Source of the DNA: Notolepis coatsorum
Lineage: Eukaryota > Chordata > Actinopteri > Aulopiformes > Paralepididae
Direction: 5' to 3'
DNA: 64,000 nt
Assembly: GCA_963971535.1 (NCBI GenBank)
Contig: OZ020601.1
Coordinates: 17,121,237 to 17,185,236 of the forward strand
Shown here: positions 1 through 64,000 of the stretch, in pieces
Layout of the letters: the number at the start of each line of letters is the position of its first letter
Position numbering within the stretch: position 1 is the stretch's first letter
Position numbers and translations under genes: made by a program
The notes under the pieces: generated by a model
Told to the model about the DNA's origin: nothing
Seen by the model: the letters and a program-made list of their open reading frames with translations, nothing else
Databases searched by the model: none

Positions 1-52
1 GTGAAGATGATGTTCCTGTGTACAGCTCCCTGTCCTAACTGATTGAGTGGTC

Positions 53-268
53 AAGACTATACTTTCAGGGATCATTTCTATAGTTTCTGACTTGTGAAAT
101 GTGTTTCTAAGGTGTTTGGTTTTGCTAACCACGATGAAGAGATGCGATATTTCCTTCTGAGCGTGAAGAGGGCAGTGGGAAATGATTAAGTTCATATACT
201 CACTGTCATTGATGATCGTTCTTTGCTTCCTAGTGCTTCATTGAGGGAGGAAATATGTTCAGAGTGGC
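53..268 (+). ncRNA. U3 snoRNA gene, class A
   Basis: Class A, 216 nt, leftmost copy. Its PSE is cut by the window edge: only gtgaagatga onward remains. The downstream spacer is unusual, with ctttaggaaatt near 355 and a 5-bp insertion near 382 not seen elsewhere in the window, so this unit is the least homogenised one. Box A and boxes C', B and C are intact; box D reads CAGA as in every copy. Confidence 0.9.
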
Positions 269-849
269 TATGTTTAACTTGTGAAATGAAAATATGTTTG
301 ATGATGCATATGAAGATAATGTTACAGATGTATTAGGTTGGTAGACAGTTTTACTTTAGGAAATTAAGCGCTTTCAGCTACTGTATGATGCTTCATGGAG
401 GTGGGACTGGCTTGGGAGTGGGGTTATATCTTTTAGCTCTTACATTGGTTGTCTGGTAAATTACAATCACTACAACTGTAATGGAAACATTTTAGAATGA
501 TGAATATATTTTTCAGATTTAAACATTGAAATCATTGACTTTGTTATTGTTAGCATTCTTACCAATATGATCCATCAATGAACACCATTTAATTTCTCGC
601 GCCTGTTGTTTTGACTGCTGTTTGATTGGTTACACCTCTTGAATGATTAAGATCAGCAATTCTTTCTCAAACAGCAAGGCTGTTTTTTAACAACAATGCT
701 ATGCTGTATTCAGTAGTGTAATAGTATTCTATGAAGTTGTGTTGTATCTTCCTCTGATCGATATGTGCGTTATAATCATGAACAGAAACAGCCATAAGTG
801 AAAATGATGTTCCTGTGTACAGCTCCCTGTCCTAACTGATTGAGTGGTC

Positions 850-1065
850 AAGACTATACTTTCAGGGATCATTTCTATAGTTTCTGACTTGTGAAATGTG
901 TTTCTAAGGTGTTTGGTTTTGCTAACCACGATGAAGAGATGCGATATTTCCTTCTGAGCGTGAAGAGGGCAGTGGGAAATGATTCAGTTCATATACTCTC
1001 TGTCATTGATGATCGTTCTTTGCTTCCTAGTGCTTCATTGAGGGAGGAAATATGTTCAGAGTGGC
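850..1065 (+). ncRNA. U3 snoRNA gene, class B
   Basis: Class B, 216 nt, promoter version gccATAAGTGAAAATG. It differs from class A inside helix III: GATTCAG in place of GATTAAG and CTCTGTC in place of CACTGTC, which leaves one U-U mismatch in a 7-bp stem. The following spacer has T5 after the small hairpin, against T6 elsewhere, giving a 791-bp unit. No box changes beyond the array-wide box D variant. Confidence 0.9.
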
Positions 1066-1416
1066 TATGTGTAACTTGTGAAATGAAAATATGTTTGATG
1101 ATGCATATGAAGATAATGTTACAGATGTATTAGGTTGGTAGACAGTTTTACTTTAGAAAATTAAGCGCTTTCAGCTATGATGCTTCATGGAGGTGGGACT
1201 GGCTTGGGAGTGGGGTTATATCTTTTAGCTCTTACATTGGTTGTCTGGTAAATTACAATCACTACAACTGTAAGGGAAACATTTTAGAATGATGAATATA
1301 TTTGTCAGATTTAAACATTGAAATCATTGACTTTGTTATTGTTAGCATTCTTACCAATATGATCCATCAATGAACACCATTTAATTTCTCGCGCCTGTTG
1401 TTTTGACTGCTGTTTG

Positions 1417-1423
1417 ATTGGTT
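1417..1423 (-). promoter_or_regulatory. Inverted CCAAT box in the DSE position (reference unit)
   Basis: ATTGGTT reads AACCAAT on the - strand and lies at -224 to -218 from the U3 start at 1641. This is where the distal sequence element of vertebrate Pol II snRNA-type genes sits. Rat U3 is known to use a CCAAT motif together with an octamer there. No perfect octamer is visible nearby. The motif recurs at the same offset before every U3 copy, except before 7905, where the LINE has moved it away. Confidence 0.6.
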
Positions 1424-1460
1424 ACACCTCTTGAATGATTAAGATCAGCAATTCTTTCTC

Positions 1461-1479
1461 AAACAGCAAGGCTGTTTTT
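1461..1479 (+). other. Small spacer hairpin followed by a T run (reference unit)
   Basis: AAACAGC (1461-1467), loop AAG, GCTGTTT (1471-1477): a perfect 7-bp inverted repeat at -180 to -164 of the U3 at 1641, running into T5 here and T6 in nearly all other units. Two units (before 3215 and before 5579) have AAATAGC, which keeps pairing as a G-U wobble in RNA. It lies between the distal and proximal promoter elements. It looks like a bacterial terminator but cannot be one in this context. Its role, if any, is unknown. Confidence 0.45.
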
Positions 1480-1581
1480 AACAACAATGCTATGCTGTAT
1501 TCAGTAGTGTAATAGTATTCTATGAAGTTGTGTTGTATCTTCCTCTGATCGATATGTGCGTTATAATCATGAACAGAAACA

Positions 1582-1598
1582 GCCGTAAGTGAAGATGA
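1582..1598 (+). promoter_or_regulatory. PSE-like proximal promoter element (reference unit)
   Basis: The motif gccgtaagtgaagatga occupies -59 to -43 of the U3 start at 1641, the standard place of the proximal sequence element bound by SNAPc. The CCNTAA core followed by a purine-rich A stretch resembles vertebrate U6 and 7SK PSEs as I remember them. Class B units have gccataagtgaaaatga. Five units toward the right end (before 51267, 53643, 56009, 56791 and 62315) have gccttaagtgaaaatga. No TATA box lies at -30, which suits Pol II rather than Pol III transcription. Confidence 0.65.
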
Positions 1599-1640
1599 TG
1601 TTCCTGTGTACAGCTCCCTGTCCTAACTGATTGAGTGGTC

Positions 1641-1856
1641 AAGACTATACTTTCAGGGATCATTTCTATAGTTTCTGACTTGTGAAATGTGTTTCTAAGG
1701 TGTTTGGTTTTGCTAACCACGATGAAGAGATGCGATATTTCCTTCTGAGCGTGAAGAGGGCAGTGGGAAATGATTAAGTTCATATACTCACTGTCATTGA
1801 TGATCGTTCTTTGCTTCCTAGTGCTTCATTGAGGGAGGAAATATGTTCAGAGTGGC
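1641..1856 (+). ncRNA. U3 snoRNA gene, class A (reference copy)
   Basis: U3 is the box C/D snoRNA of the SSU processome. It pairs with the 5' ETS and with 18S pre-rRNA in the nucleolus and guides cleavage rather than methylation. Positions 1-33 (1641-1673) match vertebrate U3, including the GAC box, box A and the ACTATA/TATAGT stem. A hairpin at 1679-1699 (CTT, GAAA, loop TGTG, TTTC, AAG) replaces the usual stem 1b with a different sequence but kept pairing. Box C' CGATGA is at 1720-1725 and box B GAGCGTGAAG at 1747-1756. Helix III is a 7-bp stem GGCAGTG/CACTGTC, and box C TGATGA is at 1798-1803. A terminal stem CTTCCT/AGGGAG follows, then box D at 1848-1851 and the GTGGC end. Box D is CAGA, not CTGA. 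The 216-nt length fits the family. Transcription is probably by Pol II from its own promoter (PSE at -59, CCAAT at -224). Confidence 0.93.
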
Positions 1857-1859
1857 TAT

Positions 1860-1880
1860 GTTTAACTTGTGAAATGAAAA
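1860..1880 (+). promoter_or_regulatory. Possible 3' box (reference unit)
   Basis: GTTTAAC begins 4 nt after the U3 end and is followed by a purine-rich stretch (gtgaaatgaaaa). Vertebrate snRNA-type genes carry a loosely conserved 3' box (GTTT, short gap, AAA and a purine-rich end) 9-19 nt downstream for 3' end formation. The match is loose and a little too close. In class B units GTTT is GTGT. This is a position-based suggestion only. Confidence 0.25.
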
Positions 1881-2432
1881 TATGTTTGATGATGCATATG
1901 AAGATAATGTTACAGATGTATTAGGTTGGTAGACAGTTTTACTTTAGAAAATTAAGCGCTTTCAGCTATGATGCTTCATGGAGGTGGGACTGGCTTGGGA
2001 GTGGGGTTATATCTTTTAGCTCTTACATTGGTTGTCTGGTAAATTACAATCACTACAACTGTAATGGAAACATTTTAGAATGATGAATATATTTGTCAGA
2101 TTTAAACATTGAAATCATTGACTTTGTTATTGTTAGCATTCTTACCAATATGATCCATCAATGAACACCATTTAATTTCTCGCGCCTGTTGTTTTGACTG
2201 CTGTTTGATTGGTTACACCTCTTGAATGATTAAGATCAGCAATTCTTTCTCAAACAGCAAGGCTGTTTTTTAACAACAATGCTATGCTGTATTCAGTAGT
2301 GTAATAGTATTCTATGAAGTTGTGTTGTATCTTCCTCTGATCGATATGTGCGTTATAATCATGAACAGAAACAGCCATAAGTGAAAATGATGTTCCTGTG
2401 TACAGCTCCCTGTCCTAACTGATTGAGTGGTC

Positions 2433-2638
2433 AAGACTATACTTTCATGGATCATTTCTATAGTTTCTGACTTGTGAAATGTGTTTCTAAGGTGTTTGGT
2501 TTTGCTAACCACGATGAAGAGATGCAATATTTCCTTCTGAGCGTGAAGAGGGCAGTGGGAAATGATTCAGTTCATATACTCTCTGTCATTGATGATCGTT
2601 CTTTGCTTCATTGAGGGAGGAAATATGTTCAGAGTGGC
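2433..2638 (+). ncRNA. U3 snoRNA gene, class Bd, box A mutated
   Basis: Class Bd, 206 nt. It lacks 10 nt between two GCTTC repeats in the terminal stem. G16 of box A is T (2448, CATGG for CAGGG), in the segment expected to pair with 18S pre-rRNA, so this copy is probably impaired. The helix II loop reads gagatgCAat. Confidence 0.85.
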
Positions 2639-3214
2639 TATGTGTAACTTGTGAAATGAAAATATGTTTGATGATGCATATGAAGATAATGTTACAGATG
2701 TATTAGGTTGGTAGACAGTTTTACTTTAGAAAATTAAGCGCTTTCAGCTATGATGCTTCATGGAGGTGGGACTGGCTTGGGAGTGGGGTTATATCTTTTA
2801 GCTCTTACATTGGTTGTCTGGTCAATTACAATCACTACAACTGTAATGGAAACATTTTAGAATGATGAATATATTTTTCAGATTTAAACATTGAAATCAT
2901 TGACTTTGTTATTGTTAGCATTCTTACCAATATGATCCATCAATGAACACCATTTAATTTCTCGCGCCTGTTGTTTTGACTGCTGTTTGATTGGTTACAC
3001 CTCTTGAATGATTAAGATCAGCAATTCTTTCTCAAATAGCAAGGCTGTTTTTTAACAACAATGCTATGCTGTATTCAGTAGTGTAATAGTATTCTATGAA
3101 GTTGTGTTGTATCTTCCTCTGATCGATATGTGCGTTATAATCATGAACAGAAACAGCCATAAGTGAAAATGATGTTCCTGTGTACAGCTCCCTGTCCTAA
3201 CTGATTGAGTGGTC

Positions 3215-3428
3215 AAGACTATACTTTCAGGGATCATTTCTATAGTTTCTGACTTGTGAAATGTGTTTCTAAGGTGTTTGGTTTTGCTAACCACGATGAA
3301 GAGATGCGATATTTCCTTCTGAGCGTGAAGAGGGCAGTGGGAAATGATTCAGTTCATATACTCTGTCATTGATGATCGTTCTTTGCTTCCTAGTGCTTCA
3401 TTGAGGGAGGAAATATGTTCAGAGTGGC
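3215..3428 (+). ncRNA. U3 snoRNA gene, class B'
   Basis: Class B', 214 nt: one CT of the CTCTCT run in the 3' side of helix III is missing (atactctgtc). The GGCAG/CTGTC base of that helix is unaffected. Box A is intact. The unit upstream has caaatagc in the spacer hairpin and the following spacer has tgacgttg. Confidence 0.88.
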
Positions 3429-4004
3429 TATGTGTAACTTGTGAAATGAAAATATGTTTGATGATGCATATGAAGATAATGTTACAGATGTATTAGGTTG
3501 GTAGACAGTTTTACTTTAGAAAATTAAGCGCTTTCAGCTATGATGCTTCATGGAGGTGGGACTGGCTTGGGAGTGGGGTTATATCTTTTAGCTCTTACAT
3601 TGGTTGTCTGGTAAATTACAATCACTACAACTGTAATGGAAACATTTTAGAATGATGAATATATTTGTCAGATTTAAACATTGAAATCATTGACGTTGTT
3701 ATTGTTAGCATTCTTACCAATATGATCCATCAATGAACACCATTTAATTTCTCGCGCCTGTTGTTTTGACTGCTGTTTGATTGGTTACACCTCTTGAATG
3801 ATTAAGATCAGCAATTCTTTCTCAAACAGCAAGGCTGTTTTTTAACAACAATGCTATGCTGTATTCAGTAGTGTAATAGTATTCTATGAAGTTGTGTTGT
3901 ATCTTCCTCTGATCGATATGTGCGTTATAATCATGAACAGAAACAGCCGTAAGTGAAGATGATGTTCCTGTGTACAGCTCCCTGTCCTAACTGATTGAGT
4001 GGTC

Positions 4005-4220
4005 AAGACTATACTTTCAGGGATCATTTCTATAGTTTCTGACTTGTGAAATGTGTTTCTAAGGTGTTTGGTTTTGCTAACCACGATGAAGAGATGCGAT
4101 ATTTCCTTCTGAGCGTGAAGAGGGCAGTGGGAAATGATTAAGTTCATATACTCACTGTCATTGATGATCGTTCTTTGCTTCCTAGTGCTTCATTGAGGGA
4201 GGAAATATGTTCAGAGTGGC
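4005..4220 (+). ncRNA. U3 snoRNA gene, class A
   Basis: Class A, 216 nt, no departures from the reference copy seen. It opens the second A-Bd-B' trimer. Confidence 0.9.
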
Positions 4221-4796
4221 TATGTTTAACTTGTGAAATGAAAATATGTTTGATGATGCATATGAAGATAATGTTACAGATGTATTAGGTTGGTAGACAG
4301 TTTTACTTTAGAAAATTAAGCGCTTTCAGCTATGATGCTTCATGGAGGTGGGACTGGCTTGGGAGTGGGGTTATATCTTTTAGCTCTTACATTGGTTGTC
4401 TGGTAAATTACAATCACTACAACTGTAATGGAAACATTTTAGAATGATGAATATATTTGTCAGATTTAAACATTGAAATCATTGACTTTGTTATTGTTAG
4501 CATTCTTACCAATATGATCCATCAATGAACACCATTTAATTTCTCGCGCCTGTTGTTTTGACTGCTGTTTGATTGGTTACACCTCTTGAATGATTAAGAT
4601 CAGCAATTCTTTCTCAAACAGCAAGGCTGTTTTTTAACAACAATGCTATGCTGTATTCAGTAGTGTAATAGTATTCTATGAAGTTGTGTTGTATCTTCCT
4701 CTGATCGATATGTGCGTTATAATCATGAACAGAAACAGCCATAAGTGAAAATGATGTTCCTGTGTACAGCTCCCTGTCCTAACTGATTGAGTGGTC

Positions 4797-5002
4797 AAGA
4801 CTATACTTTCATGGATCATTTCTATAGTTTCTGACTTGTGAAATGTGTTTCTAAGGTGTTTGGTTTTGCTAACCACGATGAAGAGATGCAATATTTCCTT
4901 CTGAGCGTGAAGAGGGCAGTGGGAAATGATTCAGTTCATATACTCTCTGTCATTGATGATCGTTCTTTGCTTCATTGAGGGAGGAAATATGTTCAGAGTG
5001 GC
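4797..5002 (+). ncRNA. U3 snoRNA gene, class Bd, box A mutated
   Basis: Class Bd, 206 nt, with the same G16-to-T change in box A (4812) as the copy 2364 bp upstream, so the two descend from one duplicated segment. Confidence 0.85.
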
Positions 5003-5578
5003 TATGTGTAACTTGTGAAATGAAAATATGTTTGATGATGCATATGAAGATAATGTTACAGATGTATTAGGTTGGTAGACAGTTTTACTTTAGAAAATTA
5101 AGCGCTTTCAGCTATGATGCTTCATGGAGGTGGGACTGGCTTGGGAGTGGGGTTATATCTTTTAGCTCTTACATTGGTTGTCTGGTAAATTACAATCACT
5201 ACAACTGTAATGGAAACATTTTAGAATGATGAATATATTTTTCAGATTTAAACATTGAAATCATTGACTTTGTTATTGTTAGCATTCTTACCAATATGAT
5301 CCATCAATGAACACCATTTAATTTCTCGCGCCTGTTGTTTTGACTGCTGTTTGATTGGTTACACCTCTTGAATGATTAAGATCAGCAATTCTTTCTCAAA
5401 TAGCAAGGCTGTTTTTTAACAACAATGCTATGCTGTATTCAGTAGTGTAATAGTATTCTATGAAGTTGTGTTGTATCTTCCTCTGATCGATATGTGCGTT
5501 ATAATCATGAACAGAAACAGCCATAAGTGAAAATGATGTTCCTGTGTACAGCTCCCTGTCCTAACTGATTGAGTGGTC

Positions 5579-5792
5579 AAGACTATACTTTCAGGGATCA
5601 TTTCTATAGTTTCTGACTTGTGAAATGTGTTTCTAAGGTGTTTGGTTTTGCTAACCACGATGAAGAGATGCGATATTTCCTTCTGAGCGTGAAGAGGGCA
5701 GTGGGAAATGATTCAGTTCATATACTCTGTCATTGATGATCGTTCTTTGCTTCCTAGTGCTTCATTGAGGGAGGAAATATGTTCAGAGTGGC
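5579..5792 (+). ncRNA. U3 snoRNA gene, class B', upstream of the LINE
   Basis: Class B', 214 nt. Its own promoter is intact (caaatagc variant in the spacer hairpin). The LINE lies 364 bp downstream of its 3' end and so should not affect its transcription directly. Confidence 0.88.
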
Positions 5793-6157
5793 TATGTGTA
5801 ACTTGTGAAATGAAAATATGTTTGATGATGCATATGAAGATAATGTTACAGATGTATTAGGTTGGTAGACAGTTTTACTTTAGAAAATTAAGCGCTTTCA
5901 GCTATGATGCTTCATGGAGGTGGGACTGGCTTGGGAGTGGGGTTATATCTTTTAGCTCTTACATTGGTTGTCTGGTAAATTACAATCACTACAACTGTAA
6001 TGGAAACATTTTAGAATGATGAATATATTTGTCAGATTTAAACATTGAAATCATTGACGTTGTTATTGTTAGCATTCTTACCAATATGATCCATCAATGA
6101 ACACCATTTAATTTCTCGCGCCTGTTGTTTTGACTGCTGTTTGATTGGTTACACCCT

Positions 6158-7219
6158 CTGCAATTTGCATATCGCCCCAACAGGTCCACGGAGGACGCCA
6201 TAGCCCATGTGCTGCACACAGCAGCATCACATCTGGACAAGAGGCAGGGGAACTATGTGAGAATGCTGTTCATCGACTACAGCTCAGCATTCAATACCAT
6301 AGTCCCCTCCAAACTCATAGCCAAGCTCAGGGACCTGGGCTTGAACTATGACCTGTGCCAGTGGGTCCTGGACTTCCTGACGGGCAGACCCCATGTGGTA
6401 AGAGCCGGCAACTGCACCTCCTCATCCATCATGCTCAACATAGGGGCCCCCCAGGGCTGTGTTCTGAGCCCCCTCCTCTACTCCCTGTACACACATGACT
6501 GCGTAGCACAGCGGAACAACAACACCATCATCAAATTTGCTGATGACACAGTAGTGGTGGGCCTGATCTCTGCCAACGACGAAAGGGCCTACCTGGAAGA
6601 GGTAGAGAACCTGTCACAGTGGTGTCAGGAGAACTGCCTCTCCCTGAACGTCAGCAAAACAAAAGAGATGATTGTGGACTTCAGGAGGTCGGGGGTCAAG
6701 GACTACAGCCCCCTCAGCATCGACGGGGCACCAGTTGAGAGAGTGAACAGTTTCAAGTACCTCGGAGCCCACATATCCGAGGACTTGACATGGACCACAC
6801 ACATTGACAGTGTTGTGAAGAAGGCACGACAACGCCTCTACTTCCTCAGGCGCCTAAGGAAGTTCCAAGTCAGTCAGAAGATCCTTAGGAACTTCTACTC
6901 ATGTACAATAGAGAGCATCCTGACCGGCAACATCACCTCCTGGTTTGGGAATAGCACTGCAAAAGACCGTAGCAGACTACAAAGAGTGACACGTTCAGCC
7001 GAACGCACAATTAGAGGGGGGCTTCCCACCCTCCAGAACATTTACAACAAGCGGTGCAAGGGGAAGGCTAAGAGAATTATTAAGGACTCGAGCCACCCGA
7101 ACAACTGCCTCTTTGAACTGCTGCCGTCAGGCAAGCGATACCGGAGTCTTATGGCGAGCACAGAAAGACTCAGAAGGAGCTTCTATCCCCAGGCCATCAG
7201 GCTGCTAAACGAACAATAA
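6158..7219 (+). CDS. LINE reverse transcriptase, C-terminal fragment
   Basis: The frame runs 353 residues from the 5' truncation point (Leu-Gln-Phe-Ala-Tyr, typical of the RT fingers in this group) to the TAA at 7217-7219, with no internal stop. The first in-frame Met is residue 36 (6263); an apparent start at 6209 is GTG, so no true start exists in the fragment. Motif A is FIDYSSAF with Asp at residue 40. Motif B is GAPQG at 96-100, and the catalytic FADD is at 127-130. Thumb and C-terminal regions follow, ending in a typical [12 protein letters not shown] tail. The RT would copy LINE RNA at the target site in the nucleus, but without the endonuclease and a promoter this copy cannot move by itself. 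Codon and base composition are clearly unlike the AT-rich array. Confidence 0.92.
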
Positions 7220-7239
7220 TCGCTAAACGAACAATAATC
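7204..7239 (+). repeat. 18-bp tandem duplication over the LINE stop codon
   Basis: The 18-mer gctaaacgaacaataatc occurs twice in a row (7204-7221 and 7222-7239). The first copy contains the functional TAA, so the second lies in the 3' UTR and the protein is unchanged. Confidence 0.9.
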
Positions 7240-7692
7240 ACTATGCAACAACCATCAAATGCACACAGCACACACACCCACACGCACACACTCACTCAAA
7301 CAAACAACACACTGCAGCACCCACTCTCCACACTTTAGATCACACAAACACACTTACACTTTATATTTATTGATAAAGGATTTGCACTACAACTCGTACA
7401 CCTACTGTGAATTGTACCTAAACTGCACCTCGTCCATTTATGCCTTGCACTATATAGTATTGTATATTAGTACACTGCACAGTATTGTATATTGTATGGT
7501 AACTACGTCTACGAACATTGTACATATGTCTAAACTGAACACTGTGACCTCTTTTTTTACTTCTAATTTTTACTATTTTTACTATGTTTTTATTTCATAC
7601 TTATCTTGTCATGCACAGTCTCTGGAGCGCAACAGTAAGAAGCATTTTGTACAAAAGTATTCTGTACTTCTGTATGACAACTATTAAAGAAA
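7220..7692 (+). other. LINE 3' UTR
   Basis: Non-coding tail of the LINE. It includes a CA-rich stretch at about 7261-7296, two imperfect copies of agtattgtatatt around 7457 and 7481, T-rich runs near 7550-7590, and a 3' end of tattaaagaaa. A 142-codon frame at 7259-7687 has low-complexity composition (His, Thr, Tyr rich) and I do not consider it a gene. Confidence 0.8.
7683..7688 (+). promoter_or_regulatory. Polyadenylation-like hexamer at the LINE end
   Basis: ATTAAA, the commonest variant of the AATAAA signal, 4 nt before the element/host junction. No poly(A) tail follows, as expected for CR1/L2 elements, which end in short 3' repeats rather than poly(A). Confidence 0.4.
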
Positions 7693-7904
7693 CTTGAATG
7701 ATTAAGATCAGCAATTCTTTCTCAAACAGCAAGGCTGTTTTTTAACAACAATGCTATGCTGTATTCAGTAGTGTAATAGTATTCTATGAAGTTGTGTTGT
7801 ATCTTCCTCTGATCGATATGTGCGTTATAATCATGAACAGAAACAGCCGTAAGTGAAGATGATGTTCCTGTGTACAGCTCCCTGTCCTAACTGATTGAGT
7901 GGTC

Positions 7905-8120
7905 AAGACTATACTTTCAGGGATCATTTCTATAGTTTCTGACTTGTGAAATGTGTTTCTAAGGTGTTTGGTTTTGCTAACCACGATGAAGAGATGCGAT
8001 ATTTCCTTCTGAGCGTGAAGAGGGCAGTGGGAAATGATTAAGTTCATATACTCACTGTCATTGATGATCGTTCTTTGCTTCCTAGTGCTTCATTGAGGGA
8101 GGAAATATGTTCAGAGTGGC
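7905..8120 (+). ncRNA. U3 snoRNA gene, class A, distal promoter separated by the LINE
   Basis: Class A, 216 nt, gene body like the reference. Its CCAAT motif (6147-6153) now lies about 1.75 kb upstream because the LINE was inserted a few bases after it. PSE and spacer hairpin remain in place. Basal transcription might persist but normal activation is probably lost. Confidence 0.88.
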
Positions 8121-8696
8121 TATGTTTAACTTGTGAAATGAAAATATGTTTGATGATGCATATGAAGATAATGTTACAGATGTATTAGGTTGGTAGACAG
8201 TTTTACTTTAGAAAATTAAGCGCTTTCAGCTATGATGCTTCATGGAGGTGGGACTGGCTTGGGAGTGGGGTTATATCTTTTAGCTCTTACATTGGTTGTC
8301 TGGTAAATTACAATCACTACAACTGTAATGGAAACATTTTAGAATGATGAATATATTTGTCAGATTTAAACATTGAAATCATTGACTTTGTTATTGTTAG
8401 CATTCTTACCAATATGATCCATCAATGAACACCATTTAATTTCTCGCGCCTGTTGTTTTGACTGCTGTTTGATTGGTTACACCTCTTGAATGATTAAGAT
8501 CAGCAATTCTTTCTCAAACAGCAAGGCTGTTTTTTAACAACAATGCTATGCTGTATTCAGTAGTGTAATAGTATTCTATGAAGTTGTGTTGTATCTTCCT
8601 CTGATCGATATGTGCGTTATAATCATGAACAGAAACAGCCATAAGTGAAAATGATGTTCCTGTGTACAGCTCCCTGTCCTAACTGATTGAGTGGTC

Positions 8697-8902
8697 AAGA
8701 CTATACTTTCATGGATCATTTCTATAGTTTCTGACTTGTGAAATGTGTTTCTAAGGTGTTTGGTTTTGCTAACCACGATGAAGAGATGCAATATTTCCTT
8801 CTGAGCGTGAAGAGGGCAGTGGGAAATGATTCAGTTCATATACTCTCTGTCATTGATGATCGTTCTTTGCTTCATTGAGGGAGGAAATATGTTCAGAGTG
8901 GC
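8697..8902 (+). ncRNA. U3 snoRNA gene, class Bd, box A mutated
   Basis: Class Bd, 206 nt, third carrier of the G16-to-T box A change (8712), in the third trimer. Confidence 0.85.
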
Positions 8903-9478
8903 TATGTGTAACTTGTGAAATGAAAATATGTTTGATGATGCATATGAAGATAATGTTACAGATGTATTAGGTTGGTAGACAGTTTTACTTTAGAAAATTA
9001 AGCGCTTTCAGCTATGATGCTTCATGGAGGTGGGACTGGCTTGGGAGTGGGGTTATATCTTTTAGCTCTTACATTGGTTGTCTGGTAAATTACAATCACT
9101 ACAACTGTAATGGAAACATTTTAGAATGATGAATATATTTTTCAGATTTAAACATTGAAATCATTGACTTTGTTATTGTTAGCATTCTTACCAATATGAT
9201 CCATCAATGAACACCATTTAATTTCTCGCGCCTGTTGTTTTGACTGCTGTTTGATTGGTTACACCTCTTGAATGATTAAGATCAGCAATTCTTTCTCAAA
9301 CAGCAAGGCTGTTTTTTAACAACAATGCTATGCTGTATTCAGTAGTGTAATAGTATTCTATGAAGTTGTGTTGTATCTTCCTCTGATCGATATGTGCGTT
9401 ATAATCATGAACAGAAACAGCCATAAGTGAAAATGATGTTCCTGTGTACAGCTCCCTGTCCTAACTGATTGAGTGGTC

Positions 9479-9692
9479 AAGACTATACTTTCAGGGATCA
9501 TTTCTATAGTTTCTGACTTGTGAAATGTGTTTCTAAGGTGTTTGGTTTTGCTAACCACGATGAAGAGATGCGATATTTCCTTCTGAGCGTGAAGAGGGCA
9601 GTGGGAAATGATTCAGTTCATATACTCTGTCATTGATGATCGTTCTTTGCTTCCTAGTGCTTCATTGAGGGAGGAAATATGTTCAGAGTGGC
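9479..9692 (+). ncRNA. U3 snoRNA gene, class B'
   Basis: Class B', 214 nt. Unlike the two earlier B' copies, its upstream hairpin is the common AAACAGC form, and the following spacer has ttgacatcattg. Confidence 0.88.
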
Positions 9693-10268
9693 TATGTGTA
9701 ACTTGTGAAATGAAAATATGTTTGATGATGCATATGAAGATAATGTTACAGATGTATTAGGTTGGTAGACAGTTTTACTTTAGAAAATTAAGCGCTTTCA
9801 GCTATGATGCTTCATGGAGGTGGGACTGGCTTGGGAGTGGGGTTATATCTTTTAGCTCTTACATTGGTTGTCTGGTAAATTACAATCACTACAACTGTAA
9901 TGGAAACATTTTAGAATGATGAATATATTTTTCAGATTTAAACATTGACATCATTGACTTTGTTATTGTTAGCATTCTTACCAATATGATCCATCAATGA
10001 ACACCATTTAATTTCTCGCGCCTGTTGTTTTGACTGCTGTTTGATTGGTTACACCTCTTGAATGATTAAGATCAGCAATTCTTTCTCAAACAGCAAGGCT
10101 GTTTTTTAACAACAATGCTATGCTGTATTCAGTAGTGTAATAGTATTCTATGAAGTTGTGTTGTATCTTCCTCTGATCGATATGTGCGTTATAGACATGA
10201 ACAGAAACAGCCATAAGTGAAAATGATGTTCCTGTGTACAGCTCCCTGTCCTAACTGATTGTGTGGTC

Positions 10269-10474
10269 AAGACTATACTTTCAGGGATCATTTCTATAGT
10301 TTCTGACTTGTGAAATGTGTTTCTAAGGTGTTTGGTTTTGCTAACCACGATGAAGAGATGCGATATTTCCTTCTGAGCGTGAAGAGGGCAGTGGGAAATG
10401 ATTCAGTTCATATACTCTCTGTCATTGATGATCGTTCTTTGCTTCATTGAGGGAGGAAATATGTTCAGAGTGGC
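10269..10474 (+). ncRNA. U3 snoRNA gene, class Bd with class B helix II
   Basis: 206 nt with the 10-nt deletion but gagatgCGat in helix II, the only Bd copy with this form, so a mosaic of B and Bd. Upstream variants are atagacatg (about -76) and ttgtgtggtc just before the start. Downstream reads gaaacgaaaat. Confidence 0.87.
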
Positions 10475-11050
10475 TATGTGTAACTTGTGAAACGAAAATA
10501 TGTTTGATGATGCATATGAAGATAATGTTACAGATGTATTAGGTTGGTAGACAGTTTTACTTTAGAAAATTAAGCGCTTTCAGCTATGATGCTTCATGGA
10601 GGTGGGACTGGCTTGGGAGTGGGGTTATATCTTTTAGCTCTTACATTGGTTGTCTGGTAAATTACAATCACTACAACTGTAATGGAAACATTTTAGAATG
10701 ATGAATATATTTGTCAGATTTAAACATTGAAATCATTGACTTTGTTATTGTTAGCATTCTTACCAATATGATCCATCAATGAACACCATTTAATTTCTCG
10801 CGCCTGTTGTTTTGACTGCTGTTTGATTGGTTACACCTCTTGAATGATTAAGATCAGCAATTCTTTCTCAAACAGCAAGGCTGTTTTTTAACAACAATGC
10901 TATGCTGTATTCAGTAGTGTAATAGTATTCTATGAAGTTGTGTTGTATCTTCCTCTGATCGATATGTGCGTTATAATCATGAACAGAAACAGCCGTAAGT
11001 GAAGATGATGTTCCTGTGTACAGCTCCCTGTCCTAACTGATTGAGTGGTC

Positions 11051-11256
11051 AAGACTATACTTTCAGGGATCATTTCTATAGTTTCTGACTTGTGAAATGT
11101 GTTTCTAAGGTGTTTGGTTTTGCTAACCACGATGAAGAGATGCGATATTTCCTTCTGAGCGTGAAGAGGGCAGTGGGAAATGATTAAGTTCATATACTCA
11201 CTGTCATTGATGATCGTTCTTTGCTTCATTGAGGGAGGAAATATGTTCAGAGTGGC
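11051..11256 (+). ncRNA. U3 snoRNA gene, class Ad
   Basis: 206 nt: class A promoter and helix III joined to the 10-nt terminal-stem deletion typical of Bd. The downstream flank is tgtgtaac, as in class B, so the exchange tract covers at least the terminal stem and the 3' flank. Confidence 0.88.
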
Positions 11257-11832
11257 TATGTGTAACTTGTGAAATGAAAATATGTTTGATGATGCATATG
11301 AAGATAATGTTACAGATGTATTAGGTTGGTAGACAGTTTTACTTTAGAAAATTAAGCGCTTTCAGCTATGATGCTTCATGGAGGTGGGACTGGCTTGGGA
11401 GTGGGGTTATATCTTTTAGCTCTTACATTGGTTGTCTGGTAAATTACAATCACTACAACTGTAATGGAAACATTTTAGAATGATGAATATATTTGTCAGA
11501 TTTAAACATTGAAATCATTGACTTTGTTATTGTTAGCATTCTTACCAATATGATCCATCAATGAACACCATTTAATTTCTCGCGCCTGTTGTTTTGACTG
11601 CTGTTTGATTGGTTACACCTCTTGAATGATTAAGATCAGCAATTCTTTCTCAAACAGCAAGGCTGTTTTTTAACAACAATGCTATGCTGTATTCAGTAGT
11701 GTAATAGTATTCTATGAAGTTGTGTTGTATCTTCCTCTGATCGATATGTGCGTTATAATCATGAACAGAAACAGCCGTAAGTGAAGATGATGTTCCTGTG
11801 TACAGCTCCCTGTCCTAACTGATTGAGTGGTC

Positions 11833-12048
11833 AAGACTATACTTTCAGGGATCATTTCTATAGTTTCTGACTTGTGAAATGTGTTTCTAAGGTGTTTGGT
11901 TTTGCTAACCACGATGAAGAGATGCGATATTTCCTTCTGAGCGTGAAGAGGGCAGTGGGAAATGATTAAGTTCATATACTCACTGTCATTGATGATCGTT
12001 CTTTGCTTCCTAGTGCTTCATTGAGGGAGGAAATATGTTCAGAGTGGC
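11833..12048 (+). ncRNA. U3 snoRNA gene, class A
   Basis: Class A, 216 nt. Downstream marker gaaataaaaat, shared only with the copy at 16585. First unit of the 4752-bp block. Confidence 0.9.
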
Positions 12049-12624
12049 TATGTTTAACTTGTGAAATAAAAATATGTTTGATGATGCATATGAAGATAAT
12101 GTTACAGATGTATTAGGTTGGTAGACAGTTTTACTTTAGAAAATTAAGCGCTTTCAGCTATGATGCTTCATGGAGGTGGGACTGGCTTGGGAGTGGGGTT
12201 ATATCTTTTAGCTCTTACATTGGTTGTCTGGTAAATTACAATCACTACAACTGTAATGGAAACATTTTAGAATGATGAATATATTTGTCAGATTTAAACA
12301 TTGAAATCATTGACGTTGTTATTGTTAGCATTCTTACCAATATGATCCATCAATGAACACCATTTAATTTCTCGCGCCTGTTGTTTTGACTGCTGTTTGA
12401 TTGGTTACACCTCTTGAATGATTAAGATCAGCAATTCTTTCTCAAACAGCAAGGCTGTTTTTTAACAACAATGCTATGCTGTATTCAGTAGTGTAATAGT
12501 ATTCTATGAAGTTGTGTTGTATCTTCCTCTGATCGATATGTGCGTTATAATCATGAACAGAAACAGCCGTAAGTGAAGATGATGTTCCTGTGTACAGCTC
12601 CCTGTCCTAACTGATTGAGTGGTC

Positions 12625-12840
12625 AAGACTATACTTTCAGGGATCATTTCTATAGTTTCTGACTTGTGAAATGTGTTTCTAAGGTGTTTGGTTTTGCTAA
12701 CCACGATGAAGAGATGCGATATTTCCTTCTGAGCGTGAAGAGGGCAGTGGGAAATGATTAAGTTCATATACTCACTGTCATTGATGATCGTTCTTTGCTT
12801 CCTAGTGCTTCATTGAGGGAGGAAATATGTTCAGAGTGGC
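12625..12840 (+). ncRNA. U3 snoRNA gene, class A
   Basis: Class A, 216 nt, no changes from the reference. Spacers on both sides carry tgacgttg. Confidence 0.9.
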
Positions 12841-13416
12841 TATGTTTAACTTGTGAAATGAAAATATGTTTGATGATGCATATGAAGATAATGTTACAGA
12901 TGTATTAGGTTGGTAGACAGTTTTACTTTAGAAAATTAAGCGCTTTCAGCTATGATGCTTCATGGAGGTGGGACTGGCTTGGGAGTGGGGTTATATCTTT
13001 TAGCTCTTACATTGGTTGTCTGGTAAATTACAATCACTACAACTGTAATGGAAACATTTTAGAATGATGAATATATTTGTCAGATTTAAACATTGAAATC
13101 ATTGACGTTGTTATTGTTAGCATTCTTACCAATATGATCCATCAATGAACACCATTTAATTTCTCGCGCCTGTTGTTTTGACTGCTGTTTGATTGGTTAC
13201 ACCTCTTGAATGATTAAGATCAGCAATTCTTTCTCAAACAGCAAGGCTGTTTTTTAACAACAATGCTATGCTGTATTCAGTAGTGTAATAGTATTCTATG
13301 AAGTTGTGTTGTATCTTCCTCTGATCGATATGTGCGTTATAATCATGAACAGAAACAGCCGTAAGTGAAGATGATGTTCCTGTGTACAGCTCCCTGTCCT
13401 AACTGATTGAGTGGTC

Positions 13417-13632
13417 AAGACTATACTTTCAGGGATCATTTCTATAGTTTCTGACTTGTGAAATGTGTTTCTAAGGTGTTTGGTTTTGCTAACCACGATG
13501 AAGAGATGCGATATTTCCTTCTGAGCGTGAAGAGGGCAGTGGGAAATGATTAAGTTCATATACTCACTGTCATTGATGATCGTTCTTTGCTTCCTAGTGC
13601 TTCATTGAGGGAGGAAATATGTTCAGAGTGGC
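13417..13632 (+). ncRNA. U3 snoRNA gene, class A
   Basis: Class A, 216 nt. The following spacer has atttttcag in place of atttgtcag. Confidence 0.9.
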
Positions 13633-14208
13633 TATGTTTAACTTGTGAAATGAAAATATGTTTGATGATGCATATGAAGATAATGTTACAGATGTATTAG
13701 GTTGGTAGACAGTTTTACTTTAGAAAATTAAGCGCTTTCAGCTATGATGCTTCATGGAGGTGGGACTGGCTTGGGAGTGGGGTTATATCTTTTAGCTCTT
13801 ACATTGGTTGTCTGGTAAATTACAATCACTACAACTGTAATGGAAACATTTTAGAATGATGAATATATTTTTCAGATTTAAACATTGAAATCATTGACTT
13901 TGTTATTGTTAGCATTCTTACCAATATGATCCATCAATGAACACCATTTAATTTCTCGCGCCTGTTGTTTTGACTGCTGTTTGATTGGTTACACCTCTTG
14001 AATGATTAAGATCAGCAATTCTTTCTCAAACAGCAAGGCTGTTTTTTAACAACAATGCTATGCTGTATTCAGTAGTGTAATAGTATTCTATGAAGTTGTG
14101 TTGTATCTTCCTCTGATCGATATGTGCGTTATAATCATGAACAGAAACAGCCATAAGTGAAAATGATGTTCCTGTGTACAGCTCCCTGTCCTAACTGATT
14201 GAGTGGTC

Positions 14209-14424
14209 AAGACTATACTTTCAGGGATCATTTCTATAGTTTCTGACTTGTGAAATGTGTTTCTAAGGTGTTTGGTTTTGCTAACCACGATGAAGAGATG
14301 CGATATTTCCTTCTGAGCGTGAAGAGGGCAGTGGGAAATGATTCAGTTCATATACTCTCTGTCATTGATGATCGTTCTTTGCTTCCTAGTGCTTCATTGA
14401 GGGAGGAAATATGTTCAGAGTGGC
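14209..14424 (+). ncRNA. U3 snoRNA gene, class B
   Basis: Class B, 216 nt, gatgtattagg downstream, promoter gccATAAG version. Confidence 0.9.
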
Positions 14425-15000
14425 TATGTGTAACTTGTGAAATGAAAATATGTTTGATGATGCATATGAAGATAATGTTACAGATGTATTAGGTTGGTAG
14501 ACAGTTTTACTTTAGAAAATTAAGCGCTTTCAGCTATGATGCTTCATGGAGGTGGGACTGGCTTGGGAGTGGGGTTATATCTTTTAGCTCTTACATTGGT
14601 TGTCTGGTAAATTACAATCACTACAACTGTAATGGAAACATTTTAGAATGATGAATATATTTGTCAGATTTAAACATTGAAATCATTGACTTTGTTATTG
14701 TTAGCATTCTTACCAATATGATCCATCAATGAACACCATTTAATTTCTCGCGCCTGTTGTTTTGACTGCTGTTTGATTGGTTACACCTCTTGAATGATTA
14801 AGATCAGCAATTCTTTCTCAAACAGCAAGGCTGTTTTTTAACAACAATGCTATGCTGTATTCAGTAGTGTAATAGTATTCTATGAAGTTGTGTTGTATCT
14901 TCCTCTGATCGATATGTGCGTTATAATCATGAACAGAAACAGCCGTAAGTGAAGATGATGTTCCTGTGTACAGCTCCCTGTCCTAACTGATTGAGTGGTC

Positions 15001-15216
15001 AAGACTATACTTTCAGGGATCATTTCTATAGTTTCTGACTTGTGAAATGTGTTTCTAAGGTGTTTGGTTTTGCTAACCACGATGAAGAGATGCGATATTT
15101 CCTTCTGAGCGTGAAGAGGGCAGTGGGAAATGATTAAGTTCATATACTCACTGTCATTGATGATCGTTCTTTGCTTCCTAGTGCTTCATTGAGGGAGGAA
15201 ATATGTTCAGAGTGGC
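15001..15216 (+). ncRNA. U3 snoRNA gene, class A
   Basis: Class A, 216 nt, lying between two class B copies. Confidence 0.9.
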
Positions 15217-15792
15217 TATGTTTAACTTGTGAAATGAAAATATGTTTGATGATGCATATGAAGATAATGTTACAGATGTATTAGGTTGGTAGACAGTTTT
15301 ACTTTAGAAAATTAAGCGCTTTCAGCTATGATGCTTCATGGAGGTGGGACTGGCTTGGGAGTGGGGTTATATCTTTTAGCTCTTACATTGGTTGTCTGGT
15401 AAATTACAATCACTACAACTGTAATGGAAACATTTTAGAATGATGAATATATTTGTCAGATTTAAACATTGAAATCATTGACTTTGTTATTGTTAGCATT
15501 CTTACCAATATGATCCATCAATGAACACCATTTAATTTCTCGCGCCTGTTGTTTTGACTGCTGTTTGATTGGTTACACCTCTTGAATGATTAAGATCAGC
15601 AATTCTTTCTCAAACAGCAAGGCTGTTTTTTAACAACAATGCTATGCTGTATTCAGTAGTGTAATAGTATTCTATGAAGTTGTGTTGTATCTTCCTCTGA
15701 TCGATATGTGCGTTATAGACATGAACAGAAACAGCCATAAGTGAAAATGATGTTCCTGTGTACAGCTCCCTGTCCTAACTGATTGTGTGGTC

Positions 15793-16008
15793 AAGACTAT
15801 ACTTTCAGGGATCATTTCTATAGTTTCTGACTTGTGAAATGTGTTTCTAAGGTGTTTGGTTTTGCTAACCACGATGAAGAGATGCGATATTTCCTTCTGA
15901 GCGTGAAGAGGGCAGTGGGAAATGATTCAGTTCATATACTCTCTGTCATTGATGATCGTTCTTTGCTTCCTAGTGCTTCATTGAGGGAGGAAATATGTTC
16001 AGAGTGGC
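15793..16008 (+). ncRNA. U3 snoRNA gene, class B
   Basis: Class B, 216 nt, with upstream atagacatg and ttgtgtggtc and downstream gaaacgaaaat. These flanks match the 10269 copy, but here the terminal stem is full length. Confidence 0.9.
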
Positions 16009-16584
16009 TATGTGTAACTTGTGAAACGAAAATATGTTTGATGATGCATATGAAGATAATGTTACAGATGTATTAGGTTGGTAGACAGTTTTACTTTAGA
16101 AAATTAAGCGCTTTCAGCTATGATGCTTCATGGAGGTGGGACTGGCTTGGGAGTGGGGTTATATCTTTTAGCTCTTACATTGGTTGTCTGGTAAATTACA
16201 ATCACTACAACTGTAATGGAAACATTTTAGAATGATGAATATATTTGTCAGATTTAAACATTGAAATCATTGACTTTGTTATTGTTAGCATTCTTACCAA
16301 TATGATCCATCAATGAACACCATTTAATTTCTCGCGCCTGTTGTTTTGACTGCTGTTTGATTGGTTACACCTCTTGAATGATTAAGATCAGCAATTCTTT
16401 CTCAAACAGCAAGGCTGTTTTTTAACAACAATGCTATGCTGTATTCAGTAGTGTAATAGTATTCTATGAAGTTGTGTTGTATCTTCCTCTGATCGATATG
16501 TGCGTTATAATCATGAACAGAAACAGCCGTAAGTGAAGATGATGTTCCTGTGTACAGCTCCCTGTCCTAACTGATTGAGTGGTC

Positions 16585-16800
16585 AAGACTATACTTTCAG
16601 GGATCATTTCTATAGTTTCTGACTTGTGAAATGTGTTTCTAAGGTGTTTGGTTTTGCTAACCACGATGAAGAGATGCGATATTTCCTTCTGAGCGTGAAG
16701 AGGGCAGTGGGAAATGATTAAGTTCATATACTCACTGTCATTGATGATCGTTCTTTGCTTCCTAGTGCTTCATTGAGGGAGGAAATATGTTCAGAGTGGC
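16585..16800 (+). ncRNA. U3 snoRNA gene, class A
   Basis: Class A, 216 nt, with the gaaataaaaat marker downstream; start of the second 4752-bp block. Confidence 0.9.
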
Positions 16801-17376
16801 TATGTTTAACTTGTGAAATAAAAATATGTTTGATGATGCATATGAAGATAATGTTACAGATGTATTAGGTTGGTAGACAGTTTTACTTTAGAAAATTAAG
16901 CGCTTTCAGCTATGATGCTTCATGGAGGTGGGACTGGCTTGGGAGTGGGGTTATATCTTTTAGCTCTTACATTGGTTGTCTGGTAAATTACAATCACTAC
17001 AACTGTAATGGAAACATTTTAGAATGATGAATATATTTGTCAGATTTAAACATTGAAATCATTGACGTTGTTATTGTTAGCATTCTTACCAATATGATCC
17101 ATCAATGAACACCATTTAATTTCTCGCGCCTGTTGTTTTGACTGCTGTTTGATTGGTTACACCTCTTGAATGATTAAGATCAGCAATTCTTTCTCAAACA
17201 GCAAGGCTGTTTTTTAACAACAATGCTATGCTGTATTCAGTAGTGTAATAGTATTCTATGAAGTTGTGTTGTATCTTCCTCTGATCGATATGTGCGTTAT
17301 AATCATGAACAGAAACAGCCGTAAGTGAAGATGATGTTCCTGTGTACAGCTCCCTGTCCTAACTGATTGAGTGGTC

Positions 17377-17592
17377 AAGACTATACTTTCAGGGATCATT
17401 TCTATAGTTTCTGACTTGTGAAATGTGTTTCTAAGGTGTTTGGTTTTGCTAACCACGATGAAGAGATGCGATATTTCCTTCTGAGCGTGAAGAGGGCAGT
17501 GGGAAATGATTAAGTTCATATACTCACTGTCATTGATGATCGTTCTTTGCTTCCTAGTGCTTCATTGAGGGAGGAAATATGTTCAGAGTGGC
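17377..17592 (+). ncRNA. U3 snoRNA gene, class A
   Basis: Class A, 216 nt; counterpart of 12625 in the second block, with tgacgttg spacers. Confidence 0.9.
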
Positions 17593-18168
17593 TATGTTTA
17601 ACTTGTGAAATGAAAATATGTTTGATGATGCATATGAAGATAATGTTACAGATGTATTAGGTTGGTAGACAGTTTTACTTTAGAAAATTAAGCGCTTTCA
17701 GCTATGATGCTTCATGGAGGTGGGACTGGCTTGGGAGTGGGGTTATATCTTTTAGCTCTTACATTGGTTGTCTGGTAAATTACAATCACTACAACTGTAA
17801 TGGAAACATTTTAGAATGATGAATATATTTGTCAGATTTAAACATTGAAATCATTGACGTTGTTATTGTTAGCATTCTTACCAATATGATCCATCAATGA
17901 ACACCATTTAATTTCTCGCGCCTGTTGTTTTGACTGCTGTTTGATTGGTTACACCTCTTGAATGATTAAGATCAGCAATTCTTTCTCAAACAGCAAGGCT
18001 GTTTTTTAACAACAATGCTATGCTGTATTCAGTAGTGTAATAGTATTCTATGAAGTTGTGTTGTATCTTCCTCTGATCGATATGTGCGTTATAATCATGA
18101 ACAGAAACAGCCGTAAGTGAAGATGATGTTCCTGTGTACAGCTCCCTGTCCTAACTGATTGAGTGGTC

Positions 18169-18384
18169 AAGACTATACTTTCAGGGATCATTTCTATAGT
18201 TTCTGACTTGTGAAATGTGTTTCTAAGGTGTTTGGTTTTGCTAACCACGATGAAGAGATGCGATATTTCCTTCTGAGCGTGAAGAGGGCAGTGGGAAATG
18301 ATTAAGTTCATATACTCACTGTCATTGATGATCGTTCTTTGCTTCCTAGTGCTTCATTGAGGGAGGAAATATGTTCAGAGTGGC
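18169..18384 (+). ncRNA. U3 snoRNA gene, class A
   Basis: Class A, 216 nt; counterpart of 13417, atttttcag in the next spacer. Confidence 0.9.
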
Positions 18385-18960
18385 TATGTTTAACTTGTGA
18401 AATGAAAATATGTTTGATGATGCATATGAAGATAATGTTACAGATGTATTAGGTTGGTAGACAGTTTTACTTTAGAAAATTAAGCGCTTTCAGCTATGAT
18501 GCTTCATGGAGGTGGGACTGGCTTGGGAGTGGGGTTATATCTTTTAGCTCTTACATTGGTTGTCTGGTAAATTACAATCACTACAACTGTAATGGAAACA
18601 TTTTAGAATGATGAATATATTTTTCAGATTTAAACATTGAAATCATTGACTTTGTTATTGTTAGCATTCTTACCAATATGATCCATCAATGAACACCATT
18701 TAATTTCTCGCGCCTGTTGTTTTGACTGCTGTTTGATTGGTTACACCTCTTGAATGATTAAGATCAGCAATTCTTTCTCAAACAGCAAGGCTGTTTTTTA
18801 ACAACAATGCTATGCTGTATTCAGTAGTGTAATAGTATTCTATGAAGTTGTGTTGTATCTTCCTCTGATCGATATGTGCGTTATAATCATGAACAGAAAC
18901 AGCCATAAGTGAAAATGATGTTCCTGTGTACAGCTCCCTGTCCTAACTGATTGAGTGGTC

Positions 18961-19176
18961 AAGACTATACTTTCAGGGATCATTTCTATAGTTTCTGACT
19001 TGTGAAATGTGTTTCTAAGGTGTTTGGTTTTGCTAACCACGATGAAGAGATGCGATATTTCCTTCTGAGCGTGAAGAGGGCAGTGGGAAATGATTCAGTT
19101 CATATACTCTCTGTCATTGATGATCGTTCTTTGCTTCCTAGTGCTTCATTGAGGGAGGAAATATGTTCAGAGTGGC
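18961..19176 (+). ncRNA. U3 snoRNA gene, class B
   Basis: Class B, 216 nt; counterpart of 14209. Confidence 0.9.
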
Positions 19177-19752
19177 TATGTGTAACTTGTGAAATGAAAA
19201 TATGTTTGATGATGCATATGAAGATAATGTTACAGATGTATTAGGTTGGTAGACAGTTTTACTTTAGAAAATTAAGCGCTTTCAGCTATGATGCTTCATG
19301 GAGGTGGGACTGGCTTGGGAGTGGGGTTATATCTTTTAGCTCTTACATTGGTTGTCTGGTAAATTACAATCACTACAACTGTAATGGAAACATTTTAGAA
19401 TGATGAATATATTTGTCAGATTTAAACATTGAAATCATTGACTTTGTTATTGTTAGCATTCTTACCAATATGATCCATCAATGAACACCATTTAATTTCT
19501 CGCGCCTGTTGTTTTGACTGCTGTTTGATTGGTTACACCTCTTGAATGATTAAGATCAGCAATTCTTTCTCAAACAGCAAGGCTGTTTTTTAACAACAAT
19601 GCTATGCTGTATTCAGTAGTGTAATAGTATTCTATGAAGTTGTGTTGTATCTTCCTCTGATCGATATGTGCGTTATAATCATGAACAGAAACAGCCGTAA
19701 GTGAAGATGATGTTCCTGTGTACAGCTCCCTGTCCTAACTTATTGAGTGGTC

Positions 19753-19968
19753 AAGACTATACTTTCAGGGATCATTTCTATAGTTTCTGACTTGTGAAAT
19801 GTGTTTCTAAGGTGTTTGGTTTTGCTAACCACGATGAAGAGATGCGATATTTCCTTCTGAGCGTGAAGAGGGCAGTGGGAAATGATTAAGTTCATATACT
19901 CACTGTCATTGATGATCGTTCTTTGCTTCCTAGTGCTTCATTGAGGGAGGAAATATGTTCAGAGTGGC
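19753..19968 (+). ncRNA. U3 snoRNA gene, class A
   Basis: Class A, 216 nt. A private G-to-T change at 19741 (aacttattgag) lies at -12 in the promoter region. Starts the first 3938-bp pentamer. Confidence 0.9.
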
Positions 19969-20544
19969 TATGTTTAACTTGTGAAATGAAAATATGTTTG
20001 ATGATGCATATGAAGATAATGTTACAGATGTATTAGGTTGGTAGACAGTTTTACTTTAGAAAATTAAGCGCTTTCAGCTATGATGCTTCATGGAGGTGGG
20101 ACTGGCTTGGGAGTGGGGTTATATCTTTTAGCTCTTACATTGGTTGTCTGGTAAATTACAATCACTACAACTGTAATGGAAACATTTTAGAATGATGAAT
20201 ATATTTGTCAGATTTAAACATTGAAATCATTGACTTTGTTATTGTTAGCATTCTTACCAATATGATCCATCAATGAACACCATTTAATTTCTCGCGCCTG
20301 TTGTTTTGACTGCTGTTTGATTGGTTACACCTCTTGAATGATTAAGATCAGCAATTCTTTCTCAAACAGCAAGGCTGTTTTTTAACAACAATGCTATGCT
20401 GTATTCAGTAGTGTAATAGTATTCTATGAAGTTGTGTTGTATCTTCCTCTGATCGATATGTGCGTTATAATCATGAACAGAAACAGCCATAAGTGAAAAT
20501 GATGTTCCTGTGTACAGCTCCCTGTCCTAACTGATTGAGTGGTC

Positions 20545-20750
20545 AAGACTATACTTTCAGGGATCATTTCTATAGTTTCTGACTTGTGAAATGTGTTTCT
20601 AAGGTGTTTGGTTTTGCTAACCACGATGAAGAGATGCAATATTTCCTTCTGAGCGTGAAGAGGGCAGTGGGAAATGATTCAGTTCATATACTCTCTGTCA
20701 TTGATGATCGTTCTTTGCTTCATTGAGGGAGGAAATATGTTCAGAGTGGC
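20545..20750 (+). ncRNA. U3 snoRNA gene, class Bd
   Basis: Class Bd, 206 nt, gagatgCAat in helix II, box A normal, unlike the left-end Bd copies. Confidence 0.88.
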
Positions 20751-21326
20751 TATGTGTAACTTGTGAAATGAAAATATGTTTGATGATGCATATGAAGATA
20801 ATGTTACAGATGTATTAGGTTGGTAGACAGTTTTACTTTAGAAAATTAAGCGCTTTCAGCTATGATGCTTCATGGAGGTGGGACTGGCTTGGGAGTGGGG
20901 TTATATCTTTTAGCTCTTACATTGGTTGTCTGGTAAATTACAATCACTACAACTGTAATGGAAACATTTTAGAATGATGAATATATTTTTCAGATTTAAA
21001 CATTGAAATCATTGACTTTGTTATTGTTAGCATTCTTACCAATATGATCCATCAATGAACACCATTTAATTTCTCGCGCCTGTTGTTTTGACTGCTGTTT
21101 GATTGGTTACACCTCTTGAATGATTAAGATCAGCAATTCTTTCTCAAACAGCAAGGCTGTTTTTTAACAACAATGCTATGCTGTATTCAGTAGTGTAATA
21201 GTATTCTATGAAGTTGTGTTGTATCTTCCTCTGATCGATATGTGCGTTATAATCATGAACAGAAACAGCCATAAGTGAAAATGATGTTCCTGTGTACAGC
21301 TCCCTGTCCTAACTGATTGAGTGGTC

Positions 21327-21540
21327 AAGACTATACTTTCAGGGATCATTTCTATAGTTTCTGACTTGTGAAATGTGTTTCTAAGGTGTTTGGTTTTGCT
21401 AACCACGATGAAGAGATGCGATATTTCCTTCTGAGCGTGAAGAGGGCAGTGGGAAATGATTCAGTTCATATACTCTGTCATTGATGATCGTTCTTTGCTT
21501 CCTAGTGCTTCATTGAGGGAGGAAATATGTTCAGAGTGGC
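21327..21540 (+). ncRNA. U3 snoRNA gene, class B'
   Basis: Class B', 214 nt; ttgacatcattg in the following spacer, as after 9479. Confidence 0.88.
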
Positions 21541-22116
21541 TATGTGTAACTTGTGAAATGAAAATATGTTTGATGATGCATATGAAGATAATGTTACAGA
21601 TGTATTAGGTTGGTAGACAGTTTTACTTTAGAAAATTAAGCGCTTTCAGCTATGATGCTTCATGGAGGTGGGACTGGCTTGGGAGTGGGGTTATATCTTT
21701 TAGCTCTTACATTGGTTGTCTGGTAAATTACAATCACTACAACTGTAATGGAAACATTTTAGAATGATGAATATATTTTTCAGATTTAAACATTGACATC
21801 ATTGACTTTGTTATTGTTAGCATTCTTACCAATATGATCCATCAATGAACACCATTTAATTTCTCGCGCCTGTTGTTTTGACTGCTGTTTGATTGGTTAC
21901 ACCTCTTGAATGATTAAGATCAGCAATTCTTTCTCAAACAGCAAGGCTGTTTTTTAACAACAATGCTATGCTGTATTCAGTAGTGTAATAGTATTCTATG
22001 AAGTTGTGTTGTATCTTCCTCTGATCGATATGTGCGTTATAGGCATGAACAGAAACAGCCATAAGTGAAAATGATGTTCCTGTGTACAGCTCCCTGTCCT
22101 AACTGATTGTGTGGTC

Positions 22117-22332
22117 AAGACTATACTTTCAGGGATCATTTCTATAGTTTCTGACTTGTGAAATGTGTTTCTAAGGTGTTTGGTTTTGCTAACCACGATG
22201 AAGAGATGCGATATTTCCTTCTGAGCGTGAAGAGGGCAGTGGGAAATGATTCAGTTCATATACTCTCTGTCATTGATGATCGTTCTTTGCTTCCTAGTGC
22301 TTCATTGAGGGAGGAAATATGTTCAGAGTGGC
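22117..22332 (+). ncRNA. U3 snoRNA gene, class B
   Basis: Class B, 216 nt, with upstream ataggcatg and ttgtgtggtc, downstream gaaacgaaaat. Confidence 0.9.
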
Positions 22333-22908
22333 TATGTGTAACTTGTGAAACGAAAATATGTTTGATGATGCATATGAAGATAATGTTACAGATGTATTAG
22401 GTTGGTAGACAGTTTTACTTTAGAAAATTAAGCGCTTTCAGCTATGATGCTTCATGGAGGTGGGACTGGCTTGGGAGTGGGGTTATATCTTTTAGCTCTT
22501 ACATTGGTTGTCTGGTAAATTACAATCACTACAACTGTAATGGAAACATTTTAGAATGATGAATATATTTGTCAGATTTAAACATTGAAATCATTGACTT
22601 TGTTATTGTTAGCATTCTTACCAATATGATCCATCAATGAACACCATTTAATTTCTCGCGCCTGTTGTTTTGACTGCTGTTTGATTGGTTACACCTCTTG
22701 AATGATTAAGATCAGCAATTCTTTCTCAAACAGCAAGGCTGTTTTTTAACAACAATGCTATGCTGTATTCAGTAGTGTAATAGTATTCTATGAAGTTGTG
22801 TTGTATCTTCCTCTGATCGATATGTGCGTTATAATCATGAACAGAAACAGCCATAAGTGAAGATGATGTTCCTGTGTACAGCTCCCTGTCCTAACTGATT
22901 GAGTGGTC

Positions 22909-23114
22909 AAGACTATACTTTCAGGGATCATTTCTATAGTTTCTGACTTGTGAAATGTGTTTCTAAGGTGTTTGGTTTTGCTAACCACGATGAAGAGATG
23001 AGATATTTCCTTCTGAGCGTGAAGAGGGCAGTGGGAAATGATTCAGTTCATATACTCTCTGTCATTGATGATCGTTCTTTGCTTCATTGAGGGAGGAAAT
23101 ATGTTCAGAGTGGC
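22909..23114 (+). ncRNA. U3 snoRNA gene, class Bd, mixed promoter
   Basis: Class Bd, 206 nt, gagatgAGat in helix II. The PSE region is a hybrid of the two versions: ccATaagtgaaGatg. Confidence 0.88.
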
Positions 23115-23690
23115 TATGTGTAACTTGTGAAATGAAAATATGTTTGATGATGCATATGAAGATAATGTTACAGATGTATTAGGTTGGTAGACAGTTTTAC
23201 TTTAGAAAATTAAGCGCTTTCAGCTATGATGCTTCATGGAGGTGGGACTGGCTTGGGAGTGGGGTTATATCTTTTAGCTCTTACATTGGTTGTCTGGTAA
23301 ATTACAATCACTACAACTGTAATGGAAACATTTTAGAATGATGAATATATTTGTCAGATTTAAACATTGAAATCATTGACTTTGTTATTGTTAGCATTCT
23401 TACCAATATGATCCATCAATGAACACCATTTAATTTCTCGCGCCTGTTGTTTTGACTGCTGTTTGATTGGTTACACCTCTTGAATGATTAAGATCAGCAA
23501 TTCTTTCTCAAACAGCAAGGCTGTTTTTTAACAACAATGCTATGCTGTATTCAGTAGTGTAATAGTATTCTATGAAGTTGTGTTGTATCTTCCTCTGATC
23601 GATATGTGCGTTATAATCATGAACAGAAACAGCCGTAAGTGAAGATGATGTTCCTGTGTACAGCTCCCTGTCCTAACTGATTGAGTGGTC

Positions 23691-23906
23691 AAGACTATAC
23701 TTTCAGGGATCATTTCTATAGTTTCTGACTTGTGAAATGTGTTTCTAAGGTGTTTGGTTTTGCTAACCACGATGAAGAGATGCGATATTTCCTTCTGAGC
23801 GTGAAGAGGGCAGTGGGAAATGATTAAGTTCATATACTCACTGTCATTGATGATCGTTCTTTGCTTCCTAGTGCTTCATTGAGGGAGGAAATATGTTCAG
23901 AGTGGC
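23691..23906 (+). ncRNA. U3 snoRNA gene, class A
   Basis: Class A, 216 nt; opens the second pentamer and lacks the -12 change of its counterpart at 19753. Confidence 0.9.
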
Positions 23907-24482
23907 TATGTTTAACTTGTGAAATGAAAATATGTTTGATGATGCATATGAAGATAATGTTACAGATGTATTAGGTTGGTAGACAGTTTTACTTTAGAAA
24001 ATTAAGCGCTTTCAGCTATGATGCTTCATGGAGGTGGGACTGGCTTGGGAGTGGGGTTATATCTTTTAGCTCTTACATTGGTTGTCTGGTAAATTACAAT
24101 CACTACAACTGTAATGGAAACATTTTAGAATGATGAATATATTTGTCAGATTTAAACATTGAAATCATTGACTTTGTTATTGTTAGCATTCTTACCAATA
24201 TGATCCATCAATGAACACCATTTAATTTCTCGCGCCTGTTGTTTTGACTGCTGTTTGATTGGTTACACCTCTTGAATGATTAAGATCAGCAATTCTTTCT
24301 CAAACAGCAAGGCTGTTTTTTAACAACAATGCTATGCTGTATTCAGTAGTGTAATAGTATTCTATGAAGTTGTGTTGTATCTTCCTCTGATCGATATGTG
24401 CGTTATAATCATGAACAGAAACAGCCATAAGTGAAAATGATGTTCCTGTGTACAGCTCCCTGTCCTAACTGATTGAGTGGTC

Positions 24483-24688
24483 AAGACTATACTTTCAGGG
24501 ATCATTTCTATAGTTTCTGACTTGTGAAATGTGTTTCTAAGGTGTTTGGTTTTGCTAACCACGATGAAGAGATGCAATATTTCCTTCTGAGCGTGAAGAG
24601 GGCAGTGGGAAATGATTCAGTTCATATACTCTCTGTCATTGATGATCGTTCTTTGCTTCATTGAGGGAGGAAATATGTTCAGAGTGGC
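24483..24688 (+). ncRNA. U3 snoRNA gene, class Bd
   Basis: Class Bd, 206 nt, gagatgCAat; counterpart of 20545. Confidence 0.88.
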
Positions 24689-25264
24689 TATGTGTAACTT
24701 GTGAAATGAAAATATGTTTGATGATGCATATGAAGATAATGTTACAGATGTATTAGGTTGGTAGACAGTTTTACTTTAGAAAATTAAGCGCTTTCAGCTA
24801 TGATGCTTCATGGAGGTGGGACTGGCTTGGGAGTGGGGTTATATCTTTTAGCTCTTACATTGGTTGTCTGGTAAATTACAATCACTACAACTGTAATGGA
24901 AACATTTTAGAATGATGAATATATTTTTCAGATTTAAACATTGAAATCATTGACTTTGTTATTGTTAGCATTCTTACCAATATGATCCATCAATGAACAC
25001 CATTTAATTTCTCGCGCCTGTTGTTTTGACTGCTGTTTGATTGGTTACACCTCTTGAATGATTAAGATCAGCAATTCTTTCTCAAACAGCAAGGCTGTTT
25101 TTTAACAACAATGCTATGCTGTATTCAGTAGTGTAATAGTATTCTATGAAGTTGTGTTGTATCTTCCTCTGATCGATATGTGCGTTATAATCATGAACAG
25201 AAACAGCCATAAGTGAAAATGATGTTCCTGTGTACAGCTCCCTGTCCTAACTGATTGAGTGGTC

Positions 25265-25478
25265 AAGACTATACTTTCAGGGATCATTTCTATAGTTTCT
25301 GACTTGTGAAATGTGTTTCTAAGGTGTTTGGTTTTGCTAACCACGATGAAGAGATGCGATATTTCCTTCTGAGCGTGAAGAGGGCAGTGGGAAATGATTC
25401 AGTTCATATACTCTGTCATTGATGATCGTTCTTTGCTTCCTAGTGCTTCATTGAGGGAGGAAATATGTTCAGAGTGGC
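25265..25478 (+). ncRNA. U3 snoRNA gene, class B'
   Basis: Class B', 214 nt; counterpart of 21327 with the ttgacatcattg spacer. Confidence 0.88.
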
Positions 25479-26054
25479 TATGTGTAACTTGTGAAATGAA
25501 AATATGTTTGATGATGCATATGAAGATAATGTTACAGATGTATTAGGTTGGTAGACAGTTTTACTTTAGAAAATTAAGCGCTTTCAGCTATGATGCTTCA
25601 TGGAGGTGGGACTGGCTTGGGAGTGGGGTTATATCTTTTAGCTCTTACATTGGTTGTCTGGTAAATTACAATCACTACAACTGTAATGGAAACATTTTAG
25701 AATGATGAATATATTTTTCAGATTTAAACATTGACATCATTGACTTTGTTATTGTTAGCATTCTTACCAATATGATCCATCAATGAACACCATTTAATTT
25801 CTCGCGCCTGTTGTTTTGACTGCTGTTTGATTGGTTACACCTCTTGAATGATTAAGATCAGCAATTCTTTCTCAAACAGCAAGGCTGTTTTTTAACAACA
25901 ATGCTATGCTGTATTCAGTAGTGTAATAGTATTCTATGAAGTTGTGTTGTATCTTCCTCTGATCGATATGTGCGTTATAGGCATGAACAGAAACAGCCAT
26001 AAGTGAAAATGATGTTCCTGTGTACAGCTCCCTGTCCTAACTGATTGAGTGGTC

Positions 26055-26270
26055 AAGACTATACTTTCAGGGATCATTTCTATAGTTTCTGACTTGTGAA
26101 ATGTGTTTCTAAGGTGTTTGGTTTTGCTAACCACGATGAAGAGATGCGATATTTCCTTCTGAGCGTGAAGAGGGCAGTGGGAAATGATTCAGTTCATATA
26201 CTCTCTGTCATTGATGATCGTTCTTTGCTTCCTAGTGCTTCATTGAGGGAGGAAATATGTTCAGAGTGGC
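26055..26270 (+). ncRNA. U3 snoRNA gene, class B
   Basis: Class B, 216 nt, upstream ataggcatg but the common ttgagtggtc before the start, so it differs from its counterpart at 22117 by one exchange or point change. Confidence 0.9.
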
Positions 26271-26846
26271 TATGTGTAACTTGTGAAACGAAAATATGTT
26301 TGATGATGCATATGAAGATAATGTTACAGATGTATTAGGTTGGTAGACAGTTTTACTTTAGAAAATTAAGCGCTTTCAGCTATGATGCTTCATGGAGGTG
26401 GGACTGGCTTGGGAGTGGGGTTATATCTTTTAGCTCTTACATTGGTTGTCTGGTAAATTACAATCACTACAACTGTAATGGAAACATTTTAGAATGATGA
26501 ATATATTTGTCAGATTTAAACATTGAAATCATTGACTTTGTTATTGTTAGCATTCTTACCAATATGATCCATCAATGAACACCATTTAATTTCTCGCGCC
26601 TGTTGTTTTGACTGCTGTTTGATTGGTTACACCTCTTGAATGATTAAGATCAGCAATTCTTTCTCAAACAGCAAGGCTGTTTTTTAACAACAATGCTATG
26701 CTGTATTCAGTAGTGTAATAGTATTCTATGAAGTTGTGTTGTATCTTCCTCTGATCGATATGTGCGTTATAATCATGAACAGAAACAGCCATAAGTGAAG
26801 ATGATGTTCCTGTGTACAGCTCCCTGTCCTAACTGATTGAGTGGTC

Positions 26847-27052
26847 AAGACTATACTTTCAGGGATCATTTCTATAGTTTCTGACTTGTGAAATGTGTTT
26901 CTAAGGTGTTTGGTTTTGCTAACCACGATGAAGAGATGAGATATTTCCTTCTGAGCGTGAAGAGGGCAGTGGGAAATGATTCAGTTCATATACTCTCTGT
27001 CATTGATGATCGTTCTTTGCTTCATTGAGGGAGGAAATATGTTCAGAGTGGC
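26847..27052 (+). ncRNA. U3 snoRNA gene, class Bd, mixed promoter
   Basis: Class Bd, 206 nt, gagatgAGat, hybrid PSE ccATaagtgaaGatg. Downstream acttgtCaaatg, which its counterpart at 22909 lacks. Confidence 0.88.
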
Positions 27053-27628
27053 TATGTGTAACTTGTCAAATGAAAATATGTTTGATGATGCATATGAAGA
27101 TAATGTTACAGATGTATTAGGTTGGTAGACAGTTTTACTTTAGAAAATTAAGCGCTTTCAGCTATGATGCTTCATGGAGGTGGGACTGGCTTGGGAGTGG
27201 GGTTATATCTTTTAGCTCTTACATTGGTTGTCTGGTAAATTACAATCACTACAACTGTAATGGAAACATTTTAGAATGATGAATATATTTGTCAGATTTA
27301 AACATTGAAATCATTGACTTTGTTATTGTTAGCATTCTTACCAATATGATCCATCAATGAACACCATTTAATTTCTCGCGCCTGTTGTTTTGACTGCTGT
27401 TTGATTGGTTACACCTCTTGAATGATTAAGATCAGCAATTCTTTCTCAAACAGCAAGGCTGTTTTTTAACAACAATGCTATGCTGTATTCAGTAGTGTAA
27501 TAGTATTCTATGAAGTTGTGTTGTATCTTCCTCTGATCGATATGTGCGTTATAATCATGAACAGAAACAGCCGTAAGTGAAGATGATGTTCCTGTGTACA
27601 GCTCCCTGTCCTAACTGATTGAGTGGTC

Positions 27629-27844
27629 AAGACTATACTTTCAGGGATCATTTCTATAGTTTCTGACTTGTGAAATGTGTTTCTAAGGTGTTTGGTTTTG
27701 CTAACCACGATGAAGAGATGCGATATTTCCTTCTGAGCGTGAAGAGGGCAGTGGGAAATGATTAAGTTCATATACTCACTGTCATTGATGATCGTTCTTT
27801 GCTTCCTAGTGCTTCATTGAGGGAGGAAATATGTTCAGAGTGGC
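27629..27844 (+). ncRNA. U3 snoRNA gene, class A
   Basis: Class A, 216 nt; opens the first 2356-bp trimer. Confidence 0.9.
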
Positions 27845-28420
27845 TATGTTTAACTTGTGAAATGAAAATATGTTTGATGATGCATATGAAGATAATGTTA
27901 CAGATGTATTAGGTTGGTAGACAGTTTTACTTTAGAAAATTAAGCGCTTTCAGCTATGATGCTTCATGGAGGTGGGACTGGCTTGGGAGTGGGGTTATAT
28001 CTTTTAGCTCTTACATTGGTTGTCTGGTAAATTACAATCACTACAACTGTAATGGAAACATTTTAGAATGATGAATATATTTTTCAGATTTAAACATTGA
28101 AATCATTGACTTTGTTATTGTTAGCATTCTTACCAATATGATCCATCAATGAACACCATTTAATTTCTCGCGCCTGTTGTTTTGACTGCTGTTTGATTGG
28201 TTACACCTCTTGAATGATTAAGATCAGCAATTCTTTCTCAAACAGCAAGGCTGTTTTTTAACAACAATGCTATGCTGTATTCAGTAGTGTAATAGTATTC
28301 TATGAAGTTGTGTTGTATCTTCCTCTGATCGATATGTGCGTTATAATCATGAACAGAAACAGCCGTAAGTGAAGATGATGTTCCTGTGTACAGCTCCCTG
28401 TCCTAACTGATTGAGTGGTC

Positions 28421-28626
28421 AAGACTATACTTTCAGGGATCATTTCTATAGTTTCTGACTTGTGAAATGTGTTTCTAAGGTGTTTGGTTTTGCTAACCAC
28501 GATGAAGAGATGAGATATTTCCTTCTGAGCGTGAAGAGGGCAGTGGGAAATGATTCAGTTCATATACTCTCTGTCATTGATGATCGTTCTTTGCTTCATT
28601 GAGGGAGGAAATATGTTCAGAGTGGC
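28421..28626 (+). ncRNA. U3 snoRNA gene, class Bd, class A promoter
   Basis: Class Bd body, 206 nt, gagatgAGat, behind the class A PSE version ccGTAAGTGAAGATG: a promoter/body mosaic. Confidence 0.88.
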
Positions 28627-29202
28627 TATGTGTAACTTGTGAAATGAAAATATGTTTGATGATGCATATGAAGATAATGTTACAGATGTATTAGGTTGGT
28701 AGACAGTTTTACTTTAGAAAATTAAGCGCTTTCAGCTATGATGCTTCATGGAGGTGGGACTGGCTTGGGAGTGGGGTTATATCTTTTAGCTCTTACATTG
28801 GTTGTCTGGTAAATTACAATCACTACAACTGTAATGGAAACATTTTAGAATGATGAATATATTTTTCAGATTTAAACATTGAAATCATTGACTTTGTTAT
28901 TGTTAGCATTCTTACCAATATGATCCATCAATGAACACCATTTAATTTCTTGCGCCTGTTGTTTTGACTGCTGTTTGATTGGTTACACCTCTTGAATGAT
29001 TAAGATCAGCAATTCTTTCTCAAACAGCAAGGCTGTTTTTTAACAACAATGCTATGCTGTATTCAGTAGTGTAATAGTATTCTATGAAGTTGTGTTGTAT
29101 CTTCCTCTGATCGATATGTGCGTTATAATCATGAACAGAAACAGCCGTAAGTGAAGATGATGTTCCTGTGTACAGCTCCCTGTCCTAACTGATTGAGTGG
29201 TC

Positions 29203-29408
29203 AAGACTATACTTTCAGGGATCATTTCTATAGTTTCTGACTTGTGAAATGTGTTTCTAAGGTGTTTGGTTTTGCTAACCACGATGAAGAGATGAGATAT
29301 TTCCTTCTGAGCGTGAAGAGGGCAGTGGGAAATGATTCAGTTCATATACTCTCTGTCATTGATGATCGTTCTTTGCTTCATTGAGGGAGGAAATATGTTC
29401 AGAGTGGC
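29203..29408 (+). ncRNA. U3 snoRNA gene, class Bd, class A promoter
   Basis: Same mosaic type as 28421, 206 nt, with acttgtCaaatg downstream and ttctTgcgcc upstream at about -253. Confidence 0.88.
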
Positions 29409-29984
29409 TATGTGTAACTTGTCAAATGAAAATATGTTTGATGATGCATATGAAGATAATGTTACAGATGTATTAGGTTGGTAGACAGTTTTACTTTAGA
29501 AAATTAAGCGCTTTCAGCTATGATGCTTCATGGAGGTGGGACTGGCTTGGGAGTGGGGTTATATCTTTTAGCTCTTACATTGGTTGTCTGGTAAATTACA
29601 ATCACTACAACTGTAATGGAAACATTTTAGAATGATGAATATATTTGTCAGATTTAAACATTGAAATCATTGACTTTGTTATTGTTAGCATTCTTACCAA
29701 TATGATCCATCAATGAACACCATTTAATTTCTCGCGCCTGTTGTTTTGACTGCTGTTTGATTGGTTACACCTCTTGAATGATTAAGATCAGCAATTCTTT
29801 CTCAAACAGCAAGGCTGTTTTTTAACAACAATGCTATGCTGTATTCAGTAGTGTAATAGTATTCTATGAAGTTGTGTTGTATCTTCCTCTGATCGATATG
29901 TGCATTATAATCATGAACAGAAACAGCCGTAAGTGAAGATGATGTTCCTGTGTACAGCTCCCTGTCCTAACTGATTGAGTGGTC

Positions 29985-30200
29985 AAGACTATACTTTCAG
30001 GGATCATTTCTATAGTTTCTGACTTGTGAAATGTGTTTCTAAGGTGTTTGGTTTTGCTAACCACGATGAAGAGATGCGATATTTCCTTCTGAGCGTGAAG
30101 AGGGCAGTGGGAAATGATTAAGTTCATATACTCACTGTCATTGATGATCGTTCTTTGCTTCCTAGTGCTTCATTGAGGGAGGAAATATGTTCAGAGTGGC
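29985..30200 (+). ncRNA. U3 snoRNA gene, class A
   Basis: Class A, 216 nt. Upstream gtgcAttataatc about 80 nt before the start, shared with 32341 and 48891. Confidence 0.9.
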
Positions 30201-30776
30201 TATGTTTAACTTGTGAAATGAAAATATGTTTGATGATGCATATGAAGATAATGTTACAGATGTATTAGGTTGGTAGACAGTTTTACTTTAGAAAATTAAG
30301 CGCTTTCAGCTATGATGCTTCATGGAGGTGGGACTGGCTTGGGAGTGGGGTTATATCTTTTAGCTCTTACATTGGTTGTCTGGTAAATTACAATCACTAC
30401 AACTGTAATGGAAACATTTTAGAATGATGAATATATTTTTCAGATTTAAACATTGAAATCATTGACTTTGTTATTGTTAGCATTCTTACCAATATGATCC
30501 ATCAATGAACACCATTTAATTTCTCGCGCCTGTTGTTTTGACTGCTGTTTGATTGGTTACACCTCTTGAATGATTAAGATCAGCAATTCTTTCTCAAACA
30601 GCAAGGCTGTTTTTTAACAACAATGCTATGCTGTATTCAGTAGTGTAATAGTATTCTATGAAGTTGTGTTGTATCTTCCTCTGATCGATATGTGCGTTAT
30701 AATCATGAACAGAAACAGCCGTAAGTGAAGATGATGTTCCTGTGTACAGCTCCCTGTCCTAACTGATTGAGTGGTC

Positions 30777-30982
30777 AAGACTATACTTTCAGGGATCATT
30801 TCTATAGTTTCTGACTTGTGAAATGTGTTTCTAAGGTGTTTGGTTTTGCTAACCACGATGAAGAGATGAGATATTTCCTTCTGAGCGTGAAGAGGGCAGT
30901 GGGAAATGATTCAGTTCATATACTCTCTGTCATTGATGATCGTTCTTTGCTTCATTGAGGGAGGAAATATGTTCAGAGTGGC
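30777..30982 (+). ncRNA. U3 snoRNA gene, class Bd, class A promoter
   Basis: 206 nt; counterpart of 28421 in the second trimer, no further changes. Confidence 0.88.
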
Positions 30983-31558
30983 TATGTGTAACTTGTGAAA
31001 TGAAAATATGTTTGATGATGCATATGAAGATAATGTTACAGATGTATTAGGTTGGTAGACAGTTTTACTTTAGAAAATTAAGCGCTTTCAGCTATGATGC
31101 TTCATGGAGGTGGGACTGGCTTGGGAGTGGGGTTATATCTTTTAGCTCTTACATTGGTTGTCTGGTAAATTACAATCACTACAACTGTAATGGAAACATT
31201 TTAGAATGATGAATATATTTTTCAGATTTAAACATTGAAATCATTGACTTTGTTATTGTTAGCATTCTTACCAATATGATCCATCAATGAACACCATTTA
31301 ATTTCTTGCGCCTGTTGTTTTGACTGCTGTTTGATTGGTTACACCTCTTGAATGATTAAGATCAGCAATTCTTTCTCAAACAGCAAGGCTGTTTTTTAAC
31401 AACAATGCTATGCTGTATTCAGTAGTGTAATAGTATTCTATGAAGTTGTGTTGTATCTTCCTCTGATCGATATGTGCGTTATAATCATGAACAGAAACAG
31501 CCGTAAGTGAAGATGATGTTCCTGTGTACAGCTCCCTGTCCTAACTGATTGAGTGGTC

Positions 31559-31764
31559 AAGACTATACTTTCAGGGATCATTTCTATAGTTTCTGACTTG
31601 TGAAATGTGTTTCTAAGGTGTTTGGTTTTGCTAACCACGATGAAGAGATGAGATATTTCCTTCTGAGCGTGAAGAGGGCAGTGGGAAATGATTCAGTTCA
31701 TATACTCTCTGTCATTGATGATCGTTCTTTGCTTCATTGAGGGAGGAAATATGTTCAGAGTGGC
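31559..31764 (+). ncRNA. U3 snoRNA gene, class Bd, class A promoter
   Basis: 206 nt; counterpart of 29203 with the same ttctTgcgcc and acttgtCaaatg flanks. Confidence 0.88.
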
Positions 31765-32340
31765 TATGTGTAACTTGTCAAATGAAAATATGTTTGATGA
31801 TGCATATGAAGATAATGTTACAGATGTATTAGGTTGGTAGACAGTTTTACTTTAGAAAATTAAGCGCTTTCAGCTATGATGCTTCATGGAGGTGGGACTG
31901 GCTTGGGAGTGGGGTTATATCTTTTAGCTCTTACATTGGTTGTCTGGTAAATTACAATCACTACAACTGTAATGGAAACATTTTAGAATGATGAATATAT
32001 TTGTCAGATTTAAACATTGAAATCATTGACTTTGTTATTGTTAGCATTCTTACCAATATGATCCATCAATGAACACCATTTAATTTCTCGCGCCTGTTGT
32101 TTTGACTGCTGTTTGATTGGTTACACCTCTTGAATGATTAAGATCAGCAATTCTTTCTCAAACAGCAAGGCTGTTTTTTAACAACAATGCTATGCTGTAT
32201 TCAGTAGTGTAATAGTATTCTATGAAGTTGTGTTGTATCTTCCTCTGATCGATATGTGCATTATAATCATGAACAGAAACAGCCGTAAGTGAAGATGATG
32301 TTCCTGTGTACAGCTCCCTGTCCTAACTGATTGAGTGGTC

Positions 32341-32556
32341 AAGACTATACTTTCAGGGATCATTTCTATAGTTTCTGACTTGTGAAATGTGTTTCTAAGG
32401 TGTTTGGTTTTGCTAACCACGATGAAGAGATGCGATATTTCCTTCTGAGCGTGAAGAGGGCAGTGGGAAATGATTAAGTTCATATACTCACTGTCATTGA
32501 TGATCGTTCTTTGCTTCCTAGTGCTTCATTGAGGGAGGAAATATGTTCAGAGTGGC
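32341..32556 (+). ncRNA. U3 snoRNA gene, class A
   Basis: Class A, 216 nt, upstream gtgcAttataatc; opens the third trimer. Confidence 0.9.
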
Positions 32557-33132
32557 TATGTTTAACTTGTGAAATGAAAATATGTTTGATGATGCATATG
32601 AAGATAATGTTACAGATGTATTAGGTTGGTAGACAGTTTTACTTTAGAAAATTAAGCGCTTTCAGCTATGATGCTTCATGGAGGTGGGACTGGCTTGGGA
32701 GTGGGGTTATATCTTTTAGCTCTTACATTGGTTGTCTGGTAAATTACAATCACTACAACTGTAATGGAAACATTTTAGAATGATGAATATATTTTTCAGA
32801 TTTAAACATTGAAATCATTGACTTTGTTATTGTTAGCATTCTTACCAATATGATCCATCAATGAACACCATTTAATTTCTCGCGCCTGTTGTTTTGACTG
32901 CTGTTTGATTGGTTACACCTCTTGAATGATTAAGATCAGCAATTCTTTCTCAAACAGCAAGGCTGTTTTTTAACAACAATGCTATGCTGTATTCAGTAGT
33001 GTAATAGTATTCTATGAAGTTGTGTTGTATCTTCCTCTGATCGATATGTGCGTTATAATCATGAACAGAAACAGCCGTAAGTGAAGATGATGTTCCTGTG
33101 TACAGCTCCCTGTCCTAACTGATTGAGTGGTC

Positions 33133-33338
33133 AAGACTATACTTTCAGGGATCATTTCTATAGTTTCTGACTTGTGAAATGTGTTTCTAAGGTGTTTGGT
33201 TTTGCTAACCACAATGAAGAGATGAGATATTTCCTTCTGAGCGTGAAGAGGGCAGTGGGAAATGATTCAGTTCATATACTCTCTGTCATTGATGATCGTT
33301 CTTTGCTTCATTGAGGGAGGAAATATGTTCAGAGTGGC
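33133..33338 (+). ncRNA. U3 snoRNA gene, class Bd, box C' mutated
   Basis: 206 nt, class A promoter. Private G-to-A at 33213 changes box C' from CGATGA to CAATGA; this is next to the C'/B kink-turn element, so binding of the 15.5K/U3-55K proteins may be affected. acttgtCaaatg downstream. Confidence 0.85.
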
Positions 33339-33914
33339 TATGTGTAACTTGTCAAATGAAAATATGTTTGATGATGCATATGAAGATAATGTTACAGATG
33401 TATTAGGTTGGTAGACAGTTTTACTTTAGAAAATTAAGCGCTTTCAGCTATGATGCTTCATGGAGGTGGGACTGGCTTGGGAGTGGGGTTATATCTTTTA
33501 GCTCTTACATTGGTTGTCTGGTAAATTACAATCACTACAACTGTAATGGAAACATTTTAGAATGATGAATATATTTTTCAGATTTAAACATTGAAATCAT
33601 TGACTTTGTTATTGTTAGCATTCTTACCAATATGATCCATCAATGAACACCATTTAATTTCTTGCGCCTGTTGTTTTGACTGCTGTTTGATTGGTTACAC
33701 CTCTTGAATGATTAAGATCAGCAATTCTTTCTCAAACAGCAAGGCTGTTTTTTAACAACAATGCTATGCTGTATTCAGTAGTGTAATAGTATTCTATGAA
33801 GTTGTGTTGTATCTTCCTCTGATCGATATGTGCGTTATAATCATGAACAGAAACAGCCGTAAGTGAAGATGATGTTCCTGTGTACAGCTCCCTGTCCTAA
33901 CTGATTGAGTGGTC

Positions 33915-34120
33915 AAGACTATACTTTCAGGGATCATTTCTATAGTTTCTGACTTGTGAAATGTGTTTCTAAGGTGTTTGGTTTTGCTAACCACGATGAA
34001 GAGATGAGATATTTCCTTCTGAGCGTGAAGAGGGCAGTGGGAAATGATTCAGTTCATATACTCTCTGTCATTGATGATCGTTCTTTGCTTCATTGAGGGA
34101 GGAAATATGTTCAGAGTGGC
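33915..34120 (+). ncRNA. U3 snoRNA gene, class Bd, class A promoter
   Basis: 206 nt; ttctTgcgcc upstream but normal acttgtGaaatg downstream, the reverse arrangement of markers from 33133. The next spacer has catgAaggtggg. Confidence 0.88.
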
Positions 34121-34696
34121 TATGTGTAACTTGTGAAATGAAAATATGTTTGATGATGCATATGAAGATAATGTTACAGATGTATTAGGTTGGTAGACAG
34201 TTTTACTTTAGAAAATTAAGCGCTTTCAGCTATGATGCTTCATGAAGGTGGGACTGGCTTGGGAGTGGGGTTATATCTTTTAGCTCTTACATTGGTTGTC
34301 TGGTAAATTACAATCACTACAACTGTAATGGAAACATTTTAGAATGATGAATATATTTGTCAGATTTAAACATTGAAATCATTGACTTTGTTATTGTTAG
34401 CATTCTTACCAATATGATCCATCAATGAACACCATTTAATTTCTCGCGCCTGTTGTTTTGACTGCTGTTTGATTGGTTACACCTCTTGAATGATTAAGAT
34501 CAGCAATTCTTTCTCAAACAGCAAGGCTGTTTTTTAACAACAATGCTATGCTGTATTCAGTAGTGTAATAGTATTCTATGAAGTTGTGTTGTATCTTCCT
34601 CTGATCGATATGTGCGTTATAATCATGAACAGAAACAGCCGTAAGTGAAGATGATGTTCCTGTGTACAGCTCCCTGTCCTAACTGATTGAGTGGTC

Positions 34697-34912
34697 AAGA
34701 CTATACTTTCAGGGATCATTTCTATAGTTTCTGACTTGTGAAATGTGTTTCTAAGGTGTTTGGTTTTGCTAACCACGATGAAGAGATGCGATATTTCCTT
34801 CTGAGCGTGAAGAGGGCAGTGGGAAATGATTAAGTTCATATACTCACTGTCATTGATGATCGTTCTTTGCTTCCTAGTGCTTCATTGAGGGAGGAAATAT
34901 GTTCAGAGTGGC
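34697..34912 (+). ncRNA. U3 snoRNA gene, class A
   Basis: Class A, 216 nt, identical to the reference at all diagnostic sites. Confidence 0.9.
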
Positions 34913-35488
34913 TATGTTTAACTTGTGAAATGAAAATATGTTTGATGATGCATATGAAGATAATGTTACAGATGTATTAGGTTGGTAGACAGTTTTACTT
35001 TAGAAAATTAAGCGCTTTCAGCTATGATGCTTCATGGAGGTGGGACTGGCTTGGGAGTGGGGTTATATCTTTTAGCTCTTACATTGGTTGTCTGGTAAAT
35101 TACAATCACTACAACTGTAATGGAAACATTTTAGAATGATGAATATATTTGTCAGATTTAAACATTGAAATCATTGACTTTGTTATTGTTAGCATTCTTA
35201 CCAATATGATCCATCAATGAACACCATTTAATTTCTCGCGCCTGTTGTTTTGACTGCTGTTTGATTGGTTACACCTCTTGAATGATTAAGATCAGCAATT
35301 CTTTCTCAAACAGCAAGGCTGTTTTTTAACAACAATGCTATGCTGTATTCAGTAGTGTAATAGTATTCTATGAAGTTGTGTTGTATCTTCCTCTGATCGA
35401 TATGTGCGTTATAATCATGAACAGAAACAGCCATAAGTGAAAATGATGTTCCTGTGTACAGCTCCCTGTCCTAACTGATTGAGTGGTC

Positions 35489-35694
35489 AAGACTATACTT
35501 TCAGGGATCATTTCTATAGTTTCTGACTTGTGAAATGTGTTTCTAAGGTGTTTGGTTTTGCTAACCACGATGAAGAGATGCAATATTTCCTTCTGAGCGT
35601 GAAGAGGGCAGTGGGAAATGATTCAGTTCATATACTCTCTGTCATTGATGATCGTTCTTTGCTTCATTGAGGGAGGAAATATGTTCAGAGTGGC
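35489..35694 (+). ncRNA. U3 snoRNA gene, class Bd
   Basis: Class Bd, 206 nt, gagatgCAat. The spacer after it has attacaaCcac, private to this unit. Confidence 0.88.
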
Positions 35695-36270
35695 TATGTG
35701 TAACTTGTGAAATGAAAATATGTTTGATGATGCATATGAAGATAATGTTACAGATGTATTAGGTTGGTAGACAGTTTTACTTTAGAAAATTAAGCGCTTT
35801 CAGCTATGATGCTTCATGGAGGTGGGACTGGCTTGGGAGTGGGGTTATATCTTTTAGCTCTTACATTGGTTGTCTGGTAAATTACAACCACTACAACTGT
35901 AATGGAAACATTTTAGAATGATGAATATATTTGTCAGATTTAAACATTGAAATCATTGACTTTGTTATTGTTAGCATTCTTACCAATATGATCCATCAAT
36001 GAACACCATTTAATTTCTCGCGCCTGTTGTTTTGACTGCTGTTTGATTGGTTACACCTCTTGAATGATTAAGATCAGCAATTCTTTCTCAAACAGCAAGG
36101 CTGTTTTTTAACAACAATGCTATGCTGTATTCAGTAGTGTAATAGTATTCTATGAAGTTGTGTTGTATCTTCCTCTGATCGATATGTGCGTTATAATCAT
36201 GAACAGAAACAGCCGTAAGTGAAGATGATGTTCCTGTGTACAGCTCCCTGTCCTAACTGATTGAGTGGTC

Positions 36271-36486
36271 AAGACTATACTTTCAGGGATCATTTCTATA
36301 GTTTCTGACTTGTGAAATGTGTTTCTAAGGTGTTTGGTTTTGCTAACCACGATGAAGAGATGCGATATTTCCTTCTGAGCGTGAAGAGGGCAGTGGGAAA
36401 TGATTAAGTTCATATACTCACTGTCATTGATGATCGTTCTTTGCTTCCTAGTGCTTCATTGAGGGAGGAAATATGTTCAGAGTGGC
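36271..36486 (+). ncRNA. U3 snoRNA gene, class A
   Basis: Class A, 216 nt. Private cttcGtggagg in the following spacer. Confidence 0.9.
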
Positions 36487-37062
36487 TATGTTTAACTTGT
36501 GAAATGAAAATATGTTTGATGATGCATATGAAGATAATGTTACAGATGTATTAGGTTGGTAGACAGTTTTACTTTAGAAAATTAAGCGCTTTCAGCTATG
36601 ATGCTTCGTGGAGGTGGGACTGGCTTGGGAGTGGGGTTATATCTTTTAGCTCTTACATTGGTTGTCTGGTAAATTACAATCACTACAACTGTAATGGAAA
36701 CATTTTAGAATGATGAATATATTTTTCAGATTTAAACATTGAAATCATTGACTTTGTTATTGTTAGCATTCTTACCAATATGATCCATCAATGAACACCA
36801 TTTAATTTCTCGCGCCTGTTGTTTTGACTGCTGTTTGATTGGTTACACCTCTTGAATGATTAAGATCAGCAATTCTTTCTCAAACAGCAAGGCTGTTTTT
36901 TAACAACAATGCTATGCTGTATTCAGTAGTGTAATAGTATTCTATGAAGTTGTGTTGTATCTTCCTCTGATCGATATGTGCGTTATAATCATGAACAGAA
37001 ACAGCCATAAGTGAAAATGATGTTCCTGTGTACAGCTCCCTGTCCTAACTGATTGAGTGGTC

Positions 37063-37278
37063 AAGACTATACTTTCAGGGATCATTTCTATAGTTTCTGA
37101 CTTGTGAAATGTGTTTCTAAGGTGTTTGGTTTTGCTAACCACGATGAAGAGATGCGATATTTCCTTCTGAGCGTGAAGAGGGCAGTGGGAAATGATTCAG
37201 TTCATATACTCTCTGTCATTGATGATCGTTCTTTGCTTCCTAGTGCTTCATTGAGGGAGGAAATATGTTCAGAGTGGC
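37063..37278 (+). ncRNA. U3 snoRNA gene, class B
   Basis: Class B, 216 nt, followed by catgAaggtggg as after 33915. Confidence 0.9.
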
Positions 37279-37854
37279 TATGTGTAACTTGTGAAATGAA
37301 AATATGTTTGATGATGCATATGAAGATAATGTTACAGATGTATTAGGTTGGTAGACAGTTTTACTTTAGAAAATTAAGCGCTTTCAGCTATGATGCTTCA
37401 TGAAGGTGGGACTGGCTTGGGAGTGGGGTTATATCTTTTAGCTCTTACATTGGTTGTCTGGTAAATTACAATCACTACAACTGTAATGGAAACATTTTAG
37501 AATGATGAATATATTTGTCAGATTTAAACATTGAAATCATTGACTTTGTTATTGTTAGCATTCTTACCAATATGATCCATCAATGAACACCATTTAATTT
37601 CTCGCGCCTGTTGTTTTGACTGCTGTTTGATTGGTTACACCTCTTGAATGATTAAGATCAGCAATTCTTTCTCAAACAGCAAGGCTGTTTTTTAACAACA
37701 ATGCTATGCTGTATTCAGTAGTGTAATAGTATTCTATGAAGTTGTGTTGTATCTTCCTCTGATCGATATGTGCGTTATAATCATGAACAGAAACAGCCGT
37801 AAGTGAAGATGATGTTCCTGTGTACAGCTCCCTGTCCTAACTGATTGAGTGGTC

Positions 37855-38070
37855 AAGACTATACTTTCAGGGATCATTTCTATAGTTTCTGACTTGTGAA
37901 ATGTGTTTCTAAGGTGTTTGGTTTTGCTAACCACGATGAAGAGATGCGATATTTCCTTCTGAGCGTGAAGAGGGCAGTGGGAAATGATTAAGTTCATATA
38001 CTCACTGTCATTGATGATCGTTCTTTGCTTCCTAGTGCTTCATTGAGGGAGGAAATATGTTCAGAGTGGC
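37855..38070 (+). ncRNA. U3 snoRNA gene, class A
   Basis: Class A, 216 nt; starts a four-unit segment resembling the 3938-bp pentamers. Confidence 0.9.
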
Positions 38071-38646
38071 TATGTTTAACTTGTGAAATGAAAATATGTT
38101 TGATGATGCATATGAAGATAATGTTACAGATGTATTAGGTTGGTAGACAGTTTTACTTTAGAAAATTAAGCGCTTTCAGCTATGATGCTTCATGGAGGTG
38201 GGACTGGCTTGGGAGTGGGGTTATATCTTTTAGCTCTTACATTGGTTGTCTGGTAAATTACAATCACTACAACTGTAATGGAAACATTTTAGAATGATGA
38301 ATATATTTGTCAGATTTAAACATTGAAATCATTGACTTTGTTATTGTTAGCATTCTTACCAATATGATCCATCAATGAACACCATTTAATTTCTCGCGCC
38401 TGTTGTTTTGACTGCTGTTTGATTGGTTACACCTCTTGAATGATTAAGATCAGCAATTCTTTCTCAAACAGCAAGGCTGTTTTTTAACAACAATGCTATG
38501 CTGTATTCAGTAGTGTAATAGTATTCTATGAAGTTGTGTTGTATCTTCCTCTGATCGATATGTGCGTTATAATCATGAACAGAAACAGCCATAAGTGAAA
38601 ATGATGTTCCTGTGTACAGCTCCCTGTCCTAACTGATTGAGTGGTC

Positions 38647-38852
38647 AAGACTATACTTTCAGGGATCATTTCTATAGTTTCTGACTTGTGAAATGTGTTT
38701 CTAAGGTGTTTGGTTTTGCTAACCACGATGAAGAGATGCAATATTTCCTTCTGAGCGTGAAGAGGGCAGTGGGAAATGATTCAGTTCATATACTCTCTGT
38801 CATTGATGATCGTTCTTTGCTTCATTGAGGGAGGAAATATGTTCAGAGTGGC
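38647..38852 (+). ncRNA. U3 snoRNA gene, class Bd
   Basis: Class Bd, 206 nt, gagatgCAat, class B promoter. Confidence 0.88.
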
Positions 38853-39428
38853 TATGTGTAACTTGTGAAATGAAAATATGTTTGATGATGCATATGAAGA
38901 TAATGTTACAGATGTATTAGGTTGGTAGACAGTTTTACTTTAGAAAATTAAGCGCTTTCAGCTATGATGCTTCATGGAGGTGGGACTGGCTTGGGAGTGG
39001 GGTTATATCTTTTAGCTCTTACATTGGTTGTCTGGTAAATTACAATCACTACAACTGTAATGGAAACATTTTAGAATGATGAATATATTTTTCAGATTTA
39101 AACATTGAAATCATTGACTTTGTTATTGTTAGCATTCTTACCAATATGATCCATCAATGAACACCATTTAATTTCTCGCGCCTGTTGTTTTGACTGCTGT
39201 TTGATTGGTTACACCTCTTGAATGATTAAGATCAGCAATTCTTTCTCAAACAGCAAGGCTGTTTTTTAACAACAATGCTATGCTGTATTCAGTAGTGTAA
39301 TAGTATTCTATGAAGTTGTGTTGTATCTTCCTCTGATCGATATGTGCGTTATAATCATGAACAGAAACAGCCATAAGTGAAAATGATGTTCCTGTGTACA
39401 GCTCCCTGTCCTAACTGATTGAGTGGTC

Positions 39429-39642
39429 AAGACTATACTTTCAGGGATCATTTCTATAGTTTCTGACTTGTGAAATGTGTTTCTAAGGTGTTTGGTTTTG
39501 CTAACCACGATGAAGAGATGCGATATTTCCTTCTGAGCGTGAAGAGGGCAGTGGGAAATGATTCAGTTCATATACTCTGTCATTGATGATCGTTCTTTGC
39601 TTCCTAGTGCTTCATTGAGGGAGGAAATATGTTCAGAGTGGC
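39429..39642 (+). ncRNA. U3 snoRNA gene, class B'
   Basis: Class B', 214 nt, the last B' copy in the window; ttgacatcattg in the following spacer. Confidence 0.88.
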
Positions 39643-40218
39643 TATGTGTAACTTGTGAAATGAAAATATGTTTGATGATGCATATGAAGATAATGTTACA
39701 GATGTATTAGGTTGGTAGACAGTTTTACTTTAGAAAATTAAGCGCTTTCAGCTATGATGCTTCATGGAGGTGGGACTGGCTTGGGAGTGGGGTTATATCT
39801 TTTAGCTCTTACATTGGTTGTCTGGTAAATTACAATCACTACAACTGTAATGGAAACATTTTAGAATGATGAATATATTTTTCAGATTTAAACATTGACA
39901 TCATTGACTTTGTTATTGTTAGCATTCTTACCAATATGATCCATCAATGAACACCATTTAATTTCTCGCGCCTGTTGTTTTGACTGCTGTTTGATTGGTT
40001 ACACCTCTTGAATGATTAAGATCAGCAATTCTTTCTCAAACAGCAAGGCTGTTTTTTAACAACAATGCTATGCTGTATTCAGTAGTGTAATAGTATTCTA
40101 TGAAGTTGTGTTGTATCTTCCTCTGATCGATATGTGCGTTATAGGCATGAACAGAAACAGCCATAAGTGAAAATGATGTTCCTGTGTACAGCTCCCTGTC
40201 CTAACTGATTGTGTGGTC

Positions 40219-40434
40219 AAGACTATACTTTCAGGGATCATTTCTATAGTTTCTGACTTGTGAAATGTGTTTCTAAGGTGTTTGGTTTTGCTAACCACGA
40301 TGAAGAGATGCGATATTTCCTTCTGAGCGTGAAGAGGGCAGTGGGAAATGATTCAGTTCATATACTCTCTGTCATTGATGATCGTTCTTTGCTTCCTAGT
40401 GCTTCATTGAGGGAGGAAATATGTTCAGAGTGGC
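40219..40434 (+). ncRNA. U3 snoRNA gene, class B
   Basis: Class B, 216 nt, upstream ataggcatg and ttgtgtggtc, downstream gaaacgaaaat, matching 22117. The next spacer has ttctcAcgcc. Confidence 0.9.
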
Positions 40435-41010
40435 TATGTGTAACTTGTGAAACGAAAATATGTTTGATGATGCATATGAAGATAATGTTACAGATGTATT
40501 AGGTTGGTAGACAGTTTTACTTTAGAAAATTAAGCGCTTTCAGCTATGATGCTTCATGGAGGTGGGACTGGCTTGGGAGTGGGGTTATATCTTTTAGCTC
40601 TTACATTGGTTGTCTGGTAAATTACAATCACTACAACTGTAATGGAAACATTTTAGAATGATGAATATATTTGTCAGATTTAAACATTGAAATCATTGAC
40701 TTTGTTATTGTTAGCATTCTTACCAATATGATCCATCAATGAACACCATTTAATTTCTCACGCCTGTTGTTTTGACTGCTGTTTGATTGGTTACACCTCT
40801 TGAATGATTAAGATCAGCAATTCTTTCTCAAACAGCAAGGCTGTTTTTTAACAACAATGCTATGCTGTATTCAGTAGTGTAATAGTATTCTATGAAGTTG
40901 TGTTGTATCTTCCTCTGATCGATATGTGCGTTATAATCATGAACAGAAACAGCCGTAAGTGAAGATGATGTTCCTGTGTACAGCTCCCTGTCCTAACTGA
41001 TTGAGTGGTC

Positions 41011-41226
41011 AAGACTATACTTTCAGGGATCATTTCTATAGTTTCTGACTTGTGAAATGTGTTTCTAAGGTGTTTGGTTTTGCTAACCACGATGAAGAGA
41101 TGCGATATTTCCTTCTGAGCGTGAAGAGGGCAGTGGGAAATGATTAAGTTCATATACTCACTGTCATTGATGATCGTTCTTTGCTTCCTAGTGCTTCATT
41201 GAGGGAGGAAATATGTTCAGAGTGGC
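41011..41226 (+). ncRNA. U3 snoRNA gene, class A
   Basis: Class A, 216 nt, with atttttcag in the following spacer. Confidence 0.9.
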
Positions 41227-41802
41227 TATGTTTAACTTGTGAAATGAAAATATGTTTGATGATGCATATGAAGATAATGTTACAGATGTATTAGGTTGGT
41301 AGACAGTTTTACTTTAGAAAATTAAGCGCTTTCAGCTATGATGCTTCATGGAGGTGGGACTGGCTTGGGAGTGGGGTTATATCTTTTAGCTCTTACATTG
41401 GTTGTCTGGTAAATTACAATCACTACAACTGTAATGGAAACATTTTAGAATGATGAATATATTTTTCAGATTTAAACATTGAAATCATTGACTTTGTTAT
41501 TGTTAGCATTCTTACCAATATGATCCATCAATGAACACCATTTAATTTCTCGCGCCTGTTGTTTTGACTGCTGTTTGATTGGTTACACCTCTTGAATGAT
41601 TAAGATCAGCAATTCTTTCTCAAACAGCAAGGCTGTTTTTTAACAACAATGCTATGCTGTATTCAGTAGTGTAATAGTATTCTATGAAGTTGTGTTGTAT
41701 CTTCCTCTGATCGATATGTGCGTTATAATCATGAACAGAAACAGCCGTAAGTGAAGATGATGTTCCTGTGTACAGCTCCCTGTCCTAACTGATTGAGTGG
41801 TC

Positions 41803-42008
41803 AAGACTATACTTTCAGGGATCATTTCTATAGTTTCTGACTTGTGAAATGTGTTTCTAAGGTGTTTGGTTTTGCTAACCACGATGAAGAGATGAGATAT
41901 TTCCTTCTGAGCGTGAAGAGGGCAGTGGGAAATGATTCAGTTCATATACTCTCTGTCATTGATGATCGTTCTTTGCTTCATTGAGGGAGGAAATATGTTC
42001 AGAGTGGC
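41803..42008 (+). ncRNA. U3 snoRNA gene, class Bd, class A promoter
   Basis: 206 nt, gagatgAGat, acttgtCaaatg downstream and ttctTgcgcc in the next spacer: a piece of the 2356-bp trimer type outside its main block. Confidence 0.88.
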
Positions 42009-42584
42009 TATGTGTAACTTGTCAAATGAAAATATGTTTGATGATGCATATGAAGATAATGTTACAGATGTATTAGGTTGGTAGACAGTTTTACTTTAGA
42101 AAATTAAGCGCTTTCAGCTATGATGCTTCATGGAGGTGGGACTGGCTTGGGAGTGGGGTTATATCTTTTAGCTCTTACATTGGTTGTCTGGTAAATTACA
42201 ATCACTACAACTGTAATGGAAACATTTTAGAATGATGAATATATTTTTCAGATTTAAACATTGAAATCATTGACTTTGTTATTGTTAGCATTCTTACCAA
42301 TATGATCCATCAATGAACACCATTTAATTTCTTGCGCCTGTTGTTTTGACTGCTGTTTGATTGGTTACACCTCTTGAATGATTAAGATCAGCAATTCTTT
42401 CTCAAACAGCAAGGCTGTTTTTTAACAACAATGCTATGCTGTATTCAGTAGTGTAATAGTATTCTATGAAGTTGTGTTGTATCTTCCTCTGATCGATATG
42501 TGCGTTATAATCATGAACAGAAACAGCCGTAAGTGAAGATGATGTTCCTGTGTACAGCTCCCTGTCCTAACTGATTGAGTGGTC

Positions 42585-42800
42585 AAGACTATACTTTCAG
42601 GGATCATTTCTATAGTTTCTGACTTGTGAAATGTGTTTCTAAGGTGTTTGGTTTTGCTAACCACGATGAAGAGATGCGATATTTCCTTCTGAGCGTGAAG
42701 AGGGCAGTGGGAAATGATTAAGTTCATATACTCACTGTCATTGATGATCGTTCTTTGCTTCCTAGTGCTTCATTGAGGGAGGAAATATGTTCAGAGTGGC
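42585..42800 (+). ncRNA. U3 snoRNA gene, class A
   Basis: Class A, 216 nt, tgacgttg in the following spacer, as in the 4752-bp block. Confidence 0.9.
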
Positions 42801-43376
42801 TATGTTTAACTTGTGAAATGAAAATATGTTTGATGATGCATATGAAGATAATGTTACAGATGTATTAGGTTGGTAGACAGTTTTACTTTAGAAAATTAAG
42901 CGCTTTCAGCTATGATGCTTCATGGAGGTGGGACTGGCTTGGGAGTGGGGTTATATCTTTTAGCTCTTACATTGGTTGTCTGGTAAATTACAATCACTAC
43001 AACTGTAATGGAAACATTTTAGAATGATGAATATATTTGTCAGATTTAAACATTGAAATCATTGACGTTGTTATTGTTAGCATTCTTACCAATATGATCC
43101 ATCAATGAACACCATTTAATTTCTCGCGCCTGTTGTTTTGACTGCTGTTTGATTGGTTACACCTCTTGAATGATTAAGATCAGCAATTCTTTCTCAAACA
43201 GCAAGGCTGTTTTTTAACAACAATGCTATGCTGTATTCAGTAGTGTAATAGTATTCTATGAAGTTGTGTTGTATCTTCCTCTGATCGATATGTGCGTTAT
43301 AATCATGAACAGAAACAGCCGTAAGTGAAGATGATGTTCCTGTGTACAGCTCCCTGTCCTAACTGATTGAGTGGTC

Positions 43377-43592
43377 AAGACTATACTTTCAGGGATCATT
43401 TCTATAGTTTCTGACTTGTGAAATGTGTTTCTAAGGTGTTTGGTTTTGCTAACCACGATGAAGAGATGCGATATTTCCTTCTGAGCGTGAAGAGGGCAGT
43501 GGGAAATGATTAAGTTCATATACTCACTGTCATTGATGATCGTTCTTTGCTTCCTAGTGCTTCATTGAGGGAGGAAATATGTTCAGAGTGGC
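43377..43592 (+). ncRNA. U3 snoRNA gene, class A
   Basis: Class A, 216 nt, again followed by a tgacgttg spacer. Confidence 0.9.
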
Positions 43593-44168
43593 TATGTTTA
43601 ACTTGTGAAATGAAAATATGTTTGATGATGCATATGAAGATAATGTTACAGATGTATTAGGTTGGTAGACAGTTTTACTTTAGAAAATTAAGCGCTTTCA
43701 GCTATGATGCTTCATGGAGGTGGGACTGGCTTGGGAGTGGGGTTATATCTTTTAGCTCTTACATTGGTTGTCTGGTAAATTACAATCACTACAACTGTAA
43801 TGGAAACATTTTAGAATGATGAATATATTTGTCAGATTTAAACATTGAAATCATTGACGTTGTTATTGTTAGCATTCTTACCAATATGATCCATCAATGA
43901 ACACCATTTAATTTCTCGCGCCTGTTGTTTTGACTGCTGTTTGATTGGTTACACCTCTTGAATGATTAAGATCAGCAATTCTTTCTCAAACAGCAAGGCT
44001 GTTTTTTAACAACAATGCTATGCTGTATTCAGTAGTGTAATAGTATTCTATGAAGTTGTGTTGTATCTTCCTCTGATCGATATGTGCGTTATAATCATGA
44101 ACAGAAACAGCCGTAAGTGAAGATGATGTTCCTGTGTACAGCTCCCTGTCCTAACTGATTGAGTGGTC

Positions 44169-44374
44169 AAGACTATACTTTCAGGGATCATTTCTATAGT
44201 TTCTGACTTGTGAAATGTGTTTCTAAGGTGTTTGGTTTTGCTAACCACGATGAAGAGATGCGATATTTCCTTCTGAGCGTGAAGAGGGCAGTGGGAAATG
44301 ATTAAGTTCATATACTCACTGTCATTGATGATCGTTCTTTGCTTCATTGAGGGAGGAAATATGTTCAGAGTGGC
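44169..44374 (+). ncRNA. U3 snoRNA gene, class Ad
   Basis: 206 nt, class A with the 10-nt deletion. The downstream flank is tgtttaac (class A), unlike 11051, so here the exchange tract is short or the deletion arose independently. Confidence 0.88.
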
Positions 44375-44950
44375 TATGTTTAACTTGTGAAATGAAAATA
44401 TGTTTGATGATGCATATGAAGATAATGTTACAGATGTATTAGGTTGGTAGACAGTTTTACTTTAGAAAATTAAGCGCTTTCAGCTATGATGCTTCATGGA
44501 GGTGGGACTGGCTTGGGAGTGGGGTTATATCTTTTAGCTCTTACATTGGTTGTCTGGTAAATTACAATCACTACAACTGTAATGGAAACATTTTAGAATG
44601 ATGAATATATTTGTCAGATTTAAACATTGAAATCATTGACTTTGTTATTGTTAGCATTCTTACCAATATGATCCATCAATGAACACCATTTAATTTCTCG
44701 CGCCTGTTGTTTTGACTGCTGTTTGATTGGTTACACCTCTTGAATGATTAAGATCAGCAATTCTTTCTCAAACAGCAAGGCTGTTTTTTAACAACAATGC
44801 TATGCTGTATTCAGTAGTGTAATAGTATTCTATGAAGTTGTGTTGTATCTTCCTCTGATCGATATGTGCGTTATAATCATGAACAGAAACAGCCATAAGT
44901 GAAAATGATGTTCCTGTGTACAGCTCCCTGTCCTAACTGATTGAGTGGTC

Positions 44951-45156
44951 AAGACTATACTTTCAGGGATCATTTCTATAGTTTCTGACTTGTGAAATGT
45001 GTTTCTAAGGTGTTTGGTTTTGCTAACCACGATGAAGAGATGCAATATTTCCTTCTGAGCGTGAAGAGGGCAGTGGGAAATGATTCAGTTCATATACTCT
45101 CTGTCATTGATGATCGTTCTTTGCTTCATTGAGGGAGGAAATATGTTCAGAGTGGC
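44951..45156 (+). ncRNA. U3 snoRNA gene, class Bd, T8 run downstream
   Basis: Class Bd, 206 nt, gagatgCAat. From +24 after the 3' end the flank atatgttt has become an eight-T run (45180-45187). Confidence 0.87.
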
Positions 45157-45732
45157 TATGTGTAACTTGTGAAACGAAATTTTTTTTGATGATGCATATG
45201 AAGATAATGTTACAGATGTATTAGGTTGGTAGACAGTTTTACTTTAGAAAATTAAGCGCTTTCAGCTATGATGCTTCATGGAGGTGGGACTGGCTTGGGA
45301 GTGGGGTTATATCTTTTAGCTCTTACATTGGTTGTCTGGTAAATTACAATCACTACAACTGTAATGGAAACATTTTAGAATGATGAATATATTTGTCAGA
45401 TTTAAACATTGAAATCATTGACTTTGTTATTGTTAGCATTCTTACCAATATGATCCATCAATGAACACCATTTAATTTCTCGCGCCTGTTGTTTTGACTG
45501 CTGTTTGATTGGTTACACCTCTTGAATGATTAAGATCAGCAATTATTTCTCAAACAGCAAGGCTGTTTTTTAACAACAATGCTATGCTGTATTCAGTAGT
45601 GTAATAGTATTCTATGAAGTTGTGTTGTATCTTCCTCTGATCGATATGTGCGTTATAATCATGAACAGAAACAGCCGTAAGTGAAGATGATGTTCCTGTG
45701 TACAGCTCCCTGTCCTAACTGATTGAGTGGTC

Positions 45733-45948
45733 AAGACTATACTTTCAGGGATCATTTCTATAGTCTCTGACTTGTGAAATGTGTTTCTAAGGTGTTTGGT
45801 TTTGCTAACCACGATGAAGAGATGCGATATTTCCTTCTGAGCGTGAAGAGGGCAGTGGGAAATGATTAAGTTCATATACTCACTGTCATTGATGATCGTT
45901 CTTTGCTTCCTAGTGCTTCATTGAGGGAGGAAATATGTTCAGAGTGGC
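45733..45948 (+). ncRNA. U3 snoRNA gene, class A, T33C
   Basis: Class A, 216 nt, with a private T-to-C change at 45765 (position 33), just 3' of the TATAGT arm of stem 1a. Confidence 0.88.
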
Positions 45949-46524
45949 TATGTTTAACTTGTGAAATGAAAATATGTTTGATGATGCATATGAAGATAAT
46001 GTTACAGATGTATTAGGTTGGTAGACAGTTTTACTTTAGAAAATTAAGCGCTTTCAGCTATGATGCTTCATGGAGGTGGGACTGGCTTGGGAGTGGGGTT
46101 ATATCTTTTAGCTCTTACATTGGTTGTCTGGTAAATTACAATCACTACAACTGTAATGGAAACATTTTAGAATGATGAATATATTTGTCAGATTTAAACA
46201 TTGAAATCATTGACTTTGTTATTGTTAGCATTCTTACCAATATGATCCATCAATGAACACCATTTAATTTCTCGCGCCTGTTGTTTTGACTGCTGTTTGA
46301 TTGGTTACACCTCTTGAATGATTAAGATCAGCAATTCTTTCTCAAACAGCAAGGCTGTTTTTTAACAACAATGCTATGCTGTATTCAGTAGTGTAATAGT
46401 ATTCTATGAAGTTGTGTTGTATCTTCCTCTGATCGATATGTGCGTTATAATCATGAACAGAAACAGCCGTAAGTGAAGATGATGTTCCTGTGTACAGCTC
46501 CCTGTCCTAACTGATTGAGTGGTC

Positions 46525-46740
46525 AAGACTATACTTTCAGGGATCATTTCTATAGTTTCTGACTTGTGAAATGTGTTTCTAAGGTGTTTGGTTTTGCTAA
46601 CCACGATGAAGAGATGCGATATTTCCTTCTGAGCGTGAAGAGGGCAGTGGGAAATGATTAAGTTCATATACTCACTGTCATTGATGATCGTTCTTTGCTT
46701 CCTAGTGCTTCATTGAGGGAGGAAATATGTTCAGAGTGGC
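46525..46740 (+). ncRNA. U3 snoRNA gene, class A
   Basis: Class A, 216 nt, no changes at diagnostic sites. Confidence 0.9.
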
Positions 46741-47316
46741 TATGTTTAACTTGTGAAATGAAAATATGTTTGATGATGCATATGAAGATAATGTTACAGA
46801 TGTATTAGGTTGGTAGACAGTTTTACTTTAGAAAATTAAGCGCTTTCAGCTATGATGCTTCATGGAGGTGGGACTGGCTTGGGAGTGGGGTTATATCTTT
46901 TAGCTCTTACATTGGTTGTCTGGTAAATTACAATCACTACAACTGTAATGGAAACATTTTAGAATGATGAATATATTTGTCAGATTTAAACATTGAAATC
47001 ATTGACTTTGTTATTGTTAGCATTCTTACCAATATGATCCATCAATGAACACCATTTAATTTCTCGCGCCTGTTGTTTTGACTGCTGTTTGATTGGTTAC
47101 ACCTCTTGAATGATTAAGATCAGCAATTCTTTCTCAAACAGCAAGGCTGTTTTTTAACAACAATGCTATGCTGTATTCAGTAGTGTAATAGTATTCTATG
47201 AAGTTGTGTTGTATCTTCCTCTGATCGATATGTGCGTTATAATCATGAACAGAAACAGCCATAAGTGAAAATGATGTTCCTGTGTACAGCTCCCTGTCTT
47301 AACTGATTGAGTGGTC

Positions 47317-47522
47317 AAGACTATACTTTCAGGGATCATTTCTATAGTTTCTGACTTGTGAAATGTGTTTCTAAGGTGTTTGGTTTTGCTAACCACGATG
47401 AAGAGATGCAATATTTCCTTCTGAGCGTGAAGAGGGCAGTGGGAAATGATTCAGTTCATATACTCTCTGTCATTGATGATCGTTCTTTGCTTCATTGAGG
47501 GAGGAAATATGTTCAGAGTGGC
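47317..47522 (+). ncRNA. U3 snoRNA gene, class Bd, T8 run downstream
   Basis: Class Bd, 206 nt, T8 run in the 3' flank as after 44951. Private C-to-T upstream (ctgtcTtaactg). Confidence 0.87.
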
Positions 47523-48098
47523 TATGTGTAACTTGTGAAACGAAATTTTTTTTGATGATGCATATGAAGATAATGTTACAGATGTATTAGGTTGGTAGAC
47601 AGTTTTACTTTAGAAAATTAAGCGCTTTCAGCTATGATGCTTCATGGAGGTGGGACTGGCTTGGGAGTGGGGTTATATCTTTTAGCTCTTACATTGGTTG
47701 TCTGGTAAATTACAATCACTACAACTGTAATGGAAACATTTTAGAATGATGAATATATTTGTCAGATTTAAACATTGAAATCATTGACTTTGTTATTGTT
47801 AGCATTCTTACCAATATGATCCATCAATGAACACCATTTAATTTCTCGCGCCTGTTGTTTTGACTGCTGTTTGATTGGTTACACCTCTTGAATGATTAAG
47901 ATCAGCAATTATTTCTCAAACAGCAAGGCTGTTTTTTAACAACAATGCTATGCTGTATTCAGTAGTGTAATAGTATTCTATGAAGTTGTGTTGTATCTTC
48001 CTCTGATCGATATGTGCGTTATAATCATGAACAGAAACAGCCGTAAGTGAAGATGATGTTCCTGTGTACAGCTCCCTGTCCTAACTGATTGAGTGGTC

Positions 48099-48314
48099 AA
48101 GACTATACTTTCAGGGATCATTTCTATAGTTTCTGACTTGTGAAATGTGTTTCTAAGGTGTTTGGTTTTGCTAAGCACGATGAAGAGATGCGATATTTCC
48201 TTCTGAGCGTGAAGAGGGCAGTGGGAAATGATTAAGTTCATATACTCACTGTCATTGATGATCGTTCTTTGCTTCCTAGTGCTTCATTGAGGGAGGAAAT
48301 ATGTTCAGAGTGGC
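48099..48314 (+). ncRNA. U3 snoRNA gene, class A, C-to-G before box C'
   Basis: Class A, 216 nt. A private C-to-G change in the 3' hinge (gctaaGcacgatg, 48175) lies just before box C'. Confidence 0.88.
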
Positions 48315-48890
48315 TATGTTTAACTTGTGAAATGAAAATATGTTTGATGATGCATATGAAGATAATGTTACAGATGTATTAGGTTGGTAGACAGTTTTAC
48401 TTTAGAAAATTAAGCGCTTTCAGCTATGATGCTTCATGGAGGTGGGACTGGCTTGGGAGTGGGGTTATATCTTTTAGCTCTTACATTGGTTGTCTGGTAA
48501 ATTACAATCACTACAACTGTAATGGAAACATTTTAGAATGATGAATATATTTGTCAGATTTAAACATTGAAATCATTGACTTTGTTATTGTTAGCATTCT
48601 TACCAATATGATCCATCAATGAACACCATTTAATTTCTCGCGCCTGTTGTTTTGACTGCTGTTTGATTGGTTACACCTCTTGAATGATTAAGATCAGCAA
48701 TTCTTTCTCAAACAGCAAGGCTGTTTTTTAACAACAATGCTATGCTGTATTCAGTAGTGTAATAGTATTCTATGAAGTTGTGTTGTATCTTCCTCTGATC
48801 GATATGTGCATTATAATCATGAACAGAAACAGCCGTAAGTGAAGATGATGTTCCTGTGTACAGCTCCCTGTCCTAACTGATTGAGTGGTC

Positions 48891-49106
48891 AAGACTATAC
48901 TTTCAGGGATCATTTCTATAGTTTCTGACTTGTGAAATGTGTTTCTAAGGTGTTTGGTTTTGCTAACCACGATGAAGAGATGCGATATTTCCTTCTGAGC
49001 GTGAAGAGGGCAGTGGGAAATGATTAAGTTCATATACTCACTGTCATTGATGATCGTTCTTTGCTTCCTAGTGCTTCATTGAGGGAGGAAATATGTTCAG
49101 AGTGGC
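48891..49106 (+). ncRNA. U3 snoRNA gene, class A
   Basis: Class A, 216 nt, upstream gtgcAttataatc as at 29985 and 32341. Confidence 0.9.
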
Positions 49107-49682
49107 TATGTTTAACTTGTGAAATGAAAATATGTTTGATGATGCATATGAAGATAATGTTACAGATGTATTAGGTTGGTAGACAGTTTTACTTTAGAAA
49201 ATTAAGCGCTTTCAGCTATGATGCTTCATGGAGGTGGGACTGGCTTGGGAGTGGGGTTATATCTTTTAGCTCTTACATTGGTTGTCTGGTAAATTACAAT
49301 CACTACAACTGTAATGGAAACATTTTAGAATGATGAATATATTTGTCAGATTTAAACATTGAAATCATTGACTTTGTTATTGTTAGCATTCTTACCAATA
49401 TGATCCATCAATGAACACCATTTAATTTCTCGCGCCTGTTGTTTTGACTGCTGTTTGATTGGTTACACCTCTTGAATGATTAAGATCAGCAATTCTTTCT
49501 CAAACAGCAAGGCTGTTTTTTAACAACAATGCTATGCTGTATTCAGTAGTGTAATAGTATTCTATGAAGTTGTGTTGTATCTTCCTCTGATCGATATGTG
49601 CGTTATAATCATGAACAGAAACAGCCATAAGTGAAAATGATGTTCCTGTGTACAGCTCCCTGTCCTAACTGATTGAGTGGTC

Positions 49683-49898
49683 AAGACTATACTTTCAGGG
49701 ATCATTTCTATAGTTTCTGACTTGTGAAATGTGTTTCTAAGGTGTTTGGTTTTGCTAACCACGATGAAGAGATGCGATATTTCCTTCTGAGCGTGAAGAG
49801 GGCAGTGGGAAATGATTCAGTTCATATACTCTCTGTCATTGATGATCGTTCTTTGCTTCCTAGTGCTTCATTGAGGGAGGAAATATGTTCAGAGTGGC
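49683..49898 (+). ncRNA. U3 snoRNA gene, class B
   Basis: Class B, 216 nt. First copy with gatAtattagg downstream, which all class B copies from here to the right carry. Confidence 0.9.
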
Positions 49899-50474
49899 TA
49901 TGTGTAACTTGTGAAATGAAAATATGTTTGATGATGCATATGAAGATAATGTTACAGATATATTAGGTTGGTAGACAGTTTTACTTTAGAAAATTAAGCG
50001 CTTTCAGCTATGATGCTTCATGGAGGTGGGACTGGCTTGGGAGTGGGGTTATATCTTTTAGCTCTTACATTGGTTGTCTGGTAAATTACAATCACTACAA
50101 CTGTAATGGAAACATTTTAGAATGATGAATATATTTGTCAGATTTAAACATTGAAATCATTGACTTTGTTATTGTTAGCATTCTTACCAATATGATCCAT
50201 CAATGAACACCATTTAATTTCTCGCGCCTGTTGTTTTGACTGCTGTTTGATTGGTTACACCTCTTGAATGATTAAGATCAGCAATTCTTTCTCAAACAGC
50301 AAGGCTGTTTTTTAACAACAATGCTATGCTGTATTCAGTAGTGTAATAGTATTCTATGAAGTTGTGTTGTATCTTCCTCTGATCGATATGTGCGTTATAA
50401 TCATGAACAGAAACAGCCGTAAGTGAAGATGATGTTCCTGTGTACAGCTCCCTGTCCTAACTGATTGAGTGGTC

Positions 50475-50690
50475 AAGACTATACTTTCAGGGATCATTTC
50501 TATAGTTTCTGACTTGTGAAATGTGTTTCTAAGGTGTTTGGTTTTGCTAACCACGATGAAGAGATGCGATATTTCCTTCTGAGCGTGAAGAGGGCAGTGG
50601 GAAATGATTAAGTTCATATACTCACTGTCATTGATGATCGTTCTTTGCTTCCTAGTGCTTCATTGAGGGAGGAAATATGTTCAGAGTGGC
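50475..50690 (+). ncRNA. U3 snoRNA gene, class A
   Basis: Class A, 216 nt, no changes at diagnostic sites. Confidence 0.9.
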
Positions 50691-51266
50691 TATGTTTAAC
50701 TTGTGAAATGAAAATATGTTTGATGATGCATATGAAGATAATGTTACAGATGTATTAGGTTGGTAGACAGTTTTACTTTAGAAAATTAAGCGCTTTCAGC
50801 TATGATGCTTCATGGAGGTGGGACTGGCTTGGGAGTGGGGTTATATCTTTTAGCTCTTACATTGGTTGTCTGGTAAATTACAATCACTACAACTGTAATG
50901 GAAACATTTTAGAATGATGAATATATTTGTCAGATTTAAACATTGAAATCATTGACTTTGTTATTGTTAGCATTCTTACCAATATGATCCATCAATGAAC
51001 ACCATTTAATTTCTCGCGCCTGTTGTTTTGACTGCTGTTTGATTGGTTACACCTCTTGAATGATTAAGATCAGCAATTCTTTCTCAAACAGCAAGGCTGT
51101 TTTTTAACAACAATGCTATGCTGTATTCAGTAGTGTAATAGTATTCTATGAAGTTGTGTTGTATCTTCCTCTGATCGATATGTGCGTTATAATCATGAAC
51201 AGAAACAGCCTTAAGTGAAAATGATGTTCCTGTGTACAGCTCCCTGTCCTAACTGATTGAGTGGTC

Positions 51267-51482
51267 AAGACTATACTTTCAGGGATCATTTCTATAGTTT
51301 CTGACTTGTGAAATGTGTTTCTAAGGTGTTTGGTTTTGCTAACCACGATGAAGAGATGCGATATTTCCTTCTGAGCGTGAAGAGGGCAGTGGGAAATGAT
51401 TCAGTTCATATACTCTCTGTCATTGATGATCGTTCTTTGCTTCCTAGTGCTTCATTGAGGGAGGAAATATGTTCAGAGTGGC
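51267..51482 (+). ncRNA. U3 snoRNA gene, class B, third promoter version
   Basis: Class B, 216 nt, PSE region gccTTAAGTGAAAATG and downstream gatAtattagg. Confidence 0.9.
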
Positions 51483-52058
51483 TATGTGTAACTTGTGAAA
51501 TGAAAATATGTTTGATGATGCATATGAAGATAATGTTACAGATATATTAGGTTGGTAGACAGTTTTACTTTAGAAAATTAAGCGCTTTCAGCTATGATGC
51601 TTCATGGAGGTGGGACTGGCTTGGGAGTGGGGTTATATCTTTTAGCTCTTACATTGGTTGTCTGGTAAATTACAATCACTACAACTGTAATGGAAACATT
51701 TTAGAATGATGAATATATTTGTCAGATTTAAACATTGAAATCATTGACTTTGTTATTGTTAGCATTCTTACCAATATGATCCATCAATGAACACCATTTA
51801 ATTTCTCGCGCCTGTTGTTTTGACTGCTGTTTGATTGGTTACACCTCTTGAATGATTAAGATCAGCAATTCTTTCTCAAACAGCAAGGCTGTTTTTTAAC
51901 AACAATGCTATGCTGTATTCAGTAGTGTAATAGTATTCTATGAAGTTGTGTTGTATCTTCCTCTGATCGATATGTGCGTTATAATCATGAACAGAAACAG
52001 CCGTAAGTGAAGATGATGTTCCTGTGTACAGCTCCCTGTCCTAACTGATTGAGTGGTC

Positions 52059-52274
52059 AAGACTATACTTTCAGGGATCATTTCTATAGTTTCTGACTTG
52101 TGAAATGTGTTTCTAAGGTGTTTGGTTTTGCTAACCACGATGAAGAGATGCGATATTTCCTTCTGAGCGTGAAGAGGGCAGTGGGAAATGATTAAGTTCA
52201 TATACTCACTGTCATTGATGATCGTTCTTTGCTTCCTAGTGCTTCATTGAGGGAGGAAATATGTTCAGAGTGGC
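52059..52274 (+). ncRNA. U3 snoRNA gene, class A
   Basis: Class A, 216 nt, no changes at diagnostic sites. Confidence 0.9.
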
Positions 52275-52850
52275 TATGTTTAACTTGTGAAATGAAAATA
52301 TGTTTGATGATGCATATGAAGATAATGTTACAGATGTATTAGGTTGGTAGACAGTTTTACTTTAGAAAATTAAGCGCTTTCAGCTATGATGCTTCATGGA
52401 GGTGGGACTGGCTTGGGAGTGGGGTTATATCTTTTAGCTCTTACATTGGTTGTCTGGTAAATTACAATCACTACAACTGTAATGGAAACATTTTAGAATG
52501 ATGAATATATTTGTCAGATTTAAACATTGAAATCATTGACTTTGTTATTGTTAGCATTCTTACCAATATGATCCATCAATGAACACCATTTAATTTCTCG
52601 CGCCTGTTGTTTTGACTGCTGTTTGATTGGTTACACCTCTTGAATGATTAAGATCAGCAATTCTTTCTCAAACAGCAAGGCTGTTTTTTAACAACAATGC
52701 TATGCTGTATTCAGTAGTGTAATAGTATTCTATGAAGTTGTGTTGTATCTTCCTCTGATCGATATGTGCGTTATAATCATGAACAGAAACAGCCGTAAGT
52801 GAAGATGATGTTCCTGTGTACAGCTCCCTGTCCTAACTGATTGAGTGGTC

Positions 52851-53066
52851 AAGACTATACTTTCAGGGATCATTTCTATAGTTTCTGACTTGTGAAATGT
52901 GTTTCTAAGGTGTTTGGTTTTGCTAACCACGATGAAGAGATGCGATATTTCCTTCTGAGCGTGAAGAGGGCAGTGGGAAATGATTAAGTTCATATACTCA
53001 CTGTCATTGATGATCGTTCTTTGCTTCCTAGTGCTTCATTGAGGGAGGAAATATGTTCAGAGTGGC
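52851..53066 (+). ncRNA. U3 snoRNA gene, class A
   Basis: Class A, 216 nt; with the next unit it repeats the 50475-51482 pair after 2376 bp. Confidence 0.9.
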
Positions 53067-53642
53067 TATGTTTAACTTGTGAAATGAAAATATGTTTGAT
53101 GATGCATATGAAGATAATGTTACAGATGTATTAGGTTGGTAGACAGTTTTACTTTAGAAAATTAAGCGCTTTCAGCTATGATGCTTCATGGAGGTGGGAC
53201 TGGCTTGGGAGTGGGGTTATATCTTTTAGCTCTTACATTGGTTGTCTGGTAAATTACAATCACTACAACTGTAATGGAAACATTTTAGAATGATGAATAT
53301 ATTTGTCAGATTTAAACATTGAAATCATTGACTTTGTTATTGTTAGCATTCTTACCAATATGATCCATCAATGAACACCATTTAATTTCTCGCGCCTGTT
53401 GTTTTGACTGCTGTTTGATTGGTTACACCTCTTGAATGATTAAGATCAGCAATTCTTTCTCAAACAGCAAGGCTGTTTTTTAACAACAATGCTATGCTGT
53501 ATTCAGTAGTGTAATAGTATTCTATGAAGTTGTGTTGTATCTTCCTCTGATCGATATGTGCGTTATAATCATGAACAGAAACAGCCTTAAGTGAAAATGA
53601 TGTTCCTGTGTACAGCTCCCTGTCCTAACTGATTGAGTGGTC

Positions 53643-53858
53643 AAGACTATACTTTCAGGGATCATTTCTATAGTTTCTGACTTGTGAAATGTGTTTCTAA
53701 GGTGTTTGGTTTTGCTAACCACGATGAAGAGATGCGATATTTCCTTCTGAGCGTGAAGAGGGCAGTGGGAAATGATTCAGTTCATATACTCTCTGTCATT
53801 GATGATCGTTCTTTGCTTCCTAGTGCTTCATTGAGGGAGGAAATATGTTCAGAGTGGC
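53643..53858 (+). ncRNA. U3 snoRNA gene, class B, third promoter version
   Basis: Class B, 216 nt, PSE gccTTAAG version, gatAtattagg, and a private ttacttCagaa in the spacer. Confidence 0.9.
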
Positions 53859-54434
53859 TATGTGTAACTTGTGAAATGAAAATATGTTTGATGATGCATA
53901 TGAAGATAATGTTACAGATATATTAGGTTGGTAGACAGTTTTACTTCAGAAAATTAAGCGCTTTCAGCTATGATGCTTCATGGAGGTGGGACTGGCTTGG
54001 GAGTGGGGTTATATCTTTTAGCTCTTACATTGGTTGTCTGGTAAATTACAATCACTACAACTGTAATGGAAACATTTTAGAATGATGAATATATTTGTCA
54101 GATTTAAACATTGAAATCATTGACTTTGTTATTGTTAGCATTCTTACCAATATGATCCATCAATGAACACCATTTAATTTCTCGCGCCTGTTGTTTTGAC
54201 TGCTGTTTGATTGGTTACACCTCTTGAATGATTAAGATCAGCAATTCTTTCTCAAACAGCAAGGCTGTTTTTTAACAACAATGCTATGCTGTATTCAGTA
54301 GTGTAATAGTATTCTATGAAGTTGTGTTGTATCTTCTTCTGATCGATATGTGCGTTATAATCATGAACAGAAACAGCCATAAGTGAAAATGATGTTCCTG
54401 TGTACAGCTCCCTGTCCTAACTGATTGAGTGGTC

Positions 54435-54640
54435 AAGACTATACTTTCAGGGATCATTTCTATAGTTTCTGACTTGTGAAATGTGTTTCTAAGGTGTTTG
54501 GTTTTGCTAACCACGATGAAGAGATGCAATATTTCCTTCTGAGCGTGAAGAGGGCAGTGGGAAATGATTCAGTTCATATACTCTCTGTCATTGATGATCG
54601 TTCTTTGCTTCATTGAGGGAGGAAATATGTTCAGAGTGGC
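54435..54640 (+). ncRNA. U3 snoRNA gene, class Bd, T9 run downstream
   Basis: Class Bd, 206 nt. The 3' flank has gaaacaaa followed by nine Ts (54663-54671), one step longer than the T8 version. Upstream private cttcTtctgatc. Confidence 0.87.
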
Positions 54641-55216
54641 TATGTGTAACTTGTGAAACAAATTTTTTTTTGATGATGCATATGAAGATAATGTTACAGA
54701 TGTATTAGGTTGGTAGACAGTTTTACTTTAGAAAATTAAGCGCTTTCAGCTATGATGCTTCATGGAGGTGGGACTGGCTTGGGAGTGGGGTTATATCTTT
54801 TAGCTCTTACATTGGTTGTCTGGTAAATTACAATCACTACAACTGTAATGGAAACATTTTAGAATGATGAATATATTTGTCAGATTTAAACATTGAAATC
54901 ATTGACTTTGTTATTGTTAGCATTCTTACCAATATGATCCATCAATGAACACCATTTAATTTCTCGCGCCTGTTGTTTTGACTGCTGTTTGATTGGTTAC
55001 ACCTCTTGAATGATTAAGATCAGCAATTCTTTCTCAAACAGCAAGGCTGTTTTTTAACAACAATGCTATGCTGTATTCAGTAGTGTAATAGTATTCTATG
55101 AAGTTGTGTTGTATCTTCCTCTGATCGATATGTGCGTTATAATCATGAACAGAAACAGCCGTAAGTGAAGATGATGTTCCTGTGTACAGCTCCCTGTCCT
55201 AACTGATTGAGTGGTC

Positions 55217-55432
55217 AAGACTATACTTTCAGGGATCATTTCTATAGTTTCTGACTTGTGAAATGTGTTTCTAAGGTGTTTGGTTTTGCTAACCACGATG
55301 AAGAGATGCGATATTTCCTTCTGAGCGTGAAGAGGGCAGTGGGAAATGATTAAGTTCATATACTCACTGTCATTGATGATCGTTCTTTGCTTCCTAGTGC
55401 TTCATTGAGGGAGGAAATATGTTCAGAGTGGC
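55217..55432 (+). ncRNA. U3 snoRNA gene, class A
   Basis: Class A, 216 nt, between two T9 Bd units. Confidence 0.9.
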
Positions 55433-56008
55433 TATGTTTAACTTGTGAAATGAAAATATGTTTGATGATGCATATGAAGATAATGTTACAGATGTATTAG
55501 GTTGGTAGACAGTTTTACTTTAGAAAATTAAGCGCTTTCAGCTATGATGCTTCATGGAGGTGGGACTGGCTTGGGAGTGGGGTTATATCTTTTAGCTCTT
55601 ACATTGGTTGTCTGGTAAATTACAATCACTACAACTGTAATGGAAACATTTTAGAATGATGAATATATTTGTCAGATTTAAACATTGAAATCATTGACTT
55701 TGTTATTGTTAGCATTCTTACCAATATGATCCATCAATGAACACCATTTAATTTCTCGCGCCTGTTGTTTTGACTGCTGTTTGATTGGTTACACCTCTTG
55801 AATGATTAAGATCAGCAATTCTTTCTCAAACAGCAAGGCTGTTTTTTAACAACAATGCTATGCTGTATTCAGTAGTGTAATAGTATTCTATGAAGTTGTG
55901 TTGTATCTTCCTCTGATCGATATGTGCGTTATAATCATGAACAGAAACAGCCTTAAGTGAAAATGATGTTCCTGTGTACAGCTCCCTGTCCTAACTGATT
56001 GAGTGGTC

Positions 56009-56214
56009 AAGACTATACTTTCAGGGATCATTTCTATAGTTTCTGACTTGTGAAATGTGTTTCTAAGGTGTTTGGTTTTGCTAACCACGATGAAGAGATG
56101 CAATATTTCCTTCTGAGCGTGAAGAGGGCAGTGGGAAATGATTCAGTTCATATACTCTCTGTCATTGATGATCGTTCTTTGCTTCATTGAGGGAGGAAAT
56201 ATGTTCAGAGTGGC
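56009..56214 (+). ncRNA. U3 snoRNA gene, class Bd, T9 run downstream
   Basis: Class Bd, 206 nt, with the gccTTAAG promoter version and the T9 flank together, a combination found only here. Confidence 0.87.
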
Positions 56215-56790
56215 TATGTGTAACTTGTGAAACAAATTTTTTTTTGATGATGCATATGAAGATAATGTTACAGATGTATTAGGTTGGTAGACAGTTTTAC
56301 TTTAGAAAATTAAGCGCTTTCAGCTATGATGCTTCATGGAGGTGGGACTGGCTTGGGAGTGGGGTTATATCTTTTAGCTCTTACATTGGTTGTCTGGTAA
56401 ATTACAATCACTACAACTGTAATGGAAACATTTTAGAATGATGAATATATTTGTCAGATTTAAACATTGAAATCATTGACTTTGTTATTGTTAGCATTCT
56501 TACCAATATGATCCATCAATGAACACCATTTAATTTCTCGCGCCTGTTGTTTTGACTGCTGTTTGATTGGTTACACCTCTTGAATGATTAAGATCAGCAA
56601 TTCTTTCTCAAACAGCAAGGCTGTTTTTTAACAACAATGCTATGCTGTATTCAGTAGTGTAATAGTATTCTATGAAGTTGTGTTGTATCTTCCTCTGATC
56701 GATATGTGCGTTATAATCATGAACAGAAACAGCCTTAAGTGAAAATGATGTTCCTGTGTACAGCTCCCTGTCCTAACTGATTGAGTGGTC

Positions 56791-57006
56791 AAGACTATAC
56801 TTTCAGGGATCATTTCTATAGTTTCTGACTTGTGAAATGTGTTTCTAAGGTGTTTGGTTTTGCTAACCACGATGAAGAGATGCGATATTTCCTTCTGAGC
56901 GTGAAGAGGGCAGTGGGAAATGATTCAGTTCATATACTCTCTGTCATTGATGATCGTTCTTTGCTTCCTAGTGCTTCATTGAGGGAGGAAATATGTTCAG
57001 AGTGGC
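56791..57006 (+). ncRNA. U3 snoRNA gene, class B, third promoter version
   Basis: Class B, 216 nt, gccTTAAG promoter and gatAtattagg. Confidence 0.9.
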
Positions 57007-57582
57007 TATGTGTAACTTGTGAAATGAAAATATGTTTGATGATGCATATGAAGATAATGTTACAGATATATTAGGTTGGTAGACAGTTTTACTTTAGAAA
57101 ATTAAGCGCTTTCAGCTATGATGCTTCATGGAGGTGGGACTGGCTTGGGAGTGGGGTTATATCTTTTAGCTCTTACATTGGTTGTCTGGTAAATTACAAT
57201 CACTACAACTGTAATGGAAACATTTTAGAATGATGAATATATTTGTCAGATTTAAACATTGAAATCATTGACTTTGTTATTGTTAGCATTCTTACCAATA
57301 TGATCCATCAATGAACACCATTTAATTTCTCGCGCCTGTTGTTTTGACTGCTGTTTGATTGGTTACACCTCTTGAATGATTAAGATCAGCAATTCTTTCT
57401 CAAACAGCAAGGCTGTTTTTTAACAACAATGCTATGCTGTATTCAGTAGTGTAATAGTATTCTATGAAGTTGTGTTGTATCTTCCTCTGATCGATATGTG
57501 CGTTATAATCATGAACAGAAACAGCCGTAAGTGAAGATGATGTTCCTGTGTACAGCTCCCTGTCCTAACTGATTGAGTGGTC

Positions 57583-57798
57583 AAGACTATACTTTCAGGG
57601 ATCATTTCTATAGTTTCTGACTTGTGAAATGTGTTTCTAAGGTGTTTGGTTTTGCTAACCACGATGAAGAGATGCGATATTTCCTTCTGAGCGTGAAGAG
57701 GGCAGTGGGAAATGATTAAGTTCATATACTCACTGTCATTGATGATCGTTCTTTGCTTCCTAGTGCTTCATTGAGGGAGGAAATATGTTCAGAGTGGC
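57583..57798 (+). ncRNA. U3 snoRNA gene, class A
   Basis: Class A, 216 nt, no changes at diagnostic sites. Confidence 0.9.
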
Positions 57799-58374
57799 TA
57801 TGTTTAACTTGTGAAATGAAAATATGTTTGATGATGCATATGAAGATAATGTTACAGATGTATTAGGTTGGTAGACAGTTTTACTTTAGAAAATTAAGCG
57901 CTTTCAGCTATGATGCTTCATGGAGGTGGGACTGGCTTGGGAGTGGGGTTATATCTTTTAGCTCTTACATTGGTTGTCTGGTAAATTACAATCACTACAA
58001 CTGTAATGGAAACATTTTAGAATGATGAATATATTTGTCAGATTTAAACATTGAAATCATTGACTTTGTTATTGTTAGCATTCTTACCAATATGATCCAT
58101 CAATGAACACCATTTAATTTCTCGCGCCTGTTGTTTTGACTGCTGTTTGATTGGTTACACCTCTTGAATGATTAAGATCAGCAATTCTTTCTCAAACAGC
58201 AAGGCTGTTTTTTAACAACAATGCTATGCTGTATTCAGTAGTGTAATAGTATTCTATGAAGTTGTGTTGTATCTTCCTCTGATCGATATGTGCGTTATAA
58301 TCATGAACAGAAACAGCCATAAGTGAAAATGATGTTCCTGTGTACAGCTCCCTGTCCTAACTGATTGAGTGGTC

Positions 58375-58580
58375 AAGACTATACTTTCAGGGATCATTTC
58401 TATAGTTTCTGACTTGTGAAATGTGTTTCTAAGGTGTTTGGTTTTGCTAACCACGATGAAGAGATGCAATATTTCCTTCTGAGCGTGAAGAGGGCAGTGG
58501 GAAATGATTCAGTTCATATACTCTCTGTCATTGATGATCGTTCTTTGCTTCATTGAGGGAGGAAATATGTTCAGAGTGGC
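58375..58580 (+). ncRNA. U3 snoRNA gene, class Bd, T8 run downstream
   Basis: Class Bd, 206 nt, T8 flank and aattatttctc in the next spacer: the displaced third copy of the 2366-bp trimer. Confidence 0.87.
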
Positions 58581-59156
58581 TATGTGTAACTTGTGAAACG
58601 AAATTTTTTTTGATGATGCATATGAAGATAATGTTACAGATGTATTAGGTTGGTAGACAGTTTTACTTTAGAAAATTAAGCGCTTTCAGCTATGATGCTT
58701 CATGGAGGTGGGACTGGCTTGGGAGTGGGGTTATATCTTTTAGCTCTTACATTGGTTGTCTGGTAAATTACAATCACTACAACTGTAATGGAAACATTTT
58801 AGAATGATGAATATATTTGTCAGATTTAAACATTGAAATCATTGACTTTGTTATTGTTAGCATTCTTACCAATATGATCCATCAATGAACACCATTTAAT
58901 TTCTCGCGCCTGTTGTTTTGACTGCTGTTTGATTGGTTACACCTCTTGAATGATTAAGATCAGCAATTATTTCTCAAACAGCAAGGCTGTTTTTTAACAA
59001 CAATGCTATGCTGTATTCAGTAGTGTAATAGTATTCTATGAAGTTGTGTTGTATCTTCCTCTGATCGATATGTGCGTTATAATCATGAACAGAAACAGCC
59101 GTAAGTGAAGATGATGTTCCTGTGTACAGCTCCCTGTCCTAACTGATTGAGTGGTC

Positions 59157-59372
59157 AAGACTATACTTTCAGGGATCATTTCTATAGTTTCTGACTTGTG
59201 AAATGTGTTTCTAAGGTGTTTGGTTTTGCTAACCACGATGAAGAGATGCGATATTTCCTTCTGAGCGTGAAGAGGGCAGTGGGAAATGATTAAGTTCATA
59301 TACTCACTGTCATTGATGATCGTTCTTTGCTTCCTAGTGCTTCATTGAGGGAGGAAATATGTTCAGAGTGGC
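59157..59372 (+). ncRNA. U3 snoRNA gene, class A
   Basis: Class A, 216 nt; preceded by the aattatttctc spacer. Confidence 0.9.
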
Positions 59373-59948
59373 TATGTTTAACTTGTGAAATGAAAATATG
59401 TTTGATGATGCATATGAAGATAATGTTACAGATGTATTAGGTTGGTAGACAGTTTTACTTTAGAAAATTAAGCGCTTTCAGCTATGATGCTTCATGGAGG
59501 TGGGACTGGCTTGGGAGTGGGGTTATATCTTTTAGCTCTTACATTGGTTGTCTGGTAAATTACAATCACTACAACTGTAATGGAAACATTTTAGAATGAT
59601 GAATATATTTGTCAGATTTAAACATTGAAATCATTGACTTTGTTATTGTTAGCATTCTTACCAATATGATCCATCAATGAACACCATTTAATTTCTCGCG
59701 CCTGTTGTTTTGACTGCTGTTTGATTGGTTACACCTCTTGAATGATTAAGATCAGCAATTCTTTCTCAAACAGCAAGGCTGTTTTTTAACAACAATGCTA
59801 TGCTGTATTCAGTAGTGTAATAGTATTCTATGAAGTTGTGTTGTATCTTCCTCTGATCGATATGTGCGTTATAATCATGAACAGAAACAGCCGTAAGTGA
59901 AGATGATGTTCCTGTGTACAGCTCCCTGTCCTAACTGATTGAGTGGTC

Positions 59949-60164
59949 AAGACTATACTTTCAGGGATCATTTCTATAGTTTCTGACTTGTGAAATGTGT
60001 TTCTAAGGTGTTTGGTTTTGCTAACCACGATGAAGAGATGCGATATTTCCTTCTGAGCGTGAAGAGGGCAGTGGGAAATGATTAAGTTCATATACTCACT
60101 GTCATTGATGATCGTTCTTTGCTTCCTAGTGCTTCATTGAGGGAGGAAATATGTTCAGAGTGGC
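59949..60164 (+). ncRNA. U3 snoRNA gene, class A
   Basis: Class A, 216 nt, no changes at diagnostic sites. Confidence 0.9.
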
Positions 60165-60740
60165 TATGTTTAACTTGTGAAATGAAAATATGTTTGATGA
60201 TGCATATGAAGATAATGTTACAGATGTATTAGGTTGGTAGACAGTTTTACTTTAGAAAATTAAGCGCTTTCAGCTATGATGCTTCATGGAGGTGGGACTG
60301 GCTTGGGAGTGGGGTTATATCTTTTAGCTCTTACATTGGTTGTCTGGTAAATTACAATCACTACAACTGTAATGGAAACATTTTAGAATGATGAATATAT
60401 TTGTCAGATTTAAACATTGAAATCATTGACTTTGTTATTGTTAGCATTCTTACCAATATGATCCATCAATGAACACCATTTAATTTCTCGCGCCTGTTGT
60501 TTTGACTGCTGTTTGATTGGTTACACCTCTTGAATGATTAAGATCAGCAATTCTTTCTCAAACAGCAAGGCTGTTTTTTAACAACAATGCTATGCTGTAT
60601 TCAGTAGTGTAATAGTATTCTATGAAGTTGTGTTGTATCTTCCTCTGATCGATATGTGCGTTATAATCATGAACAGAAACAGCCATAAGTGAAAATGATG
60701 TTCCTGTGTACAGCTCCCTGTCCTAACTGATTGAGTGGTC

Positions 60741-60956
60741 AAGACTATACTTTCAGGGATCATTTCTATAGTTTCTGACTTGTGAAATGTGTTTCTAAGG
60801 TGTTTGGTTTTGCTAACCACGATGAAGAGATGCGATATTTCCTTCTGAGCGTGAAGAGGGCAGTGGGAAATGATTCAGTTCATATACTCTCTGTCATTGA
60901 TGATCGTTCTTTGCTTCCTAGTGCTTCATTGAGGGAGGAAATATGTTCAGAGTGGC
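60741..60956 (+). ncRNA. U3 snoRNA gene, class B
   Basis: Class B, 216 nt, gccATAAG promoter with gatAtattagg downstream, as at 49683. Confidence 0.9.
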
Positions 60957-61532
60957 TATGTGTAACTTGTGAAATGAAAATATGTTTGATGATGCATATG
61001 AAGATAATGTTACAGATATATTAGGTTGGTAGACAGTTTTACTTTAGAAAATTAAGCGCTTTCAGCTATGATGCTTCATGGAGGTGGGACTGGCTTGGGA
61101 GTGGGGTTATATCTTTTAGCTCTTACATTGGTTGTCTGGTAAATTACAATCACTACAACTGTAATGGAAACATTTTAGAATGATGAATATATTTGTCAGA
61201 TTTAAACATTGAAATCATTGACTTTGTTATTGTTAGCATTCTTACCAATATGATCCATCAATGAACACCATTTAATTTCTCGCGCCTGTTGTTTTGACTG
61301 CTGTTTGATTGGTTACACCTCTTGAATGATTAAGATCAGCAATTCTTTCTCAAACAGCAAGGCTGTTTTTTAACAACAATGCTATGCTGTATTCAGTAGT
61401 GTAATAGTATTCTATGAAGTTGTGTTGTATCTTCCTCTGATCGATATGTGCGTTATAATCATGAACAGAAACAGCCGTAAGTGAAGATGATGTTCCTGTG
61501 TACAGCTCCCTGTCCTAACTGATTGAGTGGTC

Positions 61533-61738
61533 AAGACTATACTTTCAGGGATCATTTCTATAGTTTCTGACTTGTGAAATGTGTTTCTAAGGTGTTTGGT
61601 TTTGCTAACCACGATGAAGAGATGCGATATTTCCTTCTGAGCGTGAAGAGGGCAGTGGGAAATGATTAAGTTCATATACTCACTGTCATTGATGATCGTT
61701 CTTTGCTTCATTGAGGGAGGAAATATGTTCAGAGTGGC
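61533..61738 (+). ncRNA. U3 snoRNA gene, class Ad
   Basis: 206 nt, class A with the 10-nt deletion and the class A flank tgtttaac, as at 44169. Confidence 0.88.
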
Positions 61739-62314
61739 TATGTTTAACTTGTGAAATGAAAATATGTTTGATGATGCATATGAAGATAATGTTACAGATG
61801 TATTAGGTTGGTAGACAGTTTTACTTTAGAAAATTAAGCGCTTTCAGCTATGATGCTTCATGGAGGTGGGACTGGCTTGGGAGTGGGGTTATATCTTTTA
61901 GCTCTTACATTGGTTGTCTGGTAAATTACAATCACTACAACTGTAATGGAAACATTTTAGAATGATGAATATATTTGTCAGATTTAAACATTGAAATCAT
62001 TGACTTTGTTATTGTTAGCATTCTTACCAATATGATCCATCAATGAACACCATTTAATTTCTCGCGCCTGTTGTTTTGACTGCTGTTTGATTGGTTACAC
62101 CTCTTGAATGATTAAGATCAGCAATTCTTTCTCAAACAGCAAGGCTGTTTTTTAACAACAATGCTATGCTGTATTCAGTAGTGTAATAGTATTCTATGAA
62201 GTTGTGTTGTATCTTCCTCTGATCGATATGTGCGTTATAATCATGAACAGAAACAGCCTTAAGTGAAAATGATGTTCCTGTGTACAGCTCCCTGTCCTAA
62301 CTGATTGAGTGGTC

Positions 62315-62530
62315 AAGACTATACTTTCAGGGATCATTTCTATAGTTTCTGACTTGTGAAATGTGTTTCTAAGGTGTTTGGTTTTGCTAACCACGATGAA
62401 GAGATGCGATATTTCCTTCTGAGCGTGAAGAGGGCAGTGGGAAATGATTCAGTTCATATACTCTCTGTCATTGATGATCGTTCTTTGCTTCCTAGTGCTT
62501 CATTGAGGGAGGAAATATGTTCAGAGTGGC
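62315..62530 (+). ncRNA. U3 snoRNA gene, class B, third promoter version
   Basis: Class B, 216 nt, gccTTAAG promoter and gatAtattagg. Confidence 0.9.
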
Positions 62531-63106
62531 TATGTGTAACTTGTGAAATGAAAATATGTTTGATGATGCATATGAAGATAATGTTACAGATATATTAGGT
62601 TGGTAGACAGTTTTACTTTAGAAAATTAAGCGCTTTCAGCTATGATGCTTCATGGAGGTGGGACTGGCTTGGGAGTGGGGTTATATCTTTTAGCTCTTAC
62701 ATTGGTTGTCTGGTAAATTACAATCACTACAACTGTAATGGAAACATTTTAGAATGATGAATATATTTGTCAGATTTAAACATTGAAATCATTGACTTTG
62801 TTATTGTTAGCATTCTTACCAATATGATCCATCAATGAACACCATTTAATTTCTCGCGCCTGTTGTTTTGACTGCTGTTTGATTGGTTACACCTCTTGAA
62901 TGATTAAGATCAGCAATTCTTTCTCAAACAGCAAGGCTGTTTTTTAACAACAATGCTATGCTGTATTCAGTAGTGTAATAGTATTCTATGAAGTTGTGTT
63001 GTATCTTCCTCTGATCGATATGTGCGTTATAATCATGAACAGAAACAGCCGTAAGTGAAGATGATGTTCCTGTGTACAGCTCCCTGTCCTAACTGATTGA
63101 GTGGTC

Positions 63107-63322
63107 AAGACTATACTTTCAGGGATCATTTCTATAGTTTCTGACTTGTGAAATGTGTTTCTAAGGTGTTTGGTTTTGCTAACCACGATGAAGAGATGCG
63201 ATATTTCCTTCTGAGCGTGAAGAGGGCAGTGGGAAATGATTAAGTTCATATACTCACTGTCATTGATGATCGTTCTTTGCTTCCTAGTGCTTCATTGAGG
63301 GAGGAAATATGTTCAGAGTGGC
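63107..63322 (+). ncRNA. U3 snoRNA gene, class A
   Basis: Class A, 216 nt, last complete copy in the window. Confidence 0.9.
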
Positions 63323-63898
63323 TATGTTTAACTTGTGAAATGAAAATATGTTTGATGATGCATATGAAGATAATGTTACAGATGTATTAGGTTGGTAGAC
63401 AGTTTTACTTTAGAAAATTAAGCGCTTTCAGCTATGATGCTTCATGGAGGTGGGACTGGCTTGGGAGTGGGGTTATATCTTTTAGCTCTTACATTGGTTG
63501 TCTGGTAAATTACAATCACTACAACTGTAATGGAAACATTTTAGAATGATGAATATATTTGTCAGATTTAAACATTGAAATCATTGACTTTGTTATTGTT
63601 AGCATTCTTACCAATATGATCCATCAATGAACACCATTTAATTTCTCGCGCCTGTTGTTTTGACTGCTGTTTGATTGGTTACACCTCTTGAATGATTAAG
63701 ATCAGCAATTCTTTCTCAAACAGCAAGGCTGTTTTTTAACAACAATGCTATGCTGTATTCAGTAGTGTAATAGTATTCTATGAAGTTGTGTTGTATCTTC
63801 CTCTGATCGATATGTGCGTTATAATCATGAACAGAAACAGCCATAAGTGAAAATGATGTTCCTGTGTACAGCTCCCTGTCCTAACTGATTGAGTGGTC

Positions 63899-64000
63899 AA
63901 GACTATACTTTCAGGGATCATTTCTATAGTTTCTGACTTGTGAAATGTGTTTCTAAGGTGTTTGGTTTTGCTAACCACGATGAAGAGATGCAATATTTCC
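63899..64000 (+). ncRNA. U3 snoRNA gene, partial at right edge
   Basis: Only the first 102 nt are present (5' domain, hinge, box C', start of helix II). gagatgCAat and the gccATAAG promoter predict class Bd. Box A is normal. Confidence 0.85.

Follow-up and report, generated by a model that had tools for sequence, protein, structure and literature searches.

Results

The window analysed here is a 64,000-nt stretch of Notolepis coatsorum DNA (C46:17121237-17185236) that lies within a tandem array of U3 snoRNA genes (Table 1). The Rfam U3 covariance model, RF00012 (gathering score 34 bits), recognised every one of the window's 80 copies, 79 of them complete (137.7–151.4 bits) and one cut at the window end, and all on the + strand. 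The tandem array of the original prediction is thus real. As also predicted, the repeat continues past each end of the window. Both array edges lie farther out, and the array spans ~280 kb, from ~C46:16951100 to ~17231500. The contig that carries it measures 94 Mb and the genome 3.42 Gb. In all but 21 kb of this span there are 314 complete U3 copies, all 314 in the same orientation, and 0 N. A pattern count of U3 5ʹ ends gave 351 genome-wide, and therefore ~340 in the array. Hence, the predicted figure of about 80 genes is right for the 64 kb of the window, but the array on the contig holds some four times as many.

Table 1. Features of the U3 array in the window.
Feature	Position	Strand	Basis
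Tandem U3 snoRNA gene array, window portion	1..64000	+	80 RF00012 matches, both array edges
First complete U3 copy, 216 nt	53..268	+	RF00012 146.7 bits
U3 class B, 216 nt; 136C, 150T, 222G	850..1065	+	RF00012 149 bits, class sites
ATTGG (inverted CCAAT), about -220 of U3 at 1641; possible distal element	1417..1421	+	sequence reading
PSE-like element, about -60 to -43 of U3 at 1641; CCGTAA at 1583-1588	1581..1598	+	sequence reading
U3 class A, 216 nt; 136A, 150A, 222T	1641..1856	+	RF00012 146.7 bits, class sites
Possible 3ʹ box, GTTT...GAAATGA, immediately 3ʹ of U3 at 1641	1860..1877	+	sequence reading
U3 214-nt class, lacking positions 149-150	3215..3428	+	RF00012 142.2 bits, class sites
Truncated non-LTR retrotransposon in spacer of unit starting 5579	6156..7692	+	RVT_1 match, consensus break
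U3 short class, 206 nt, lacking 10 nt at 172-181	20545..20750	+	RF00012 151.4 bits, alignment
Last U3 copy, cut by window end	63899..64000	+	RF00012 66.1 bits, model 1-102

Start-to-start distances in the window are 782, 790 or 792 bp in 76 of 79 cases; the remainder are 791, 797 and 2326 bp. The 2326-bp unit is the one that carries the retrotransposon, which we take to belong to an L2-like clade. A 336-aa frame at 6209-7219 matches RVT_1 (E 1.3e-20), and positions 1-577 and 2115-2326 of this unit match positions 1-579 and 581-792 of the array consensus. In the array sequence examined, insertions interrupt seven units, and one insertion sits within U3. In the array flanks the longest frames are LINE-like, accompanied by simple repeats, and inspection of those frames by eye revealed no evident host gene.

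The array is arranged head-to-tail in one orientation and evolves concertedly, like rDNA. Its concerted evolution shows in recurring multi-unit blocks and in one copied insertion, common to three units at 99.6–99.7% identity, both of which reflect exchange within the array. The 79 window units comprise 46 distinct sequences, and several classes can be told apart. The 10-nt deletion in the 3ʹ domain is present in 93 of 305 array units; position 150 in the same 305 units is A in 101, G in 16 and T in 160; and T occurs at position 222 in 104 of 313 gene-centred copies.

We checked seven motifs in each copy: the 5ʹ end with box A, boxes Cʹ, B, C and D, and the two strands of the basal stem. All seven are exact in 74 of the 79 complete window copies and in 257 of the 314 complete array copies. 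An exact 5ʹ end and exact boxes Cʹ, B and C, predicted for every unit, are therefore a property of most units rather than all. Among the 314 array copies, the first 33 bases, including box A, are exact in 291 (and identical in the aligned dispersed copies described below), box B, GAGCGTGAAG, in 310, and box C, ATTGATGATCG, in 300. Box D reads CAGA, and all but one of the 314 copies have GTTCAGAG unchanged. The usual box D, CUGA, differs from this by one base; the RF00012 consensus here is UCUGAG. The aligned dispersed copies also have CAGA. Box Cʹ is AUGAAGA in the array and AUGAUGA in the dispersed type.

U3 in this genome has two sequence types, one in the array and the other dispersed. There are at least six dispersed genes of the second type, which are 94–100% identical to the copy at L003 over 470–650 bp, including upstream DNA; five further dispersed matches have 76–85% identity. 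The RF00012 scores of five dispersed genes (153.9–155.7 bits) are just above those of the complete window copies. An array copy and the dispersed copy on C21 share 177 of 214 aligned bases (83%) and differ at 37, with 68 of 74 in common in the 5ʹ domain. The flanks of the two types are different: a dispersed gene with its flanking DNA matches the array over U3 only (query 297-513 of 650). A search of viral and prokaryote collections with a box B-to-box C pattern gave no match.

As originally proposed, each array gene may stand alone under a promoter of its own; upstream motifs make this plausible, although the matches are weak. CCRTAA occurs near -58 at the equivalent place in other units, and the inverted CCAAT lies near -220. 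The candidate 3ʹ box has GTGT instead of GTTT in the other class. The names PSE, inverted CCAAT and 3ʹ box are presumptive for these motifs. When the PSE-like element was compared by eye with the upstream regions of U8, U2 and dispersed U3 genes, no common PSE emerged, array U3 matching without gaps at just 9–12 of 18 bases; because of these low matches, we consider the PSE tentative.

Two other small RNA genes also occur in tandem. U8 is present both as an array (a run of 16 consecutive units on C30, each about 988 bp long) and as copies elsewhere. Three dispersed U8 copies were examined: two (C27 and C6) have upstream DNA unlike that of the U8 array, and the third (C31) has the same upstream DNA as the array. 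Seven copies of U2 lie 658–696 bp apart on C37.

Changes between the two U3 types appear to keep the predicted helices of the 3ʹ domain paired more than chance predicts. The comparison of an array copy with the C21 copy used a structure derived from the array copy, a bias in favour of the array, and left out a predicted helix using box B and a 3-pair hairpin. Of 34 pairs tested, 10 are changed and eight of these are still paired, four by two-sided changes. Random placement of the same substitutions gave a mean of 0.73 two-sided pairs, and at least four in 0.35% of 20,000 runs. With class B substituted for class A the count drops to three (chance 2%). In a separate test, 83 of 500 shuffles reach four two-sided pairs and 482 reach the observed number of further pair types. 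In the basal stem, 14 pairs across six distinct rows have 100% of cells paired, with two-sided changes at three. Folded alone and compared with shuffles, the 3ʹ domain has z-scores of -2.61 (class A), -1.19 (B), -1.84 (C), -1.37 (D) and -2.32 (dispersed), such that among array classes only class A clearly beats shuffles. Complementarity between the hinge and the 5ʹ ETS, sought in the 2.5 kb preceding two 18S copies that both seem interrupted by foreign DNA close upstream, did not exceed expectation for either U3 type (best score 23.5, at the shuffled median of 22.5–23.5).

Variation among array copies is no lower in the gene than in the spacer. Columns are variable at 48 of 216 gene positions and 82 of 576 spacer positions (Fisher p 0.009), and at 18 of 73 box positions (p 0.025 versus spacer). 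Since the gene exceeds the spacer, purifying selection on U3 is not visible in variation among array copies. Variant types per base number 0.24–0.30 across U3 and the flank 3ʹ of it, 0.20 over the 100 bp immediately upstream, and 0.13 in mid-spacer. This excess over the gene and its near flanks would fit mutation caused by heavy germline transcription of U3.

Discussion

U3 is essential for production of the small ribosomal subunit and, to our knowledge, is usually regarded as a few-copy gene in vertebrates. Among the matches listed in our literature search, which covered titles and abstract openings of published papers, none described a vertebrate U3 array. Nonetheless, "undescribed" was too strong a word for this kind of locus. 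Other RNA genes are well known to form large arrays, and in a bioRxiv preprint of 2019 Pagano and co-workers reportedly describe the maternal-type U3 and U8 genes of zebrafish as tandemly repeated, with two types of each RNA, tandem and solitary, tied to egg and soma. The present genome likewise has one type in tandem and another dispersed; at 3.42 Gb it is larger than that of zebrafish. Vertebrates also have tandem arrays of U1 and U2 snRNA genes, which likewise have a short unit with one snRNA-type gene each, but whose products are spliceosomal. The U3 array is a large new case of a known kind of RNA gene array.

Comparison with 5S rRNA genes is also informative. In zebrafish, chromosome 4 carries 2330 5S genes of maternal type, against 12 of somatic type (PMC5513064). 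Oocyte and somatic 5S genes, in zebrafish and Xenopus, resemble the U3 genes described here in pairing a big array of one type with a few genes of another. However, 5S RNA is a ribosome component made by RNA polymerase III, whereas U3 is a processing RNA with, we infer, a polymerase II-like promoter. In Euglena gracilis there are at least 14 U3 gene variants, and tandem U3 genes were sought by PCR and not found (PMC2784804); U3 is therefore multi-copy there, as here, but non-tandem.

We consider it probable that the locus is a high-dosage U3 array comparable to rDNA and 5S arrays, perhaps serving oogenesis, and that the dispersed second type serves ordinary cells. Each 0.79-kb unit would consist of a single U3 gene driven by an snRNA-type (RNA polymerase II) promoter of its own, and the copies would stay alike through unequal exchange and gene conversion. 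The array would provide bulk U3 for processing of pre-18S rRNA under extreme demand, which would most likely peak in oogenesis and the early embryo, and about six dispersed genes would serve elsewhere. Transcription of the array, the polymerase responsible and the division of labour between oocyte and soma are what we infer from the gene sequences and their arrangement.

An alternative explanation is that the array is satellite DNA, derived from a U3 gene, amplified by unequal exchange and mostly or wholly silent, with homogenisation preserving its resemblance to U3. The variability of the U3 portion, the interrupted units, the deviant Cʹ and D boxes, the three of four classes that barely outfold shuffles, and the repeat-rich flanks with no host gene evident by eye are all consistent with a satellite. 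However, all checked motifs are intact in most copies, the dispersed genes score much the same against the model as the array copies do, and paired changes preserve helices relative to the dispersed type. Furthermore, A or G at position 150 can pair with U124, which the T of other units cannot. On balance we regard a silent satellite as rather unlikely.

It is less likely still that the array is the main U3 source in every tissue, with the dispersed genes as minor or degenerating copies. The number of array copies, against six close dispersed ones, favours such a role, and the five more divergent dispersed matches may be decayed. In contrast, the six close dispersed genes look maintained, since their identity extends into upstream DNA and the five that were scored exceed the array copies in model score. 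An assembly artefact, in which misassembly blew up a short array, is very improbable. Long near-identical repeats are difficult to assemble, and the array is known from an assembled contig, covered here in all but 21 kb. Nonetheless, the sequence examined is free of Ns and both edges are present, the 305 units comprise 149 distinct sequences, and their order is anchored by blocks and distinct insertions.

The high-dosage reading can be extended to U8, an RNA described as unique to vertebrates (PMC8993069). We propose, more tentatively, that this fish may have two sets of ribosome-assembly RNAs: an oocyte set of U3 and U8 encoded by the arrays, and a somatic set encoded by the dispersed genes. 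The class-specific sites make it possible to test directly whether eggs draw on ribosome-processing RNAs of their own, and the U3 array offers a compact system for studying the homogenisation of a non-rRNA gene array.

The array and its extent

The Rfam U3 covariance model (RF00012) matched the window 80 times, always on the + strand, with 79 complete copies (137.7–151.4 bits; gathering score 34) and one cut copy (66.1 bits). All 80 exceed the gathering score, confirming the U3 identity proposed in the original prediction. The window is a single tandem array. Start-to-start spacing is 782, 790 or 792 bp for 76 of its 79 units, one 2326-bp unit carries a retrotransposon, and 46 distinct sequences occur among the 79.

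The window occupies C46:17121237–17185236. We read the array across C46:16900001–17205000 and 17226001–17244000, two pieces 21 kb apart that include the window (C46, the window's contig, has 93.7 Mb; the genome assembly has 3.42 Gb in 4787 contigs). The covered parts contain no N and hold 314 complete U3 copies and three partial matches, namely the two halves of one insertion-split U3 and a copy cut at a piece end; 317 of 317 lie on the same strand. Left of the first complete copy are a U3-less unit and then minisatellite and LINE-like sequence, and the unit after the last copy ends abruptly inside AAGAC. Genome-wide, the first 49 U3 bases (up to three mismatches) occur 349 times forward and twice in reverse, and a reversed-pattern control gave 0 matches; positions cover the first 100 of the 351. 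After subtraction of the six dispersed U3 genes and of a single stray copy of the array type, at most 344 remain, and therefore about 340 in the array. The array of about 340 U3 genes is real, with both edges assembled; the predicted figure of about 80 genes was right for the window (79 complete), and the whole array is some four times that size. The stray copy is a lone exact array-type U3 5ʹ end at C46:18709755–18709803, about 1.48 Mb downstream of the array.

Edges of the U3 array and tandem copies of other RNA genes
Feature	Position	Description
First complete U3 copy	C46:16951752 (start)	Near left edge of array
Last U3 copy	C46:17230720 (start)	Near right edge of array
U8 tandem array	C30:2244819–2259760	16 units about 988 bp apart
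U2 tandem copies	C37:9302–13547	Seven, spaced 658–696 bp
U2 cluster	C13:181007577–181097090	

Insertions interrupt seven units in the covered parts. The window's is a LINE, which a second unit's insertion matches at 88.6%. Three units share one insertion at 99.6–99.7% identity over 1.94 kb, so this insertion was copied together with the unit. By eye, a LINE reverse transcriptase stretch is near-identical between the window's insertion (window positions 6209–7219) and the array's left flank (L009:422–1006).

Variation among units

The 305 units of normal length (700–810 bp) comprise 149 distinct sequences. Classes are told apart mainly by positions 136 (C/A), 149–150 (CT, CA, CG or deleted), 222 (G/T) and, in the putative promoter, −56 and −47, and by a 10-nt deletion at 172–181 that occurs in 93 of the 305. 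Across 313 copies, linkage is r2 0.55–0.80 among sites 136, 150 and 222, and 0.88 between −56 and −47. By eye, multi-unit blocks of the class string repeat along the array. Among the distances tried, unit difference is smallest at three units apart (11.97); it is 15.04 for next neighbours and 14.4–14.9 at 20 or more units apart.

Diversity is concentrated in four 44-base bins of the array consensus (133–176, 221–264, 441–484 and 705–748; pi 0.018–0.028), with 0.014 in bin 89–132 and at most 0.005 in all others. G and T are in excess on the sense strand, both in the gene (GC skew 0.24, AT skew −0.19) and in the spacer (0.15 and −0.13); five 10-kb pieces of the left flank do not show this.

A dispersed U3 type

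U3 genes of a second type lie dispersed outside the array. The search used one such gene with its flanks as query, and its counts are lower bounds because only the best 40 of 801 candidates were scored. At 94–100% identity to the reference copy (L003), there are at least four places on C21 and at least one each on C1 and C4; at least five further matches, among the same best 40 of 801, have 76–85% identity. Five dispersed genes score 153.9–155.7 bits with the Rfam model. An alignment of 214 bases shows 37 differences between the C21 copy and one array copy, whose 5ʹ domains are identical at 68 of 74 positions. Matches of the dispersed query within the array are restricted to U3 (297–513 of 650), and an array spacer search gave 40 of 40 scored matches inside the array (best 40 of 354 candidates). 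On sequence comparison, the flanks of the two types do not match.

Box D has the form CAGA. The sequence GTTCAGAG occurs without mismatch in 313 of the 314 array copies and is also present in the aligned dispersed copies. CAGA therefore looks like a lineage feature rather than array decay. The Cʹ box is AUGAAGA in the array and AUGAUGA in the dispersed type. A small 3ʹ hairpin, GUCUCuuagGGGAC, is possible in the dispersed type and absent from the array type (by eye; partly in the predicted fold).

Upstream of array copies, CCRTAA lies at about −58, the usual place of vertebrate PSEs, and an inverted CCAAT near −220; we regard both as weak candidate promoter motifs. By eye, comparable motifs occur at similar places in two U8 array copies (CCATAA) and in dispersed U3 genes (CCATGA), and no CCRTAA-like motif was seen upstream of the five U2 and three other U8 copies read.

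Selection on the array RNA

Base pairing was used to look for selection on the array RNA. One array copy and the C21 dispersed copy differ at 10 of 34 3ʹ-domain pairs; eight of these still pair, four of them by double-sided change. These tests favour the array structure because that structure was derived from an array copy; a predicted helix using box B, presumably protein-bound, and one 3-pair hairpin were left out before counting. Random placement of substitutions gave a mean of 0.73 double-sided pairs, and four or more in 0.35% of 20,000 runs. With a class B copy instead, seven still pair and three are double-sided (chance 2%). Slid controls gave 0–1 double-sided pairs versus the real four, and 43.0–55.1% of cells paired versus 88.9%. 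None of 500 shuffles reached the observed cells paired, double-sided changed cells or covariation score, but the four double-sided pairs were attained by 83 shuffles and the observed count of further pair types by 482. In isolation, the 3ʹ domain folds with z −2.61 in class A, with −1.19, −1.84 and −1.37 in the three remaining array classes, and with −2.32 in the dispersed type. Position 150 is T in 160 of 305 units, a U-U mismatch opposite 124; A (101 units) or G (16 units) can pair there.

Among array copies, variable columns are commoner in U3 than in spacer (48/216 versus 82/576; Fisher p 0.009), which speaks against selection. Box columns are no less variable than other U3 columns (18/73 versus 30/143; p 0.60), and are more variable than spacer (p 0.025). 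Variant types per base fall from 0.24–0.30 in U3 and its 3ʹ flank to 0.20 in the last 100 bp upstream and 0.13 in mid-spacer. The redundancy of hundreds of copies can explain the missing constraint. More speculatively, mutation linked to transcription might account for the peak over the putative transcription unit.

Other RNA gene arrays and possible function

U8 has at least 30 matches genome-wide (best 51 of 189,753 candidates scored); those outside its tandem array lie elsewhere on C30 and on C31, C27, C6 and C21. Of three such copies read, the C31 copy has upstream DNA as in the U8 array, and the C27 and C6 copies have different upstream DNA. For U2, the best 46 of 120,553 candidates were scored. 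With U3, U8 and U2 all in tandem copies, there are several RNA gene arrays in this genome, and U3 and U8 each also occur dispersed. With up to three mismatches allowed, 76 places on many contigs match the 18S rRNA 5ʹ end; upstream of two copies (L038, L039), the sequence by eye resembles part of a reverse-transcriptase element after about 60 bases.

A 2019 bioRxiv preprint from the zebrafish 5S group reportedly described maternal-type U3 and U8 genes in tandem, and somatic types as solitary genes. The literature titles and abstract starts searched included no paper on tandem maternal-type U3 or U8. If that report is right, zebrafish and N. coatsorum have a common design of array type and solitary type, here on a large scale; the prediction was that the locus could be undescribed, and a large U3 array it is, but of a kind already known. 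In zebrafish, 5S genes of the maternal type number 2330, on chromosome 4, against 12 of the somatic type (PMC5513064), and 45S likewise has separate maternal and somatic types (PMC5513064; PMC11883429).

Judged from its sequence, the array is most likely a functional high-dosage U3 locus, and possibly an oocyte-specific one.
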